Of a stretch of DNA of 64,000 nucleotides, positions 1 to 64,000 are shown in pieces. The position numbers and the translations under genes were made by a program. Position 1 is the first letter of the stretch. Every line of letters starts with the position of its first letter. The notes beneath the pieces were generated by a model. It saw only the letters and a program-made list of their open reading frames with translations. It searched no databases and was not told the origin of the DNA. The DNA is from Kordiimonas pumila (GTDB lineage Bacteria; Pseudomonadota; Alphaproteobacteria; Sphingomonadales; Kordiimonadaceae): positions 124,001-188,000 of the forward strand of contig NZ_CP061205.1 of NCBI RefSeq assembly GCF_015240255.1, given 5' to 3'.

Positions 1-1243
1 TAAATAACTGACCAAAAACCGCCCGACTCTTTAGAACCTGTGTTGGCGCAAATTGACGACCATCAACAAGGCCCGTTACTGTATCATCATGTAGGTAGTC
101 AGCACCCCACAACAGTTCTGCACCTTCAGACAAGAAATCAAGCGGGGTTCTCATATCTAAACGGAACCCGTACTTTTCTGATTCAGTATCAGATTGCCCT
201 GAGGGTTTACTTGTAAGCGGAAAGCGGTTTGCTGAATAGTCAAACACACTTTTAGAACGCTGGTAATAACCCTGAAGTGTTAGGCTCGTTCCAACAATAT
301 CAGCATGGGAATATGTTAAAGTACCCACAAGATTATCATGGTACTGGTCAGCTTCATCAGTGTCTGTTGCATCTTTTGGTGTAGCAGTAGCCTTCACTCC
401 ATTAGCCACACTGCCGGCCAAAAGCTTATAATCCGTATCCTGCTTTTGACGATACTTATTTATACTGGCTTCAATACGCTGATTTTCAGCAAAATCGAAC
501 CCAACCTTACCATAAAAGCTATAAATACCAGAGTCAGCCAGTCCGCTTGCACCATTCGGAATAGGCGCAATCCTATCGCCGTCAGCATCAAAGAAGCCAC
601 CAACTTTTTCATAGTAACCTGCAGCAATATAATCAACTTTATCACCGCCACCACTGATGGACTGACGAATAGATGGGCGGAATCCATTGCCAATATCGGT
701 TAGGGAAAACTGGGTTCCCACTTCCGTTGAGAATGTCGTATCATCCTTTGTGCCAGACTTGGTAATGTAATTGATAAACCCAGCCCCAGCACTATTACCA
801 TAAAGCGCAGAGGAGCCCCTCACAACTTCAATACGCTTAATAATAGAGGGATCAATCAGGCGTAGTTCACGCCCCACATCATTCAACGTCGGCGTAATAG
901 GCACGCCGTCAATGAAAAATACGGGCTTCCGGCCCCGCAAGCTTGTTGTAAAATTTGCAGGCGATGCAGAGCTGGTCCCCATACCTGGCACAAGCTGACC
1001 TAAAATTGCCTCAAGATCAGATGTAACGGCAAGCTGCTTACCCAGCTCCTCTTCACCGATCAGCGTTACAGAACCCGGCATGGATTCAATAGACGATGGC
1101 AATCTGGAGCCTGTTACAACAATCTCCTCGAACATACCGTCTTTTTTACGGGTATCAGCAGACTGGGCGTTCACTGCACCTGCTATTAACATGGCACCAG
1201 CTGACACTGATAAATACCAGATACCTTTCAATTGAACTTTCAT
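1..1243 (-). CDS. TonB-dependent receptor, N-terminal part (runs off left edge)
   Basis: This is an outer-membrane receptor of the TonB-dependent family, which imports a ligand using energy from TonB/ExbBD. The reading frame is open from the ATG at 1241-1243 to the first base of the window, so about 414 residues are seen and the C-terminal half of the barrel is missing. An AGGGAG ribosome site sits just upstream. The first 27 residues form a Sec signal peptide ending VNAQS. A TonB-box-like EEIVVTGSR follows, then the plug domain with the typical GSSALYGNSAGAGFINY segment (the conserved RGPQG-type region) and the start of the barrel. The ligand cannot be told. The intact plug and signal argue for a working gene. 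Confidence 0.9.
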   Translation of the reverse strand, partial: MKVQLKGIWYLSVSAGAMLIAGAVNAQSADTRKKDGMFEEIVVTGSRLPSSIESMPGSVTLIGEEELGKQLAVTSDLEAILGQLVPGMGTSSASPANFTTSLRGRKPVFFIDGVPITPTLNDVGRELRLIDPSIIKRIEVVRGSSALYGNSAGAGFINYITKSGTKDDTTFSTEVGTQFSLTDIGNGFRPSIRQSISGGGDKVDYIAAGYYEKVGGFFDADGDRIAPIPNGASGLADSGIYSFYGKVGFDFAENQRIEASINKYRQKQDTDYKLLAGSVANGVKATATPKDATDTDEADQYHDNLVGTLTYSHADIVGTSLTLQGYYQRSKSVFDYSANRFPLTSKPSGQSDTESEKYGFRLDMRTPLDFLSEGAELLWGADYLHDDTVTGLVDGRQFAPTQVLKSRAVFGQLF

Positions 1244-1582
1244 CGTATTCTCCCTGAGTAATTCAGTTATAGCACCAAAGTGCTTATGGTTGGTTATCAC
1301 AACACACAAATATAGTAGCCAATTTAATATATAAATCAAGCTACTATTTATTTTTATATAAAATCGTATTATTTTAATTTTTTTATTTTATAAAACAATA
1401 ACTTAAAATTAAGAAATCACCCTGAGTGCGCTTAAATCAGAAGGAAAGGTGGGAGAATTTTATAAATAAAATGCTAAATTTCATCATTTTTCTTGATTTA
1501 TAATCATATATTGGCGACTATATAATTATTGAAGGATGTTCGTTACATCCAGACTTAAGAAAAATAATAAGGAGCCCTGTTT
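1244..1582. other. AT-rich intergenic region between divergent genes
   Basis: About 340 bases without a convincing gene separate the leftward receptor from the rightward hydrolase, so both promoters must lie here. It contains an inverted repeat ATAGTAGC (1312-1319) and GCTACTAT (1340-1347) with a 20-base spacer. A nearly perfect one, ATAATCATATA (1500-1510) and TATATAATTAT (1519-1529), has an 8-base spacer and lies upstream of the hydrolase. Either could be an operator. No tRNA or small RNA was recognised. Confidence 0.5.
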
Positions 1583-2428
1583 GTGGCAACGTTACCCAAG
1601 AGTTCAGTTCAGCCTCTATCGTCATATTATCTGGACGATTCAACTACAATTGCCTGCCAGGCAGATCAACGGTTTTCTTATTGCACTTATACGCCTAAAA
1701 GCTGGAGTCCCGAAACAGCCTCAGAGTTTAGATTGCTCGTTGTTGTACATGGTAGTGACCGTGCACATCATGCTATTCGCAAGCAATTTGTTGCCGTGGC
1801 AGAGGAACAAAAACTGATTGTACTTTCTCCTTTATTCCCCACAGGGGTCGGGGACCCATCAGATACTGACAATTATAAATATATAATTTTCCAGAACCTG
1901 CGCTTTGACCAAATTTTATTGAGCATGGTTGATGAGGTCATAAAGCGCTATGATATGCCTTCAGCCAATTTTGCCCTTTTTGGATTTTCGGGCGGAGCAC
2001 ACTTTGCTCACAGGTTCTTTTATCTGCATCCGGAAAGGCTATTAGCCTTATCTGTGGCATCGCCAGGGTCTGTAACACGTATTGATGACACCCATGATTG
2101 GTGGGTTGGCACTAAAGATTTTGCCTCCATATTTGGGGCGCCAATTGATCTCGCCACCTTACAAAAAGTAGCAACCCAATTGGTTGTAGGCGAAAGCGAT
2201 ATTGATACAAAACATATAACCCACTGCCCCTCGAGCCCACATTGGATTAAAGGCGCGAATGATGCAGGCAAAAACCGTGTTGAGCGGTTAAAAGCGCTTC
2301 ATAAAAACTGGCAAGAAAATGGCTTGAAATCAGAACTAACAATTTTGCCAAAAGTAGCACATACCCTACAGCCGCTTGCACAGTGCGCTGCTGATTTTTT
2401 CAAGAAAATCTTAAGTAACTCTGACTGA
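1583..2428 (+). CDS. alpha/beta hydrolase (esterase/depolymerase-like)
   Basis: A 281-residue cytosolic protein of the alpha/beta-hydrolase fold, probably an esterase or amidase. The oxyanion-side strand reads LLVVVHGSD (about 49-57). The nucleophile elbow is GFSGG near residue 134. A candidate acid lies in VGESDIDT, and the histidine is in KVAHTLQP near the C-terminus, so the triad looks complete. The start is GTG at 1583, chosen because AAGGAG lies 8 bases upstream. No signal peptide is seen. It stands alone, divergent from a receptor gene and convergent with folD, so the context gives little help on substrate. The fold is well supported; the substrate is unknown. Confidence 0.75.
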   Translation: MATLPKSSVQPLSSYYLDDSTTIACQADQRFSYCTYTPKSWSPETASEFRLLVVVHGSDRAHHAIRKQFVAVAEEQKLIVLSPLFPTGVGDPSDTDNYKYIIFQNLRFDQILLSMVDEVIKRYDMPSANFALFGFSGGAHFAHRFFYLHPERLLALSVASPGSVTRIDDTHDWWVGTKDFASIFGAPIDLATLQKVATQLVVGESDIDTKHITHCPSSPHWIKGANDAGKNRVERLKALHKNWQENGLKSELTILPKVAHTLQPLAQCAADFFKKILSNSD

Positions 2429-2486
2429 AAAACATCTCGGTGCACCATTCTAAACTCAAAGAAGGCGCTCTTGCTTTCTCATTTCC

Positions 2487-2510
2487 CCTGCCTTCACCTA
2501 TTAAGGCAGG
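2487..2510. terminator. hairpin between convergent genes
   Basis: CCTGCCTT (2487-2494) and AAGGCAGG (2503-2510) form a perfect 8-bp stem with an 8-base loop. It lies between the stops of the hydrolase (2428) and folD (2609). There is no clear T-run on either side, so a role as a two-way terminator is an inference. Confidence 0.4.
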
Positions 2511-2608
2511 GTCATGCAAAAAGTTTATGGTTTTTGAAGTTATTAGTAGCTGACAACGAAACTACCGAAACATCGTGTAGCATTTCAAAAATGGCACCAA
2601 ATTGGACA

Positions 2609-3481
2609 CTAACCATAAATTTGATTTACGGCAGCCGCATATGTATTTTGCAATAAGGATACAATTGTCATAGGCCCAACACCGCCTGGAACAGGGGTGA
2701 TGGCGCCCGCTACAGACGAAACCCCCACATAATCCACATCACCAACAATGCAGGAACCGCCCTCAGGGTTATTGATACGGTTAATCCCTACATCAATAAC
2801 GGTTGCACCTTCCTTAACCCAGTCAGCTTTTACAAGACCCGGCACACCAACTGCAACAACCAGGATATCTGCTTTCCGACACAGGGTTGGCAAATCTTGC
2901 GTTTTTGAATGCGCCATAATAACCGTGGCTTTTTCCTGTAACAGCAGCTGAGCCATAGGTTTTCCAACAATATTCGAACACCCGATCACTATCGCCAAGA
3001 GCCCAGTGAGATCTTGCCCTCTATGATTTTTTACAAGTGTAACACAACCCCTTGGGGTGCAAGGCACCAGAGCAGAGTTAACGCCTGAAAAAAGCCGACC
3101 TGAATTTACAGGATGAAATCCATCCACATCTTTACGAGGATCAATCGCTTCAATAATTTGAGCCGTATCAATATGCTTTGGCAAAGGAAGCTGCACCAAT
3201 ATACCATGGACATTTGGGTCGGCGTTCAGGAGGCTAATTTCCTTTAGAAGCTGCTTTTTACTAGTTGTCTCCGGCAGTGTAATTTCTTTACTTAACATAC
3301 CGGTAGCAACAGCTTGTCTTTTCTTGCGGCTAACATATATTTTACTGGCAGGGTCCTCCCCTACCAGAACAACAGCAAGACAGGGGGTTATATTATGTTC
3401 TGCTTTTAATTTTGATACATCCTTGGTAACCTGTTCGCTAATCTTCTGCGCCAAGGTTTTACCATCAAGCACTATAGTCAC
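2609..3481 (-). CDS. folD: methylenetetrahydrofolate dehydrogenase / methenyltetrahydrofolate cyclohydrolase
   Basis: FolD oxidises 5,10-methylene-THF to methenyl-THF with NADP and hydrolyses it to 10-formyl-THF in the cytosol. The 290-residue length matches the family. Characteristic segments are visible: [10 protein letters not shown] (catalytic Lys/Tyr region, about 48-57), [11 protein letters not shown] (about 95-105), KDVDGFHP, the nucleotide-binding [13 protein letters not shown] (about 165-178), and the C-terminal [11 protein letters not shown]. Its start lies 22 bases after the purU stop, so the two form a purU-folD operon. Together they can turn one-carbon units from the neighbouring sarcosine oxidase into formate. 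It may be a second, catabolic copy besides a housekeeping folD, but that cannot be judged from this window. Confidence 0.97.
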
Positions 3482-3503
3482 GTGTCATCCCCACTACTCA
3501 TAC

Positions 3504-4364
3504 CTAATTGAAAACAATCGTTTTATTGCCATTTAGAAACAAGCGGTGTTCCGCGTGCCATTTTATCGCGCGCGCCAGAACAGAGGCCTCCACTTCACGG
3601 CCCAATTCAACCATCTCTTCCGCTGATGCCGCATGGGTAATGCGCCTAACATCCTGTTCAATGATTGGGCCCTCATCCAGGTCTTCTGTTACATAGTGGG
3701 CAGTTGCACCTATCAATTTTACCCCCCGTGTAAAGGCTTGGTGATATGGTTTAGCACCCTTAAAGCTTGGCAAAAATGAATGGTGAATATTAATACACTT
3801 GCCACTGATTTTTTTTGTGAATTCATCAGAAAGAATTTGCATATAGCGGGCAAGAACAGTGAGCTCTGCCCCACTTTCAGAGATAAGGCGCCAAAACTCT
3901 GCCTCCTGATCGGCTTTTGTTTCCTTGGTGATTGGCAGGTAATGATAAGGCACGCCGTACCAGTCAGCCAGCCCCTTCAGATCGGGGTGATTAGATACAA
4001 TACCAACAATATCAATGGGCAAATATCCAATTTTCCATTTATGGAACAAGTCATTGAGACAATGATCAAACTTGGAAACGGCGATCAAGACCCGCATTTT
4101 ATTGGCAACAGCATGAATCTCCCATGTCAGGGAAAGCTGCTCAGAAATAGATTTTAAGCCACACTCTATTTCGGGCAGGCTTTCATCTTTTGCTGCAATT
4201 TGCATTCGTATAAAAAACACATCTGTTTCTTTATCACCAAAGACAGAAGCTTCACGGATATCACAGCCGCATTCTAACAAAAAAGGAGTTATTTTTGCCA
4301 ATATTCCCGGCTTATCTGGGCACTTCAGTGTAATAACAAATTCTGACATCTGCGGGCGATACAT
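3504..4364 (-). CDS. purU: formyltetrahydrofolate deformylase
   Basis: PurU hydrolyses 10-formyl-THF to formate and free THF, balancing the folate pool. The 286-residue protein has an N-terminal ACT domain (VITLKCPDKPGILAKIT, about 9-25) and a C-terminal formyltransferase-like domain. Within that, the catalytic Asn-His-Asp set is seen as INIHHSFLPSFKGAKPY (Asn and His near 228-231) and ATAHYVTEDLDEGPII. The first ATG (4364) is preceded by GGAG at 9 bases. A second ATG at 4349 would give a start closer to typical PurU proteins. It leads the purU-folD operon. A perfect 16-bp palindrome lies about 42-57 bases upstream of the start, where it could control the promoter. Confidence 0.96.
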   Translation of the reverse strand: MYRPQMSEFVITLKCPDKPGILAKITPFLLECGCDIREASVFGDKETDVFFIRMQIAAKDESLPEIECGLKSISEQLSLTWEIHAVANKMRVLIAVSKFDHCLNDLFHKWKIGYLPIDIVGIVSNHPDLKGLADWYGVPYHYLPITKETKADQEAEFWRLISESGAELTVLARYMQILSDEFTKKISGKCINIHHSFLPSFKGAKPYHQAFTRGVKLIGATAHYVTEDLDEGPIIEQDVRRITHAASAEEMVELGREVEASVLARAIKWHAEHRLFLNGNKTIVFN

Positions 4365-4405
4365 GATACATAGCTCCGTTTAATCTTGAAAATTACTCTC
4401 TTAAT

Positions 4406-4421
4406 TATACATATATGTATA
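4406..4421. promoter_or_regulatory. 16-bp palindromic operator, copy 1 (purU-folD)
   Basis: TATACATATATGTATA is a perfect 16-bp palindrome in the divergent region between purU and the TetR gene. The same 16 bases occur at 22206-22221, and 15 of them at 10414-10428. Exact recurrence at three gene starts points to a transcription-factor site. The divergent TetR regulator is the obvious candidate binder, but that is an inference. Confidence 0.65.
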
Positions 4422-4607
4422 TATTGAATCACCCAACGTCAAGCGTGGAAATATGCACTTAGAAGATAAAATGATAGCGCCGCACAAGGTTCGGTGTGGC
4501 AACCCCCCTGCACCTTGGTAGAAAATTATATGGTTTTACGTCTCACTGAACATCAGGCTGATTGACAACACCACAGTCTTGCTTAATATCACTCTGGGAG
4601 TTAACTT

Positions 4608-5213
4608 ATGGTCAACACTACAAAAATCCCAGCCAAGCAGTGGTTGGAAACAGCAAAAAATGCCCTCATTAATGAAGGCATTGCAGGGGTGAGGGTCGAT
4701 AGACTTGCCAAAACACTAGGCGTCACCCGTGGAGGATTTTACCACAACTTCAAAAATCGTGAAGATCTCCTAGATCAGCTACTTAACCTGTGGGCAACAA
4801 ACAATAAATTCATACCCGATACAAACCTGCCCAGCACCCCCGAAGAAGCTGTCGCATATCTCAATCTTATGCTTGATTGGCTGATTTCGGAAGAAAGCTT
4901 TTCACCTACTTTTGATCTCGCCATCAGGGAATGGGCACGGGTTGACACAAAAGCCGACAAATTCCTGAGCAAAATAGATCAAGAACGCCTCAACAATCTT
5001 GCCAACGTATTTATGACTATAGGCTGTGAAAAAGGCGAGGCGCAAACCCGAGCCAAGGTTTTTTACTATCACCAGATTGGCTATTATTCGATGGGCCACC
5101 ATGTTACGCAAGATAAAAATGAGCGGCGCCTTGAAGCCCCCATCTACTTACGTATTCTATGCGGTCAGCGCTATCAAGATGCGAACGACAAACTAAACCA
5201 AAAGTGGCTCTAG
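4608..5213 (+). CDS. TetR/AcrR family transcriptional regulator
   Basis: A 201-residue DNA-binding regulator. The N-terminal helix-turn-helix is typical of TetR: ALINEGIAGVRVDRLAKTLG followed by VTRGGFYHNFKNREDLLDQLL (about residues 16-58). The rest is the helical ligand-binding and dimer domain, which shows no recognisable ligand motif. The gene sits between purU-folD (divergent) and the sox genes (convergent, stops 20 bases apart). It is therefore a natural candidate regulator of both folate and sarcosine genes. The palindrome at 4406-4421 lies in its shared upstream region, so autoregulation is possible. The family is certain; the target genes are inferred from position. Confidence 0.92.
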   Translation: MVNTTKIPAKQWLETAKNALINEGIAGVRVDRLAKTLGVTRGGFYHNFKNREDLLDQLLNLWATNNKFIPDTNLPSTPEEAVAYLNLMLDWLISEESFSPTFDLAIREWARVDTKADKFLSKIDQERLNNLANVFMTIGCEKGEAQTRAKVFYYHQIGYYSMGHHVTQDKNERRLEAPIYLRILCGQRYQDANDKLNQKWL

Positions 5214-5233
5214 AATACTAGAACCACCGGCTA

Positions 5234-5821
5234 TTACCCATCCATCCCTGACATAGTTTTCTCAAGCATACGCCAAGCATATAAAGCCACCGACTGATCA
5301 ACCACAATATCAACCTCAGCTAAAGCGCCAACAACAAGCCCCGCTTTAACATCCCCCAACAAGGTCTGTACACACACAGCAGGGCCATGCCAATCATCCA
5401 CAAGCCCGATAGGGCTAAGCTTTTGAATAACTGCCATAGCATCAGAACCACTAAGACGCATAAGGCTAAGCATATGATCAACCTGAAGCACCAAAGCTGT
5501 TTCCCCTGCCAATAAAAGCTGCAGCTTATCAGCCAGCGTACTCACCTTTTCTGCTTCACCAATAATAAGCCATTCCCGGTCTGACAACCAGCAAACACGC
5601 ACTCCACTTTTCTCAGAGTAAGTGTTGGGTTGATCAGGCACCGCTTGACCCATACATTTGGAGATAGCTTTCTTTTCAATCTTACAGCCACGCCCGAGAG
5701 AAACTTTACAAAACCCTATACCGGGTATTTCCAGAAGTGATGTAGAACCACATGAAAATGCTTTCGCTGGCATTATAGAGTGCTCAGTTCCCAAAGGCGA
5801 TCTTTTCCTAACTTCATGCAT
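5234..5821 (-). CDS. soxG: sarcosine oxidase gamma subunit
   Basis: The small gamma subunit of heterotetrameric sarcosine oxidase is related to the GcvT fold and helps hold the folate-binding side of the complex. The 195-residue length is normal. Segments such as REWLIIGEAEKV, ALVLQVDHMLSLMRLSGSDAM and VCVQTLLGDVKAGLVV match the SoxG pattern of a strand-rich domain with a conserved Arg-Leu-Ser-Gly stretch. Its start overlaps the soxA stop by 8 bases, so the two are translationally coupled. It is the last gene of soxB-soxD-soxA-soxG. Confidence 0.9.
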   Translation of the reverse strand: MHEVRKRSPLGTEHSIMPAKAFSCGSTSLLEIPGIGFCKVSLGRGCKIEKKAISKCMGQAVPDQPNTYSEKSGVRVCWLSDREWLIIGEAEKVSTLADKLQLLLAGETALVLQVDHMLSLMRLSGSDAMAVIQKLSPIGLVDDWHGPAVCVQTLLGDVKAGLVVGALAEVDIVVDQSVALYAWRMLEKTMSGMDG

Positions 5822-8792
5822 TTAACAGTTCCCCTTTAGGGTCGTATACACATGGAGAAACCAAGCGTGCCTTGCGTGATTTTCCTAAACTCCATACCTG
5901 AACCTCCTCGCCAATACGCATGGATGCACACTCCACCAGCCCCAGAGCGACAGGTCGCCCAAGTGTGGGCGACATAACACTAGAAGTTACCCATCCTTGA
6001 GTTTTTCCAGGCGCAGAAGCATGCAAACCAATAACATGGCCCCCAATATCAAGAGGTCCTTTACCATCGAGCACTTCAATACCAACAAACTGCCGACGAT
6101 CACTGCTAAGGGCATTCTCTGTCATCAGTGAACGTCGACCAACAAAGTCATCAATTTTCTTTGCAATAATATTCCCAAAACCCACATCCATAGGCAGTGT
6201 TGTGCCATCGGTATCAGCCCCTACATGCAGAAACCCTTTTTCCACCCGCATAACCATCAAGGCCTCAACACCGAAGGGCGTAATCTGCTCAGGTTTACCG
6301 CCCTCAAGAAGCAGTTCCCACAGATAATGGCCATATCCCCAAGGGACAGAAACTTCGTAGGATACTTCGCCTGAAAAACTAACCCGTTGCACGCGGCATG
6401 GCATACCTTGAAGTACGCCAAGCTTTTGCGCCATATGAGGGAAATCATCCGGGGCAAAACTGATGTCACTTTCAAGGCGCGACAAAACCTGACGGGCTTT
6501 AGGTCCTGCTACCGTTATGACAGCCCAATTTGTCGTAACATTCTCCGTTACGACATCCAAATTCAGCCACTCACATTGCAGCCACTCCTGCAGCGCTTCA
6601 TGTATAGCCTCAGCGTGACCGCTAGTTGTACCCACAAGATAATGATTTTCCCCAAGACATGCTAAAATACCATCATCATGAATAATTCCCTGCTCATTCA
6701 ACATAAGGCCATACCGGCACTTACCCGGCTTCAGGGTTTTCATATTGTTAACATAAATGCGATTCAAAAATTCGGCCGCATCTGTGCCTACAACCTCAAT
6801 TTTTCCAAGTGGTGATGCCTCAAAAATGCCAACACCATTTCTAACTGCCATGACTTCTCTTGCGATAGCCTCATCTTCACTCTCACTGCCCTGTGCATAA
6901 TATACAGGACGCAACCATCTGCCATAGTCTTCAAAAACAGCACCTTGCTTAACATGGCTTTCATGCGCAGCCATTTGAGAAAGAGGATGCAGGTTTTCCC
7001 CAATCCGCATGCCCGCCATGGCACCAATAGCTACAGGATCATAAGGTGGACGAAACTTGGTTGTTCCTACCTGAGCCATGGAAACACCCATTGTTTTTTC
7101 CATAACACCAATGGCATTTACATTTGATGTCTTGCCCTGATCAGACGCCATTCCAAGGGTTGTGTAGCGCTTCACATGTTCTACAGAGCGATAGTTCTCC
7201 CTAAGTGCCAAACGGATATCACTATCAGTGACATCATGCTGAAAATCTATCCATGCCTTCGGTCTTGAACCCCGCAGGCCAGACACATCGATCTGCCGAA
7301 TAGGGCACTGAGCTCCAAATTCAATGCCCCCAGCTATTGTAACCGGTGGAGGCTCTTGAGGGTCATAACCTTCCACCCTAAGAGCATCAGCTATTACACT
7401 TATAGCATTCTTGATACTTTCTGTAATATCGTACCGTCCAGCAGCTGCACCCACAGATATCTCTTTCTGTACAGAACGCACAGGCTTAAAACCTTGTATC
7501 TCTTCATCAAAAGCGAGTGAGCCACCCGATTGAGAAAATAACTGCACACACGGCGACCACCCCCCAGATGTTAGCAATACATCACAGTCCACGCGCTGAG
7601 CCGTTCCCGTCAGTGCCGCCCCGCTTTTGTCTATTTGATGCAACTCAAGTGAGTGAATACCATTTTTGCCATACGTGTTTGTCACAGCTGTAGAAAAATA
7701 AACCGGAACGCCTGAATGCACTATATCCTGCACAATCTGTGCATTGGAACCAGGCCGCAGGTCTACAATGGCTTTCACTTTTATACCCGCTTTTACATAC
7801 GCAAGGGCGACCTCGTAAGCACTATCATTTGATGTGCAGAAAACAGCATTTCGCCCACATGCCACACCGTATCGCTGCAAATATGCCTGCGCTGCAGAAG
7901 AAAGCATAATTCCTGGCCTGTCGTTCCCTGGAAAGACAAGGGGCCGCTCTAGAGCACCGGTCGCCTGAACAACCTGCTTGGCCCTTATCTTCCAAAGGCG
8001 TTGCCGCACAGCTTTTTTCTGCGTGCTTTCACGAATAACTGTTTCAAGAAGCCCTATAAGCCCGTGATCATAAAACCCAAAAGCAACAGTATTATTTAAC
8101 AGCCTGACATTTTCCATTGCTGCCAATTTAGCAACGATATCTTTTACCCAAACGGATGCCGGGCTACCGTTAATGCTGGTCTCATTTGAAAGAAGCATAC
8201 CGCCCCATTCGCTATCAAGATCTACAAGAACCACCTTTGCACCTGAAAGCCCCGCAAAATAGGCGGAAATCAGACCTGTCAACCCACCACCAACAACCAG
8301 AAAATCAACCGCTTCATAAACGTGTTCGTATGCATTAGGGTCGACACTATCTGGGCTCTTGCCCATACCAGCAGCCCTTCTAATAGTTGGCTCGAACAAG
8401 TGCCAATCTGGCCATATGAAGGTTTTATAATAAAAACCTGCAGGCAAAAATGCCTGAAACATGCCTGTGACAGACATTAAGTCAAATTTCGCAGACGGCC
8501 ATGCGTTAACAGAGCGGGCATGCAAGCCGTCATACAACTTAATTGAAGTTGCCTTAACATTAGGAACAGTTTCCGCCCCAGTTTCCAGCTGAACCAAGGC
8601 ATTGGGCTCATCGATCCCTGCCGTTAAAATACCGCGAGGGCGGTGATATTTAAAACTACGTGCAACAACACTCACACCATTTGCAAGCAAAGCTGAAGCA
8701 AGCGTATCCCCTTCATAGCCAGTATGTAGCTTGCCATCAAAACGGAAGCTTATTTTCTTGCCTGCAGGTAAAGAAACACGATAGCCACTCAT
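5814..8792 (-). CDS. soxA: sarcosine oxidase alpha subunit
   Basis: The large subunit of heterotetrameric sarcosine oxidase has 992 residues, the usual size. An N-terminal ferredoxin-like domain (YEGDTLASALLANGV, about 26-40) is followed by a dinucleotide-binding domain with LVVGGGLTGLISAYFAG (about 164-180), a middle domain with TSGGWSP (about 409), and a C-terminal aminomethyltransferase (GcvT-like) domain from about 580 on. That last domain transfers the methyl carbon to THF, giving 5,10-methylene-THF instead of free formaldehyde. The start overlaps the soxD stop as ATGA, and the end overlaps soxG. The cofactor assignments are family knowledge. The link to folD and purU downstream fits that product. 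Confidence 0.96.
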   Translation of the reverse strand: MSGYRVSLPAGKKISFRFDGKLHTGYEGDTLASALLANGVSVVARSFKYHRPRGILTAGIDEPNALVQLETGAETVPNVKATSIKLYDGLHARSVNAWPSAKFDLMSVTGMFQAFLPAGFYYKTFIWPDWHLFEPTIRRAAGMGKSPDSVDPNAYEHVYEAVDFLVVGGGLTGLISAYFAGLSGAKVVLVDLDSEWGGMLLSNETSINGSPASVWVKDIVAKLAAMENVRLLNNTVAFGFYDHGLIGLLETVIRESTQKKAVRQRLWKIRAKQVVQATGALERPLVFPGNDRPGIMLSSAAQAYLQRYGVACGRNAVFCTSNDSAYEVALAYVKAGIKVKAIVDLRPGSNAQIVQDIVHSGVPVYFSTAVTNTYGKNGIHSLELHQIDKSGAALTGTAQRVDCDVLLTSGGWSPCVQLFSQSGGSLAFDEEIQGFKPVRSVQKEISVGAAAGRYDITESIKNAISVIADALRVEGYDPQEPPPVTIAGGIEFGAQCPIRQIDVSGLRGSRPKAWIDFQHDVTDSDIRLALRENYRSVEHVKRYTTLGMASDQGKTSNVNAIGVMEKTMGVSMAQVGTTKFRPPYDPVAIGAMAGMRIGENLHPLSQMAAHESHVKQGAVFEDYGRWLRPVYYAQGSESEDEAIAREVMAVRNGVGIFEASPLGKIEVVGTDAAEFLNRIYVNNMKTLKPGKCRYGLMLNEQGIIHDDGILACLGENHYLVGTTSGHAEAIHEALQEWLQCEWLNLDVVTENVTTNWAVITVAGPKARQVLSRLESDISFAPDDFPHMAQKLGVLQGMPCRVQRVSFSGEVSYEVSVPWGYGHYLWELLLEGGKPEQITPFGVEALMVMRVEKGFLHVGADTDGTTLPMDVGFGNIIAKKIDDFVGRRSLMTENALSSDRRQFVGIEVLDGKGPLDIGGHVIGLHASAPGKTQGWVTSSVMSPTLGRPVALGLVECASMRIGEEVQVWSLGKSRKARLVSPCVYDPKGELLNA

Positions 8793-9106
8793 TTATTTGT
8801 CTCTTTTTGTTTGCCCGTTGGTGTTAGTTTTTGCACGTCTGGTTTTGGGTCAGCCATCAAGTAAACAGATTTTATTTCGTGCGTTACTGTATCGCGCGCA
8901 ACGTTAAACCATTGGCGGCACCCGTGCTTATGCACCCACCGCTCAAAGTGCAGCCCTTTGGGATTTTGACGGTAGAACAGGTATGATGCCCATTCGGCGT
9001 CGGTCACCTTATCAAACGGCTCTGGGCGCTGAATGTGACTTTCGCCGCCACAGCAAAACTCAACTTCGGCACGAGGGCCACACCACGGACAATCTATCTT
9101 TAACAT
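8789..9106 (-). CDS. soxD: sarcosine oxidase delta subunit
   Basis: The small zinc-binding subunit of the heterotetramer. The protein begins MLKIDCPWCGPRAEVEFCCG, with the Cys-x2-Cys, further Cys and His residues expected for the SoxD zinc site, followed by PFDKVTDAEWASYLF and the NPKGLHFERWVH segment seen in the family. The start at 9106 is preferred over an in-frame ATG at 9154 for three reasons. AAGAAGGG lies 6 bases before it, the upstream extension would overlap soxB, and known SoxD proteins begin right at the Cys motif. The length is then 105 residues. The ATGA overlap with soxA shows coupling. Confidence 0.93.
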   Translation of the reverse strand: MLKIDCPWCGPRAEVEFCCGGESHIQRPEPFDKVTDAEWASYLFYRQNPKGLHFERWVHKHGCRQWFNVARDTVTHEIKSVYLMADPKPDVQKLTPTGKQKETNK

Positions 9107-9119
9107 TACAAGCCCTTCT

Positions 9120-10376
9120 TTAATGAGCGATGCCTGCACCAGCAGCTTCATCAATCAAGCGGCCAGTCTCAAACCTTTTTAAGCTGAACGGGGCTACAAG
9201 CGGATGAGGCTCATCATTAGCCATAGTATGTGCAAAACAATATCCACCGCCCGGTATTGCCTTGAAGCCACCCGTACCCCAGCCACAGTTGAAATAAAGC
9301 CCTTTCACTGGGGTTTTCCCAACAACCGGCGTTGAATCGTGCATTACATCGACAATGCCAGCCCACTGGCGTAGAAACTTCACTCTGGAAAACTGTGGAA
9401 ATAATTCAACGATACCTGCGGCAGACGCTTCCATAGTAGGCAAATTACCGCGCTGCGCATATGATGGGTACAGATCAAGCGACGACCCTATAACCAAACC
9501 ACCTTTATCTGATTGGCTAACATAAACCCCAGTCGCTGGTGACAGAAGAACTGTATCAAGGCACGGCTTTAAGGGCTCAGATACATAAGCCTGTAATGCA
9601 TAGGATATTATGGGCAAATTAAACCCAGCCATTTGAGCAATCATACTTGAATGGCCAGCAACGGCCACACCAACTTTCCCTGTTTCAATGCGGCCACGAG
9701 ATGTCTCCACAGCGTTGACCTGACCATTTTCGATACCAAACCCTGTTACTTCACAACCCTGAATGATATCAACACCCAAGGCATCAGCCGCACGAGCATA
9801 TCCCCAGACAACAGCATCATGCCGAGCCGAACCACCACGGGGCTGATTAAGCCCCGCCATGATAGGGAATCTGGGGGAAGGATTAAGCCCCGGAACGCGC
9901 GCTCTCACTTCATGTGGACTTAAAAACTCGGCATCAGCACCATTTAGCAGCATGGCATTTGCTGATCGCCGGAGCATCTCCACACCATGACGATCATGCG
10001 CCAACATCATCATGCCGCGCTGAGAAAACATGACGTTATAATTGAGTTCCCTAGATAGGCCCTCATACAACTTTAAAGAAAAATCATAAAAAGCCGTACT
10101 TTCCGGAAAAAAATAATTAGAGCGTACGATCGTCGTATTTCGACCGCTATTACCACCACCAATCCAGCCCTTTTCAAGCACTGCAATATTTTTATAACCA
10201 TGGACCTTTGCAAGATAATAAGCTGTAGCAAGCCCGTGGCCACCACCGCCTATAAGGACCATATCATACTGGCGTTTAGGCTCAGCATTCCGCCAAGCAG
10301 GCTTCCAGCCAACATGCCCGCGCAGCGCTTCTACCGCGAGGGAAAGGGCAGAATATTTTTTAGAAAACTTAACCAT
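9120..10376 (-). CDS. soxB: sarcosine oxidase beta subunit
   Basis: The catalytic flavoprotein subunit oxidises sarcosine (N-methylglycine) to glycine. The 418 residues are typical. The FAD-binding VLIGGGGHGLATAYYLA lies at about 40-56, with EKGWIGGGNSGRNTT at 68-82. GGSARHDAVVWGYAR (about 181-195) carries a histidine (residue 186) in the region that holds covalent FMN in characterised SoxB proteins. The C-terminal YFNCGWGTGGFKAIPG completes the family pattern. It is the first gene of soxBDAG. No strong ribosome site is visible before the ATG. A 15-base copy of the palindromic operator lies 38-52 bases upstream, so its transcription is probably controlled separately from the symporter gene behind it. 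Confidence 0.96.
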   Translation of the reverse strand: MVKFSKKYSALSLAVEALRGHVGWKPAWRNAEPKRQYDMVLIGGGGHGLATAYYLAKVHGYKNIAVLEKGWIGGGNSGRNTTIVRSNYFFPESTAFYDFSLKLYEGLSRELNYNVMFSQRGMMMLAHDRHGVEMLRRSANAMLLNGADAEFLSPHEVRARVPGLNPSPRFPIMAGLNQPRGGSARHDAVVWGYARAADALGVDIIQGCEVTGFGIENGQVNAVETSRGRIETGKVGVAVAGHSSMIAQMAGFNLPIISYALQAYVSEPLKPCLDTVLLSPATGVYVSQSDKGGLVIGSSLDLYPSYAQRGNLPTMEASAAGIVELFPQFSRVKFLRQWAGIVDVMHDSTPVVGKTPVKGLYFNCGWGTGGFKAIPGGGYCFAHTMANDEPHPLVAPFSLKRFETGRLIDEAAGAGIAH

Positions 10377-10413
10377 ACATATACTACATTTTTTACGATT
10401 TCACATACCATAT

Positions 10414-10428
10414 TATACATATATGTAT
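10414..10428. promoter_or_regulatory. palindromic operator, copy 2 (soxB)
   Basis: TATACATATATGTAT is the same site as at 4406-4421, lacking only the last base of the 16-mer; its 14-bp core ATACATATATGTAT is a perfect palindrome. It lies in the 101-base gap between the symporter stop and the soxB start, where a promoter for soxBDAG is expected. Confidence 0.65.
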
Positions 10429-10477
10429 TTTTCAAGGTAAAAATAGCATCAACAAAGAACAGAAAGTGACTTTCCCT

Positions 10478-11836
10478 CTATTCCGATATTCCGAAAATAA
10501 TCAATAATATCAATATGATAGGTATTATAAATTTAACAAGAAATATCCAGCTCTTAAAAATCATAGAATCTGTATGTTTTCCGAGTTCCTCTGCGATATG
10601 AGCTGGCTTTACACACCAACCGGCAAACAAGGCAATCAACAATCCCCCTATAGGTAAGAATATACTGTTGGAAATATAATCAACAAATTCAAAAAAGGTC
10701 ATACCGTTTATAATGAACATCGACGAACCAGACATCGAGAAAACAACAATAACCCCTATAAGCCACAATAACCCAATAATAAGCCAAATTGCTTGTTTAC
10801 GCCTGAGATAACCATGCTCTTCAAACCACGCCACCCAAGGTTCTGTAATAGCAATACAGGAGGTAAACGCCGCGCATACAAGTGCTAGAAAAAATAAAGG
10901 CGCAAAAAACCATCCGCCTGTCATTTCTGCAAAAATTGCAGGTAAGGTCTGAAATACCAGCCCTGCCCCACCAGAAGGTTCTAAGCCAAAGGCAAAGACT
11001 AGTGGGAAAATGGCAACCCCAGCAACAAGCGCCACCCCTGTATCAACCAGACAAACCACCAAAGCCGAAGATGTTATGTCCTCGTCTTTGTCTAAATAAG
11101 CGCCATACATCATCATCGCCGCCATAGCCACGCCGACTGAGAAGAAGGCCTGACCAACAGCTGATAAAACTGTAGCAAAACTAATTTTACTGAAGTCGGG
11201 GTTAAAGAGAAACCCAAGCCCTTTTGATGCATCCCCGACCCACAATGAATAAATTGCCAAAAACAACACCAGAGAAAATAGTAATGGCATCAAAATATTC
11301 ACGGCCTTCTCAATCCCACCGGTCAAGCCTTTTGATACAACCCAACCAACTAAAATTAGGAAAAGACTATGCCCGATAAGCATTCGCCAAGAATCGGCAA
11401 GAAACCCCTCAAACAATGCGGTTGCCGCTGGTCCATCAAGCTCTAAAAATTCACCACCCAAGCCACGAAAAGTATAATCCAGTGTCCAGCCACCAATCAC
11501 GGCATAATAACTGGTAATCAGAAAAGCTGTAAACATGGTCAGGGCACCTACGAAACCCCATTTACCAGACCGTCCACTTTCTTTTGCAACACGTGCAACA
11601 CTCTCCCAAGGTGTACCCTGGCCGCGGCGCCCAATTGCCATTTCAGCCATAACCAGTGGCAAACCAATAAGAAGAACACATAGAAGGTAAACAAGAACAA
11701 AGGCACCACCGCCGCTTTCACCCGTAACATAAGGGAACCGCCATATATTTCCCAAGCCAACTGAAAACCCTATCGTGGCCAGTAAAAATGCCAGTTTACT
11801 CGACCATTTTTGTCCGCCCGATTTTGCTATAGCCAC
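10478..11836 (-). CDS. neurotransmitter:sodium symporter (NSS) family transporter
   Basis: An inner-membrane sodium-coupled amino-acid carrier of the LeuT type with 452 residues and 11-12 predicted hydrophobic segments. The diagnostic first helix is present (WSSKLAFLLATIGFSVGLGN then IWRFPYVTGESGGGAF, about 12-47), followed by LPLVMAEMAIGRRG. The unwound helix 1 that holds substrate and sodium is therefore intact. Its stop lies 101 bases before soxB on the same strand, which suggests it imports sarcosine, another N-methyl amino acid or glycine. That substrate is inferred from context. A degenerate version of the palindromic operator is found about 86-101 bases upstream. Confidence 0.95.
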   Translation of the reverse strand: MAIAKSGGQKWSSKLAFLLATIGFSVGLGNIWRFPYVTGESGGGAFVLVYLLCVLLIGLPLVMAEMAIGRRGQGTPWESVARVAKESGRSGKWGFVGALTMFTAFLITSYYAVIGGWTLDYTFRGLGGEFLELDGPAATALFEGFLADSWRMLIGHSLFLILVGWVVSKGLTGGIEKAVNILMPLLFSLVLFLAIYSLWVGDASKGLGFLFNPDFSKISFATVLSAVGQAFFSVGVAMAAMMMYGAYLDKDEDITSSALVVCLVDTGVALVAGVAIFPLVFAFGLEPSGGAGLVFQTLPAIFAEMTGGWFFAPLFFLALVCAAFTSCIAITEPWVAWFEEHGYLRRKQAIWLIIGLLWLIGVIVVFSMSGSSMFIINGMTFFEFVDYISNSIFLPIGGLLIALFAGWCVKPAHIAEELGKHTDSMIFKSWIFLVKFIIPIILILLIIFGISE

Positions 11837-11921
11837 AACTCAATCCCCTTACACAAGCCTTTACAAGCCAAATCAGGCTGCTTGCACTTTACATCATCAC
11901 ATAGGGCGAGATTTTCTATAT

Positions 11922-11937
11922 TATACAATACTGTACT
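11922..11937. promoter_or_regulatory. degenerate palindromic operator (symporter)
   Basis: TATACAATACTGTACT keeps the left half-site TATACA and the TGTA of the right half-site at the same spacing as TATACATATATGTATA (10 of 16 identical). It lies upstream of the symporter next to sox. It also falls inside a wider imperfect inverted repeat (GAGATTTTCTATA near 11908 and TATAGAATCTC near 11939). This is a weaker site and could be chance. Confidence 0.35.
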
Positions 11938-11987
11938 TTATAGAATCTCTAGCCTTGCGTGATATTCATTCCACTATTTGCAGACCC

Positions 11988-13817
11988 TTATCGAGACTGA
12001 TTTAAGTACCAGCTTACATGCTCGGCAAGTATTGGTAATGGCATAGCACCACTACCAATTACGGCAGCGTGGAAATCTTTAATATTGAAGGCATCACCCA
12101 TGTGCTTTTCTGCATCATGTCTGATTTCCCAGAACTTATTATACCCCAGTTTGTATGCCAATGCCTGCGCAGGTAAATCTGTTGAATACCGCAGTGTTTC
12201 AAGCTCGGCTTCCTGTTCACTTGAAAAGGTGTTATCGCGCATATATGCCTGTGCCTTTTCAAGAGACCAGCCATAATAATTCATGCCCGTATCAACAACC
12301 AATCGGTTCGTTATGAAGCTGTCAAAAAGTAGCCACCCATACTGATCATATAGATCGTCCATCAGCCCCATCTCAAAAGAAAGGCTTGCTGCATAGTTTG
12401 CCCAACCTTCATTGAAAGCCGTATAAAAAGCGCCCTTTTGTCGATACTCAGATAGCTTTTCGTTTTCCCTCTGAAGGGCAATATGAAAGTGATGGCCTGG
12501 CACAAGCTCATGGTAGGTCAGCGCTGCAATCCACACCAACGGCCGGTTATCAAGATTAGAACCATTGTACCTATAATAACCATACTCTTTTTTAGCATTT
12601 GGGGCTTCATAATAGCCATATGTCATACCGGCCTCTGCAGCGAGATCGAGACGCTTCACGCCGTAAGGTGCCTTAGGAGTAAGGGAAAAATACTCAGCAA
12701 CCTTGGGGCGGAGGCGCTCTATATATTCCTTAAAACGAACTTCAAGAGCCTCAGGTGTTTTAGACAGAAATCTAGGGTCGTGCCGTAATTTTTCATGAAA
12801 TTCTGCTTGCGTACCTTTAAAGCCAAGCTGCTCGCGAATTTTCGCCATCTTGCCTTGTATTTCCTGCATATAATCCAGGCCAAGCTGGTGTATTTTTTCT
12901 GGGCTAAGCTTCTGCGTCGTCTCTTTTTCAATCAAATACTGATAGTATTCCTTACCACCTTTATACTGTGCCAAACCCACAGCTTCAGGGGCCTTTGCCA
13001 CATAATCATCATCCAGATATGCTAGCATCGCATCAATTGCCGAATATACTTGCTGCTCAACAGCATCTGTAACCTGCGCTTTAAAAGCCGCCTTTTCTTC
13101 AGCAGACAAGCCCTCAAGTTTTGCATCAGCAACATGAACAATCGCCGCCATGTTACCGCGCAGGCTTTCATACACGGCCCGTACACCCGGCACCGCAGCC
13201 TTTGGCAAAAGAATATCGCGCTTTTCCTGCCCAGCAAGCTTTTCATGCTGCTCTTTTATAACCCTGCCCGCATCCGCAATCAACGACACATAAAGAGCGC
13301 GCTCTTCAGCATTCTTTAAAGGGTTATTCTGAAATGCTGGTGGAAATATTGAACTGAAAAGCATGCCAGACTGGTACGGGGTCACCACAAAACCAAGCCA
13401 GTAATAATCAGCCTCTTTCACCTCATTCTTCATTTGCCATTCAAACATTTTGGCGGTGATCTGCCCTTCATGGGTCAGAGCAGAGCGATCAATTTCGTTA
13501 AGTTTTTCAAGGTTTTCTTGTGCAGTTTGGCTTCGCTCTAGGGCTGCGGCATATGTAAGGGTCGGAAATTTTGTAACAGGTTTGCCAGACATTAGCATCA
13601 GGAAAGGTTCCTGTGATGCAGCAATCTCAATATAGGAGTTTGTTAAAGTCGCCAGCTTTTGTTCTGCTTCAGCCTGCGCTGTTTCAGGGCTTGTGGCGCC
13701 GCTGGCAAAGACTATACCAGAGGCCGCGAGCGGATGCACATCTGCCCCGTAAGAATAGTTTGTGATACACACTGTCGTTAATGCTGCCAGTACAGCTAAG
13801 TTCTTGTTGATTTTCAT
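11988..13817 (-). CDS. DUF885 family exported protein (metallopeptidase-like)
   Basis: A secreted 609-residue protein of the DUF885 family, whose members carry a zinc-peptidase-like HExxPGHH motif. Here it reads TYHELVPGHHFHIALQ, about two thirds along. The start at 13817 gives MKINKNLAVLAALTTVCITNYSYGA, a clear Sec signal peptide, and has GGAG about 7 bases upstream. The longer reading from 13853 would hide that signal. FNEGWANYAASLSFEMGL is also typical of the family. It follows the periplasmic amidohydrolase but is separated from it by a strong terminator, so it probably has its own promoter. A role in trimming peptides taken up by the neighbouring receptors is an inference. Confidence 0.88.
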   Translation of the reverse strand: MKINKNLAVLAALTTVCITNYSYGADVHPLAASGIVFASGATSPETAQAEAEQKLATLTNSYIEIAASQEPFLMLMSGKPVTKFPTLTYAAALERSQTAQENLEKLNEIDRSALTHEGQITAKMFEWQMKNEVKEADYYWLGFVVTPYQSGMLFSSIFPPAFQNNPLKNAEERALYVSLIADAGRVIKEQHEKLAGQEKRDILLPKAAVPGVRAVYESLRGNMAAIVHVADAKLEGLSAEEKAAFKAQVTDAVEQQVYSAIDAMLAYLDDDYVAKAPEAVGLAQYKGGKEYYQYLIEKETTQKLSPEKIHQLGLDYMQEIQGKMAKIREQLGFKGTQAEFHEKLRHDPRFLSKTPEALEVRFKEYIERLRPKVAEYFSLTPKAPYGVKRLDLAAEAGMTYGYYEAPNAKKEYGYYRYNGSNLDNRPLVWIAALTYHELVPGHHFHIALQRENEKLSEYRQKGAFYTAFNEGWANYAASLSFEMGLMDDLYDQYGWLLFDSFITNRLVVDTGMNYYGWSLEKAQAYMRDNTFSSEQEAELETLRYSTDLPAQALAYKLGYNKFWEIRHDAEKHMGDAFNIKDFHAAVIGSGAMPLPILAEHVSWYLNQSR

Positions 13818-13833
13818 TTTCGGCTCCAGATTT

Positions 13834-13876
13834 AAAAAAGCGAGGCCCGCCACTGGGGAATAAAGCGGCAGGCCTC
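13834..13876 (-). terminator. Rho-independent terminator after amidohydrolase
   Basis: Reading leftward, GAGGCCTGCC (13876-13867) pairs with GGCGGGCCTC (13851-13842) with one wobble, and is followed at once by a run of six T. It ends the amidohydrolase transcript just 17 bases before the DUF885 start codon. Confidence 0.8.
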
Positions 13877-13886
13877 TGGCCTTTGG

Positions 13887-15182
13887 CTAACTATCGTTGC
13901 GCACCACATCACCAGACTTCATAACGAAGCTAACTTTTTCAATATTGCTAATATCATCAATAGGGCTAGCAGGCGTTGCTACAATATCAGCTTTTTTGCC
14001 CACAACGATGCTACCAATTTTATCCTTGAGGCCAAGCATTTCTGCACTATTGATGGTCCCCGCCTGCAAAACATACCAATTGTCAGGAATACGCTTTGCC
14101 AGTGCCTGAAATTCCTTGATTGCTTCTTTCATCGGGAAAATAGGATCTGAACCAATGAGGATCTTGATATTATGCTTGTATGCCATCTTCACGGAATCAC
14201 TATGCATAGTGCCAACAAGTTGGGCTTTTTCATAATTATTAGCGGAAATACCACCCGTGGCGCCTCTATCCAAAATCCAGTCCAGCACATACAGTGTAGG
14301 GATATAATAGGTGCCTTGCTTGGCCATAAGCTTGGCTGTTGCCTCTTCCATCATGGTGGCATGTTCGATTGAGTCGAAACCGGCCTCAACAGCCGCCCTG
14401 ATAGCTGCATCTCCGTGCGCGTGAGCAGTGATTTTCTTTTTGTACCGGTGTGCTTCATCAGCAAACGCCTTGAATTCTTCAGGGCTATATGCTGCAACCT
14501 CAGGGTCGTCATGCTGTGACATAACCCCGCCACTTGCCATTACTTTAATCCAGTCAGCGCCGTATTTGATCTCTTCGCGTACCGCCTTGCGAATTTCCTC
14601 CGGGCCATCAGCAATAAGCGGCCCTAACACTTTATGGGGCAGATCAGGTGCATAAGAATTGTAATCACCGTGCCCACCAAGCGCTGAAATTGCGTGTGGC
14701 GCAACCAGCATGCGTGGTCCTTGATATTCACCGCGGTTAATTGCGTTTCTTACTTCAATATCAGGGTAGTAATACCCCATATCACCCGGCACACGAATTG
14801 TGGTAAAACCAACGCTCAGAAGAGTCTGTGCATTGCGCATTGCCATCAACGCATTATAACCATACGACTGTGTAGGCGATGCCTGATCAAGTGTTGCCGA
14901 CGTTAGATCAGTCACCAAGTGCGCGTGCATATCCATCAAACCCGGCAAGCAAACACTCTTTGACAGGTCAACAACCTTTGCACCACCCGGCGCTTGCACA
15001 TCTGTGCCTATTTTTGTGATCGTATCATTTTTGATCAAGACCTGTTGGTTTTGAAGAGTTTTTTTATTTTCAACATCAAGAACACTGCCACATTTCAGCA
15101 CTGTCCACTGATCCTCTGCCTGTGCGCATGTACCCATGACAGCAAGCACGAGGCCTACCCCTATAAATCCACTTTTTATCAT
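13887..15182 (-). CDS. periplasmic metal-dependent amidohydrolase
   Basis: A 431-residue enzyme of the amidohydrolase superfamily, in the imidazolonepropionase/prolidase-like branch that cleaves amide bonds of N-acyl amino acids or dipeptides. The Sec signal MIKSGFIGVGLVLAVMGTCAQA puts it in the periplasm. All binuclear-site ligands are visible: MDMHAHLV, the lysine in DWIKVMASGG that would be carboxylated, TAHAHGD, SIEHATMM and the aspartate in ILIGSDPIF. The start has GGGAG 7 bases upstream. It lies downstream of two receptor genes on the same strand, suggesting it acts on what those receptors bring in. Exact substrate unknown. Confidence 0.93.
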   Translation of the reverse strand: MIKSGFIGVGLVLAVMGTCAQAEDQWTVLKCGSVLDVENKKTLQNQQVLIKNDTITKIGTDVQAPGGAKVVDLSKSVCLPGLMDMHAHLVTDLTSATLDQASPTQSYGYNALMAMRNAQTLLSVGFTTIRVPGDMGYYYPDIEVRNAINRGEYQGPRMLVAPHAISALGGHGDYNSYAPDLPHKVLGPLIADGPEEIRKAVREEIKYGADWIKVMASGGVMSQHDDPEVAAYSPEEFKAFADEAHRYKKKITAHAHGDAAIRAAVEAGFDSIEHATMMEEATAKLMAKQGTYYIPTLYVLDWILDRGATGGISANNYEKAQLVGTMHSDSVKMAYKHNIKILIGSDPIFPMKEAIKEFQALAKRIPDNWYVLQAGTINSAEMLGLKDKIGSIVVGKKADIVATPASPIDDISNIEKVSFVMKSGDVVRNDS

Positions 15183-15242
15183 TCCTGAACTCCCTCTTAT
15201 TTACCCCACAGCCCCGTTTTCATGGGCCTTCTCCATGTCTAT

Positions 15243-15271
15243 GTCAGCCCTTCCCTTAGGGAAAGGCTGAC
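15243..15271 (-). terminator. hairpin after receptor gene
   Basis: GTCAGCCCTTCCC (15243-15255) and GGGAAAGGCTGAC (15259-15271) pair over 13 bases with one mismatch and a 3-base loop, beginning 14 bases past the receptor stop. There is no following T-run, so it may act as an mRNA 3' stabiliser or weak terminator. Confidence 0.5.
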
Positions 15272-15284
15272 AGGTATCAACGAA

Positions 15285-17504
15285 TTAAAACTCTTTACTA
15301 ACCACAAGGCCAAACTGGCGTGGTTCAAGCGGTTTGATAAAATAGGATTCACCGCCCGCAACAAGGTCTCTCGAAATCGACGTATAATCATAACTGTCGA
15401 ACAGGTTATCAACATATGCTGATAGCCTCCAGCCAGTATCATTCACGTAGCTCACCCTCATATCAAGGCGGTCATAGCTTGGCACTTCAAGCTGGGCACC
15501 AAGCGCCGCCACCAAAGAACCATCAGCCACCGTTGTGCCGTCCACATACCGGTATGATGCGAACAGTTCAATATCGGCCTCGGCTGAAATAGGCAGCGTA
15601 TATGTAACATTAGCTGCTGCTGTCAGTTTTGGTGTGTTTTCAAAATGTTTACCAGAGAAATCAACCGCATTTCCAGAACCATCAACCTTGAGGAAATCTT
15701 TAAATTCGGTATCTGCATATGCCACATTTCCACTAAACTGTAATTGGTCAGAAGGATAAGCAAACAGTTCCAACTCAAAGCCTCGACTGCTACTATCTGC
15801 GGCATTATCGATAACAGTAACCGGTGTAAGGCCGTTCGGATCTGGTACTGTATTTAAGAGCTGCTGCCCGGTGATCTCAATCCAGAAAGCGGAAAGGTTC
15901 ATAACAACAGCATTATCAAAGAAGGTCGATTTAACGCCGATTTCCCAGTTTTCAGATTTTTCATCCTCATAGGAAAGTACCGCATTTTCGCGAGACGGGA
16001 ACCTGTTCAAGCCACCTGCTTTCCAACCTTGGGCAAATGTCGCATACATATTCACAGTATCAGTAAGGTCATACCCGGCCGAGAACATGAAGGACACATT
16101 GTCATAATCTGCGTCACCCGTTTTATCGAGCGGAATGAAAGTGGTACCATAAAGTGCCAGAACACGGTCACCGCCAACATTTACAGATTCTTCAGAGTAG
16201 CGCACACCTGCCGTTAATTCAAAACGATCGGTCAGACTATAACTACCTTGAGCAAAAGCCGCCCAGCCATCCCTGTTTTCAAAAAAACGCTCACGGATAT
16301 AAAGTGGTACATAACGGGCACCCGGTCCAAAATCAAACTCCCGTCCCTGGTCCATTTTCTGTTCAAAATAATAAAGGCCAACAAGCCAATCCAACTTGTC
16401 AGTTGCGCCCGAAAGCCGAAGCTCTTCACTCATGAACTCCTGATCAAGCATAACCTGATGCCGAAGCCCCTGAGCCGCAACAGGGTCTGCTGAAAGCGGG
16501 CTTGATGGGTCTGACGGAAACACAAGAATACTCTGGTCTGTTGGTATCCCATCATAATCAAGTGTGATATCTGAACTAGCCTTACGGTACCCCGTAATGG
16601 ACGTAAGCGTAATATCTGGGGTTAAGTTGTAATCGATATTCAATTGAAGACCCACATTATCCTTATGGTCTTCATCGTGTTCATCAGCCAACGCTTCATA
16701 TTTTACGCCCCCCAAAGGTACACCCACTGCCATATCATTGAAATCTTTTTTCAAAGCATCAGCCGTAAATACAATTTCCAAATCTTCATTTGGAACCCAG
16801 CGAAGCGAACCACGGGCAGTTATTTGCTCTGACGGGTCCTCATCAATATCTAGGGTACGATTATAAATATAACCATCCGTACGACTGTATTCAGCGCTAA
16901 CACCCGCATATAGGTTTTCACCTATTGCGCCGCTCATGCTGGCTGAAACCCGGTATGTGCCAAACTCTGCAATCTCGGCAGAAACACGTCCCCGCATCTC
17001 TTCATCAGGCTTGCGGGTTACCATATTGATAGCTCCTGCCTGAGTGTTTCGCCCAAAGAGGGTACCTTGTGGGCCCCGCAGTACCTCAATCCGCTCTAGA
17101 TCAAGAAACGCTGTATCAAAGCCAACCTGAGGCTGATACATGCCATCAATAAAAACACCCACGGCAGGCTCTAAGCCGCCATTAAAGCCTACACCGCGCA
17201 TGGAAATATAATTAAAGTCACTTGTTGGTGCTGCACCACCTCCATACGAAAAATATACCCCCGGAACTCTGCCGTACAGGTCCGTGATATCTTCAAGGCC
17301 CTGCTTTTCTATATCTGCTCCCATCACTGCCGTGACAGCCAGAGGCACATCTTGCAAACTTTCTTCCCGCTTCCGAGCTGAAATAACAATTTCTTCTATT
17401 TGTGTTGTTTCCGCAGCAAGCACTGTGCCCGGCACAAGTGCCGCTGTGCCAACCGATGAAAGCAATGCACACAAAACCGCTGGTGATACTATTATTTTTC
17501 TCAA
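15285..17504 (-). CDS. TonB-dependent receptor
   Basis: An outer-membrane receptor of 739 residues. It has a signal peptide (ending VLAAETTQ), a TonB-box-like EEIVISARKRE (about 37-47), a plug domain with VEVLRGPQGTLFGRNTQAG (conserved RGPQG at about 148), and a 22-strand barrel ending in the aromatic FGLVVSKEF. The start codon is TTG at 17504, supported by GGGAGG only 5 bases upstream; no better ATG is near. It is transcribed ahead of the periplasmic amidohydrolase (103 bases apart) and looks like the uptake partner of that enzyme. The many GRNTQAGA-type plug features are of the siderophore/vitamin class in sequence, but the ligand here is more likely an organic amide or peptide given its neighbours. 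Confidence 0.93.
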   Translation of the reverse strand: MRKIIVSPAVLCALLSSVGTAALVPGTVLAAETTQIEEIVISARKREESLQDVPLAVTAVMGADIEKQGLEDITDLYGRVPGVYFSYGGGAAPTSDFNYISMRGVGFNGGLEPAVGVFIDGMYQPQVGFDTAFLDLERIEVLRGPQGTLFGRNTQAGAINMVTRKPDEEMRGRVSAEIAEFGTYRVSASMSGAIGENLYAGVSAEYSRTDGYIYNRTLDIDEDPSEQITARGSLRWVPNEDLEIVFTADALKKDFNDMAVGVPLGGVKYEALADEHDEDHKDNVGLQLNIDYNLTPDITLTSITGYRKASSDITLDYDGIPTDQSILVFPSDPSSPLSADPVAAQGLRHQVMLDQEFMSEELRLSGATDKLDWLVGLYYFEQKMDQGREFDFGPGARYVPLYIRERFFENRDGWAAFAQGSYSLTDRFELTAGVRYSEESVNVGGDRVLALYGTTFIPLDKTGDADYDNVSFMFSAGYDLTDTVNMYATFAQGWKAGGLNRFPSRENAVLSYEDEKSENWEIGVKSTFFDNAVVMNLSAFWIEITGQQLLNTVPDPNGLTPVTVIDNAADSSSRGFELELFAYPSDQLQFSGNVAYADTEFKDFLKVDGSGNAVDFSGKHFENTPKLTAAANVTYTLPISAEADIELFASYRYVDGTTVADGSLVAALGAQLEVPSYDRLDMRVSYVNDTGWRLSAYVDNLFDSYDYTSISRDLVAGGESYFIKPLEPRQFGLVVSKEF

Positions 17505-17834
17505 CTTAACCTCCCGTTACATCTTTTAATACTCAGATAAGTGGCCTTGACTGTTGTTTGACAGTTTAGGATGCATCACATTACCGGCTTATTTCTATAT
17601 CATCTCGTGCCAACGTTACTTTTAATTGCCATGTAACTTAGAAGGTAATAATTCAGAATTATTTCTTACAAATCCATACTTAATACATTGATTTATATAT
17701 ATATTTTTTATAAAAAATCGTAAAATATAAAAAGCTATAAGCGACTAAATTTCTATATCGCCTGTCTACATGCAGTCTATTCGGGCAATCTGCACCTACC
17801 CTAAACAAGGAGGTAGGTGCAGATATCACCCTGT
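17505..17834. other. intergenic region between two receptor genes
   Basis: The 330 bases are AT-rich and hold no credible gene. They contain a perfect 17-base palindrome, AATAATTCAGAATTATT (17647-17663), upstream of the second receptor's start, and the 13-bp hairpin that ends the first receptor's transcript (17788-17824). The palindrome is a candidate operator. Confidence 0.5.
17788..17824 (-). terminator. 13-bp perfect hairpin after receptor gene
   Basis: ATCTGCACCTACC (17788-17800) and GGTAGGTGCAGAT (17812-17824) form a perfect 13-bp stem with an 11-base loop, starting 10 bases past the receptor stop. It is not followed by T residues, so termination may need Rho. Confidence 0.55.
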
Positions 17835-20126
17835 TTAGAAATTATACCGGAACACCAATCTCATTCGCCGAGGTGGTTGGGCAAACTGTTCGTTGAACGT
17901 AACGCCCCCTGGCAATGTGTATCCTTGGGCCATAAATGCATTATCAAATGCATTTATGCTTACAAAGTCAGACTCATTTGTGAGATTAGAAACATAAAAT
18001 CCAAGTGACCAATCTTCCGCCCGAACACCAAAACCTGCATTCAGAATACCAAAATCCCCAATCGGAATGGCTGTTGCACTGAATGTGGAAACATAATCGC
18101 CGGTATAAACATAAGAAGTGTTTACATACCACTCCAGCATATCCGAGATACGGTCCGTATATTCACCACCAAAGTTAAAGCTGGTTTTCGGCGTATTCGG
18201 AAGCTGGGTACCTTTTGGAAGCACAGCTCCTGTTAACTGGTTCGTCTCAAGATCTTCGCCAAGTTCCGCTTCAATATAGCTAAAACCTCCATACACCCTT
18301 AAATGCTCGTTCACATGAGCGTTTATTTCAGCTTCAACCCCTATATTGCGTGCTTTACCCGCATTCAGAAACAATCCAAATCCAAGAGGGGCTACCGATA
18401 TAGCACTTTGCATGTCGGTATAATCTGTGTAGAAGCCCGCAAGATTGAATGTAACCTTACGGTCTAAAAGGGTAGACTTCAGACCCAATTCATAAGTTTC
18501 TGTTCGATCATCCTTGTATGCCTCAAAACCCTGACTTGAGCCAGGTGCAAACACTTCCATTGTAGCAAGTGTCGCGGGTGAGTTCAGGTTACCATTCCGG
18601 GCGCCTGTAGCATAGCGAGCATACAGCAATAAATTATTATTTACATGGAATTCAAGCGCTGCCATGGGCAAAAGAGTGCTTATTTTCACCTCTTCAGATA
18701 TTTCAGGAAGGCCAAATGGAGCTCCAAAAATAACAGTTGTGGCAGCTGGTGTGAACACATCAATGGTTTCATTATGGCTTCTTAGGCCGGCAATGATCTT
18801 CCACTGCTCATTAAAGCTATATTCAACCTCTGCAAAAACAGAATACTGCTTGCCTGCGTTTGAAAAAGGATCTGCATCTCCATCACCGTACCCCAAAATT
18901 TCAAGTGACTCTGAAAGGCTATTGCTTGGCAAGCCAAAAAGTAAGTAGGAGTTCGAAATTACATCACCATCCTTTGAGGTGAACTCAAAGTCGCGGTAAA
19001 AGGCACCAGCAGAGATCTGGAACGGGCCGTCAAACTGCGATACAAATCGAATTTCCTGTGAAAACTGGCTATAATTAATCCCGTCAATTGCATAACTTTC
19101 ATCAAGCACGCCAAAATACGGATATGTCGTTAGCGAGTTCGACAGAGAATAAATCTGATCATAAACTTGACGGTTACGGCTACGGTCAAAGTAACTTGTG
19201 ATAGAGGTCAGAACAAAGCTGCCAAAATCATAAGCAATATTGCCAGATAGATAAAAATAATTATCTTTTATTTTGTCGTCACCGACCGGTAAATTAACTT
19301 GGTACTCTGACGGGTCACCCGTAATCAAACCCAATGAACCAAGCTTGGATGTATCATATGTGCCAGTAAGTCTTACTTTAAGGGCATCAGTAGGCTTAAA
19401 GAGCACTGTCCCGCGAACAAAATAAGCAGAATAGTCGTTAATATCCTTATCACCGTCAACAACATCTACATACCCTGGTGAAGCATAGCGCCCACCTGCA
19501 ATGCGAATGCCCAGCTTTTCTTGTACCACGGGCATATTCAAGGCAGCACGAAGACCAAAATCTTCACCACCGTTTGCAACATTTGTTAATTCAGCCTCAA
19601 CAGAGCCTGAAACATTTTCGAGGTCAGGGTCCTGCGTGAAATAACGCACAGCACCCGCACTTGCCCCTTCCCCAAAAAGGGTCCCTTGTGGGCCGCGCAG
19701 GACTTCAACCTGTCGCAAATCAAAAGCCCGAATTTCCACCTGTGAGCCACCAAGGGTGTTCACAGGCACATCATCTACATAAATACCCACGGGGCGCGCC
19801 GACGGCAGGTTATCCTGCGTTGTTAAAAAATTGGTAACACCGCGGATGTTCATTTCATTTCTATTAGGCCCTCGCTCCTGCATATTCAGGCCCGGTGTAA
19901 AGCGCACAAGGTCACTAGTATCTACAATACCAAGGCGTTGCAGGTCACTTTGTCCAAAAGCCTTAATTGATGAACTGATACCCTGTACACCCTGCTCTCT
20001 AAACCGAGCAGTAACGACAACTTCTTCCATCACTATTACGTCTTCTTTATCATTTGCCTGTGCCAAGATGGGCACATTCCCCATCATCAGGCCAAGCGCC
20101 GACACCCCATATAAATATGGCTTCAT
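17835..20126 (-). CDS. TonB-dependent receptor
   Basis: A 763-residue outer-membrane receptor with a signal peptide (MKPYLYGVSALGLMMGNVPILAQA), TonB-box-like MEEVVVTARFRE (about 33-44), a plug with VEVLRGPQGTLFGEGASAG (about 133-150), and a barrel ending RLVFRYNF. GGGAGG lies 6 bases before the ATG. It is preceded on the same strand by the Tat-exported gamma-glutamyltransferase-like gene (41 bases away), so the two probably share a transcript. The receptor may import the substrate or product of that enzyme. Ligand unknown. Confidence 0.94.
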   Translation of the reverse strand: MKPYLYGVSALGLMMGNVPILAQANDKEDVIVMEEVVVTARFREQGVQGISSSIKAFGQSDLQRLGIVDTSDLVRFTPGLNMQERGPNRNEMNIRGVTNFLTTQDNLPSARPVGIYVDDVPVNTLGGSQVEIRAFDLRQVEVLRGPQGTLFGEGASAGAVRYFTQDPDLENVSGSVEAELTNVANGGEDFGLRAALNMPVVQEKLGIRIAGGRYASPGYVDVVDGDKDINDYSAYFVRGTVLFKPTDALKVRLTGTYDTSKLGSLGLITGDPSEYQVNLPVGDDKIKDNYFYLSGNIAYDFGSFVLTSITSYFDRSRNRQVYDQIYSLSNSLTTYPYFGVLDESYAIDGINYSQFSQEIRFVSQFDGPFQISAGAFYRDFEFTSKDGDVISNSYLLFGLPSNSLSESLEILGYGDGDADPFSNAGKQYSVFAEVEYSFNEQWKIIAGLRSHNETIDVFTPAATTVIFGAPFGLPEISEEVKISTLLPMAALEFHVNNNLLLYARYATGARNGNLNSPATLATMEVFAPGSSQGFEAYKDDRTETYELGLKSTLLDRKVTFNLAGFYTDYTDMQSAISVAPLGFGLFLNAGKARNIGVEAEINAHVNEHLRVYGGFSYIEAELGEDLETNQLTGAVLPKGTQLPNTPKTSFNFGGEYTDRISDMLEWYVNTSYVYTGDYVSTFSATAIPIGDFGILNAGFGVRAEDWSLGFYVSNLTNESDFVSINAFDNAFMAQGYTLPGGVTFNEQFAQPPRRMRLVFRYNF

Positions 20127-20167
20127 TTATTCCTCCCAATTTATTTTATTAAAACAACGAAACTCAG

Positions 20168-21934
20168 TTACAAAGCCATCGCCATTGCAGTCCTCCTCGG
20201 GTCCCCACAACCACTAACCACGCCGTGACCATCCACAAAGAGACCGTCAAATGACCCGTGGTGCCAATTATAAGGGTTCACAACGTCAAGAGGCACGCCC
20301 AACTCCCTTGCCCGACTAATGACACTATCTCCCATACCAGCTTCCATCAGATAGGCCCCCGGATTAGAAATTGAACCACCGCCCAATCGGGGTTTTTCTA
20401 CAGATGCCTTAATATCCAGCCCAAAATCGATGTGGTTGATAATATTCTGCACTACAGACGGCACCACAGAAACGCTTGGAGACCCGCCTACAATTACGGG
20501 CTTGCCGTTTTTAAAAACCATAGTTGGCACAATGCCCGCGTTTATGCGCTCACCCCGCTTGGGCAGGCCAGATGCATAATGCGCAGAGGCGGCACAAATG
20601 CTTACACCGTCTACAAACAGACCATTGCTCCACGGCCACGACATAATAGAATGCAAAACAGTGGCTGCATTTCCCGCGCCGTCAATGACAGTAAGATGAT
20701 TACTACCCGGAGGAGGAGGCGCAGCATTTTCAAAAAGGATTTTCCAAGGTGACTGTGGCACTTCATTACCGAGAGCCTTAAACCTTCTTGCCGCCCTTTC
20801 CTTTGAAAGCCTTTCTTCCATTGGCAGGCTGGTACCCTTGAAGTTGCGAACGACAGTATCAGTACTGACATCCGCAATCACCTGTAACAGCTTGAAGGCT
20901 GTATCACCCGATGCCCAAGGAGCACCCCAAACACCAAAATCAATATTTTCCATCTGGTTAAGGACTTCAAGAACATTGGTTCCACCGTGGTCAGGTGGTG
21001 GTGAACCAACCGTCGTATAACCACGGTAGCTACTTACAGCAGGTTCATCCCAGCGGACTTCATATTTTTCAAAGTCTTCAGGCGTAATACAACCACCAGC
21101 CCTCTGCACAGTCTCGGAAAACTTCTGCGCAAATGCACCGCGATAATAATAATCAGAACCTTCTTCAGCAAGCCGCTCCAGCAGGTCAGCCGCACGCTTT
21201 TGATATAATTTTTCACCTGGACGCGGGACAAAACCATTCGGCATGAATATTTCCCTGCCTTGCGGCGTTTTCCCAACTTGCGCTACTTCTGCAAAAATCT
21301 CCCCCCATAAAAATGGGTGCGTTTCGAAGCCGTTACGGGCATAATGAATAGCTGGCGCCATAATACGCTTTTTCGACAGTACGCCAAAGCGCGCCAAGGC
21401 GGCCTCAACACCGGCCCAGTATCCCGGCGTTGTAACTCCCATTCCCGTCTTCAGATCTTTAGTCAGACTAGAGATGCCCCAGTCTTTTGGGTGATTAAGT
21501 GGTCTATTATTACTACCATTAAGATAATATATTTTACCGGTCTTGGCCTCGTAATAAAGCATTGAAAACACGCCAGTAAGACAGGTCATGTGCGGCTCAA
21601 CAACTGTCTGCATCAAGCTGGCTGCAACAATAGCGTCAGCTGCATTACCACCATCTTCCAGCACCTGCATAGCTGCATGAGACGCAAGAGGATGCGTGGA
21701 AACCGCAACACCTTTTGTGCCCGAAACCTTTTCCTTAAAGCCAAAATGCGCCTTATCGATCAATTGACGCCGCTTTTCATCTGACAGAGGTTTCCACGAC
21801 TGCTCTGTCTTGGTGCCTGCCATCGTTGCCTCAGTTGCAACAAAGCCACTTGCGTGCAAAGTATGACTTGCTAAAGCTGTAGAAGCTAATCCTGCCCCAG
21901 CATTCATAACAAATGTTCTACGATTTATATCCAC
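20168..21934 (-). CDS. gamma-glutamyltransferase-like Ntn hydrolase, Tat-exported
   Basis: A 588-residue protein of the gamma-glutamyltranspeptidase (GGT) superfamily, whose members self-cleave and use the new N-terminal residue as nucleophile. Family marks are THPLASHAAMQVLEDGGNAADA near the front and INAGIVPTMVFKNGKPVIVG near the end. The GTG start at 21934 is chosen because AAAGGG is 8 bases upstream. It gives MDINRRTFVMNAGAGLAS, a twin-arginine signal. A longer TTG-started frame begins at 21991. Key residues differ from classical GGT: the Thr-Thr-His processing site reads Ser411-Asn-His, the substrate-binding Arg region and the Gly-Gly oxyanion pair are not recognisable. It may therefore be an acylase or amidase rather than a true GGT. 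It heads an operon with a receptor. Confidence 0.82.
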   Translation of the reverse strand: MDINRRTFVMNAGAGLASTALASHTLHASGFVATEATMAGTKTEQSWKPLSDEKRRQLIDKAHFGFKEKVSGTKGVAVSTHPLASHAAMQVLEDGGNAADAIVAASLMQTVVEPHMTCLTGVFSMLYYEAKTGKIYYLNGSNNRPLNHPKDWGISSLTKDLKTGMGVTTPGYWAGVEAALARFGVLSKKRIMAPAIHYARNGFETHPFLWGEIFAEVAQVGKTPQGREIFMPNGFVPRPGEKLYQKRAADLLERLAEEGSDYYYRGAFAQKFSETVQRAGGCITPEDFEKYEVRWDEPAVSSYRGYTTVGSPPPDHGGTNVLEVLNQMENIDFGVWGAPWASGDTAFKLLQVIADVSTDTVVRNFKGTSLPMEERLSKERAARRFKALGNEVPQSPWKILFENAAPPPPGSNHLTVIDGAGNAATVLHSIMSWPWSNGLFVDGVSICAASAHYASGLPKRGERINAGIVPTMVFKNGKPVIVGGSPSVSVVPSVVQNIINHIDFGLDIKASVEKPRLGGGSISNPGAYLMEAGMGDSVISRARELGVPLDVVNPYNWHHGSFDGLFVDGHGVVSGCGDPRRTAMAMAL

Positions 21935-22303
21935 CTCATTAGCCCTTTCTGGTTCAAACCAATATAACCAACCATACATAGCCAGTTCCAACCCTGCATG
22001 GTTGAAAGTTACGCAGACCCGTCACATCGTTACTTAGCTGCGCAGCCATCACTATATCTTTTCGTTAATTCGCCGTAGTCCATCAAATAATTCACAACTG
22101 AATTCATTGATACTGCGCGCAATGAGTGGAATTATCTTAGTATATAAGGCCTGAGCCTATCTCCACTACAGGTTAGTGAGAAAAGCATCAAAAAATAAAA
22201 CATTTTATACATATATGTATATTTTGATTGCATCCCCAAACAAGGCATGTATAGTTATAGGGTAAAAGACCATCAGGGGGCACTGTGTGGGAGCATCACT
22301 TTC
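21935..22303. other. divergent regulatory region (GGT-like / AraC)
   Basis: About 370 bases lie between the leftward GGT-like gene and the rightward AraC gene. The region holds a perfect copy of the palindromic operator (22206-22221) and an inverted repeat TCATTG/CAATGA (22104-22125, 10-base spacer). No credible gene is seen apart from possible N-terminal extensions of the two flanking frames. Confidence 0.5.
22206..22221. promoter_or_regulatory. 16-bp palindromic operator, copy 3 (AraC gene)
   Basis: TATACATATATGTATA is identical to the purU copy over all 16 bases. It lies 26 bases before the longest AraC reading frame and 83 before the preferred start, in the divergent region with the GGT-like gene. 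Confidence 0.65.
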
Positions 22304-23410
22304 ATGATGAATGAAGCATGTACAATAGATCATAATTACCAAAAAAATGACCAAACCAGCCTAAAGGTTGGCAGCCGGTTTTCAGATGTCATTGATAGCT
22401 ATGAGCGCAACTTTAACGCCTATCACAAGCAGTATCCTTTTCTGGATTCAGGGGTTAAAAACAACAAAAAGAACGGCACATATATTGTTAAAGGCCATTA
22501 CCCAAGCGAGAATGGCAGCCTGAACAGCAACCCCTATGAATACCGCCTTTATGAGTTTAACGACTCTTTTGGTATGATTGTTACCAAATGCGCAATCGAC
22601 TTCCCTTGCACGATAGAGGTCATCGGTAGTGGCTGGATTGCATTACAGTTTCGCTTGTCTGGTCAAACACTGGATCAATTTAGTGACAGCGGCGAACAAC
22701 AAATCTGTTCTGGCCCGTGCATTGCTCTCTACACCCTGCCTGAAGGTACGAAAAAGACAGTATCTTTTGACGGCCCGCAATATGTTCAGGCTGTTACTGT
22801 TTTTTTCAGAAACTCATTCCTGAAAGACAGAATGGCAAGTTTCCCTGCCGAAGCTCAAAAAATTGCAGAACACCTGAAGCCGCATTCGAAGAAAATACAT
22901 ATGCAGATCTATCCTATGATGCCTGCCCTGCAAAAGATGCTAAAATCCATCATTACAGACACCTCAGATCCAAGCATCAATAAATTATTGGCAGAAGCCA
23001 AGTGTCTGGAGTTACTTGCAAACTTTATCCAGACCGGAGAACTATTTAATGAGCATGATGAGCGAAGCATAAAGCTCAGCCTTCGGGACAAACACTGCCT
23101 GCAAGAAGCGAAAGACTTCCTCGCTCAAAACTTTACAGCCCCCCCTACACTTATGATTCTAGCAAGAATGGTGGGGGTCAACAGACGAAAACTCGCCCAA
23201 GGCTTCAAACAGGTTTACGGAGAAACTGTCTATCAGTTCTGTATTCGAAAAAGAATGACCCACGGCTATGAACTCATTAGGCACGAAGGGCTTTCTATCA
23301 CTGCGGCGGCCCTAGAAGTTGGCTACAGTGACCCCGGTAGCTTCTCCAAAACATTCAAGCAATATTACGGAACATCACCCAAAAACGCACATCAGCTGTT
23401 TGTGCACTAA
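22304..23410 (+). CDS. AraC family transcriptional regulator
   Basis: A regulator with a C-terminal double helix-turn-helix: LMILARMVGVNRRKLAQGF then ITAAALEVGYSDPGSFSKTF plus the closing YYGTSPKNA. This arrangement, with an N-terminal ligand domain of about 250 residues, resembles PchR-type activators that switch on receptor genes. The frame is open from ATG 22247, but only the ATG at 22304 has a ribosome site (GGGAG 10 bases upstream), so I use that (368 residues). It sits in the middle of the receptor and hydrolase locus, divergent from the Tat-exported GGT-like gene and ahead of a second one, and is the likely local activator. The inducer is unknown. Confidence 0.9.
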   Translation: MMNEACTIDHNYQKNDQTSLKVGSRFSDVIDSYERNFNAYHKQYPFLDSGVKNNKKNGTYIVKGHYPSENGSLNSNPYEYRLYEFNDSFGMIVTKCAIDFPCTIEVIGSGWIALQFRLSGQTLDQFSDSGEQQICSGPCIALYTLPEGTKKTVSFDGPQYVQAVTVFFRNSFLKDRMASFPAEAQKIAEHLKPHSKKIHMQIYPMMPALQKMLKSIITDTSDPSINKLLAEAKCLELLANFIQTGELFNEHDERSIKLSLRDKHCLQEAKDFLAQNFTAPPTLMILARMVGVNRRKLAQGFKQVYGETVYQFCIRKRMTHGYELIRHEGLSITAAALEVGYSDPGSFSKTFKQYYGTSPKNAHQLFVH

Positions 23411-23524
23411 TTGGTTTAATAAATGTAACGCTGCACCATGTTTCAGTAACAACTGCCCCGGCTAAAGTGAGCAGTCCACGATAATAATAATGGTCTACAA
23501 AATTATAATTATAGGATCATTATT

Positions 23525-25333
23525 ATGAGGAAATCGTTCAAAAAAATCTGCTCGGCGGGCACATCTCTGGCTCTGTCATTTTCATTTGCTTTTTCACCCG
23601 CTTACGGCAGCGAGGTCAATTTAAAGCCCTCAAACTGGGAACAGGGGCAATTTGAAAAATTCATGCAAATTGAAGAAACAAAATTCCCCGGGAACCCAGA
23701 GGCAAAAGGGTATATGGGTGCCGTTACCGGCAGTTACCACGGTTTGGCACAAAGAGCAGGGTTAGAGGCACTAAAACAAGGGGGAACCTCTGTAGATGCG
23801 GCCTTAACCACTGCCATGACCCAGATTGCTCTTGGGGGTGGTGCTGTTATCAGTTATTTTGGCATCATGACCATGGTGCACTATGACGCAGCCACCGGCG
23901 AAGTAACCTCCATGAATGCGGGCTGGAATACTGTCCAGAATGAAACAGACCCTCTCAGTATCCCGGGTGGAATTAATATGGCCAGTAAAGCTGGACTTTT
24001 CGCTGGTGAAGCAAGTGGCCGCTCAGCACTAGTTGGCGGCTTCATGAAGGCCGTAGAAGCAGCTCATAAACGGTACGGCAAACTGCCCTTTAAAAAGCTA
24101 TTTGACCCCGCCATTATGATTGCAGAAGAGGGCATTCCCTTTAACAACAGCTTGGCCGGGTACCTCACGCCCCGGAAAGAAGACCTGAGCAGACTTCCTG
24201 AATCAAAAGCAGTTTTTACAAAAGAAAATGGCGAATTTTATGAGGTCGGTGATCACTTTATACAACCAGCGCTCGCTAAAACCCTGAAAAAAGTTGCCAC
24301 ACAAGGCAGTGACTATATGTACAAGGGACCATGGGGAGAAAAGCTGGTAGCCGCAGTGCAGGCAGATGGCGGCAAAATGACCATGGAAGACCTTGCAAAT
24401 TACGAGGTTATGTGGGTCGATCCCATCAAAACACCTCACAGTGGTTACACCGTATATGCAAACGGCCTCCCAGCCCAAGGCGGTGTTCATATGGTTGAAG
24501 CCTTGCACCTCAGTGAAGCAGCAAATATTGCACAGCTGGGCCACTGGTCAAAGAATCCAGAATCATTGCGCCGTGCATCTGCCCTAACATTTAACATGTT
24601 ATTTTCCTCTATCCCACAGCCGGTACTAGAACAGATGTACCCCGGTATTGACATGAGCCTTGAAAGCCGAATCAAGCCTGAAACTGCTCAAAAGATTTGG
24701 AGCCGCATGGAAGCTGGCGTAATGCCGGTTCAATATGCAGAACAAAAACCCTCTCATTCTGACACCGTGGTTGCGGTAGATAAATGGGGAAACATGACCG
24801 CCATTGTACATTCAATCAACAGCGTTGTCTGGGGTAAAACGGCTATTATTATTGATGGTGTATCCATTGGTGACCCTGGCGCGTTCCAAAAAGAGCTTAT
24901 TGCACAAACAGGCCAAGGAAAACGCCTCCCTGACCCAACTGAAGCCGGTTTACTTTTCAAAAACGGCGCACCTGTGTTAGCTTTCTCGTCTATGGCTACA
25001 GGCTTGCACCAACAGACGTTCCAATCGCTTGTGAATGTAATGGATTTTGGCATGACACCCAAGGAAGCACTTGATGCGCCAGCATTCTTCTTACCGCGTC
25101 CAGTTGGTGGTGACGCTGAAAAAGGAATACCGCCCAAATGGATGGTCCGTGTCATGGATGGAGAATTCGATGATACCATACTTGAGGCCACAGGGCTACC
25201 AATTGAAAAAATAAAGCCAGAAGACCGACGCTATATTCAAGGCTTGTGGGTAGGTATAGCCCGTGACCCCAAAACAGGCGAAATAAAAGCTGCATCACAC
25301 CCATACACAAATGGTCAAGCTGTAGCCTATTAA
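23525..25333 (+). CDS. gamma-glutamyltransferase-like Ntn hydrolase, Sec-exported
   Basis: A second GGT-superfamily protein of 602 residues. The signal peptide (about 1-29) ends SPAYGS. Family marks include GSYHGLAQRAGLEALKQGGTSVDAALT near the front and VDKWGNMTAIVHSINS. The predicted processing site reads Ser412-Asp-Thr where classical enzymes have Thr-Thr-His, and the Gly-Gly oxyanion pair is replaced in VLAFSSMATGLHQQ. A working serine nucleophile is possible, as in some acylases of the superfamily, but loss of activity cannot be excluded. It follows the AraC gene by 114 bases and is followed by the M20 lipoprotein gene 34 bases later, probably in one transcript. It is distant from the other GGT-like protein in sequence, so this is not a recent duplication. 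Confidence 0.85.
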   Translation: MRKSFKKICSAGTSLALSFSFAFSPAYGSEVNLKPSNWEQGQFEKFMQIEETKFPGNPEAKGYMGAVTGSYHGLAQRAGLEALKQGGTSVDAALTTAMTQIALGGGAVISYFGIMTMVHYDAATGEVTSMNAGWNTVQNETDPLSIPGGINMASKAGLFAGEASGRSALVGGFMKAVEAAHKRYGKLPFKKLFDPAIMIAEEGIPFNNSLAGYLTPRKEDLSRLPESKAVFTKENGEFYEVGDHFIQPALAKTLKKVATQGSDYMYKGPWGEKLVAAVQADGGKMTMEDLANYEVMWVDPIKTPHSGYTVYANGLPAQGGVHMVEALHLSEAANIAQLGHWSKNPESLRRASALTFNMLFSSIPQPVLEQMYPGIDMSLESRIKPETAQKIWSRMEAGVMPVQYAEQKPSHSDTVVAVDKWGNMTAIVHSINSVVWGKTAIIIDGVSIGDPGAFQKELIAQTGQGKRLPDPTEAGLLFKNGAPVLAFSSMATGLHQQTFQSLVNVMDFGMTPKEALDAPAFFLPRPVGGDAEKGIPPKWMVRVMDGEFDDTILEATGLPIEKIKPEDRRYIQGLWVGIARDPKTGEIKAASHPYTNGQAVAY

Positions 25334-25367
25334 CCCTTAAAGCACATAAACAGGAAGCTAGGACACC

Positions 25368-26969
25368 ATGAACTCAATAAACCGTAACATGATAATATCA
25401 GGCATATGGATGTTCCTCGCTGCCTGTAGTGCTGAACAAAACTCAACGCAGAACATGCAGGAATCACAGGCAACAACAATCACTCGGCCAAAGTTCGCCG
25501 TTACGACAACAAGGGCCTATGATACATCCAGTATCAAACCATATGAAGAAAACCATTCTGACATCTACGCCCATATTGACGCCAACAAAGAGGCGCACAT
25601 CAAAGAAGTACAAAGGTGGTTAAGGCAACCTTCCATAAGTGCATCAAACACAGGCATTGCTGAAATGGCTGAGATGGTCCGCCAAGACTTTGAAAATATG
25701 GGGTTTCAGGAAGCTGCACTTGTCAAAACAGACGGGCACCCTGGTGTATGGGGCTACTATGATGCTGGTGCTGAAAAAACCTTGATGGTTTATATGATGT
25801 ACGATGTTCAACCTGTTAACCCGGAAGACTGGAAAAGCCCTCCTTTTGAAGCCAACCTCATTGAAGACGAAAAACTTGGCACTATCATAATGGCAAGAGG
25901 CGCTACCAATCAAAAAGGCCCAGAACGTGCATTTTTAAACGCCGTATCATCCATACTTGCCACACAGGGCACACTGCCCGTTAATCTTATGATCACAGTT
26001 GAAGGGGAAGAAGAGTTAGGCTCCCCCCACTACCCACAGATTATTGATAAGTATGAAGACCGCCTGAAAACCGCAGACGGCGTTTTCTTCCCCTATAATT
26101 CCCAGTCACCTGATGGCACTGCCTCCTTCATGCTTGGGGTAAAAGGCATTTTATATTTTGAAGCAGAAGCCCATGGCGGCACGTGGGGTGGCCCGCAAAC
26201 AGCAGAAATACATAGTTCCCTGAAAGCCGCAGTAGATTCGCCTGTGTGGCGTCTCAATAAAGCGCTTTCAAGTCTTGTAAGCGAAGACGGCAATACTATT
26301 TTAGTGCCCGGCTATTATGATGGCATCACACCCCCAACAGAGGAAGAGATGGAACTGATCAATAGCATGGTCAAAACAGACGAAACGGACAAGCTGAAAA
26401 CCGCTTTCAATGTGGATCATTTCATTGACAACCAAACCGGTGTTGATGTGCAAATGGAGCTGATTTACACTCCAACACTGAACATTGATGGCATTTGGGG
26501 TGGTTATTCTGGTCCGGGCGTTAAAACAATTCTGCCCCACAAAGCAACGGCAAAGCTGGACTCGCGCCTACCATTAGGGCTTGATCCAGATATAAGCTTT
26601 AAACTGATTAGAGAGCATTTAGATGCACAGGGCTACGGCGATATTACCCTACGTAAAATGGCAAGCTACCCAGGTTCACAAACATCAGTAAACACGCCGC
26701 TGGTCCAATCATTCATCAAAGTATTCAATAAATACGGGGCATCATCTTCTATTAATCCGCGTATAGCAGGTAGCGCACCCTTTTATCAGTTCACGTCAAG
26801 GCTGAAACTGCCCATGGTACCCGCCGGCCTAGGCTTTGGCACAGGTGCACATGCGCCAAATGAAATCATGCTTATTGACCCAAAAGACGGCGTAAAAGCT
26901 GCAGGTCTAACTGAAATCGAAAAAGCCTACGTAGACTTATTATTCTCCTTCGCCGCAACAGAAGAATAA
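25368..26969 (+). CDS. M20 family peptidase-like lipoprotein with degraded metal site
   Basis: A 533-residue exported protein with a lipoprotein signal (lipobox LAAC, Cys near residue 20), so it should be anchored to a membrane facing the periplasm. Its fold is M20 metallopeptidase: YDVQPVNPEDW, RGATNQKGPERAFLNAV, TVEGEEELGSP, VKGILYFEAEAHGG and the C-terminal GAHAPNE. Three of the usual metal ligands appear replaced: Met144 where His of GHYDVQP is expected, Asn181 where Asp is expected, and Asn244 in place of the Asp/Glu. The catalytic Glu pair and His495 remain. The frame is intact, so it is not a simple pseudogene. It could be a binding protein, a pseudoenzyme, or an enzyme with a rearranged site. 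A strong terminator follows. Confidence 0.85.
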   Translation: MNSINRNMIISGIWMFLAACSAEQNSTQNMQESQATTITRPKFAVTTTRAYDTSSIKPYEENHSDIYAHIDANKEAHIKEVQRWLRQPSISASNTGIAEMAEMVRQDFENMGFQEAALVKTDGHPGVWGYYDAGAEKTLMVYMMYDVQPVNPEDWKSPPFEANLIEDEKLGTIIMARGATNQKGPERAFLNAVSSILATQGTLPVNLMITVEGEEELGSPHYPQIIDKYEDRLKTADGVFFPYNSQSPDGTASFMLGVKGILYFEAEAHGGTWGGPQTAEIHSSLKAAVDSPVWRLNKALSSLVSEDGNTILVPGYYDGITPPTEEEMELINSMVKTDETDKLKTAFNVDHFIDNQTGVDVQMELIYTPTLNIDGIWGGYSGPGVKTILPHKATAKLDSRLPLGLDPDISFKLIREHLDAQGYGDITLRKMASYPGSQTSVNTPLVQSFIKVFNKYGASSSINPRIAGSAPFYQFTSRLKLPMVPAGLGFGTGAHAPNEIMLIDPKDGVKAAGLTEIEKAYVDLLFSFAATEE

Positions 26970-27015
26970 TTTTCGATTACATACGGCAACAGAAACCAGA
27001 CCACATACTAACGAC

Positions 27016-27045
27016 AAAAGGCTTCCTTTCTAGGAAGCCTTTTTT
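27016..27045 (+). terminator. Rho-independent terminator
   Basis: AAAAGGCTTCCT (27016-27027) and AGGAAGCCTTTT (27032-27043) form a perfect 12-bp stem around a TTCT loop and run into six T. It ends the AraC-GGT-M20 transcript. The A-run on the other side means it could work in both directions. Confidence 0.9.
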
Positions 27046-27220
27046 AGAGCCTTGAAGGAATGTATAAGCTTGCAGGGTACCTCATGTAAGTTAATATGCG
27101 CAAAGGCCATGTCGGCGACTGATGATGAAAGAAAGATCAAGCGCAAACGATGAGTACTCAAACGAGCTCTTCCCTCCCTACAGCCAGTGTGATGCATTGC
27201 AAATAGCCGTCATGTTTCCA

Positions 27221-27257
27221 AACTGAAGCCATACACTAAAATGTATCCGCTTCAGTT
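27221..27257 (-). terminator. hairpin overlapping the M20 amidohydrolase stop
   Basis: AACTGAAGC (27221-27229) pairs with GCTTCAGTT (27249-27257), with an inner ATACA/TGTAT pair, giving a 14-bp interrupted stem that includes the stop codon. It lacks a T-run, so it is a probable Rho-assisted terminator or mRNA end structure. Confidence 0.5.
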
Positions 27258-28449
27258 AATCGCTTGGTAAAAGCTTTTCCGCCAGCTTGACCCAGTATAA
27301 CGCACCTAAAGGGATCAGTTCGTCGTTAAAATCATAGTTTGGATTATGCACCATGCAGGAATGTGGCCCTTCGCTACCATTACCCGCCCAAACATAACAC
27401 CCCGGTGATTTTTGCAACATAAAGGCAAAGTCTTCCCCCGCCATTAAAGGCTCAGGTTCTTTATCAACTTTATCGGCGCCAAATACATCAATAAGCACAT
27501 CTGTACAGATCGCAGTTTCATCCACACTATTCAATGTTGGTGGGTAGCCGACCCGATATTCAACCTTAGCTGTAGCACCGTAAGCTTTTGCAATATTCAC
27601 AGCCAATGTTTCAAGCCGTTGCTGGATAAGTGCTTGATCATCTATGTTAAAATACCTCACTGTACCAGCAAGTGTCGCTGTTTCTGGGATGACATTGTAT
27701 GTTTCTCCCGCCGCAATCCTCGTCACACTCACAACAGCAGAGTGCATCGGATTCATGTTTCTTGAAACAATTGTATTAATAGCGCCTACCAAGTCTGTTG
27801 CTATCACAATGGGGTCAATAAACTTGTCCGGCATGGCTGCATGGCCGCCTTTTGCCTTTATCGTTATATCAAACCGATCATAACCCGCCATCATAGCGCC
27901 CGGCCTAACCGCAAATGACCCAAGAGGAATACCCGGAATATTATGCATGCCAAAAACAGCTTTCACAGGGAATTTATCAAACAGACCCTCTTCCACCATC
28001 ACCTTGCCGCCGCCTTCATTTTCTTCAGCGGGCTGAAAAATAAAATACACCGTCCCGGAAAAGTTTTTACTTTTTGCTAAATACTCAGCGGCAGCCAATA
28101 ACATTGTCGTATGGCCGTCATGGCCACAGCCATGCATTCGACCCTGGTGAACTGACTTGTGGTCAAAGCTGTTCATTTCATCAAGATGCAAAGCATCCAT
28201 ATCTGCGCGCAGACCGATGGCATCATCGCCGTCACCCGCTTTTAAAATGCCAACAACACCAGTTGTCGCAAACCCGCGGTGCACTTCAATACCCCATGAT
28301 TGAAGTTGTTCAGCGATAAGATCTGCCGTTTTAAATTCTTCAAATGCCGTCTCTGGGTGCCGGTGTATATCGTGCCGTATCTGCGTAAATTTCTTATGGG
28401 TTTCCTGCAAAGAGATCCACGCTGTATCTGTCTGTTTTTCAATATGCAT
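27256..28449 (-). CDS. M20 family amidohydrolase (HipO-like)
   Basis: A 397-residue cytosolic enzyme of the M20D group, which includes hippurate hydrolase and N-acyl-amino-acid amidohydrolases that split an acyl or aroyl group from an amino acid. The metal site is intact, unlike in the M20 lipoprotein nearby: HGCGHDGHTTMLLAAA (Cys and His ligands, about 108-123), the catalytic EENEGGGKVM pair, FGMHNIPG and AGEDFAFML. It overlaps the VOC remnant as TAATG and lies downstream of the gentisate genes on the same strand. Removing glycine or another amino acid from a salicyl-type conjugate to feed the pathway is a reasonable but unproven role. Confidence 0.92.
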   Translation of the reverse strand: MHIEKQTDTAWISLQETHKKFTQIRHDIHRHPETAFEEFKTADLIAEQLQSWGIEVHRGFATTGVVGILKAGDGDDAIGLRADMDALHLDEMNSFDHKSVHQGRMHGCGHDGHTTMLLAAAEYLAKSKNFSGTVYFIFQPAEENEGGGKVMVEEGLFDKFPVKAVFGMHNIPGIPLGSFAVRPGAMMAGYDRFDITIKAKGGHAAMPDKFIDPIVIATDLVGAINTIVSRNMNPMHSAVVSVTRIAAGETYNVIPETATLAGTVRYFNIDDQALIQQRLETLAVNIAKAYGATAKVEYRVGYPPTLNSVDETAICTDVLIDVFGADKVDKEPEPLMAGEDFAFMLQKSPGCYVWAGNGSEGPHSCMVHNPNYDFNDELIPLGALYWVKLAEKLLPSD

Positions 28450-28742
28450 TATACTTTCCCTATATCTTTATTACGCTCGAAACAAATGAAGAACCCATGA
28501 CATAAATCAGCAGGTAAAATGACCTTATCTATTTTTGTTTGTGTTTTTATCTTTTGGCTTTTCAAAAAAACCTTTGTCTGCTCAAGGTTCTCGACCGAAA
28601 TATGAACCCCTGCAATATACGCATTTTTCACCGAATAACCTATATCAGCTATAACGGTATCCCCGTATTCCTCGCAAAACGCTTTTTTTGAGAAAACCTT
28701 TAAAGGCATTTCACTCGGGCTAAGGGCCTGCAATCGCCCCAA
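28449..28742 (-). pseudogene. VOC (glyoxalase-fold) protein remnant, C-terminal half
   Basis: A 97-codon frame, opening only on TTG after an in-frame stop at 28749-28751, encodes what looks like the back half of a VOC-superfamily protein. IAGVHISVENLEQTKVFLKSQ followed by KVILPADLCHGFFICFER matches the last beta-alpha-beta-beta-beta unit of such proteins. The N-terminal half is absent: the 220 bases upstream show no matching frame, only stops and a palindrome. It still abuts the HipO-like start by one base, as a former operon gene would. A functional small protein cannot be ruled out, but truncation is the simplest reading. Confidence 0.5.
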
Positions 28743-28875
28743 TCCAACCTACTGACAAACTGGTAAACTCCTGCACTCCTGATATTTGATAGGTAAAAAA
28801 TGGCTGCGTGTGCATTTAATACTAGCTGCGGACCCAGAACACCAAAACAAGAAATACATAACAGGCACATTAGTG

Positions 28876-28896
28876 GCACTGTGCCAGGCACAGTGC
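28876..28896. repeat. perfect 21-base palindrome
   Basis: GCACTGTGCC and GGCACAGTGC flank a single base (28886). It lies between the isomerase stop (28965) and the VOC remnant. It can form a very tight hairpin in RNA or act as a protein-binding site. Termination of the gentisate operon or a scar of the event that truncated the VOC gene are both possible. Confidence 0.5.
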
Positions 28897-28964
28897 GCCT
28901 ATATCAACAAGAAAAACCCTTTTAAATCAACACAGTTTTAGCAGAGATAAAAACAGCGTGCCAC

Positions 28965-29615
28965 TTACTCTGCATCCGGCTGCAGCATCGGTTTTGCCTG
29001 CTGAAAAGCATCAATTTCCATGCACCGTTCATATATGGCCTGAATGATTGGGTAGCTATCCATACAAACTGAAAACCGGGCATTATTAATGACCTGCGCC
29101 ACAAGGCAAATATCAGCAAGCGTTGGCGTATCACCGTGGCAAAAATTCCCTGTTTCCGCTTCAGTTGATAACCGTTTTTCATAAGGTTCAAAACACGCAT
29201 GCACCCACGTTGAAAACCAGTCCGCAACATCATCATCACTGGCATTAAACCGAGCCTTTAATGCCCCCAAAACCCGTAGGTTATTGATAGGATGTACATC
29301 GCATGCAACTGCCTGCGCCAATGAGCGAACACGGGCTCGCCCCAAAGCATCAGCCGGCATCAGTTTTGGTTCCGGGTATTCTTCATCAAGCCACTCAATA
29401 ATAGCCATAGACTGCGTGAGAATTTTCCCATCAGGCAGTTCAAGTGCTGGCACAAGCCCTTCAGGGTTCAGCTTCAGAAAAGCCTTAGACTTCTGCTCCC
29501 CTTTCCTTAAATGGTACGACTTATACGCATACGGCACTTGTTTAAGGTTCAGCGCAGCCCTAACCCGGTAGGAAGTAGAGCTGCGATAATAGTTATGCAA
29601 AACCATGCCTGTCAT
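28965..29615 (-). CDS. maleylpyruvate/maleylacetoacetate isomerase (zeta-class GST)
   Basis: A glutathione-dependent cis-trans isomerase of 216 residues that turns maleylpyruvate into fumarylpyruvate in the gentisate pathway (or the maleylacetoacetate equivalent in tyrosine breakdown). The zeta-class active-site motif is clear: NYYRSSTSYRVRAALN (the SSxSxRVR signature, about 8-23). The glutathione-site segments NPEGLVPAL and LTQSMAIIEWLDEEYP, then DVHPINNLRVL, follow. ATG 29615 and 29606 are both possible starts. It directly follows the hydrolase gene (7 bases). With gentisate dioxygenase upstream, maleylpyruvate is the likely substrate. Confidence 0.93.
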   Translation of the reverse strand: MTGMVLHNYYRSSTSYRVRAALNLKQVPYAYKSYHLRKGEQKSKAFLKLNPEGLVPALELPDGKILTQSMAIIEWLDEEYPEPKLMPADALGRARVRSLAQAVACDVHPINNLRVLGALKARFNASDDDVADWFSTWVHACFEPYEKRLSTEAETGNFCHGDTPTLADICLVAQVINNARFSVCMDSYPIIQAIYERCMEIDAFQQAKPMLQPDAE

Positions 29616-29622
29616 GACAGCA

Positions 29623-30327
29623 TTACTCAGCCATTTCTGTTGGTGTAATGTCTATTTCAATCTCACCAATACCGTCCACGCCGCCTGTTATTTTATCGCC
29701 TGCCACCACAGGGCCAACACCCGCTGGTGTGCCCGTGTAAATAAGGTCGCCCTGTTTCAACTTCATGGAGCGAGACAGAATGGAAACAATTTCAGGAACA
29801 TTCCAGATCAGGTCCGCTATATCAGCATCCTGTTTCACATCCCCGTTAACAGCAAGCCAGATACGGCCTGAAGATGGGTGTCCTATTTTGGATGATGGAA
29901 CAAGCGGCGCGCAGGGCGCAGACATATCAAATGCCTTGCCCCAATCCCACGGCCGGCCTTTGTCTCTTGCCGCCAGTTGAAGGTCACGGCGCGTTAAGTC
30001 AATACCTACAGAATAGCCATAAATATACTCATGCACAGCCTCTTCCGGAATATTAAACCCGTCTTTACCGATTGCTACGACAAGCTCAATTTCATAGTGG
30101 AAATTACTTGTCTCCGGCGGGTATGGCACCTGACTATTGTTATCTACAACAGCATCCGCTGGTTTGGTAAAAAAGAAGGGTGCTTCACGGGTTGGGTCCT
30201 TACCCATTTCACGGGCATGTGCTTCATAGTTACGGCCAACACAAAAAATACGCCGCACAGGAAACGTGTCTGCCGTGCCATCGACTGCAACCGTTGCAGG
30301 GCTTTGTGGCGGAAATAAAAAAGTCAT
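29623..30327 (-). CDS. fumarylpyruvate hydrolase (FAH family)
   Basis: A 234-residue enzyme of the fumarylacetoacetate hydrolase family that cleaves fumarylpyruvate into fumarate and pyruvate. Visible family marks are IFCVGRNYEAHAREMG (about 28-43), FFFTKPADAVV, the metal-binding HYEIELVVAIG (about 77-87), YGYSVGIDLTRRDLQ, and the C-terminal GDLIYTGTPAGVGPV. The small FAHD1-like size fits NagK-type fumarylpyruvate hydrolases better than the 400-residue fumarylacetoacetases. It lies between gentisate dioxygenase (32 bases upstream) and the isomerase. Confidence 0.93.
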   Translation of the reverse strand: MTFLFPPQSPATVAVDGTADTFPVRRIFCVGRNYEAHAREMGKDPTREAPFFFTKPADAVVDNNSQVPYPPETSNFHYEIELVVAIGKDGFNIPEEAVHEYIYGYSVGIDLTRRDLQLAARDKGRPWDWGKAFDMSAPCAPLVPSSKIGHPSSGRIWLAVNGDVKQDADIADLIWNVPEIVSILSRSMKLKQGDLIYTGTPAGVGPVVAGDKITGGVDGIGEIEIDITPTEMAE

Positions 30328-30359
30328 TATAAAATCCTATCCTTACATAAGGTTACTAA

Positions 30360-31400
30360 TTATGCGTTGCCTCTGTCTTCTCGCCAGAAGCCTAGTTTTT
30401 GTTGAATTGGCCTATCGGAAAAACTAAATAGCACTGAATCTTCATCAGCTTCATGGCGTACAGTTTGCCAACTGGGGATGATAAATACATCTCTAGGGCC
30501 CCACTCAAATACATGGGCCCCTACCTTTGTCCGGCCCTTCCCTTCAACTGGTACAAATACGGTAGCATCCGTGGACCGGTAAGCTGATGTTTCAAACCCC
30601 TTGGGCAGCAGTTGCATGAATGTGCCTATAGTTGGCATGGCAGCGGCGCCATCAACAGGGTTTACATAGCGCATTTTCAAACCGTGGCACGGGTCCCATT
30701 CTTCAAGCTTGCGCATTTTTTCAAGCGCTTGCCGCGTTCTGTCGTACGGGTAATTGAAGATGGGTGAGCTATGGCCCTTGCTTTCAAAATCAACCGGCAG
30801 CATACCAGCGCCGTACCGTGCCGGCGCGTCGCCAACTGGCCGGGAAAGCGGTTGTTCATCTTCACTAAGCTGCTCGGCAAAAGACGCATCAAAAAACTGT
30901 AAAACAGGGATATCAAGGCCGTCCAGCCAAACCATCGGCTTGTCGCCATCATTTCCATGGTCATGCCATTCCCAGCTTGGGGTAATGACAAAATCACCTT
31001 CCTGCATGATTGTTTTTTCGCCGCCCACCGCTGTGTGCGCGCCTGAACCCTCAACAATAAATCGGAGGGCTGACTGGGTGTGCCGGTGCGCGGGGGCTAC
31101 TTCACCCGGTAAAATTAACTGCAGACCTGCATAAAGCGACGTGGTAATGCGAGACTGACCGCGCAGGCCCGGATTTTCAAGAATAAGCACCCTGCGCTCT
31201 GCCTCAGACGCTGTAATAAGCTTGCCTGCTTCCATCAGAAATGGCCGCGTATCCCTATAGTTCCAAATATGCGGTATACAGTCAGACCCCGGGGTTTTGG
31301 TCACAAGCTTACCAAGAACTGACCAGAGCGGTGTCATATGAGACTGGTTAATCGTATCATAAAAAGCCTGCCGTTCGGGTGTTAGGCGCGCGTCTGTCAT
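30360..31400 (-). CDS. gentisate 1,2-dioxygenase
   Basis: A bicupin Fe(II) enzyme that opens the ring of gentisate (2,5-dihydroxybenzoate) to maleylpyruvate. Taking the ATG at 31400 (GGAGG 8 bases upstream, ATGA overlap with the ferredoxin stop) gives 346 residues, the family's usual size. The longer frame to 31478 overlaps the ferredoxin gene. The iron-binding cupin motif APAHRHTQSALRFIVEG (about 100-116) and EWHDHGNDGD, then MVWLDGLDIP, match gentisate and related dioxygenases. The second cupin holds VFEWGPRDVFIIPSWQTVRHEA. The neighbouring isomerase and fumarylpyruvate hydrolase confirm the pathway. Confidence 0.95.
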   Translation of the reverse strand: MTDARLTPERQAFYDTINQSHMTPLWSVLGKLVTKTPGSDCIPHIWNYRDTRPFLMEAGKLITASEAERRVLILENPGLRGQSRITTSLYAGLQLILPGEVAPAHRHTQSALRFIVEGSGAHTAVGGEKTIMQEGDFVITPSWEWHDHGNDGDKPMVWLDGLDIPVLQFFDASFAEQLSEDEQPLSRPVGDAPARYGAGMLPVDFESKGHSSPIFNYPYDRTRQALEKMRKLEEWDPCHGLKMRYVNPVDGAAAMPTIGTFMQLLPKGFETSAYRSTDATVFVPVEGKGRTKVGAHVFEWGPRDVFIIPSWQTVRHEADEDSVLFSFSDRPIQQKLGFWREDRGNA

Positions 31401-31741
31401 GCTGCATCCTCCGTGATGGCGACAAAGATTTTTTCGCCTTCGCACTTTACAGGAAAGGTCCGCACTGCTTCGGTGCACGGCGCACCAGCAGGAGCACCCG
31501 TTTTTACATTAAACAGGCCTTGGTGAAGGGGGCATTCAATCAAGTCCCCATCCAAGAAGCCCTCTGAAAGCCGTGCAAGACCGTGTGTGCAAATGTCGTG
31601 GGTTGCGAATATTTCACCGTCAACATCATAAACAGCTATTGGCAGCCCACCGAGTTCAACGCCGTAAACGCCCTCGTCTTCAAGGTCAGCCAAAACACAT
31701 ATTTCATGCCATGTTAAATCTTGTACCATCACATCACTCAT
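31397..31741 (-). CDS. Rieske-type ferredoxin of ring hydroxylase
   Basis: A 114-residue electron carrier with one [2Fe-2S] Rieske cluster held by CTHG (Cys-x-His, about 52-55) and CPLHQG (Cys-x2-His, about 70-75). It carries electrons from the reductase at 33578 to the oxygenase. Both ends overlap neighbours by four bases (ATGA), so it is translationally coupled to the beta subunit before it and to gentisate dioxygenase after it. The position matches the NagAb ferredoxin in salicylate 5-hydroxylase systems. Confidence 0.93.
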   Translation of the reverse strand: MSDVMVQDLTWHEICVLADLEDEGVYGVELGGLPIAVYDVDGEIFATHDICTHGLARLSEGFLDGDLIECPLHQGLFNVKTGAPAGAPCTEAVRTFPVKCEGEKIFVAITEDAA

Positions 31742-32226
31742 AAAGGGTAAATCAGGGAATTAAGGATCATTTCGGTATCCAGAACACAGATACGCTCGAT
31801 TAACTTGGGGCCACTATCCAACATTTTGACCTTGTCAAAAGCAACACCACAAAAGGCTACCTCTGATGGCTCATCGACCAGCGTTTGAATGCACAGAAAA
31901 TTGGAACGAACACTTACTGTATCGCCCTCACCATCCACCACTTTAAGGGCACTTTGGAACCGCCGCAGGTACCGCGGGGCGAACATCATGGTCTGCTGTA
32001 TGCCAACCACCCTATCAATGAGCATGCCTTTAGATTCGCAGCGCATGGCAGAAAAAGCATTCCCTGCGTCCCAGTTTTCTTTAGCCGTCACCCGGTAAAA
32101 ACAATCATCCGTGAAAAAATCCGGCCATTTTTCCAAATCAAAGTCGTCCAGAACAATCATATAGTCTGTATAAAATGCCCGGAGTGTCTCATATGTATGA
32201 CTGCCTGTTGATTGCATATCCATCAC
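31738..32226 (-). CDS. ring-hydroxylating dioxygenase, beta (small) subunit
   Basis: A 162-residue small subunit with the NTF2-like fold typical of Rieske oxygenases. Segments such as FYTDYMIVLDDFDLEKWPDFFTDDCFYRV (split here: FYTDYMIVLDD, then WPDFFTDDCFYRV) and RYLRRFQSALKV fit the family. The subunit is structural and helps assemble the oxygenase hexamer. It lies 8 bases after the large subunit and overlaps the ferredoxin as ATGA. It resembles NagH of salicylate 5-hydroxylase in size and order. Confidence 0.9.
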   Translation of the reverse strand: MMDMQSTGSHTYETLRAFYTDYMIVLDDFDLEKWPDFFTDDCFYRVTAKENWDAGNAFSAMRCESKGMLIDRVVGIQQTMMFAPRYLRRFQSALKVVDGEGDTVSVRSNFLCIQTLVDEPSEVAFCGVAFDKVKMLDSGPKLIERICVLDTEMILNSLIYPL

Positions 32227-32234
32227 ATGCCTCC

Positions 32235-33470
32235 TTATAGGCCCATTATTTCACGGTAGTAACGGTACATGCCGCGAATGGCTGTTTCCGTGACAATATG
32301 GTCTTCGCACTTAACGTCATGCCCGCCCAGTATCGCTAACACTTCGCTGTCGCCGTAGGTCTTCAGAGAATCCTGAGCAAACTCAATAATCTCACCGTCA
32401 TCGGCTGATACAAGGCCTGCTGGCCCAAAAAGGTTAGCCTGCCGTAACCGGCGTGTGGTCATATCTTCATCATCATCCGCATACCCAAAATGGGTCCAGA
32501 TAAAGTCAAACTCGTTCGGCCCCCGTGGAAGTATCTGACGGATCGAAAGGGAGTTTACCTGCTGCTGTAAAATGACCGAAGGAAACACGGTAATCATACC
32601 CACCGTATCAGGACCATCCCATTCATGCTTATAATCAAGGATTCTAGGGTCCTGAAGGTTAAGGTTATCCTGAAAAGTGCGGATCTGGCTCGTCACTTCG
32701 TTTTTAACCTGTTCGCCTTTGCGGGAAATCAAAATACCGTGCATACCGGTGTCGTCCACATCAACTGCGGAATCCTGATCCGCCCGAAAAAGGCCGAATG
32801 TTGCAAAAAACACATGTAAAAGACCCGGGTGGTAAGAATCTTTAATATTCTCAAGCATCAGCTTCCAGTTAGCCGGTATCCGCTGACGGTTATACCCAAG
32901 CACCTTCAAAGGCTTGCCTGAATATACCCGGCTGTAATGTTTGAACATTCTGGGACCAAGATATGTTTCAAAATCCGGTGTTTCATCAGAAAAGGTCGCC
33001 CAGATAACACCGTTTACCCGCTCAGAGCGTAGCCGAGTAAGGCCGTGGTCAGCTTTATTAAAGTCTTGTGGCATACCCCCCTTACGCCGAACACCGCGCA
33101 TCAGCGGCACGCCCAGCAAGCTACCATCCAGCGCATAGCTCCACTGGTGGTACGGGCAAACAAGTTCTGCCGTATTCCCTAGTTTTTTTCGGCAAAATTT
33201 TACGCCCCGGTGCGCGCATCTGTTTTCAACAACATAAATTTCGCCGTCATCGGCGCGGGTAATAATGACCGCGCGTTCCCCAATGTTCGTGGTTTTAAAA
33301 TCACCCTTGTTTGGGACCTCAGCCTCAAGGCCAACATAAGACCAGTGGGGCCCATAAAAGATTTTCTCAAGCTCTTGAGCATAGATATCTGGATCAGAAT
33401 ACACCCAGAAAGGGATTTTAGAGCTACCCTTTGAGGGCCAGTTTCGCTGCACTGCGCTTGTTGTAACCAT
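32235..33470 (-). CDS. ring-hydroxylating oxygenase, alpha (large) subunit (salicylate 5-hydroxylase-like)
   Basis: The catalytic subunit of a three-component Rieske non-heme iron oxygenase. The Rieske cluster ligands are RCAHRG and CPYHQW (about residues 84-110), and the mononuclear iron site is DSYHPGLLH (about 211-219). A distal acidic residue lies in SADDGEIIEFAQDS. With gentisate dioxygenase in the same operon, the product is most likely gentisate, so the substrate is probably salicylate or a close analogue such as another 2-substituted benzoate. ATG 33470 is preferred over the in-frame GTG at 33482. The operon promoter lies in the divergent region with strong inverted repeats. Confidence 0.93.
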   Translation of the reverse strand: MVTTSAVQRNWPSKGSSKIPFWVYSDPDIYAQELEKIFYGPHWSYVGLEAEVPNKGDFKTTNIGERAVIITRADDGEIYVVENRCAHRGVKFCRKKLGNTAELVCPYHQWSYALDGSLLGVPLMRGVRRKGGMPQDFNKADHGLTRLRSERVNGVIWATFSDETPDFETYLGPRMFKHYSRVYSGKPLKVLGYNRQRIPANWKLMLENIKDSYHPGLLHVFFATFGLFRADQDSAVDVDDTGMHGILISRKGEQVKNEVTSQIRTFQDNLNLQDPRILDYKHEWDGPDTVGMITVFPSVILQQQVNSLSIRQILPRGPNEFDFIWTHFGYADDDEDMTTRRLRQANLFGPAGLVSADDGEIIEFAQDSLKTYGDSEVLAILGGHDVKCEDHIVTETAIRGMYRYYREIMGL

Positions 33471-33518
33471 GAACACATCCACTTTTTAGCTTAGAGCTTT
33501 ACTTAACGGCGATCTATA

Positions 33519-33564
33519 CATATATTTCTTATTAAGAAATCAATGTCAATATAAGAAATATATG
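33519..33564. promoter_or_regulatory. operator with 14-bp inverted repeat in divergent promoter region
   Basis: CATATATTTCTTAT (33519-33532) and ATAAGAAATATATG (33551-33564) are perfect inverted 14-base arms, 18 bases apart. Overlapping the left arm is a second palindrome, ATTTCTTA-T-TAAGAAAT (33524-33540), giving three TAAGAAAT half-sites. The region separates the hydroxylase operon from the divergent reductase gene, so it could coordinate both. The nearby IclR regulator is the candidate binder (inferred). Confidence 0.65.
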
Positions 33565-33577
33565 AGAGTATTTTATT

Positions 33578-34774
33578 ATGGGTACTGTAATTATCGTGGG
33601 GGCCGGCCAAGCTGGCATGCAAACCGCCCTAAAACTGAGGGAATATGGCTATGAAAGCGACATTACTATTTTGGGAAAAGAGGCACATTCAGCCTATGAA
33701 CGCCCCCCTCTATCAAAAAGTTTTCTCGTCAACGATGATATGGAACCTGTTTGGGTTGGCAGTGACGAGATCAAGCGCAACATCACTCTTTTGACTTCAT
33801 GCGAGGTTACGGCAATTAGGCCTGATAAAAAGCATATCACGCTCTCTAGCGGCGCAAACATACCCTACAACTATCTTGTCCTTGCGACCGGTGGGGCATG
33901 CCGTAGCCTTCCCCTGAAAACTAGTGCCCCGATATACAACATGCGAACGATTGAAGATGCCCAGCTCTTACGTAAAAAAATGCAATCTAGTAAACATATG
34001 ACCATTCTTGGCGCAGGTGTTATTGGCCTTGAGGTGGCCGCAAGCGCCCGGAAGTGTGGTATCGACGTATCAATTATCGAGCTTGGAACACGGGTGATGG
34101 GCCGTAACCTGCCCGAAAATTTTGCACCCTATATTCATGCAATGCACCGTGAAAACAATATCCAGTTTAACATGGCAGAATCAGTTATCGCGATTTCCCA
34201 AAGCGGGCAAAGCTACCGGGTTGAACTACAATCAGGTAAATCTATCCAGACAGACTGTATCGTTTCCGGCATTGGCATCACCCCCAACACCCAGTTAGCT
34301 GAAGCTGCTAACCTGCAGGTGAATAATGGCATTATAGTTACGCAAACTATGCAAACCTCAGACCCTTCCATTTTTGCTGTCGGGGATATTGCTACACTAT
34401 ATAATGAAAAATTTAATACCTATGAACGCTTGGAAAGCTGGGAAAATGCCAACAAAACGGCAGAAATTGCAGCAGCTACAATATGCGGCGCCGAAATACC
34501 TGCCTATAAAACACCTTGGTTCTGGTCAGACCAATATGACCAAAACCTGCAAGTTCTAGGCTGGCCACTGCAAGCAGATCACACAGTTTTCAGAAAAAAA
34601 GACACGTCTATGCTCGCTATCTATCTGCGTGGGGCAGAACTGATAGGCGCTGTGGCCCTGAATGCTGGCGCTGACATTTCTGTCTTACGCCGTATGATGA
34701 ACGCATGCATATCACCCACACTTGAAAGCCTCGAAAACCCCGCAGTTAAACTACGATCACTCCTTAGGGCCTAA
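33578..34774 (+). CDS. NAD(P)H:ferredoxin reductase of ring hydroxylase
   Basis: A 398-residue FAD enzyme that passes electrons from NAD(P)H to the Rieske ferredoxin. The N-terminal FAD fold is IIVGAGQAGMQTALKLREYG (about 5-24), then YERPPLSK and LATGGACRSLP. The NAD-binding motif is ILGAGVIGLEVAASARKCG (about 146-164), and the FAD-contacting FAVGDIATL is near 267. This is the glutathione-reductase-like class of dioxygenase reductases. It is divergent from the oxygenase operon, sharing the inverted-repeat region, and ends 8 bases from the convergent IclR gene. Confidence 0.93.
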   Translation: MGTVIIVGAGQAGMQTALKLREYGYESDITILGKEAHSAYERPPLSKSFLVNDDMEPVWVGSDEIKRNITLLTSCEVTAIRPDKKHITLSSGANIPYNYLVLATGGACRSLPLKTSAPIYNMRTIEDAQLLRKKMQSSKHMTILGAGVIGLEVAASARKCGIDVSIIELGTRVMGRNLPENFAPYIHAMHRENNIQFNMAESVIAISQSGQSYRVELQSGKSIQTDCIVSGIGITPNTQLAEAANLQVNNGIIVTQTMQTSDPSIFAVGDIATLYNEKFNTYERLESWENANKTAEIAAATICGAEIPAYKTPWFWSDQYDQNLQVLGWPLQADHTVFRKKDTSMLAIYLRGAELIGAVALNAGADISVLRRMMNACISPTLESLENPAVKLRSLLRA

Positions 34775-34782
34775 AATACTGT

Positions 34783-35532
34783 CTAGGCAGCACCGCCGAG
34801 ACGCGCGGACGCTTGGGTGCAATAGTTCCTTAAAACCGCAAGGCTGGTTTCATCATTCTTGCGGGAAAAGCTTTCTGACGCCACCAGAGTGGCAACAGCT
34901 GTTACTTCCCGTTGCAAGTTAAAAATGGGTACTGCATGGGCGCGTAGCCCAGGAATAAGAACATTATCAACACATGCAAAACCATTTTTAACAACCTCGG
35001 CCACCACAGACTTACCGTCAAAGTTTTCTTTAGCTTTATCTTTGGCAAGTTCATCGTCAAGAAGGCCTTGTATCTGACTGGGTTGCATAAAGGACAAGAA
35101 AATATAGCCTGTTGCCGAATGCGTAAGCGGCAAGACAGTGCCAAGCGTGAGATTGGTAACAAACGCAGGATCACCCATAAAAATTCTGATAACTGTCGCA
35201 CCGTGCGGCCCCATAACAGATAAAAGCCCCATACGGCCCGTATCCTTTACTGCACCCCTAAGGCAATCGGCAGCAATCTCAATAGCATCCTGGCGGGCAA
35301 TAGCTGATAACCCAACTCTGACAGCCGCAGGGCCAAGGTCATATTGTCCTGACATATCATTTTGGCGCACCATGCCACCGCTGATCAGAGATGCCAGATA
35401 TTTGTGCGTTTGACTGGCAGGTAAACCTGCCGCCAAGGCTATCTCTTTTAAGGGCACGGGCTTACCCGCAGATGAAACCGCTTCCAGTATTCTTAAGCCA
35501 ATTTCAACTGATTGGATGCCTTGCCTGCTCAT
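34783..35532 (-). CDS. IclR family transcriptional regulator
   Basis: A 249-residue regulator with an N-terminal winged helix (SVEIGLRILEAVSSAG, then LKEIALAAGLPASQTHKYLASLISGGMV, about 9-55) and the C-terminal IclR effector domain with THSATGYIFLSF and the closing VATLVASESF. IclR proteins commonly control aromatic-acid operons in response to the substrate or an intermediate. Its place at the end of the hydroxylase-reductase block makes that the likely target, with the repeats at 33519-33564 as binding site. Regulation of the neighbouring amino-acid operon is the alternative. Confidence 0.92.
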   Translation of the reverse strand: MSRQGIQSVEIGLRILEAVSSAGKPVPLKEIALAAGLPASQTHKYLASLISGGMVRQNDMSGQYDLGPAAVRVGLSAIARQDAIEIAADCLRGAVKDTGRMGLLSVMGPHGATVIRIFMGDPAFVTNLTLGTVLPLTHSATGYIFLSFMQPSQIQGLLDDELAKDKAKENFDGKSVVAEVVKNGFACVDNVLIPGLRAHAVPIFNLQREVTAVATLVASESFSRKNDETSLAVLRNYCTQASARLGGAA

Positions 35533-35686
35533 AAAGGTCTCTCATGCATATAAAGGGCGCCATTAAACTCTAACAGCTATAGCCATACACGAGGTGTTTT
35601 CGATAAACAATTTTTACCAAGCCATTCTGAGAAAAACTTGAGAGCCAAATGAATTACAATAGAATATGATAAACAGTCAGATCGTT

Positions 35687-37066
35687 TTACGACCGTAAAC
35701 CCGTTGCTAAAATAGCAAGAATAGCAAACGGCAAGAGCCATTTGGCTAAAAAACGCCAGACACGAAATACCCTGTGCTCTGTGGTAAAACCAAGTATTTT
35801 GGCAGAGGCCTGCCGCGACATAAACCAGCCAACAAAAATAGCCATGAGGGCTGCGCCAATGGGCAACCCGATTGTAGAAGCTATAATATTGAAAGCATCA
35901 AAGAAGGTTGCTGTTTCAAAACCCGGAATAAATGCCAAAGGATAAAAATCCGCCGCCACGTTGAAAGATATAATAGTGGTAAGACCAAGCACCCAGCACA
36001 AAGCAGCAGAAATACCTATCGACTTGGGGCGTGAAATTCCTTGGTTCCGTCCAATCGCAACAAAGACCTCAAACCCCCCAATGGAAGATGTCAGCGCAGC
36101 GACGGCAAGAAGGGTAAAAAAAGCAAGCGTTAAAAGCCCACCGCCAAAGCCACCTAAAACCGTTGGCATCGTGATAAACACAAGACCGGGCCCCTCTGAC
36201 GGGGAAAAATCGAATAAAAAGACAAATGGGAAAATGGCAAGGCCTGCAAGAAGCGCAACGATTGTGTCTGAAATGCAGATAATGGTGGCTGATTTTGCAA
36301 TGTTGATTCCCTTAGGCAAATAAGCCGAATATGTTAGTAAGGCCGCCATCCCCACCCCGACAGAGAAGAAAGCCTGACCCACAGCATTAATAACCGTAAA
36401 GCCGGTTACTTTGCTAAAGTCAGGTTTGAACAAAAACGCCAAGCTTTGCTCCATATCGCCAACCACAAGGCCGTAGCCAGCAAGGCCAACCAGCAGAATA
36501 AAAAGCGCAGGCATCAGTATTTTAGCGGCTTTTTCAATTCCACTGTTAACGCCCCTTATAACGACGCCTGCATTTAATAGAATAAAAACAGTATTCCAAA
36601 ATATTAACAAGCTGGGCTTGGCTAAGAGCTGCTGAAATATAGTAGCTGATGCGGTATTTTCTATGTCGGCCAGTTCACCACTCACGGAAAGATAAATATA
36701 ATGAAGCGTCCAGCCACCAACCACACAGTAAGCCGCTATTATAAGAAAACCGGTTATCACAGCTAAATGGCCCACAAGGGACCATTGGCTGTTTAAGCCA
36801 TCTTTCATGGCAATCGTCTTGAAGGATCTTGCTGGTGTGCTCCCCCCTCTCTTGCCGATAACCATTTCAGCCATAACAATGGGAATACCAATGGCAAACA
36901 CACAAACGATATATATCAGAACAAACGCACCACCCCCATTTTCCCCTGCAAGATAGGGAAATCGCCAAATGTTACCAAGACCAACTGAAAAGCCTATAGT
37001 GGCGAGCAGAAACCCGAATCGGGAGGACCATTGAGGGCTTGGTTCAGTTTTGGATATGCTGTTCAT
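35687..37066 (-). CDS. neurotransmitter:sodium symporter (NSS) family transporter
   Basis: A second LeuT-type sodium-coupled amino-acid carrier (459 residues, 11-12 membrane helices). The first helix carries SRFGFLLATIGFSVGLGN then IWRFPYLAGENGGGAF (about 14-49), and IPIVMAEMVIGKRGG follows. It is the last gene of an operon with indolepyruvate ferredoxin oxidoreductase and an amino-acid dehydrogenase (35 bases after the dehydrogenase), so an aromatic or branched-chain amino acid is the likely cargo; bacterial members such as TnaT carry tryptophan. The match to the symporter at 10478 is clear but partial, so the two probably carry different substrates. Confidence 0.94.
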   Translation of the reverse strand: MNSISKTEPSPQWSSRFGFLLATIGFSVGLGNIWRFPYLAGENGGGAFVLIYIVCVFAIGIPIVMAEMVIGKRGGSTPARSFKTIAMKDGLNSQWSLVGHLAVITGFLIIAAYCVVGGWTLHYIYLSVSGELADIENTASATIFQQLLAKPSLLIFWNTVFILLNAGVVIRGVNSGIEKAAKILMPALFILLVGLAGYGLVVGDMEQSLAFLFKPDFSKVTGFTVINAVGQAFFSVGVGMAALLTYSAYLPKGINIAKSATIICISDTIVALLAGLAIFPFVFLFDFSPSEGPGLVFITMPTVLGGFGGGLLTLAFFTLLAVAALTSSIGGFEVFVAIGRNQGISRPKSIGISAALCWVLGLTTIISFNVAADFYPLAFIPGFETATFFDAFNIIASTIGLPIGAALMAIFVGWFMSRQASAKILGFTTEHRVFRVWRFLAKWLLPFAILAILATGLRS

Positions 37067-37101
37067 TATTGCCTCACTTGTGAGTGGTTGAGCAAAAAAC
37101 C

Positions 37102-38136
37102 TTATTCTTGCAGCAAGGCTTGTTTGTCTTTTAGTCGATCGAGTGCAATCTGTGTGCCGATGCGAATTGACGAACAGTTTTCAGCGGCTGCGCGTGTGAG
37201 AATTTCCAATGCCGTATCATATGTTTTTGCGAGATAAAGTTCTGGGTCTGTATCCATAATATCTGATGTTACACCTTTAATAACACCACCAGAAGACGCA
37301 AGAAAATCAGGCACATAGAGTATTTTATACGACACAAGCAGGTCACTGACACCAGAGTTGAAAAGCTGATTGTTCGCACCACCGCAAATTGCCCATGCTT
37401 TTAATTGGGGAATAAGGTCCGGAGTTATAACGCCGCCAATGGCACACGGTGAAATAATGTCTGCCTCAGCTGTCAGAATAGTATCTGGATCAATAACAGT
37501 AGCCCCAATTTCATCGGCCAACTGCCTTGCTTGCGCGTCATTGATATCAGCAACAAGGACATTTGCCCCAGCTTCCGCAAGCAGGCGTGCCACAGCTGCA
37601 CCAATAAGGCCGCAACCCTGAACCGCAACCGTAATGTCAGCAAGTGTCTGGTTGTTGCCTTTTGCAGCAAGACAAGCACGAATACCATTAACAACAGTGA
37701 TACCTGTAGCAACACCAAGATCAGAACCTGCCGTGTTTACATACTGCGTAGTTTCCGCAACGTGCATCAGGTCTTGCTGCGTAGTGCCAAGGTCACCGGC
37801 ACACATATAGCTACCACCCAATTCCTCTACAAATTCACCAAACTTCCGGAAAGCGGCTGCGCGGTCCATACCGTCATGGTCAAGTATAACTGACTTACCA
37901 CCACCGAATGGAACACCGGCAATTGAGCACTTGAGTGTCATGGCGGATGCAAGTTTCTGAACGTCCTGCATCGCTTCCTCTGTGCTTTTATAGCGCTTTG
38001 TCCTGATGCCGCCACACGCTAAACCATATGTAAGGTTATCAAGGGCAATGATAGCTTTCAATCCTGTCGGCTTGTCTCGAAGCACCAACAACCGGTGTGC
38101 GTTTGCCGTGTCCATATCATCAAAAATATCCGTCAT
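37102..38136 (-). CDS. Glu/Leu/Phe/Val family amino-acid dehydrogenase
   Basis: A 344-residue NAD(P)-dependent oxidative deaminase that turns an L-amino acid into its 2-oxo acid and ammonia. Key segments are ALDNLTYGLACGGIR (glycine-rich substrate region, about 31-45), VPFGGGKSVI with the catalytic-site lysine (about 75-84), CAGDLGTTQQDL, and the NAD-binding VQGCGLIGAAVARLLAEAG (about 170-188). Leucine and phenylalanine dehydrogenases share this size. Coupling with an indolepyruvate ferredoxin oxidoreductase 11 bases upstream suggests an aromatic amino acid (Phe, Tyr or Trp) as substrate, feeding arylpyruvates to that enzyme. Confidence 0.92.
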   Translation of the reverse strand: MTDIFDDMDTANAHRLLVLRDKPTGLKAIIALDNLTYGLACGGIRTKRYKSTEEAMQDVQKLASAMTLKCSIAGVPFGGGKSVILDHDGMDRAAAFRKFGEFVEELGGSYMCAGDLGTTQQDLMHVAETTQYVNTAGSDLGVATGITVVNGIRACLAAKGNNQTLADITVAVQGCGLIGAAVARLLAEAGANVLVADINDAQARQLADEIGATVIDPDTILTAEADIISPCAIGGVITPDLIPQLKAWAICGGANNQLFNSGVSDLLVSYKILYVPDFLASSGGVIKGVTSDIMDTDPELYLAKTYDTALEILTRAAAENCSSIRIGTQIALDRLKDKQALLQE

Positions 38137-38147
38137 ATTACTCTCTT

Positions 38148-41100
38148 TTACTCAAGTGAATGATCTTTATTGGGGAGCAAATAGGCATCAAGAGCCGCTT
38201 TGCGTTTTTGTTCGTATTCTTTAATGGCGGCAAGCTTCACATGGCCAAAGCCACGAATATCATTCGGCAAGCTGGCAATCTCCACAGCACTTGCAAGGTT
38301 CTCTGGTGTCAGGCTTACCAGTATGTTCGTGATCATGGCTTGATAGTCACGGATCAGTTGCCGTTCCTGCTTTCTTTCACTGGTATAGCCAAACACGTCA
38401 AAGGCGGTACCGCGCAGTAGTTTTAAGGGGGCCAGCAGTTTAAAAAGGGGCAACACCCACCCACCGTATTCCTTTTTCAAAGGTAAACCGGTAGCAGCAT
38501 CTTTTTTTGCAAAAAGTGGCGGCGCCAGATTGAAGCGTAATTTGGTTTTTCCTGTAAACTGCTTTTGCAAATCAGCCTTGAAATGGGCAGAACTATAAAG
38601 CCGGGCAACTTCATACTCGTCTTTATATGCCATCAATTTGCCAAGCTGACGGGCAACTGTATGGGACAGATCTATGCTATCTGGTTGAACAGCTCTCTCC
38701 CGCGCACACACAGTGTCCACAAATTTACTGTATGACTGGGCATAGTGCGTGTCCTGATATTCGGTTAGCAGCTTTTCATAGGTATGCCGTGTGGTTTGAA
38801 GGTTAGGCTTGTCTACCTCTGTTGTTTCAACAAGGTGCAGGGATTTTAAATACGCCGGGTCTGCAATAATCCGCCTGCCTGTGTAGAAAGCCGCTTTGTT
38901 GGTTTCAACAGCCACATTATTTAACACAATCGCAGCCTCAATTGCCTCAAGGGAAAGAGGCACCAGGCCTTGCTGGAATGCGGCGCCAAATAAAATGATG
39001 TTAGACAGAATGGCATTGCCAAAAAGCTGTTCAGCAACGGCTGTTGCATCAAACGTGGTGTCCCTATCAGGGGTGGTTGCCTTTTCAATTCGCGCCAAAG
39101 CTTTGGCCATGCCCATATCAAGGTCGCGCAGTACCTGAAAGGCCGCAACCGGAACAGCATGCGTGTTTAAAACGGTTTTTGTAGAAGGCTTGTATGTTTT
39201 TACAGCGTCATCTGAGGCCGCAACCAGCAGGTCGCAGCCGATGACAGCATCGGCGCTGGCTATACCAATACGGGTTGAGTTTAAAGCGCTGTTCGTTTCT
39301 GCTAGGCGAACGTGGCTCATTACGGCACCGTTCTTCTGGCTTAGGCCCGTTAGGTCAAGCAGGGAGCATGATTTAGCCATCAGGTGCGCAGCCATGCCAA
39401 TAATCGCACCAATGGTGACAACACCTGTGCCACCAATCCCGGTGACAAGAAGGTTATAGGTCCCTTCAATAGTATTTGCCGCAGGGGCGGGAATAGAGGG
39501 GCCTACATCAAGGTTTGCTGATTTTCTGCTGCCTGCTTTCTCTATATCACCACCCAGAACTGTAACAAAAGACGGGCAAAAGCCATCAACACAGCTATAA
39601 TCTTTATTACAGCTGCTTTGATCAATGCGCCGTTTTGTGCCAAGGGGTGTTGGCTCCGGGTAAAGGCTAACGCAGTTTGAAGCCTTACCGCAATCACCAC
39701 AGCCTTCGCATACAGCGGTATTAATAAAATAACGTTTTTGAGGGTCAGGCAATTTGCCGCGTTTGCGACGACGACGTTTTTCAGCTGCACATGTTTGTTC
39801 ATAAATAAGGGCCGTGACGCCGGGTATTTCTTGAAAGTCTTTTTCGATCTTTAGCAGGTCACGCCGGTCATAAACATTAAGGTTTTTTGGAAAACTGCTA
39901 AGGTCTTTATACTGTTTAATATTATCTGTAATGACAGCAAGTTTACCAACACCCTCTGCGGCAAGTTGCCGGGCAATACCTGCAACAGTTTGTTCGCCGT
40001 CAATAGGCTGCCCGCCGGTCATGGCGACGGCATCATTAAACAGTATCTTGTATGTGATATTGGCTTTTGCAGCAACGGCAGCCCGGATAGCAAGCAACCC
40101 GGAATGAAAATACGTACCATCCCCAAGGTTTTGAAATACGTGCGGGCGGTCCACAAAAGGTGCCATGCCAATCCAGTTTGTACCCTCGCCGCCCATTTGG
40201 GTTGGCCTTGCTGTTGGGCGATCTGGCATACGGGCTGCCATAGTGTGGCACCCAATACCTGCAAGAGCTATGCTGCCGTCTGGTATTTTTGTTGACCGAT
40301 TATGCGGACAGCCAGAACAAAAAGCAGGGGTACGTGGTACAATTGTACCCGGGTTTCTGGCAAGGCCCTGTTCCAGCTTTTCAAGCCGGTCAAGCTGCTC
40401 CTTATGCCGGGCCTCCAGAAGGTTATGAGCCATCATGCGGCTTATAATGGCACCACGAACAACTGTAGGAGATAGCTCACCACCTGTTGGCAGTAGAGGG
40501 TTGTTTTCAAGGTCTCGTTTGCCAGTAAGGCGTGGACGGTTTTGTTCCGGCAAATTAAAAAGCGCCTGCGTAACCTGCGGTTCAACAAAGGCTGCCTTTT
40601 CTTCAACAACCAGCACTTCCTCATATCCTGTAGCAAACTGCCTGATACCATCATCATCAAGCGGCCATGACATGCGCACAATATAAAGGCCAATGCCGAT
40701 ATCTTCAGCCTCTTCTTTAGTGATACGCAAATCAGAAAACGCTTGCATAACATCGCCGTAAGCTTTGCCAACAGTGATAAGGGCTAATTTTTTCTTCTTG
40801 GGTTCAAAAAAGGGGATGTTGATCGCATTCGCATGACCAAAAGCCCGAGCTGCTGGCACACGGTGTTGCAGAACAGCGTGTTCTTCCTGAACAGGCAATA
40901 GCTGTACGCTCGGCTGCCTGTATAGTGGGTCGATTAAATCCGCAGGGGTTTTAAAGGTGGCGTCTGCAAATGAAAACTCAACAGTACCTGAACTTTCAAC
41001 AGTTTCGGTCAGGCACTTGAAGCCTGTCCACAAACCGGTTGCCCGCGACATCGCCCAACCAAAAAGACCAAGCTTTAAATAGTCGCCACTACCTGTCGGA

Positions 41101-41633
41101 TTAAGAACAGGCATATGGAATGAACTAAGAGCTTGCTCTGACTGGAAGGCAAGCGTAGATGATTTTCCGCCGTGATCATCCCCTGCTAAAACCAGCACAC
41201 CCCCATGTGAGGATGTTCCAAAAATATTGCCGTGCTTTAAGGCATCCCCTGCGCGGTCCACCCCAGGGCCTTTGCCGTACCACATAGAAAAAACACCATC
41301 GTAGCGGGGCGATACATCAAGAATATTTGCCTGCTGCGACCCCAGAACTGAGGTTGCAGCACTTTCTTCATTCAGGCCGGGCTGGAAAATAATACCATGA
41401 TCACTAAGATGGCTTTTTGCTGACCAAAGAGCCGAATCAAAATTGCCAAGGGGGGACCCCCTGTATCCTGATATAAAGCCAGCTGTGTTAAGGCCTGCTT
41501 GCTGGTCAAGTTGATGCTGCAAAAGCGGAAGCTTAACAAGGGCTTGCACGCCTGTCAGGAACAGCTTTCCTTCACTGCGGTCATATTTGTCTTGCAATTT
41601 CCATTCAAGAAGGGAGGGGGTAATTTCAGTCAT
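38148..41633 (-). CDS. indolepyruvate ferredoxin oxidoreductase, alpha-beta fusion
   Basis: A 1161-residue fused enzyme that oxidatively decarboxylates arylpyruvates to arylacetyl-CoA, reducing ferredoxin. In order it has an N-terminal pyrimidine-binding transketolase-like domain (FLTGVQALVKLPL near 25, then GYRGSPLG), a TPP-binding domain with CSGCPHNRS near 445 and GEGTNWIGMAPF, a 4Fe-4S region (CEGCGDCGKASNC near 650), and the gamma domain (TGIGGTGVVTIGAIIGMAA near 740). This single-chain form is common in Proteobacteria. It is the first gene of the operon. Given the dehydrogenase and symporter behind it, the operon can import, deaminate and oxidise aromatic amino acids. Confidence 0.94.
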   Translation of the reverse strand: MTEITPSLLEWKLQDKYDRSEGKLFLTGVQALVKLPLLQHQLDQQAGLNTAGFISGYRGSPLGNFDSALWSAKSHLSDHGIIFQPGLNEESAATSVLGSQQANILDVSPRYDGVFSMWYGKGPGVDRAGDALKHGNIFGTSSHGGVLVLAGDDHGGKSSTLAFQSEQALSSFHMPVLNPTGSGDYLKLGLFGWAMSRATGLWTGFKCLTETVESSGTVEFSFADATFKTPADLIDPLYRQPSVQLLPVQEEHAVLQHRVPAARAFGHANAINIPFFEPKKKKLALITVGKAYGDVMQAFSDLRITKEEAEDIGIGLYIVRMSWPLDDDGIRQFATGYEEVLVVEEKAAFVEPQVTQALFNLPEQNRPRLTGKRDLENNPLLPTGGELSPTVVRGAIISRMMAHNLLEARHKEQLDRLEKLEQGLARNPGTIVPRTPAFCSGCPHNRSTKIPDGSIALAGIGCHTMAARMPDRPTARPTQMGGEGTNWIGMAPFVDRPHVFQNLGDGTYFHSGLLAIRAAVAAKANITYKILFNDAVAMTGGQPIDGEQTVAGIARQLAAEGVGKLAVITDNIKQYKDLSSFPKNLNVYDRRDLLKIEKDFQEIPGVTALIYEQTCAAEKRRRRKRGKLPDPQKRYFINTAVCEGCGDCGKASNCVSLYPEPTPLGTKRRIDQSSCNKDYSCVDGFCPSFVTVLGGDIEKAGSRKSANLDVGPSIPAPAANTIEGTYNLLVTGIGGTGVVTIGAIIGMAAHLMAKSCSLLDLTGLSQKNGAVMSHVRLAETNSALNSTRIGIASADAVIGCDLLVAASDDAVKTYKPSTKTVLNTHAVPVAAFQVLRDLDMGMAKALARIEKATTPDRDTTFDATAVAEQLFGNAILSNIILFGAAFQQGLVPLSLEAIEAAIVLNNVAVETNKAAFYTGRRIIADPAYLKSLHLVETTEVDKPNLQTTRHTYEKLLTEYQDTHYAQSYSKFVDTVCARERAVQPDSIDLSHTVARQLGKLMAYKDEYEVARLYSSAHFKADLQKQFTGKTKLRFNLAPPLFAKKDAATGLPLKKEYGGWVLPLFKLLAPLKLLRGTAFDVFGYTSERKQERQLIRDYQAMITNILVSLTPENLASAVEIASLPNDIRGFGHVKLAAIKEYEQKRKAALDAYLLPNKDHSLE

Positions 41634-41801
41634 CCTGATCCTGTATCATTATAAATCTTGTTAGCCCTTCATGTGTCAGGCGCCGTTCTGCTGCACCCTT
41701 TACGGCGACCAGAATACAAGTACTTTGCTTAGCTGTTTTGCGTAAGTAAAGAAAAATTTTCAAAATTAGAAAATTATATTACTAATATGGTTATTAATTG
41801 T

Positions 41802-41807
41802 TATAAT
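41802..41807 (+). promoter_or_regulatory. possible -10 element for amidohydrolase gene
   Basis: TATAAT (41802-41807) with a weak TTACTA at 41779-41784 (17-base spacing) lies 86 bases upstream of the amidohydrolase ATG in a very AT-rich stretch. The -35 match is poor. Confidence 0.3.
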
Positions 41808-41893
41808 GATAATAATTCCACCCTTACGAAAGGGAATGGCATTGATCTTTGAAACACTCAAAAATACTCTGGGAACGATAGAGGGGATACACG

Positions 41894-43147
41894 ATGAAAT
41901 ACCTACCAGCGTTTATGGCAGCGATGACCTGTTCTATCGGCTTAACAATGGCTGCGACTGCAGAAACGACAGTTATCCATGCTGGTCATTTGATTGCTGA
42001 GCCGGGAAAACCTGAGGTTATTAATAAATCTATTATAATCGAAGATGGTGTGATTAAGGATATTAAGGATGGCTTTGTAGAAGGCGATACCCTGATTGAT
42101 TTAAAAGATGCTTGGGTAATGCCTGGGCTTATTGATATGCACACCCATATTACTGGCGTGCTTAACTTAGCAGAACCTACTGCACCACAAATTGCCTATG
42201 CTTATATTGCCCCACCCGCACAGCAAGTACTGAAAATGATCCCACGAGTGAAATCACTTTTAATGAACGGTTTTACAACTGTCCGTGTTTTGGGTGACCA
42301 GTCTGGTACCGCGTATTATTTACGGGATGCTATTAATGAAGGCGCCGTCGAAGGCCCCCGTATGTATGTGGCAGAAGTACAGGTTGCGGTTGACGGCGGC
42401 GACATGGACCCATCCAACTGGGATGTGCGCCACGAGGTGGAACCTTTTGTCAGCAATCGGGCCAGTTGTACTGGGGTGGTTGAGTGCACCAAGGTTGTTA
42501 GGTTGGAGGTTCGCCGCGGCGCTGATGTGATCAAGCTTCGTCAAGCAGGTTTGCCCGCTGAAGACCCTAATGTGGCGATGGTTGAAACACCGGAGGAAAT
42601 AAAGGCAATTGTTGATACTGCCCACCAACTAAACAGGAGGGTGGCTGCGCATGTGGTCGGTTCACCTGACTATTTGCATATGGTTATTGAGGCGGGTGTC
42701 GATACCATTGAGCACGGCCCTGTTGATGACACATCAATTAAACTTATGAAAAAACATGGCACGTCTTACACTCCAACATTACTCGCCGGTAAAATGATTC
42801 AATATCGTTTTGAAGATGGTCAGGCCGGTGTTGCCAAAGCTTATAAGGCTGGCGTCCCTATTATCTTTGGCTCCGACCTTGGCATTATGAGCACAGACAA
42901 GGTTCATGAAGAATTTGGATTGCTGGCAGGGGCCGGGATGCCGCCTCAAGAAGTACTAAAAGCAGCCACCGTAAATGCCGCAGCAGCACTTGGGCGCGCA
43001 AAAGACCTTGGTGTTATCGCCATTGGTGCAAGCGCTGACATTATTGCTATGCCTGTAAACCCTGTATCCAACATTGAGCAAGTCGGCGAACCCGGCAAAG
43101 TTACCTTTGTGATGAAAGAGGGCACTGTTTTTAAAGGCGCTAAATAA
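41894..43147 (+). CDS. periplasmic metal-dependent amidohydrolase
   Basis: A 417-residue amidohydrolase of the same branch as the gene at 13887. The Sec signal MKYLPAFMAAMTCSIGLTMA exports it. Metal-site residues are complete: GLIDMHTHITG, the lysine in ADVIKLRQAG, VAAHVVGSP, DTIEHGPVDD and IIFGSDLGI. GAGGGG lies 7 bases before the ATG. The next gene downstream, 297 bases on, is a TonB-dependent receptor, repeating the receptor-plus-secreted-amidohydrolase pairing seen at 13887-17504. It probably hydrolyses an N-acyl or peptide-like bond in the material the receptor imports. Confidence 0.93.
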   Translation: MKYLPAFMAAMTCSIGLTMAATAETTVIHAGHLIAEPGKPEVINKSIIIEDGVIKDIKDGFVEGDTLIDLKDAWVMPGLIDMHTHITGVLNLAEPTAPQIAYAYIAPPAQQVLKMIPRVKSLLMNGFTTVRVLGDQSGTAYYLRDAINEGAVEGPRMYVAEVQVAVDGGDMDPSNWDVRHEVEPFVSNRASCTGVVECTKVVRLEVRRGADVIKLRQAGLPAEDPNVAMVETPEEIKAIVDTAHQLNRRVAAHVVGSPDYLHMVIEAGVDTIEHGPVDDTSIKLMKKHGTSYTPTLLAGKMIQYRFEDGQAGVAKAYKAGVPIIFGSDLGIMSTDKVHEEFGLLAGAGMPPQEVLKAATVNAAAALGRAKDLGVIAIGASADIIAMPVNPVSNIEQVGEPGKVTFVMKEGTVFKGAK

Positions 43148-43444
43148 GTAAATAAGAGATAAACGGAAAGAGAGTATTAGGCCAAATAATAGAAATGAGA
43201 AAGATGCATGATGCACTTTGATGTTTCTATTTACATTTCCTTCTCAATGGCTTGATGCTCTCTTGTTATCTAATTATCAGTATTCAGAGTATGGCTGATT
43301 TGAACGTTATGTACCGTAGTTAAATATTAGAATTAATAATGTCTCCCGTTGTGGCCTCATAAATTTTTCAAAATCAGCAAAAAATATTGCTTTAAATGAA
43401 AAATATGGTTTAATGAGAAAATAATTAAATCAGGGAGGTTCAAT

Positions 43445-45676
43445 ATGTACGTTTCACAAAATAAAGCTATACACATAGCGCTAGCAGGCTCTGCGCTTGC
43501 ATCCATTCTGGCTATGCCGTCATACGGCATGGCTGCTCAGGGCAAGGCATCGGGGAGTGCTGAGTCGATGGAAATTGAGGAAATTATCATTACGGCAACC
43601 AAACGGCCGGAAGCTGTTAGAGATATTTCTGGTTCTGTTTCTGCGATCACAGGTTCTCAGATGGAGAAGATCGGCGCAGAAAGCATGTCAGATTATCTGA
43701 CCCGCACACCGGGAGTTGTCTTCAACGCTTCAACGCCGGGTAACTCTACCGTTGTTATCCGCGGTGTATCAACCACCACAGGCATCGACCAGGGGCAGGG
43801 AACAACAGGGTATTTTATAAATGAAGTGCCGCTGACAGACCCTTCTTATTCCATTGCAACACCGGACATTGATACCTTTGATGTGGAGAACGTGGCAGTA
43901 CTTAGGGGGCCACAAGGCACACTTTTTGGCTCGTCCTCTCTTGGCGGTGCGGTCAACTATAAAGCGGCAGAACCAAGCCTTGATGGCTGGGATATGCGCA
44001 TGCAAAGCACTATTCAAGACACAAAAGGCGGCGCTACCGGTTATACGGGTAAGGTGATGTTGAATGTCCCGCTTGTTGAAGACAAGCTCGCTGTTAGAGG
44101 TGTGTTTGTATATAGGAAAGATGCCGGTTTTATTGATAACATTGGCACAGGTGTAGATAATGCAAACCGTACACTTGTGCGCGGCGGTAGAGTGCAGGCT
44201 TTATGGCAGCCGAGCGAAGACACCAAGTTTACATATCTCTATCTTCAGCAAACCCAGAATACACGCGATAATGGCTACCAAAGCCCTGATATTGCAGACT
44301 TTATGCAAAAGAACACATTGCTGCCAGAGACTAGTAACTTTGGTACACTCATCCATAACCTTAGGATGGACCATGATTTCTCGTTTGCAACCCTCACGGC
44401 AACCGTAACCTCGCACCAAAAAACACAGGATACTATCGCAGATTATACGCCATCCTTTGGAGCCTTTTTTCCAGGAACTGAGCTGGTAACGGTTGCTCAA
44501 CCTGCCAAAAGTAAAGGGGAAACGTATGAAATTCGCCTTGCTTCAAACGGCGGTGAACGCTTTGACTATGTTGTTGGTGTCATGCATGACAATACGCACC
44601 AGTATATTAAAAATATTGCCGTTGCAGAAGATGGCGAAGCTATTGTTGAAGCAATTTACGGCCCTCTTTTTGGCGAAGGTATTGGCGCCCTTTCTGCGTC
44701 GGGTGGGCTTTTTCTAAATGCAAATTTAACTGGATTTGCAAAAGAGAGCGCACTATTTGGGGAGGGCACCTTTCACTTTAATGACCAATGGAAGGTAACT
44801 GTTGGGGGACGTTTATTTCACCAACAGATTAAAAGCCGTACTGTTTCGGATGGCTTTTATACCCTTTTTGTCGCTGGCGCACTTGAGTCAGATGTTGAGG
44901 GTACACAAAAAGCGACTGGGTTTAACCCAAAAGCCTCTCTCACATGGACACCGAATGATGACTTTATGTCTTATTTTCTGGTATCAAAAGGTTTCCGTTT
45001 TGGGGGACCAAATATTATACAGTCGACTCCTGCCACAGAGGTTCCTTTAAGCTATGATAGCGATTCTCTCATCAACTATGAACTGGGAACACGGTCAACT
45101 TTCCTTGATAAACGCCTACAACTTGATGCCACAGCCTTTTATATCGACTGGAGTGATATACAACTGCGCCTTAGAACACCAGAGCAGCTCAACTATGCAA
45201 CAAATGCTGGTAAGGCCAGAATTTACGGCCTTGAGGCAAGTGCATCATTTGTTGTGACCGAAGAATTAATGCTTTCAAGCAACGCTACATACCTGAACGC
45301 TAAGTTAGATGAAGACTTTAACCCAGGTGGCGGCGAGGCAATCGTACCCAAAGGCACCACATTACCAGGTGCTTCCAGATGGCAGGTGGCTAACACTCTG
45401 TCATATGACTGGGCAGAAAGTTCTCTTGAGCCAACCCTTGTGCTGGCACACCGTTACATTTCCTCAGCACCGGGCGGTTTGATCTCAGGCACACCTCAAG
45501 GCGGTTATAATATATTTGATGCGCGCGTTGGTGTTCAGTTTGGGCGTGTTGGTGTTACTGCCTTTGTGAATAATATTGGTAATTCACACGGCGTAACATC
45601 TGGAACGATTGATCCATTGCAACTTTATATTGTTCGGCCAAGAACAGTGGGCCTGACACTGAACTATAAACTTTAA
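43445..45676 (+). CDS. TonB-dependent receptor
   Basis: A 743-residue outer-membrane receptor: signal peptide (ending SYGMAAQG), TonB-box-like IEEIIITATKRPE (about 44-56), plug with VAVLRGPQGTLFGSSSLGG (about 152-170), and a barrel ending VGLTLNYKL. A very strong AGGGAGGT ribosome site precedes the ATG. It lies between the secreted amidohydrolase and an S33 peptidase on the same strand, which suggests a peptide-like or amide ligand. The 297-base gap before it holds no clear gene or terminator. Confidence 0.94.
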   Translation: MYVSQNKAIHIALAGSALASILAMPSYGMAAQGKASGSAESMEIEEIIITATKRPEAVRDISGSVSAITGSQMEKIGAESMSDYLTRTPGVVFNASTPGNSTVVIRGVSTTTGIDQGQGTTGYFINEVPLTDPSYSIATPDIDTFDVENVAVLRGPQGTLFGSSSLGGAVNYKAAEPSLDGWDMRMQSTIQDTKGGATGYTGKVMLNVPLVEDKLAVRGVFVYRKDAGFIDNIGTGVDNANRTLVRGGRVQALWQPSEDTKFTYLYLQQTQNTRDNGYQSPDIADFMQKNTLLPETSNFGTLIHNLRMDHDFSFATLTATVTSHQKTQDTIADYTPSFGAFFPGTELVTVAQPAKSKGETYEIRLASNGGERFDYVVGVMHDNTHQYIKNIAVAEDGEAIVEAIYGPLFGEGIGALSASGGLFLNANLTGFAKESALFGEGTFHFNDQWKVTVGGRLFHQQIKSRTVSDGFYTLFVAGALESDVEGTQKATGFNPKASLTWTPNDDFMSYFLVSKGFRFGGPNIIQSTPATEVPLSYDSDSLINYELGTRSTFLDKRLQLDATAFYIDWSDIQLRLRTPEQLNYATNAGKARIYGLEASASFVVTEELMLSSNATYLNAKLDEDFNPGGGEAIVPKGTTLPGASRWQVANTLSYDWAESSLEPTLVLAHRYISSAPGGLISGTPQGGYNIFDARVGVQFGRVGVTAFVNNIGNSHGVTSGTIDPLQLYIVRPRTVGLTLNYKL

Positions 45677-45715
45677 AGATAGGGTCATTAACCTGTTTTT
45701 ATAAAGCGCTCTCAA

Positions 45716-45750
45716 AAGGTTTTGGTCTGGTATAGCTGGGCCAAAACCTT
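45716..45750 (+). terminator. hairpin after receptor gene
   Basis: AAGGTTTTGG (45716-45725) and CCAAAACCTT (45741-45750) form a perfect 10-bp stem with a 15-base loop, 39 bases past the receptor stop and 26 bases before the next ATG. No T-run follows, so attenuation or mRNA processing are alternatives. Confidence 0.45.
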
Positions 45751-45776
45751 GGGCACTATAGGTTTAGGAGACAAAG

Positions 45777-46931
45777 ATGCTTAAGATATTAAAAGGGTGC
45801 GGTCTTGCTATAGTCCTAACCGCAGGATGGAGTACAGTATGTGCCGGTGTAGGTGTTGATGAACAGGCTGCAACATACACGCGCCAGTATGTGCAAGAGA
45901 TAATTGGTAAATTCCGGCATATCCCGACCCCACATGCCGTGGAAGAACTGATTCCCGTTGAGGTGGGTGGCATACAGCAGTGGATTTCAGTGCGGGGGCG
46001 TGACCGGCGTAATCCCGTACTACTTTTTATCCATGGGGGGCCAGGCTCACCTGAAATGCCAACAAGTTGGTTATACCAAGGGCCATGGGAAGAATATTTC
46101 ACCGTAGTTCAGTGGGATCAGCGCGGTGCAGGGAAAACATCAACGATAAATAACCCCGAAATAGTAACCCCAACGATTACGATGGATCGAATGGTCGCAG
46201 ACGGTGAGGAAATGGTTTCCCTTCTTCGCAAGCGTTACAATAAAGAAAAGATTTTCATTCTTGGGCATTCGTGGGGCACAGTAATGGGCCTTAAAATAGC
46301 TGAGCACCACCCTGAATGGCTCCATGCCTATATTGGTATGGGACAGGCTATCAATGGCCCTCAGAATGAACAAGTGGGTTACGCATTTGCCTTAAGATCT
46401 GCAAAAGAAGCTCATAACCTGCAGGCAATTGAAGAACTAACGGCAATTTCTCCCTACCCAAGCCCCGACGGGCCAACGCCATTAGAGCATATTGTTACAC
46501 AGCGTAAATGGCTGGGCTATTATGGTGGCATGACATGGGGTCGCACAAGCTTTGACTATGAAGCAAACGTACCGCTTCTATCACCTGACTATACAGACGA
46601 TGACCTGGCTTCATCTTCGCAGGCTACTATGTATTCCCTAATTCAGTTAATACCGGCATTATCCAAGCTAAGTCTTGATGGTATTACAAAAATAGAGTGC
46701 CCTATTTTTATATTTGCCGGACGGTATGATTATGCAACACCTTCTGAAATTGCGGCGCAGTGGTTTAAAGGACTTACAGCCCCCCAAAAGAAGCTCTTTT
46801 GGTTTGAAAGTTCAGCTCATATGATGCAGCTAGAACAACCCGGTAAATTACTGATGCACTTGGTACAAGATATAAGACCCCTTGCAGCAGATGTAGGAGA
46901 TGTCGCGCCTGAAATTTCAAAAAGTGAGTAA
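45777..46931 (+). CDS. S33 proline iminopeptidase-like hydrolase, exported
   Basis: A 384-residue alpha/beta hydrolase of the proline-iminopeptidase (S33) group with an N-terminal signal (MLKILKGCGLAIVLTAGWSTVCAG). The motif LFIHGGPGSPEMP (about 82-94, HGGPG being diagnostic) forms the oxyanion region, WDQRGAGKT follows, and GHSWGTVMG (about 163-171) carries the nucleophile serine. The acid is probably in FAGRYDYATP and the histidine in ESSAHMMQ. It removes N-terminal proline or a similar residue from small peptides. A cysteine at residue 8 of the signal is not in a good lipobox, so free periplasmic location is favoured. AGGAGA precedes the start. Confidence 0.9.
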   Translation: MLKILKGCGLAIVLTAGWSTVCAGVGVDEQAATYTRQYVQEIIGKFRHIPTPHAVEELIPVEVGGIQQWISVRGRDRRNPVLLFIHGGPGSPEMPTSWLYQGPWEEYFTVVQWDQRGAGKTSTINNPEIVTPTITMDRMVADGEEMVSLLRKRYNKEKIFILGHSWGTVMGLKIAEHHPEWLHAYIGMGQAINGPQNEQVGYAFALRSAKEAHNLQAIEELTAISPYPSPDGPTPLEHIVTQRKWLGYYGGMTWGRTSFDYEANVPLLSPDYTDDDLASSSQATMYSLIQLIPALSKLSLDGITKIECPIFIFAGRYDYATPSEIAAQWFKGLTAPQKKLFWFESSAHMMQLEQPGKLLMHLVQDIRPLAADVGDVAPEISKSE

Positions 46932-47090
46932 AGCTTTCCGCAAAATTGAATATGCAGGCAAAGGGCGGTTCAGTGATTGACCTTGTCTCAAGTCTTCCTC
47001 TAGAATACAAACTTTCAGAAGGCGCAAAATCTTTCCAGATTTGCAAGTGGTTTGGGATGTAGAAGGTGAAGCCTTCTGTGTGGAGGCAAC

Positions 47091-47702
47091 ATGATGAACA
47101 TTGATATGGAAATAAAGGCAGGAACTGCATTAAAGGGTTTCCGTATTGAACGTGGATGGACACTTGCTGAATTAAGCGAAAAATCAGGCCTGCCGGTATC
47201 AACGCTTTCTAAAATTGAAAATGATAAAATGGAGCTTACGGTCGACAAACTTTTACGCATAGGCCTTGCTCTTGAAATTAATGTTGCAGATATTTTTGGC
47301 GCACCCAAACAAAAAAAGACTGCCGGACAACCAAGTTCTCGGCGAAGTATTACACGAGCCGGAGAGGGCAAACTTGTACGTTCCCCCAACGGTGATTTTT
47401 CGTATCAAGCATATGACCTGCTGAATAAGGGCATAACACCTATCGTTGCCGAAGTTCATGCAACAAACCTTGAAGAGTTTGGGGAATTTCACCGTCACCC
47501 TGGTGAGGAGTATGTTTATGTCCTTGAGGGTGAGCTGGCTTTATATACTGATATTTATACTCCCGCCTATCTTAATCAGGGGGATTCGATCTTTTTTGAT
47601 TCTGATATGGGGCATGCATATATCAATGTAGGCAAAACAACCTGCCGCATTTTATCAGTATTTTCCACACCGAACATTAATACCGTAAAGTACCTTAAAT
47701 AA
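47091..47702 (+). CDS. XRE-family HTH regulator with C-terminal cupin
   Basis: A 203-residue regulator. The N-terminal helix-turn-helix is ALKGFRIERGWTLAELSEKS then GLPVSTLSKIENDKMELTVD (about 12-52). The C-terminal cupin with EFHRHPGEEYVYVLEGELAL (about 128-147) probably binds a small ligand or metal. Such HTH-cupin proteins often control amino-acid or amine breakdown (PuuR-like). GGAGG is 4 bases before the ATG, and a small hairpin, AGAAGG (47061-47066) with CCTTCT (47072-47077), lies right before it. It follows the S33 peptidase gene by 159 bases. Target genes are unknown. Confidence 0.92.
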   Translation: MMNIDMEIKAGTALKGFRIERGWTLAELSEKSGLPVSTLSKIENDKMELTVDKLLRIGLALEINVADIFGAPKQKKTAGQPSSRRSITRAGEGKLVRSPNGDFSYQAYDLLNKGITPIVAEVHATNLEEFGEFHRHPGEEYVYVLEGELALYTDIYTPAYLNQGDSIFFDSDMGHAYINVGKTTCRILSVFSTPNINTVKYLK

Positions 47703-47868
47703 GATACCTTTTAGCCTTAGCTTGTTGTACACGCTCGCTATGCAGAAAAATCATCATAGACGCCACCATCATTGCTAAAACAGCAATAAAGTAAGAATTT
47801 ACACTGAGCTATTGCTCTTAAAGTAATTTTGCTTATAGGTTTTCACTACATAAGTGAAAAGGCTTAAA

Positions 47869-50538
47869 ATGCAGGATGTAAGCTATCTGGATAACTGGTT
47901 TATCCCATCAAAGATTGAGCCAGAGCGGCCTAACATCAAGATTGTTGACAGGCCGCGCCTTATTGAAGAATTGACAGATGCCCTTTCCAATAAGCTGATT
48001 TTGGTCATCGCTCCTGCGGGGTTCGGAAAATCCAGCCTTGTTAGCCAGTGGCGTGAAAAACTGGTATCCGAAGGTGTTGCCTGCCCTTGGTTTTCCCTAG
48101 ATGAAAATGACTTTGAAGGCAGGCAGTTTCTCTCCTACATCACTCTGGCCCTTGCCAATGCCGGCCTTGATATGGAAGAAATGGTTGTCGGGGCCAAAAA
48201 TGGCTTTTCCGACACATCAGAACGTGTGGTAATAAGGCGGCTGATTACTGAAATTGAAATGGCCGATATGCGCTGCGTACTGATCCTCGATGATTACCAC
48301 CGTGTATGCTCGCCCCAAATTGATGCTTTAATCAAGCAGCTTATTAAAGAAACCCCGCGTTCGTTTTCCATTTTAATAAACAGTCGAACGGTTCCTGACA
48401 TTGACTGTGCCACCCTCATTGCTTCTGGCTTAGCTGTGGAACTGGGTACAGATAATTTGCGCTTAACAAAAGATGAAGCAATAGAAGCCATTGATTCAAA
48501 TCTAAGTGAAACAGATTTCAGTTCCCTTTATGATAAAACGGAAGGATGGCCGGTCGCCGTGCAATTGGCGAAACTTGGTAGTGGTAATCTTCGAGATTTT
48601 TCTGCCGGAAAACTCGGTAACTCCAATAACTTTATTGCCTCGTATCTCACAGAACAGGTTGTTGATGCGCTTGACGATGAGGAAAAGAACTTCCTTCTCT
48701 ATACATCGACACTTGAACGCTTCAATGAAAGCCTTGTTAACCATGTTTTAGAAAATGACAATGCATGGATGACAATGGAAAAACTAAGTGCCCTTACGGC
48801 CTTTATCATACCAATGGACAAAGAAGGCAGCTGGTACAGGTATCACCATCTCTTTGGGGAATATTTATACGAATCGCTTAGAAAAAGTGCGCCAGCCGTT
48901 ATCAGTGGTCTGTGCCTGCGGGCCAGCGAATGGCACCTGCAAAATGGCCAACCTATTGAAGCAACCAGTTATGCCGCTCGTGTTAAAGAGTATGGCCGGT
49001 GTGCTGATATTATAACCGGACTTGGCGGCTGGAAAATCATCCTCACCCAAGGCATTGGTTTTATGCGTAAGCTTTTACGCTTCATTCCCGAAACAGAATT
49101 GCAAAACTTCCCTAGGGTAGCCATCGCCAGAACCTATCTTTACAGCAAGGACGGTGAACTACAGCAAGCGCGGTTTCTGTTTGATGCCACATCATGGCAA
49201 AATCGGTCGTGTTCCGACACTGAATGGCTGCAGGATCATCTACTTGTTGGGCAATTGCTCGGTATTTACCAAGATATTATTCCCAATGAAAATGAACTTG
49301 CTGCTTTGATGGAACAAACAACAACAGAATTACACGATATAGATTCCCTTTCTCTCGGCACCCTGAAGTGTACAGAGATAAACAGCCTTTTTGCCAATGG
49401 ACGTCTTAAAAACATAGAAACAATATTGGAAAGCGCCTTCATGCTAATGCGCCAAGGCGGGTCTGTTCTTGGGCTAAATTATTGTTATGTGCATGCATGT
49501 GTTGCCGCTTTATTTAAATGCGACTTTGAGAATGCAGATGTCCAAACTAAAATGGCGCTCGAACTGGCTGAGAATAATTTTGGTGCAGATAGTGGCCTGA
49601 AATATCTGGTCAGTACATTAAAGTTTGCCATTACTGTGTGGTCTGGTCGCGCCGATAAGAACGACCTTAAAGTTTTCATGACCTCTTTAGCGGACCTTGA
49701 AGAACATGATGGCTGGGCTGAAATTTATATGACAGGCCTTGATGCAGGCTATCATTTGGCGGCAGCAAACTCTGAATGGGCAACGGCTTATGCTATGATC
49801 GAACGGTACGAAAGCGTTGCCGCTATTAGAGAGCTAACACGGTTGAAGCAATTCTGTCTTGTGTTGAAATGCGAGGTAGAGTTCAAAGTTAACCACATGC
49901 ACAATGCGCGGTATATTGCCAATAAGCTCAAAGAAATGCCGACAGAATACCCGTGGCCAAAAAATTGGCAAAGCCATGTCCTGAGCGTGATTAAATTATC
50001 ATCCTTACAAATGGAGAGTGATGATGTCACCGAGGAAAAACTATTGGCCATTGCGCAAAAAACTGACCTGATAAATGCCAATTTTCATCATGTAAGGCTC
50101 ATCACGGAGCTTTGTAATTTTTATCTCCGGCAAGATAAACGAGAAAAAATCCGCACAACCCTAACCCAACTTGTAGAACTGTGCGCAGATTATGATTTTT
50201 TCTGGCCGTTTCAGTTTAACCCCCCCCTCAAAAGCGCTCTCTATTCAATGCGTGATACACTCAATTTGCCTGAGGGCGGCAAAGGTCTGGTGTTTGTGGA
50301 TAAGTTTCTATCTGGGCAATTTGAAAATCATGGGGCTGACCAACTCAATATCTTAAGCCTTCGTGAACGGCAGGTCCTAACCCACTTAGCACACGGAATG
50401 TCGAATAAAGCTATAGCCATACAGCTCGACCTAACCGACAATACCGTGAAGTTCCATCTTAAAAACATCTATACAAAGCTATCGGTTAGCCGCCGCGGTG
50501 AAGCGGTTTTTGAAGCCAAGCGCATGGGGTTGCTATAA
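47869..50538 (+). CDS. LuxR/MalT-type large ATP-binding transcriptional regulator
   Basis: An 889-residue regulator of the MalT/LAL type. An N-terminal P-loop NTPase domain has APAGFGKSSLVSQW (about 48-61) and the Walker-B-like VLILDDYH (about 142-149). A helical repeat (TPR-like) sensor region follows, and the C-terminal LuxR helix-turn-helix is LSLRERQVLTHLAHGMS then NKAIAIQLDLTDNTVKFHLK (last 60 residues). The ATG at 47869 has AAAAGG 6 bases upstream; a GTG at 47854 is less likely. Such proteins are ATP-dependent activators responding to an inducer. It probably controls the cyclophilin and receptor genes that follow. Confidence 0.92.
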   Translation: MQDVSYLDNWFIPSKIEPERPNIKIVDRPRLIEELTDALSNKLILVIAPAGFGKSSLVSQWREKLVSEGVACPWFSLDENDFEGRQFLSYITLALANAGLDMEEMVVGAKNGFSDTSERVVIRRLITEIEMADMRCVLILDDYHRVCSPQIDALIKQLIKETPRSFSILINSRTVPDIDCATLIASGLAVELGTDNLRLTKDEAIEAIDSNLSETDFSSLYDKTEGWPVAVQLAKLGSGNLRDFSAGKLGNSNNFIASYLTEQVVDALDDEEKNFLLYTSTLERFNESLVNHVLENDNAWMTMEKLSALTAFIIPMDKEGSWYRYHHLFGEYLYESLRKSAPAVISGLCLRASEWHLQNGQPIEATSYAARVKEYGRCADIITGLGGWKIILTQGIGFMRKLLRFIPETELQNFPRVAIARTYLYSKDGELQQARFLFDATSWQNRSCSDTEWLQDHLLVGQLLGIYQDIIPNENELAALMEQTTTELHDIDSLSLGTLKCTEINSLFANGRLKNIETILESAFMLMRQGGSVLGLNYCYVHACVAALFKCDFENADVQTKMALELAENNFGADSGLKYLVSTLKFAITVWSGRADKNDLKVFMTSLADLEEHDGWAEIYMTGLDAGYHLAAANSEWATAYAMIERYESVAAIRELTRLKQFCLVLKCEVEFKVNHMHNARYIANKLKEMPTEYPWPKNWQSHVLSVIKLSSLQMESDDVTEEKLLAIAQKTDLINANFHHVRLITELCNFYLRQDKREKIRTTLTQLVELCADYDFFWPFQFNPPLKSALYSMRDTLNLPEGGKGLVFVDKFLSGQFENHGADQLNILSLRERQVLTHLAHGMSNKAIAIQLDLTDNTVKFHLKNIYTKLSVSRRGEAVFEAKRMGLL

Positions 50539-50606
50539 GCTTTTCATAAGCAAAATGTGGTAAAAATATCCTCTTTGCCTTTCACTCATCGTTCTTGACA
50601 CAAAGG

Positions 50607-50624
50607 CCTACCCGTTTAGGCAGC
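50607..50624 (+). repeat. 18-base element, copy 1
   Basis: CCTACCCGTTTAGGCAGC lies after the LuxR-type gene and 58 bases before the cyclophilin ATG. It matches the element at 51223 in 16 of 18 positions. A TTGACA sits just before it (50595-50600) and a T-rich stretch follows, so it could be part of a promoter-operator or a weak terminator. Confidence 0.45.
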
Positions 50625-50682
50625 TTGTTTTTGCTTTTATTTTCCCTAGCTTTACCAGCGAACAGAAACAAAAGGCTAAGCG

Positions 50683-51222
50683 ATGTCATCCAAGAACACC
50701 ATATTAATAGTTGATACGGCATTAGGCGTTTTTGAACTGGAGCTTGATCACGTGAACGCGCCCGTCACAGCTAAATATTTTCAAAAACTGGCAACTATGG
50801 GTGCCTTGGACGGAACCTCAGTGTTTAGAATAGTAACACCTGATAACAACAGTTATAATCCAGATGTCGCCATTCATGTTGTTCAAGGGGGGCGCATGGA
50901 AAGTGACGCTGAAATTATACCGCCCATTCGGCATGAATCGACACAAGAAACAGGCTTGCTTCATAAAAAATGGAGCCTTTCAACAGCACGGTATGACGTA
51001 GGCCAAACATACGGTAGCTTTTTCATTGTCATGCAAGATGAACCAGCACTAGACCACGGCGGCACTAGGCACCCCGACGGACAAGGCTTTGCTGTCTTTG
51101 GGCGGGTTAGTTCAGGGTATGATGTAGTTGAAAAAATCTTCTCTCGTGCTGAACAAACTGAGTTTCTTGCAAACAGAATTCAAATAAATACGGTTCGTCC
51201 ATATGAAGTGATAGCCCCCTGA
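50683..51222 (+). CDS. cyclophilin-type peptidyl-prolyl cis-trans isomerase
   Basis: A 179-residue cytosolic cyclophilin that speeds cis-trans flipping of proline bonds. The frame shows the fold's front strand IVDTALGVFELELDHVNAP, then TSVFRIVTPD, VVQGGR, SFFIVMQDEPALDHGG and FAVFGRVSSGYDVV. The segments corresponding to the active-site FxR and VQGGD are present as VFRIV and VVQGGR. There is no signal peptide. It lies alone between a LuxR-type regulator and a receptor, flanked by the two 18-base elements, an unusual setting for a folding factor. AAGG precedes the ATG. Confidence 0.9.
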   Translation: MSSKNTILIVDTALGVFELELDHVNAPVTAKYFQKLATMGALDGTSVFRIVTPDNNSYNPDVAIHVVQGGRMESDAEIIPPIRHESTQETGLLHKKWSLSTARYDVGQTYGSFFIVMQDEPALDHGGTRHPDGQGFAVFGRVSSGYDVVEKIFSRAEQTEFLANRIQINTVRPYEVIAP

Positions 51223-51240
51223 CCTACCCGTTTGGGTAGC
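51223..51240 (+). repeat. 18-base element, copy 2, with perfect hairpin
   Basis: CCTACCCGTTTGGGTAGC begins right after the cyclophilin stop. Here CTACCC and GGGTAG (51224-51239) make a perfect 6-bp stem with a GTTT loop. It may terminate the cyclophilin mRNA or serve as an operator for the receptor gene 140 bases on. Confidence 0.45.
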
Positions 51241-51379
51241 GTCTTTCCTACAGTAAGCCATCCAAAAAACACCGAAACCTACACGAATGCTGCGTTGCGC
51301 CGCCCCTAGGCGACCGCCATAATAAATTATAGAAAATCATACCAGTGTGAAACAAAAATCACTTCTCAGGGAGAGAGTA

Positions 51380-53620
51380 ATGAGCTTTAAAAACCTAACG
51401 TCTCATCTGGCAATAGCAGCCTTTTTAGCCTCAGGCGCGGGGCATGTTTCCGCCCAGCAAACTGATAGCGAAAATGGTTTTGTCATGGATGAAATTATTG
51501 TAACGGCGCGTGGCCGTGCAGAAACGCTGCAATCAGCGCCGCTATCGGTTTCTGTTCTCACCAAACAAACCATTGAGGATGCGCGCATCAATCAGGTTGA
51601 TGACTTTATCGGACTAACACCCGGTATTACCATCTCCAATGCACAGGATGCCGGCACAAACTTCATTACGATTAGAGGCCTTTCCCAAACACGCAACGGC
51701 GAACCGCCCGTCGCTGTTGTTGTGGACGGTGTCTTACAAGTTAATTCAAGGTCTTTTGACCAAATGCTTTTTGATGTTGAAAATATTCAGGTTTTACGAG
51801 GCCCACAAGGTGCACGGTATGGCCGGAACGCCACAGGCGGCGCGATCATCATAAATACTGTAAGCCCAGCAAAAGAATTTGAAGGATACGTGAAGGGCGG
51901 CCTTGCAAGCGGCAACGAATATAATCTTCAAGGATCTATCTCGGGGCCAATATCAGATACATTGTCTTATAGACTCTCCGGCAGTTATATTAATAGGGAC
52001 GGTGTCTTTAATAACTATGTTCTGGATGAAAAAGTTGATTACCTGGAAGATGTAACAGTTCGCGGTCACCTGCGCTGGGAGCCAACCGATAATTTCTCGG
52101 CAGATGCCCGTGTAAACATTGTCCGCACTCACGCAGGCGCCCTTAACTATACCTATCAACCCGCTGTTTCTGACCCCGTAACCGGGTTGCCGAGTTTTGA
52201 TTTTACAATTGCAGATGCTGATTTGGTAGAGCGTGATTTTTCAGCTAACAATCTAGGCGTAGACGACCGTGACCTAGACCAGTTTTCCCTGCGCCTTAAT
52301 TATGAAGCAGACTGGGGTAGTATTTCATCTGTTACCAGTTATGACAAAATTACACAAAGCACAGGAAGTGATCAGTTTCCCTATACTGCGGCTTCCAGCA
52401 TAACATTTGGTGACTTTCCGTTTTATGATGGCATTCAATCACAGTTCTTTGATATTGAAGCTTTTAGTCAGGAACTTCGGGTTACATCACCAGATGATCA
52501 GCGCTTTAGGTGGATGTTCGGTACATATTTACTGCTAACTGATCGGTTTGTATCCTCTGCAACAATGCTTGACTTGGAAGAGGGCTATGTAAGGTTGCGT
52601 AGTGAACCAACTTCATCTGATATCAGCCCGCTTAGCTCCTTCATTGCAGATGACAATGACAACACAGCATATGCTTTCTTCTTTGCGTTTGATTATGATA
52701 TTGCGGAAAATCTAGAGTTCTCTGTTGCTGGACGATATGATCGCGACAAACGAAAACAAACAGTGTCCGCCGCACAGGGCAACTATACTGACGGTGTGCT
52801 CGTATCTCCTATCGGTGCACCGGGCGCTGTAAACAAAGCGACCTTCAGCAAGTTTCAGCCCAAAGTAAGCCTCCGGTATCTGGCAACCGATGATCTATCG
52901 TTTTATGCCTCGTGGGGACAAGGCTTTAGAAGTGGTCAATTTAACCAGAACGGCGTTGGTGTCCTTGCGGCTGGCGCTGGTGTTGCTGGTGTAAGTGACC
53001 TGTTAAACCGTGAAATCACCGAAACTTCTGAAATTGGCTTCAAAGCCCAAATGCTGGATAATCGCCTTTCTTTGAACGGTGCAATTTACAACACCGATAT
53101 TACTAATGCCCCTTACTTTGTGTTCATTGGTGCAGTTAGTGCCCAAGTATTGGTGCCAATTGAAGATATAAACATCAAAGGCGGCGAACTTGAATTAACC
53201 GCAAGAGCAACCCCAAACCTTGATGTATTTGCCGGCCTCTCTGTATCCGATAGCAAAATCAAGGAATATAGCGTGAACCCTGCTGCCATCGGGAACAAAG
53301 CACCTTATGTGCCGTCATATACCATCAATGTTGGTGGGCAGTACCGCAAAGAAATTACCTCAAACCTTGGTATTTTCTTACGTGCAGACTATGAGCGTCG
53401 TGGCAGTCAGTACTGGGATCCAGAAAACACAACCGCGCGATCAACTATCGATCTTATGAATGTCCGCGTAGGGGTAGAAGATAATGATGGCACTTGGTCT
53501 ATAACAGCTTCTGGAAGCAATGTTTTTGACGAAGTCTACAATTCAGAGTGGGTATTGGGCGGATATGCCCATGCTGGCCAGCAAGACATATGGCGATTGG
53601 ATTTCCGCTATAACTTCTAA
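51380..53620 (+). CDS. TonB-dependent receptor
   Basis: A 746-residue outer-membrane receptor. The ATG at 51380 is chosen over a GTG at 51347 because GGGAGAG lies just before it and the protein then begins with a proper signal peptide (ending GHVSAQQ). The TonB-box-like MDEIIVTARGRAE (about 36-48), plug motif IQVLRGPQGARYGRNATGG (about 138-156), and a barrel ending WRLDFRYNF are intact. It precedes the hydantoinase genes by 223 bases, with hairpins between, and may bring in their substrate. Ligand unknown. Confidence 0.93.
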   Translation: MSFKNLTSHLAIAAFLASGAGHVSAQQTDSENGFVMDEIIVTARGRAETLQSAPLSVSVLTKQTIEDARINQVDDFIGLTPGITISNAQDAGTNFITIRGLSQTRNGEPPVAVVVDGVLQVNSRSFDQMLFDVENIQVLRGPQGARYGRNATGGAIIINTVSPAKEFEGYVKGGLASGNEYNLQGSISGPISDTLSYRLSGSYINRDGVFNNYVLDEKVDYLEDVTVRGHLRWEPTDNFSADARVNIVRTHAGALNYTYQPAVSDPVTGLPSFDFTIADADLVERDFSANNLGVDDRDLDQFSLRLNYEADWGSISSVTSYDKITQSTGSDQFPYTAASSITFGDFPFYDGIQSQFFDIEAFSQELRVTSPDDQRFRWMFGTYLLLTDRFVSSATMLDLEEGYVRLRSEPTSSDISPLSSFIADDNDNTAYAFFFAFDYDIAENLEFSVAGRYDRDKRKQTVSAAQGNYTDGVLVSPIGAPGAVNKATFSKFQPKVSLRYLATDDLSFYASWGQGFRSGQFNQNGVGVLAAGAGVAGVSDLLNREITETSEIGFKAQMLDNRLSLNGAIYNTDITNAPYFVFIGAVSAQVLVPIEDINIKGGELELTARATPNLDVFAGLSVSDSKIKEYSVNPAAIGNKAPYVPSYTINVGGQYRKEITSNLGIFLRADYERRGSQYWDPENTTARSTIDLMNVRVGVEDNDGTWSITASGSNVFDEVYNSEWVLGGYAHAGQQDIWRLDFRYNF

Positions 53621-53630
53621 GGCAAATATA

Positions 53631-53656
53631 GGGGTGCAGCCCATAGCCTGCACCCC
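53631..53656 (+). terminator. 9-bp hairpin after receptor gene
   Basis: GGGGTGCAG (53631-53639) and CTGCACCCC (53648-53656) form a GC-rich perfect stem with an 8-base loop, 10 bases past the receptor stop. No T-run follows. Confidence 0.55.
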
Positions 53657-53710
53657 GCACGCCTGCTTCTGATTATTGCAGATACAGTAACGTTTTAAAC
53701 TGAGTGTTAG

Positions 53711-53730
53711 ACCAGACGTATGCGTCTGGT
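53711..53730. promoter_or_regulatory. perfect inverted repeat upstream of hyuA
   Basis: ACCAGACG-TATG-CGTCTGGT is a perfect 8-bp inverted repeat with a 4-base centre, 113 bases before the hyuA start. It could be an operator for the hydantoinase operon or a second terminator hairpin for the receptor. Confidence 0.4.
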
Positions 53731-53843
53731 TACGGATGAGTGCAACCAAAATCAATAGCCATGTGCCGACAGGTTTTTCTCGAAAAGAGCGACTTTTGAT
53801 CAGGATACCTATTGATATTCAAAATGGAACGTGAGTTTTAATT

Positions 53844-55868
53844 ATGGGAAAATATCGTATCTCAGCAGATATCGGCGGAACCTTTACCGATTTTGTTATT
53901 GAAGACAAAACCACAGGCGACATAAAAATTGGTAAAGTGCCTACAACACCAGATAACCCGGCACGCGGCGTTTTAAGCGGCGTCGAGGACCTTGTTGGTA
54001 ATGCAAAAGATATTGATTTCTTTGTGCACGGCACAACGGTTGGCCTGAATGCCTTTTTAGAGCGACGAGGCGCTCGTGTCCTACTTCTCATGACATCTGG
54101 TGTTAGCGATACATACACTATCGCTCGTGGGCACCGTGACACACTTTATAAATTACATTACCGCAAACCAGAGCAACTAGTGCCACGATCTGACGTACAT
54201 GAGGTGGTAGAGCGCTTAAACTGGAACGGTGACGTCATTACACCTCTTGATGAAACTTCCCTCAAGCCCATAATAGAAAAAGTAAAAGCAGAAAATATTC
54301 CTGCCGTCGCAGTTTGCCTATTGCATGCCTACACAAACCCTGACCATGAAAAACAGGTGGGAGAAGTTCTCGCCGCAGCTTTACCAGGTGTTTCCATATC
54401 TTTATCGCACCGGGTTGCACCCGAATGGCGGGAGGTAGAGCGTGCATCCTCCACCGTGATGGATGCCTATGTTGCCCCAGTAGTAGAACTTTACCTTTCC
54501 ACGCTAAAGCGGGAACTTGTTAAAGTTGGCATGGATGAAACTGTCCATGTGATGAGCTCGAACGGCGGAGTCATGACAGACCTGCATGCAAGCCGCCACC
54601 CTATCACAACGCTTTTATCTGGTCCTGTTGGCGGTAGCATCGGCGGTGTTGAACTTTCTAAAGCGACAGGCTTAAAGAATTTACTCTGTGTTGATATGGG
54701 CGGCACCTCTTTTGACCTCAGCCTTGTTGTTGACGGACAACCAGAACTTTCAAACGAGACAGTCCTGCAAGGGTTGCCCCTTTTAATGTCCATTATAAAT
54801 ATTGAAACCGTAGGCGCTGGCGGAGGCTCCCTTGCATGGATAGAAAGTGGCGGGCTGCGCGTTGGCCCACAAAGCGCCGGGTCTGTTCCGGGGCCTGTAT
54901 GCTACGGCAGGGGTGGCACTCAGCCTACTATTACAGACGCCAACCTGTTTTTGGGCAGGCTGGGCGTAGAATCACTTCTGAACGGCGCAATGTCACTTGA
55001 CCTGCCGAACACAGCAAAAGCCTTTGCGGAACTCGCAGGTAAAATCGGTTTAACCGACATAGAACTGGCAGAAGGCATGATTGCTATCGGCAATGCAAAA
55101 ATGGCTGATGCCATGCGCACTATCACTATTGGGCGCGGTATCGACCCTAGAGAATTTACCCTTGTAGCGTTTGGTGGTGCAGGGCCAATGCATGCGGTGG
55201 AGCTTGCCCGCGAGCTGGATATTGAGCGTATTATAATACCTCGCTTCCCGGGTACATTCTCTGCTTGGGGTATGCTGCAAAGTGATATCCGGCATGATCT
55301 AAGCATAACACACTACGCCCTTTCAGACGATGTCGACAAATCTGTCATTGCTGGTTTGTTTGAAGATATGCGCACAAAAGGCACTGCTATTTTAGTCGAG
55401 GAAAATGTCCTCGCGGAAGATATGACATTTAGCTTTTCTATCGACCTGCGCTATGTAGGGCAGGAATATACTATCAGTGTACCTGTCTCTGATAGTCTTG
55501 ATCTGGATGAGACCATTACAACGTTCCACGGTCTTTACCAGACGCGCTACGGGCATGCCTTGCATGGATCCCCCGTCGAGATCATTACCCTTCGAGTGGC
55601 CGCACTTGGGCACCTTCCAAAGTCTTTGCCCTACTCTGCTCCAACCGATACAGGCACTGACCCTGTTGTCGGCCAGAGAGACATTATATTCAATGGCACA
55701 ACATATCAGGCACCCATCCTGAAACGTGACTTCATGTCCCAAGGCCAATCATATTCAAGCCCTGCTGTGATCGAGGAGGCAAGCGCCACAACGATCATAC
55801 CACCAGGCTACGGTTTTGAACTTGACCCAAGCGGCAACATAATTATTCAGGCGGAAACCATATCATGA
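53844..55868 (+). CDS. hydantoinase/oxoprolinase family protein, subunit A (first copy)
   Basis: The ATP-binding subunit (674 residues) of an ATP-dependent lactam or cyclic-amide hydrolase of the N-methylhydantoinase/5-oxoprolinase family. It shows ADIGGTFTDFVIED (about 6-19), FVHGTTVGLNAFLERRGAR (about 64-82), VDMGGTSFDLSLV (about 285-297), GAGGGSLAWI and VAFGGAGPMHAVELA (about 447-461). These are the ASKHA-type nucleotide motifs of HyuA. It overlaps subunit B as ATGA. Acetone carboxylase subunits are the main alternative, but the absence of the third subunit and the presence of an amidohydrolase favour ring-opening of a lactam. Confidence 0.92.
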   Translation: MGKYRISADIGGTFTDFVIEDKTTGDIKIGKVPTTPDNPARGVLSGVEDLVGNAKDIDFFVHGTTVGLNAFLERRGARVLLLMTSGVSDTYTIARGHRDTLYKLHYRKPEQLVPRSDVHEVVERLNWNGDVITPLDETSLKPIIEKVKAENIPAVAVCLLHAYTNPDHEKQVGEVLAAALPGVSISLSHRVAPEWREVERASSTVMDAYVAPVVELYLSTLKRELVKVGMDETVHVMSSNGGVMTDLHASRHPITTLLSGPVGGSIGGVELSKATGLKNLLCVDMGGTSFDLSLVVDGQPELSNETVLQGLPLLMSIINIETVGAGGGSLAWIESGGLRVGPQSAGSVPGPVCYGRGGTQPTITDANLFLGRLGVESLLNGAMSLDLPNTAKAFAELAGKIGLTDIELAEGMIAIGNAKMADAMRTITIGRGIDPREFTLVAFGGAGPMHAVELARELDIERIIIPRFPGTFSAWGMLQSDIRHDLSITHYALSDDVDKSVIAGLFEDMRTKGTAILVEENVLAEDMTFSFSIDLRYVGQEYTISVPVSDSLDLDETITTFHGLYQTRYGHALHGSPVEIITLRVAALGHLPKSLPYSAPTDTGTDPVVGQRDIIFNGTTYQAPILKRDFMSQGQSYSSPAVIEEASATTIIPPGYGFELDPSGNIIIQAETIS

Positions 55869-57541
55869 GCAATCCACACACTAATCCAATCACAACTGAA
55901 ATTATCCGAAACGCCTTTAATTCTATCGCCGAAGATATGAATGCGGCCTTGATCAGAAGCGCTTATACGCCTGTGATATACGAGGGCAAAGACTGCGCTG
56001 TTGCACTGCTTGATGAAACGGGTGAGGTTCTGGGGCAATCCCTTGGTTTACCCCTATTTCTTGGTAACCTTTCCCTGTGTGTGCAAATCGTTGCTGACAT
56101 GCGCGGCTGGGATTACTTCGGCGAAGGCGATGTCATATTTTTAAATGACTCTTATATCGCGGGCACGCACCTTAATGATGTTACCGTTATTATGCCTATT
56201 TTTTGGAAAGGCAAACGGGTTGGCTTTGCTACGTCGCGGGCGCACTGGCTTGATGTGGGGGCAAAGGATGCCGGTCAATCTGCAGATTCTCATGAAATTT
56301 ATCAGGAGGGAATGCGCTGGGCCCCAACCAAGGTTTACAAGAACGGCGAACCCTGTCAGGAAATTCTCACTTTCCTAAAACTCAATAGCCGTTTTGGTGA
56401 CGCCCTTCTTGGTGACCTGCACGCACAAATCGCGGCAGGAAAAACAGGGGAAATGCGGTTTAACACCCTTTTGGATCGCTTCACCAGAGAAACTGTTCTA
56501 GCTGCTCGGGACGATATTTTCCGGCAATCCGCCGAAATGGAACGCCAAACTATTAGCGCTATACCAGACGGGACCTACACAGCTGAAGGTGCCCTTGATA
56601 ATGATGGCCTGTCAAATGAACCCATCCCGGTAAAAATGAAAGTTGATGTTAAAGGGGACAAAGTCACCATAGATTTAACCGGGTCTGCCAAGCAAGCACG
56701 CGGTGCTGTCAACTGCGGTGAAACCCAAACCATTTCAGCGGCACGTGTTGCCTTTAAACTGTTGATTAATCCTGAAAGACCGGTTGATGGTGGTACTTTT
56801 TCCTCCCTTAAAGTTATTGCGCCCGAAAAGTCTATTTTTAATGCACAAGAACCAGCGGCCTGTTCATGGTACTTTTCATCGCTTGGCCTGCTGATCGATT
56901 TATTCGTGAAAGCCATGTCACCTGTAATGCCAAAAGCAGCAGCCGCAGCGCACTACGGCGATTCAATGGTTATTATCCTAAGCGGTTATAATCCTGAAAA
57001 AAATGACGAATTGTATGTTTCTATTGAAGCCAGCACCGGGGGTTGGGGTGCATGGTCAGAAGGGGACGGTCAAGACTGCCTGATCAACAATGTGAACGGC
57101 AGTTTCAAGGATTATCCTATCGAAGTTTATGAGCATAGGTACCCTGTTCGCATTATGAAATACGGTATTCGCAGCGACAGCGGCGGAGCAGGCATGTACC
57201 GCGGCGGCAATGGTAGCTACCGCGAATATCATGTAACAAGCGACACCAGCCTGTCATTGTGGTTTGAACGTTCCCACACAACCGCTTGGGGCTTGGACGG
57301 CGGCATGCCCGGGAAAGCACCTGAGGTTACAATAACGCACCCAGATAACACCGTTGTTTCTGTTCTAAAAACCAACGCCATGCCCCTTAAGGCTGGCACG
57401 GTAATTTTAACACAGACAGGTGGCGGGGGCGGGTACGGTGATGCAAGCAAAAGAGATGCGGCACATATAACCCGTGACCTGAAAAATGCCTACATCACGG
57501 AAAAAGAGGCGCACACGCGCTATAATAAAGCACTCTCTTGA
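55865..57541 (+). CDS. hydantoinase/oxoprolinase family protein, subunit B (first copy)
   Basis: The partner subunit (558 residues) of the HyuA-HyuB enzyme. Family marks are DPIT-like NPITTEIIRNAFNSIAEDM at the front (about 7-25), FLNDSYIAGTHLNDVTVIMP (about 94-113), RAHWLDVGAKDAGQ, AARVAFKLLINPERPVDGG, and GGWGAWSEGDGQDC. The C-terminal GGGGGYGD and the final DLKNAYITEKEA segment are also typical. It starts inside the subunit A stop (ATGA) and ends 32 bases before the second A subunit. Confidence 0.92.
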   Translation: MSNPHTNPITTEIIRNAFNSIAEDMNAALIRSAYTPVIYEGKDCAVALLDETGEVLGQSLGLPLFLGNLSLCVQIVADMRGWDYFGEGDVIFLNDSYIAGTHLNDVTVIMPIFWKGKRVGFATSRAHWLDVGAKDAGQSADSHEIYQEGMRWAPTKVYKNGEPCQEILTFLKLNSRFGDALLGDLHAQIAAGKTGEMRFNTLLDRFTRETVLAARDDIFRQSAEMERQTISAIPDGTYTAEGALDNDGLSNEPIPVKMKVDVKGDKVTIDLTGSAKQARGAVNCGETQTISAARVAFKLLINPERPVDGGTFSSLKVIAPEKSIFNAQEPAACSWYFSSLGLLIDLFVKAMSPVMPKAAAAAHYGDSMVIILSGYNPEKNDELYVSIEASTGGWGAWSEGDGQDCLINNVNGSFKDYPIEVYEHRYPVRIMKYGIRSDSGGAGMYRGGNGSYREYHVTSDTSLSLWFERSHTTAWGLDGGMPGKAPEVTITHPDNTVVSVLKTNAMPLKAGTVILTQTGGGGGYGDASKRDAAHITRDLKNAYITEKEAHTRYNKALS

Positions 57542-57573
57542 GCAAGTCCTGAGTAATCTAAAGGTAATCTGAG

Positions 57574-59658
57574 ATGTCAAACATTAGAGCCGCAAGTGAC
57601 ATAGGAGGCACCTTCACAGATCTGGTTTATTGTGAAGTTGACGAAAAATCCGGTGCCATAACAGGCGTTAAGGCTGTCAAGGCCCACACAACACCGGGGC
57701 AGTTTCAGACAGGTGTGATGAACAGCCTAAAACTTGCCGGTGTTGGAAAAGACGAGCTATCCTTCTTTGCGCACGGTTCTACTGTTGTCATTAATGCCCT
57801 TACCGAGCGTAAAGGCGTAAAAACCGGGCTCATTACTACACGGGGTTTTAAGGATATTCTTGAAATAGGCCGAGGGAACAGGCCTGATTTTTTCAATCTT
57901 AAATATCAGAAACCTGAAGTATTTATCCCGCGGCATTTAAGGCACGAGATTACAGAGAGGCTATCGCACAAAGGCGAAGTCCTTACGCCGTTAAATACAG
58001 AGGAACTGGCACCCATTTTAAAAAGCTTTGCAGCAGAAGGTGTGCAGGCAATTGCCGTTTGTTTATTGCATTCATATGCAAACCCAGAACATGAGCAAAT
58101 AATATGCCGTGAGATTCAGCGTATTTCACCCGGTATGACACTGGTTGCATCACACCAAATTTCACGGGAATGGCGGGAATATGAGCGCACCAACACAACG
58201 GCTTTATGCGCTTATGTAAAGCCGGTCGCCTCAGCATACCTCACTGAAATGGAAACATCTCTTAAGGAAGGTGGCTTTAAGGGGTCTTTCTATGTGATGC
58301 AATCTAACGGCGGCATTGACACGGTAACAGCCGCAAAAGAAACACCTATTTCCATTGTTGAATCAGGCCCGGCAAGCGGTGTTCTAGGGGCTGCCGCGCT
58401 CGGTAAACTTTTGGGGATAGACAATATTATTGCCTTTGATATTGGCGGTACTACGGCCAAATGCTCGCTCATTGATAATGGTAAAGTCAGCCTTACAAAC
58501 CAGTATATGATTGAAAAGGATGCGCGCTCTGCGGGCTATCCAATCATGACACCGGTGGTAGATATCGTAGAAATTGGCAATGGCGGCGGTTCCATTGGTT
58601 GGGTTGATGAATTTAACAAAATGCATGTGGGGCCCCAAAGTGCTGGCGCATTGCCCGGCCCTGTTGCCTACGGGAAAGGCGGTACAGAACCAACCACAAC
58701 TGACGCCAATATTATGCTAGGCCGAATTAACCCCAATTATTTTATTGGTGGTGAAATTAAAGCCGACGTTGCCGCTGTTAAAAGCGCTTTTGAAGTCCTT
58801 GGTGAAAAGCTTGGCATCCCCGCGATTGATGCGGCAAGAGGTGTCATTAGAATTGCCAATAACAATATGTGCAATGCGCTGAAACTTGTTTCCATCAACC
58901 GGGGCTATGACCCGCGTGACTTTACAATGGTTGCGTTTGGCGGTGGTGGTGCCATGCATGCTGCGTCTCTCGCAAGAGAGCTTAATATTCCACAGGTTGT
59001 TATTCCAGCTCATGCTGCTGTTTTTTCTGCATGGGGCATGCTGTTGTCTGATTTGCGCCGGGACTATTCACAAACATTACCCATGCCTCTTATTGCATCG
59101 AATGCAGAGAAAATATCCGCAACATTTAAAAGAATACGGGCCGAAGCTCTCGAAGCTTATATGGCTGAAGGTATTGAAGAAGCCGATGTATATTATGATC
59201 AACTGCTTGAACTGCGCTATGAAGGGCAAGAACATACGGTCCAAATAGATGTGCCTGTCGGCCCTGTAGATGTGCAAACCTTGGATCTTATAGTCAGGGA
59301 ATTTAACGCCTCTTATGAGCGTAAATACACATATGTGCTCGATAATAGTATTGAACTGGTTAGCTTCAAAGTTACTGCTTTTGCCACAGTAGAACGGCCC
59401 GCTCTTGGTAAACTTGACCCGTCTGATTTTGGATCACCTGAAGATGCCATAAAGGAGATACGGAAAGTTGACTTCGATGAAGACGGCATTATGGAAACAG
59501 CTATTTATCAACGAGAAAAGTTGGCACCCAATACCCTATTTATAGGACCAGCTATTGTTGAAGAATCAGGCAGTACTGTTGTTATTCTTCGTGACCAGCA
59601 CGTTCGGGTTGATGAGTACGGCAACCTTCATATTACAGTGAAGAGGAGTCCGCGATGA
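57574..59658 (+). CDS. hydantoinase/oxoprolinase family protein, subunit A (second copy)
   Basis: A second A subunit (694 residues) in the same operon. It has SDIGGTFTDLVYCE (about 8-21), FAHGSTVVINALTERKG (about 64-80), FDIGGTTAKCSLID (about 289-302), IGNGGGSIGWVDE and VAFGGGGAMHAASLA (about 450-464). It clearly resembles the first copy but differs at many positions, for instance GGTTAKCSL against GGTSFDLSL at the second phosphate motif. The pairs therefore diverged long ago and may act on different substrates or on successive steps. It overlaps its own B subunit as ATGA. Confidence 0.92.
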   Translation: MSNIRAASDIGGTFTDLVYCEVDEKSGAITGVKAVKAHTTPGQFQTGVMNSLKLAGVGKDELSFFAHGSTVVINALTERKGVKTGLITTRGFKDILEIGRGNRPDFFNLKYQKPEVFIPRHLRHEITERLSHKGEVLTPLNTEELAPILKSFAAEGVQAIAVCLLHSYANPEHEQIICREIQRISPGMTLVASHQISREWREYERTNTTALCAYVKPVASAYLTEMETSLKEGGFKGSFYVMQSNGGIDTVTAAKETPISIVESGPASGVLGAAALGKLLGIDNIIAFDIGGTTAKCSLIDNGKVSLTNQYMIEKDARSAGYPIMTPVVDIVEIGNGGGSIGWVDEFNKMHVGPQSAGALPGPVAYGKGGTEPTTTDANIMLGRINPNYFIGGEIKADVAAVKSAFEVLGEKLGIPAIDAARGVIRIANNNMCNALKLVSINRGYDPRDFTMVAFGGGGAMHAASLARELNIPQVVIPAHAAVFSAWGMLLSDLRRDYSQTLPMPLIASNAEKISATFKRIRAEALEAYMAEGIEEADVYYDQLLELRYEGQEHTVQIDVPVGPVDVQTLDLIVREFNASYERKYTYVLDNSIELVSFKVTAFATVERPALGKLDPSDFGSPEDAIKEIRKVDFDEDGIMETAIYQREKLAPNTLFIGPAIVEESGSTVVILRDQHVRVDEYGNLHITVKRSPR

Positions 59659-61346
59659 CACGCCAAACAACGGCAAAGGCCGGTATTATGGACCCAATAA
59701 CAACTGAAATAATTCAAAGTTCCCTGACCGCAATTACAGATGAAATGTTCGCAACAATGCGAAAAACGGCTATGAGCTCAATCATTTATGAGGTTTTGGA
59801 CTTTGGTGTTGCCATGATGGATGCGGCAGGAAATCTGGCCAGCTCAGGGTCTGGCATACCCGGCTTTATAGGCATGCTGGAACCCGGTGTCCGTTCTGTC
59901 ATCAAAAAATTTGACCCCGCCACACATGTGTTTCCTGGCGATATTTTCATGACCAATATCCCCCATCACGGCGGTGTTAGTCATCTGAATGATGTAGTGT
60001 TGGTCTTACCTGTATTTGTAGAGGGGCAATTAATAGCGTGGCTTGCCAATAAAGCACACTGGGTTGATATTGGCGGCTCATTCCCTGGCAGCATTAGTGC
60101 AGATGCCGTGGATGTTTATCAAGAGGGTCTGCAACTTCCTTGTATTAAAGTCATTGAAAGCGGTAAAACCAACCAGTCGGTTCTAGACATTTTAGCAATG
60201 AACAGTCGCATGCCAGATATCACGATAGGGGACTTTTGGGCTGGAATAGCTTCCATGCGCGCAGGCGAACGCAGGCTCTTATCACTGGTTGAAAAATATG
60301 GCTTTAACGCTGTCATGTTCGCAATAACAGATTATATAGCGACTGGCGAAGCAATGTCCCTTAAGGCCTTGAAGGCTCTTCCAAAAGGTACTTTTAAAGC
60401 AGCTGATATTACCGATGGCGGGACCCCCATTTGTGTATCAATTTCCATTTCAGATACCGAGTTTTTAGTAGACCTTCGCGGTAATCCGCCACAGAGTAAA
60501 GATGCGTTCAATGCATCCTTTGACGCGACCTTTGTCGGTGTGCAGATGATCTATAAGTCCATTGCCGGATCGCAGTCTGTTGCAAATGCAGGTACCTTCA
60601 GGCCGCTTAAACTGCTAGTGGACGACGACAGCATGTTCGCAGCCCAATATCCAGCTGCAATGAGCGTTTATTATGAAACAAGCATCATGTTGTTTGACCT
60701 GATGTGGAAAGCTCTGGCACCTATTTTACCCGAATTTCTGCCCGCCGGACACTATGCCTCCATCTGCGGTACGTTCATGGGCGGCCCACACCCTGAAACT
60801 GGTAAGAATCATAGTATTGTTGAACCCCAAATTGGTGGCTGGGGTGCCTGTTATGATAGAGACGGCCTTAATGCGCTCTACACCGGGTATCACGGAGATA
60901 CTTTTAATGTGCCCGTTGAAATAGCAGAGCAGCGCAATGGTATCATGATTGACAAATTATCCCTGAATGAAGAACCGGGCGGCGAAGGTGAGTTTATTGG
61001 CGGTAAAGGGATAAACCTTCATTACCGCATTCTGCATGATGATTGGTGGATAACCATGGCGTATGTTCGGTCAAAGAATGGGCCATGGGGACTGAATGGC
61101 GGCTTGGAAGGCAGCACAAATTATGTTTCCATTCTCCGCAAAGATGGTAGTGAACAGCAATACAGCAGTTGTACAGCCATACCTTTGAAAAAAGACGATG
61201 TTGTTAAAGTTGCCACGGCAAATGGTGGTGGGTACGGTGCCCCAAAAGACCGACCGGTCGCAAAGGTCTTGGAAGATATTAAAAATGGCTATATCACCAA
61301 AGAACGTGCCTTTGAAATATACGGGGTAAAAAATGAGCTGCAATAA
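59655..61346 (+). CDS. hydantoinase/oxoprolinase family protein, subunit B (second copy)
   Basis: The partner of the second A subunit, 563 residues. Motifs include MDPITTEIIQSSLTAITDEM (about 12-31), FMTNIPHHGGVSHLNDVVLV (about 99-118), NKAHWVDIGGSFPGS, GGWGACYDRDGLNA and NGGGYGAPKDRP near the end. The FLNDSYIAGTH stretch of the first copy is FMTNIPHHGGVSH here, an insertion of two histidines worth noting for metal or substrate binding. It overlaps the amidohydrolase gene by 14 bases, so the whole set is one operon. Confidence 0.92.
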   Translation: MTRQTTAKAGIMDPITTEIIQSSLTAITDEMFATMRKTAMSSIIYEVLDFGVAMMDAAGNLASSGSGIPGFIGMLEPGVRSVIKKFDPATHVFPGDIFMTNIPHHGGVSHLNDVVLVLPVFVEGQLIAWLANKAHWVDIGGSFPGSISADAVDVYQEGLQLPCIKVIESGKTNQSVLDILAMNSRMPDITIGDFWAGIASMRAGERRLLSLVEKYGFNAVMFAITDYIATGEAMSLKALKALPKGTFKAADITDGGTPICVSISISDTEFLVDLRGNPPQSKDAFNASFDATFVGVQMIYKSIAGSQSVANAGTFRPLKLLVDDDSMFAAQYPAAMSVYYETSIMLFDLMWKALAPILPEFLPAGHYASICGTFMGGPHPETGKNHSIVEPQIGGWGACYDRDGLNALYTGYHGDTFNVPVEIAEQRNGIMIDKLSLNEEPGGEGEFIGGKGINLHYRILHDDWWITMAYVRSKNGPWGLNGGLEGSTNYVSILRKDGSEQQYSSCTAIPLKKDDVVKVATANGGGYGAPKDRPVAKVLEDIKNGYITKERAFEIYGVKNELQ

Positions 61347-62556
61347 CAACACGCTATATCTTAAAAATGTTCAAATTTTTGACGGTGAGCACAACCGGAT
61401 ATCAACACCCTCTACTATAGAGATAGAAGACGGCAAATTTCGCACGGTAACAGAAAATGAAATAAGCGGAGACCATACACAAAGCATAGACTTAACTGGT
61501 AAGTTTATAATTCCGGGTTTAATTGACGCACACTTTCATGCCTATGCTTCTGATCTGGACTTCAGCAAACTGGAGCAAATGCCTGATACATATCATGCAT
61601 TAAAAGGCAGCAACTTATTGACGGCTGCACTCAAACGCGGCTTTACGACCGTGCGAGATGTGGGCGGTGCCGATTATGGTTTATGGAAAAGCTTGGAAGA
61701 AGGCCTTTTTGAAGGCCCACGCCTTATATATGCGGGCCATGCCTTAAGCCAAACAGGGGGCCACGGTGATACACGCCAACCCTCTATGGAACCTTGTGCA
61801 TGCGGACAGTCAAGCCGCCTGTCAAAGGTTGTTGACGGTGTTGATAATGTTCGCAAAGCAGCCCGGGAAGAACTGCGGCGCGGCGCTAGCCATATCAAAG
61901 TGTTTGTTTCAGGCGGTATTTCTTCTCCAAGTGACCCGGTATGGTCGCTGCAATATTCTGATGAGGAACTAGAAGCGATTGTTGACGAAGCCACAAGGCG
62001 CGGCGCGTATGTGGTTGCCCACGCCTATACACCCGAAGCAATTGAACGATCAGTGCGTGCAGGTATTCGCTCAATCGAGCACGGTAACTTAATTACTCAG
62101 GAAGTTGCAGAATATGTCAGTTCTAAAGGTGCTTTTGTAGTACCCACACTTGTTACCTATGATGCTATGAGCCAGTTTGGCGCTGAGGCGGGTGCACCTG
62201 CGACATTACTTGAAAAACTAGGTGATGTAGCCGGTAAGGGATTAGAAGCTATACGCCTTTGCAGGCAAGCTGGTGTTAAACTTGGCTTTGGGACAGACCT
62301 TCTGGGAGAACTGCATCAGTACCAGCGGCAGGAATTAATACTACGCAGCCAGATTGAAACGCCTTTTGAAGTGCTCCATTCTGCGACTAGTGTTAATGCC
62401 GAGCTGGTTCATATGTCCGGGCGTATAGGAGTTATTGCCGAAGGTGCGTTCGCTGACTTCCTTATTCTAAACAGCAATCCTCTTGACGGCTTAGAGTCTC
62501 TTGCAAACGGTACATCTATCGAAGGAATATATAAAGCAGGCCAGTTGGTTGGGTAA
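61333..62556 (+). CDS. cytosolic metal-dependent amidohydrolase
   Basis: A 407-residue amidohydrolase of the same branch as those at 13887 and 41894 but without a signal peptide, so cytosolic. Metal ligands are complete: GLIDAHFHAYAS, the lysine in SHIKVFVSGG, VVAHAYTPEA, RSIEHGNLI and KLGFGTDLLG. The ATG lies inside the end of the second B subunit gene, showing tight coupling. It probably hydrolyses the linear N-carbamoyl or N-acyl amino acid released when the HyuA-HyuB enzymes open a cyclic amide, or prepares their substrate. It is the last gene of the operon. Confidence 0.92.
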   Translation: MSCNNNTLYLKNVQIFDGEHNRISTPSTIEIEDGKFRTVTENEISGDHTQSIDLTGKFIIPGLIDAHFHAYASDLDFSKLEQMPDTYHALKGSNLLTAALKRGFTTVRDVGGADYGLWKSLEEGLFEGPRLIYAGHALSQTGGHGDTRQPSMEPCACGQSSRLSKVVDGVDNVRKAAREELRRGASHIKVFVSGGISSPSDPVWSLQYSDEELEAIVDEATRRGAYVVAHAYTPEAIERSVRAGIRSIEHGNLITQEVAEYVSSKGAFVVPTLVTYDAMSQFGAEAGAPATLLEKLGDVAGKGLEAIRLCRQAGVKLGFGTDLLGELHQYQRQELILRSQIETPFEVLHSATSVNAELVHMSGRIGVIAEGAFADFLILNSNPLDGLESLANGTSIEGIYKAGQLVG

Positions 62557-62654
62557 CCTAATGCTCACAATAACGATATACTAGTGCGGCCTGCTTATCA
62601 GCAAGACGATAGGCAGTAACAATTTTAAGTCAGAAATGCTGCTTTAGGTTACCT

Positions 62655-63578
62655 TTATGGCAACCGCCACGGAACCGGTGTTAAAGCCATTTTCATGAGC
62701 CGAAGAAACTCACTGACACGCGCCGTTTTTTCACTTCTGGTGCTTAGAAGAGCAACAATGTGGGCTGAAGGTAAATGGTAGTCAGGCAAAAGCCGCAATA
62801 AACGCCCAGCCTTCAGGTCTTCAGCAACATCCCATTCAGAACGCAGTATAATACCGTGTCCTTCTTCCGCCCAAAGCCGGCTTGATTCACCGTCATTACT
62901 GGACATCATGGATGTCATACGAATATTGAAAGGGTTACCGCGTGCATCTTCAAACTGCATTAAGGTAACATCTTCATCATTCTGGCGCAGCGCAATAAAA
63001 TGGTGATCCACTAACTGATCGGGTGAGCTAGGTTCACCGTGCTGCTGCAAATAAGCAGGCGCAGCACATAAAAACCGCTCGTTTGGAGCAAGGGCATGCA
63101 AAATGCGCGAGGAATCTCGTAGTTCCCCAATATGAATAGCAATGTCCCATGTATCTTCCATCGCAAGTGCCGGGCGTTCTGTCAGGACAAGGGTTAATTT
63201 CACATCCGGGTTTTCCCGACGAAACACCGCCGCCAGAGGAGCAACATACCGCCGCCCAAAACCAAGCGGGGCGATGATACGCAAATGCCCGCCAACAACA
63301 CCTCGGCGCGCACTTAAAGTTTCGGTAATATCATCAAGATCTTCAAGGACATTGCGGGCACGGTCTAGTAAAAGCTGGCCCTCATCTGTAAGTCTAAGCC
63401 CCCGTGTCGTGCGGTCAATCAATCGTAAATGCAGTCGCCCTTCAAGCTGACGCAAACGCTGTGTCACTGCTGACGGGGTAACATCTTGGGATCTAGCAGC
63501 AGCAGCAAGCGTTTCTGCGCATGCGACTGTTACAAAAAAGCGTAAATCCTCCAAAGATATTTTTCTATGCGGTGCCAC
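62655..63578 (-). CDS. LysR family transcriptional regulator
   Basis: A 307-residue LysR regulator. The N-terminal winged helix-turn-helix is LEDLRFFVTVACAETLAAAA then RSQDVTPSAVTQRLRQLEG (about 9-47), with DRTTRGLRLTDEGQLLLDRA completing it. The effector domain follows from about 95. It converges on the amidohydrolase gene (98 bases apart) and lies downstream of the SLC13-type carrier on the same strand. It might control that carrier or the hydantoinase operon, but it lacks the usual divergent arrangement. Confidence 0.92.
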   Translation of the reverse strand: MAPHRKISLEDLRFFVTVACAETLAAAARSQDVTPSAVTQRLRQLEGRLHLRLIDRTTRGLRLTDEGQLLLDRARNVLEDLDDITETLSARRGVVGGHLRIIAPLGFGRRYVAPLAAVFRRENPDVKLTLVLTERPALAMEDTWDIAIHIGELRDSSRILHALAPNERFLCAAPAYLQQHGEPSSPDQLVDHHFIALRQNDEDVTLMQFEDARGNPFNIRMTSMMSSNDGESSRLWAEEGHGIILRSEWDVAEDLKAGRLLRLLPDYHLPSAHIVALLSTRSEKTARVSEFLRLMKMALTPVPWRLP

Positions 63579-63650
63579 CCCAATACCCCCGTTGCAACTA
63601 TTCGTGAATGCTACCCATATGCGTATGACAACTTACATAAGCAAAGCTTG

Positions 63651-64000
63651 TTATAGCATGTTCCTTTCTACAACCAGCAATACTAGTAACGTGATCAGCA
63701 CTGCGCCGATTAAATTTAGGGCGAAACCCGCACGCGACATACCAGCAATGCTCACCCAGCCACTGCCATATACAATGGCATTCGGAGGTGTAGCAACCGG
63801 CAGCATGAAAGCAAACGAGGCTGACAAGGTGGCAGGTATCATCAGCATAAGAGGTTCATATCCACCCGCCACAGCTACAGCACCAATGATAGGAAGTATC
63901 ATTGCCAGGGTGGCCGTATTGGATGTTAGCTCAGTCATAAATGTAACAACGATACAAACAACAAAAATAGCACCTATAAGGGGCAAAACAGACACACCTG
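63651..64000 (-). CDS. SLC13/DASS-type anion carrier, C-terminal part (runs off right edge)
   Basis: The last 116 or so residues of a sodium-coupled carrier of the divalent-anion (dicarboxylate) symporter family; the frame stays open to the window end. The family signature is clear: TELTSNTATLAMILPIIGAV followed by SFAFMLPVATPPNAIVYGSG, with the closing hydrophobic segment LNLIGAVLITLLVLLVV. SNT and TPPN are the sodium- and substrate-binding elements. Members carry succinate, citrate or sulfate. The start of the gene and therefore its promoter are outside the window. Confidence 0.9.
   Translation of the reverse strand, partial: GVSVLPLIGAIFVVCIVVTFMTELTSNTATLAMILPIIGAVAVAGGYEPLMLMIPATLSASFAFMLPVATPPNAIVYGSGWVSIAGMSRAGFALNLIGAVLITLLVLLVVERNML

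Follow-up and report, generated by a model that had tools for sequence, protein, structure and literature searches.

What links three promoters of Kordiimonas pumila that share one 16-bp palindrome? They lie in a 64,000-nucleotide stretch of contig NZ_CP061205.1 (here called the window), in front of purU-folD, soxBDAG, and an AraC/gamma-glutamyltranspeptidase (GGT)-like locus, and the initial annotation proposed a single regulator, most simply the TetR-family protein encoded at 4608. The palindrome is real. A scan of the window recovered TATACATATATGTATA perfectly at 4406-4421 and 22206-22221, as annotated, and a copy at 10414-10429 that differs in its last base only (15 exact bases, 10414-10428). 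Up to three mismatches gave five matches in the window versus 0.28 expected, a number reached in 0 of 100 shuffles. In the whole genome (4,041,658 bases, a single contig), the 16-mer with up to one mismatch and the exact 14-mer core ATACATATATGTAT were confined to these three promoters. The half-site pattern ATACA-N4-TGTAT had four genome copies, the fourth (4000703) being inside the HMG-CoA-reductase open reading frame (ORF) of locus L071. With up to two mismatches, the 14-mer matched 23 places versus 21 for a reversed control, and looser matches are therefore background. A search of 98 genomes for the 16-mer gave one 1-mismatch copy in each of four other genomes; thus, the exact 16-mer is not conserved, and half-sites and spacing alone are kept.

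Each site is close to a start codon, in agreement with the annotation: 41 bp from that of purU (4364), 37 bp from that of soxB (10376), and 25 bp from the first possible araC start (22247), or ~80 bp if a later in-frame ATG near 22304 is used. The purU-side edge of operator 1 overlaps a perfect TATAAT hexamer and TATAAT overlaps the soxB-side edge of operator 2, the last 4 palindrome bases being part of the hexamer at both; repression is therefore likely. At operator 3, TATATT lies on the araC side. The tetR start lies about 190 bp away from operator 1, so autoregulation of tetR is not evident. The sites at 11923 and 17683 are weak, possible operators only, because 9-of-10 half-site matches number 138 genome-wide (142 minus the 4 exact), about one per 29 kb, so that the 24-kb cluster should contain ~0.8.

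Table 1. Genes and predicted operator sites of the cluster (window coordinates)
Feature	Position	Strand	Basis or remark
folD, methylene-THF dehydrogenase/cyclohydrolase	2609..3481	-	Pfam
purU, formyl-THF deformylase	3504..4364	-	TIGR00655, 329 bits (cut-off 286)
Predicted operator 1, TATACATATATGTATA	4406..4421	.	purU-folD promoter, within purU/tetR divergent gap
TetR-family regulator, proposed reader	4608..5213	+	PF00440, 1.1e-9
soxG-like (weak)	5234..5821	-	TIGR01375, 50.2 bits, below cut-off (143.95)
soxA, sarcosine oxidase alpha	5814..8792	-	Pfam; TIGR01372 above cut-off
soxD, sarcosine oxidase delta	8789..9154	-	Pfam
soxB, sarcosine oxidase beta	9120..10376	-	TIGR01373 above cut-off
Predicted operator 2, TATACATATATGTATT	10414..10429	.	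soxBDAG promoter
Sodium:neurotransmitter-symporter-family transporter (SNF), proposed importer	10478..11836	-	
Possible weaker operator, ATACAATACTGTAC	11923..11936	.	9/10 half-site bases; SNF/DUF885 gap, upstream of SNF transporter
DUF885 protein	11988..13853	-	hydrophobic N-terminal segment (by eye)
Amidohydrolase like Cc2672 carboxypeptidase/Xaa-Pro dipeptidases	13887..15182	-	signal-like N terminus (by eye)
TonB-dependent receptor 1 (TBDR1)	15285..17504	-	
Possible weaker operator, ATACATTGATTTAT	17683..17696	.	9/10; TBDR2/TBDR1 gap, upstream of TBDR1
TonB-dependent receptor 2 (TBDR2)	17835..20126	-	
GGT-like 1 (GGT1)	20168..21991	-	PF01019; twin-arginine-like N terminus (by eye)
Predicted operator 3, TATACATATATGTATA	22206..22221	.	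gap between GGT1 (-) and araC (+); would control either gene
AraC-family regulator	22247..23410	+	Pfam
GGT-like 2	23525..25333	+	PF01019
M20 peptidase	25368..26969	+	Pfam

Pfam upheld the annotated names folD, purU, TetR_N, soxA, soxD, soxB, AraC, and gamma-glutamyltranspeptidase; soxG remained weak. Among the heterotetrameric sarcosine oxidase subunits, soxA and soxB pass the NCBIfam models, soxD is assigned by Pfam, and soxG is under its cut-off. Both GGT-like proteins pass PF01019 and stay below the TIGR00066 gamma-glutamyltransferase cut-off of 357.85 (263 bits at 20168, 173 bits at 23525). By its sequence, the amidohydrolase at 13887 resembles the Xaa-Pro dipeptidase model NF051886 without being classed as one (355 bits, cut-off 500). 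Recent transfer of the cluster, judged by GC content, was rejected (0.459 versus 0.464 in the rest of the window), and no tRNA gene was found in the window. In 18 other genomes of the genus, the best TetR match (1.2e-16) and the best soxB match (9.6e-10) were both weak, the sole sign of gain or loss of the cluster.

The protein at 4608 passes the TetR_N helix-turn-helix (HTH) test (PF00440, 38.4 bits, cut-off 24), and alignment and model place its recognition helix at T40-R41-G42-G43-F44-Y45. Its AlphaFold2 model consists of helices only (mean pLDDT, 85.9), including an all-helical C-terminal ligand/dimer domain, and the top PDB fold matches are TetR/AcrR-type proteins. The nearest solved structures are TtgR, MtrR, and AcrR by sequence and 3mvp, EthR, and QacR by fold, all of them weak matches that are, by sequence, largely confined to the HTH (best profile E value, 1.2e-10; best fold TM, ~0.6). 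The five closest homologues of the first search (35 to 43% identity) all lie beside sox or purU genes; the gap between tetR and soxB or purU carries ATACA-N4-TGTAT, as an exact copy in four of the five and at 9/10 in G073 (G numbers denote genomes). When dyads were counted de novo upstream of 33 tetR homologues (better-scoring loci, the window left out), this pattern came out on top, in 6 of 29 clusters, with the runner-up in 2 and at most 3 clusters reached in 200 shuffles. The same half-sites and N4 spacer thus recur beside distant homologues.

Exact copies of ATACA-N4-TGTAT are also concentrated near tetR. In our genome and the five closest, 10 of 14 genome-wide copies lie within 18 kb of the gene; 22 of 29 do so with 12 further TetR genomes, which were selected after their tetR upstream regions had been seen, and 19 of 26 without G473 and G555, which were chosen for the site itself. 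In four control genomes that have soxB and no close TetR (G019, G026, G036, and G040), 0 of 6 exact copies were at soxB, and the best score at a soxB promoter was 8/10; this comparison took one soxB per genome (G019 and G040 each have two), and G040 also has a distant Lys41 TetR homologue. Exclusivity in the genome, recurrence beside homologues, and absence from these four control promoters all support the regulator that the annotation had named.

When 17 loci of TetR homologues were read over 12 to 32 kb each, 13 contained sox or purU genes. These loci comprise the five first homologues and the 12 chosen later; they exclude G552, G422, and G771, which have Arg-Ser helices and lack a site of at least 9/10, though these score above G473 and G555. 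The genome's own paralogue and three loci of more distant homologues (L044-L047) were tallied separately. The closest TetR (G311, 49%) has no site within 350 bp of its gene; its genome carries an exact operator-like site, resembling operator 3, in a TonB-receptor/AraC divergent gap, a 9/10 site at an M32 peptidase, and ATGCATATATGCAT (8/10) at soxB. In G057, purU, a TonB-receptor gene, and a peptidase gene each have a site, but soxB has none (7/10 at best). Among other sox-linked loci, G271 (Arg41) had no site of at least 9/10 in its 12-kb contig, and G575 had only 8/10 in the tetR/soxB gap, with a 9/10 site ~2 kb off. G261 has a 9/10 site before soxB and two exact copies on a different contig. 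G073 has two exact copies away from tetR, one of them preceding an ORF that matches no Pfam family (L073). The TetRs of G473 and G555 share the motif with no sox genes nearby; therefore, the operator alone does not mean sarcosine.

The initial annotation had called joint control of one-carbon metabolism and a receptor/peptide-hydrolase locus not an obvious pairing. That judgment needs correction: in other genera, too, sox-purU-folD is found together with TonB receptors and peptidases, and the cluster therefore looks like one catabolic module, as its gene content suggests. It is unlikely that the TetR protein reads the sites while the third has no functional link, purU-folD and soxBDAG being regulated and the AraC/GGT/receptor part independent. 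Comparison of the window proteins with the 17 homologue loci yielded no site at a GGT-like gene and no GGT match at all, as such independence would have it; yet operator 3 is a perfect 16-mer, and sites at TonB receptors and peptidases occur in other TetR loci (G057, G178, G311, and G232), one G311 site being flanked by a TonB-receptor gene and an AraC gene.

The site also varies with the recognition helix. Homologues with Arg41-Gly42 (RG) have exact ATACA-N4-TGTAT in 17 of 28 clusters, and those with Lys41-Gly42 (KG) have exact ATACG-N4-CGTAT in 23 of 40 (near-identical TetRs merged at 65% identity), with no exact swap between the groups. Split by time of reading, ATACA was exact in 10/16 old (our own included) and 7/12 new RG clusters and in 0/18 old and 0/24 new KG clusters; ATACG was exact, as counted, in 9/18 old and 15/24 new KG clusters and in 0/16 old and 0/12 new RG clusters. 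The half-site prediction, fixed before new loci were read, held, although it named one search only, whose 23 new loci comprised 2 RG (both ATACA), 21 R-S/T, and 0 KG. Eighty further loci were then added (24 unread places of an earlier search and 56 of a new one, which left out G808, G944:C33, G066, G023, G1115, and G854). The first count had covered 56 of 57 loci, G040 being without a tblastn match; the full set is 161 loci (47 RG, 63 KG, 47 R-S/T, and 4 other). A tree of 68 RG and KG representatives, made by quick search with the helix letters masked, had mostly weak branches. Eight genomes, all of one genus, each combine an RG gene having exact ATACA with a KG gene having exact ATACG. No exact site was found within 350 bp of tetR in 11 of the 28 RG clusters, nor an exact ATACG site at the Lys41 paralogue of our own genome. 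Comparison of these related bacteria suggests which bases are recognized by which part of the repressor.

This covariation bears on the idea of a different reader, which might be the AraC-family product of the gene at 22247 or a regulator whose gene lies elsewhere in the genome. The third site is just upstream of araC, and two homologue loci, G311 and G540, contain AraC-like genes, that of G311 directly beside an exact site. Nevertheless, such a reader is very unlikely: the motif tracks TetR across genomes and its bases change with the TetR recognition helix, AraC-like matches occur in only 2 of 17 TetR loci, and that of G311 resembles the window protein over the C-terminal domain only (32% over 137 amino acids). 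AraC proteins mostly use direct repeats as sites, and a strict twofold palindrome fits a symmetric dimer better. A reading of the sites as AT-rich promoter DNA or remnants of a duplication, with no operator role, is exceedingly improbable, for although their last 4 bases fall within TATAAT at purU and soxB, there are just three copies in 4.04 Mb, with flanks that differ from one another, and the same dyad tops the count in GC-richer relatives (mean upstream GC of 0.57) and is absent from the examined soxB promoters of genomes without a close TetR. The TetR protein at 4608, whose gene has the palindrome nearby and whose homologues show it covarying with the recognition helix, is thus very probably the reader.

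We consider it highly likely that the palindrome is the operator of this TetR, a dimer reading ATACA-N4-TGTAT and controlling purU-folD, soxBDAG, and araC/GGT as a module. From the computed sites, exclusivity, linkage, footprint, and covariation, we infer binding, repression, inducer, and substrate as follows. Arg41 of each recognition helix would be linked to the innermost A of a half-site. The predicted operators of purU and soxB extend over the spacer between the -35 and -10 elements and into the margin of the -10 box (TATAAT; TATATT at araC), and bound TetR should therefore block RNA polymerase. An inducer, at the simplest guess sarcosine or another pathway compound, would release TetR and switch on all three units together. 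The products would handle sarcosine-type (N-methylated) nutrients: outer-membrane uptake and periplasmic hydrolysis by the TonB receptors, GGT, DUF885 protein, amidohydrolase, and M20 peptidase, import by SNF, and oxidative demethylation by SoxBDAG, with FolD and PurU disposing of the one-carbon unit as formate.

We lean slightly toward a broader reading, in which residue 41 (Arg or Lys) sets the innermost half-site base (ATACA or ATACG in a CCATACR-N4-YGTATGG frame), a single side chain insulating paralogous circuits within one cell. In this reading, Arg41-type repressors would repeatedly have come to govern modules for the uptake and cleavage of extracellular compounds, probably N-methylated or imino-peptides, and for burning the sarcosine set free. 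For an uncharacterized TetR subfamily, sequence alone thus yields a proposed operator, a regulon that is likely, and a rule for the reading of DNA by protein that can be tested; if causal, this rule would supply orthogonal repressor-operator pairs ready for use. The regulon also suggests a role as suppliers of sarcosine-type substrates for DUF885 proteins, amidohydrolases, and TonB receptors that have no assignment.

Local TetR repressors (TtgR, MtrR, and AcrR; 3mvp, EthR, and QacR) likewise combine a TetR_N HTH with an all-helical ligand domain, seen here in the model, and have a palindromic operator, here predicted, in a divergent promoter beside their own gene. Regulators of the TtgR, MtrR, AcrR, EthR, and QacR type mostly control efflux or lipid genes. 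In the literature searched, which took in few subscription journals, we found no described TetR-family member with this operator and no description of the ATACA-N4-TGTAT operator or the Arg/Lys rule; within it, the local repressor is of a known kind, and the operator and rule seem to be new. PheR (PMC13273656), of IclR type in the available text, was set aside as irrelevant to the present operator; IclR motifs are the subject of separate comparative work (PMC8222616). AmtR of Corynebacterium is described as a TetR-family nitrogen regulator of creatine/sarcosine genes, with the operator CTAT-N6-ATAG or, in the case of AmtR from bacteria with GlnR as well, TAtCTGTCa-n2-cGACAGATAT (PMC8864220). 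As here, a TetR-family protein stands upstream of sarcosine catabolism; AmtR exerts central nitrogen control, whereas control here would be local, and the present sites read ATACA-N4-TGTAT, not CTAT-N6-ATAG. Other regulators of sarcosine oxidase genes are two described activators of Pseudomonas, GbdR, of AraC type, and SouR, which sarcosine induces (PMC12093977), and SoxR with sigma54 in Bacillus thuringiensis (PMC4941409). GbdR and SouR are activators, whereas the linked, covarying, proposed regulator of soxBDAG here is of TetR type, not of the AraC family, with sites placed as for a repressor. The regulators named for the glyA-soxBDAG-purU operons of Corynebacterium, Colwellia, and Vibrio (PMC3691474 and PMC12093977) are of the GbdR, XRE, and GGDEF types, and the accessible text of those papers does not mention the TonB receptor and peptidase set present here; like the present cluster, these operons combine sox and purU for one-carbon disposal.

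The 16-bp palindrome lies at the positions that the initial annotation had given, each copy a short distance from a gene start: 41 bp upstream of purU, 37 bp upstream of soxB, and 25 bp upstream of araC (about 80 bp if a later ATG is the araC start). A scan of the whole Kordiimonas pumila genome (4,041,658 bases) confined the palindrome, with ≤1 mismatch allowed, to these three promoter places, which are also the only ones with the exact core ATACATATATGTAT. The third copy occupies a divergent gap between araC and a GGT-like gene. The palindrome overlaps a perfect TATAAT at purU and soxB and TATATT at araC, with only moderate −35 matches. This placement fits repression by occlusion: the TetR protein, bound at this predicted operator, would occlude and repress the purU and soxB promoters and the araC/GGT locus. 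A 9-of-10 half-site match (ATACAGCAGTGGAT, 45972-45985) within an open reading frame (45777-46931) is probably background.

Features of the cluster and its predicted operators
Feature	Position in window	Remark
folD + purU	2609-4364	
Operator copy, purU	4406-4421	
TetR protein	4608..5213 (+)	
soxA/D/B + weak soxG	5234-10376	
Operator copy, soxB	10414-10429	
Operator copy, araC	22206-22221	
M20 protein	25368	
SNF-type sodium symporter		
DUF885 protein		
Amidohydrolase		Nearest solved structures: Cc2672 carboxypeptidase, Xaa-Pro dipeptidase
TonB receptors, two		
GGT-like proteins, two		
AraC		

The initial annotation had proposed a single regulator, most simply this TetR protein, as the reader of the palindrome; sequence comparison favors this, since half-sites and spacer recur beside TetR homologues and one base covaries with the recognition helix. 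A first search of 98 genomes showed sox or purU genes adjoining all five of the closest homologues, whose tetR/soxB or tetR/purU gaps carry ATACA-N4-TGTAT, exact in G037, G043, G057, and G062 and at 9 of 10 half-site bases in G073. Only half-sites and spacer are conserved, the four central bases differing; the extended consensus among relatives is tCCATACR-N4-YGTATGGa. A blind count of all 5-mer dyads (spacers 0 to 12) upstream of 33 better-scoring tetR homologues (29 clusters, window excluded) was won by ATACA-N4-TGTAT with 6 clusters; the runner-up had 2, and 200 shuffles gave a maximum of 3.

Exact copies in K. pumila and these five relatives lay ≤18 kb from tetR in 10 of 14 cases (K. pumila, 3/4; G037, 1/1; G043, 1/1; G057, 3/3; G062, 2/3; G073, 0/2). 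Twelve more TetR genomes, chosen once their tetR upstreams had been seen, raised this to 22/29, or 19/26 without G473 and G555, which were chosen for the site itself (G178, 3/3; G110, 2/3; G311, 1/1; G232, 1/1; G261, 0/2; G540, 2/2; G473, 2/2; G555, 1/1). The remaining four of the twelve (G287, G271, G575, and G408) had zero exact copies genome-wide. Among four control genomes with soxB and no close TetR homologue (G019, G026, G036, and G040), 0/6 exact copies lay at soxB, and the one soxB promoter examined per genome scored at best 8 of 10.

Site identity followed recognition-helix residues 41-42. Among 56 homologues, a site of 9 or 10 of 10 lay within 350 bp at 15/21 Arg-Gly loci versus 0/35 others, and many Lys-Gly loci carried ATACG-N4-CGTAT in place of ATACA-N4-TGTAT. 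The corresponding prediction, set down beforehand, was tested on 103 further loci: 23 from one search, plus 80 added because those 23 contained only two Arg-Gly genes and no Lys-Gly genes. Exact ATACA-N4-TGTAT occurred in 7/12 new Arg-Gly clusters, 0/24 Lys-Gly, and 0/12 Arg-Ser/Thr; exact ATACG-N4-CGTAT occurred in 15/24 Lys-Gly, 0/12 Arg-Gly, and 0/12 Arg-Ser/Thr. When relaxed to 9 or better, 2/12 new Arg-Gly clusters reached ATACG and 2/12 new Arg-Ser/Thr clusters reached ATACA. De novo, the top dyads over all 161 loci were ATACA-N4 for Arg-Gly (17/28 clusters) and ATACG-N4 for Lys-Gly (23/40), against a maximum of 3 clusters in 30 shuffles each; the Arg-Ser/Thr group gave no clear dyad. 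Base composition does not account for the split (mean upstream GC, 0.57 for Arg-Gly with ATACA versus 0.585 for Lys-Gly with ATACG). The Lys41-Gly42 branch, with predicted operator ATACG-N4-CGTAT, comprises 63/161 loci and is widespread in the phylum.

Eight of 12 genomes with both helix types show exact ATACA at the Arg-Gly gene and exact ATACG at the Lys-Gly gene, although they weigh as about one case because all belong to one genus (g347). The Lys-Gly gene of the other four (K. pumila, G408, G427, and G652) has no exact site; the Arg-Gly site of G408 is 9 of 10. The K. pumila Lys41-type paralogue (C1:2868013-2868537), which has a TonB-receptor match roughly 3 kb away (L047), has neither exact ATACG nor exact ATACA upstream. 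On a quick, helix-masked tree of 68 representatives, the best topology required 6 helix-type changes (2 forced by well-supported branches) and 4 base changes; well-supported branches give two independent pairs, and the base follows the helix in both, two being too few for a significance test. G287, whose sox-linked locus (with DUF885, TonB receptors, purU, and folD) encodes a Thr41 helix (TTGSFY), lacks any site scoring at least 9 across 20 kb, a telling case in favor of the rule; sox-linked G271, with Arg41 and no such site in its 12-kb contig, counts against it. The tetR/soxB gap of G287 contains AAACGTAGACTGCTCTATGTTTCG (L150:10360-10400), an imperfect dyad that may be an altered operator. 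As a correlation, the helix/base rule is strong; we infer that residue 41 itself would cause the base switch.

The initial annotation had thought the gene pairing not obvious, but it recurs, in G311, G540, and G287 among others. G311 has the order TonB receptor, S9/DPP-IV, M32, DUF885, tetR, S9, purU, soxADB, amidohydrolase, folD, TonB receptor, AraC; an exact operator occupies the gap separating the last two. G540 has tetR, folD, soxADB, purU, and two DUF885 stretches. The three exact copies in the whole G057 genome all lie at its TetR locus, inside 8 kb (upstream of purU, at a divergent Rieske oxygenase/TonB receptor start, and upstream of an S15-family peptidase), with no site found at its soxB promoter; in G178, too, sites accompany a TonB receptor and an S15 peptidase. 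The G232 site has a TonB receptor on one side and an M19 dipeptidase on the other, at a locus with no sox beyond one 25%-identical oxidase. The TetR-sox locus of G062 is surrounded (L043:3609-9591 and 15447-19734) by Rieske oxygenases and Amino_oxidase-family flavoproteins, two of each, plus a GMC oxidoreductase and a small subunit of it, and an exact operator at 18394 separates one flavoprotein from an MFS transporter.

Across 17 TetR loci read over 12 to 32 kb, sox or purU was present in 13 (exceptions G232, G473, G408, and G555), a TonB-receptor match in 8, and a DUF885 match in 4; four more distant loci (L044-L047) had no sox match. The Arg41-type TetRs of G473 and G555 (L153 and L157) have exact predicted operators, yet neither sox nor purU was matched in the stretch covered. 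TonB receptors are frequent in many bacteria of this kind, so their co-location by itself is a weak link; the promoter sites link these genes better. Judged by eye, the DUF885, amidohydrolase, and M20 proteins and the two GGT-like proteins have hydrophobic, twin-arginine-like or lipoprotein-like N-terminal segments. The cluster might take up N-methyl or imino compounds and hydrolyze them to sarcosine, which SoxBDAG would demethylate; FolD and PurU would dispose of the one-carbon unit.

Published accounts describe other regulators: AmtR, which controls creatine/sarcosine genes in Corynebacterium through an operator unlike ATACA-N4-TGTAT (PMC8864220); GbdR and SouR, which regulate sarcosine genes in Pseudomonas (PMC12093977); candidate regulators of XRE and GGDEF type in Colwellia (PMC3691474); and SoxR/sigma54 in Bacillus (PMC4941409). 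The K. pumila system differs from all of these. The TetR protein would be an ordinary type of local repressor, itself new, with an unusually clear reading rule.
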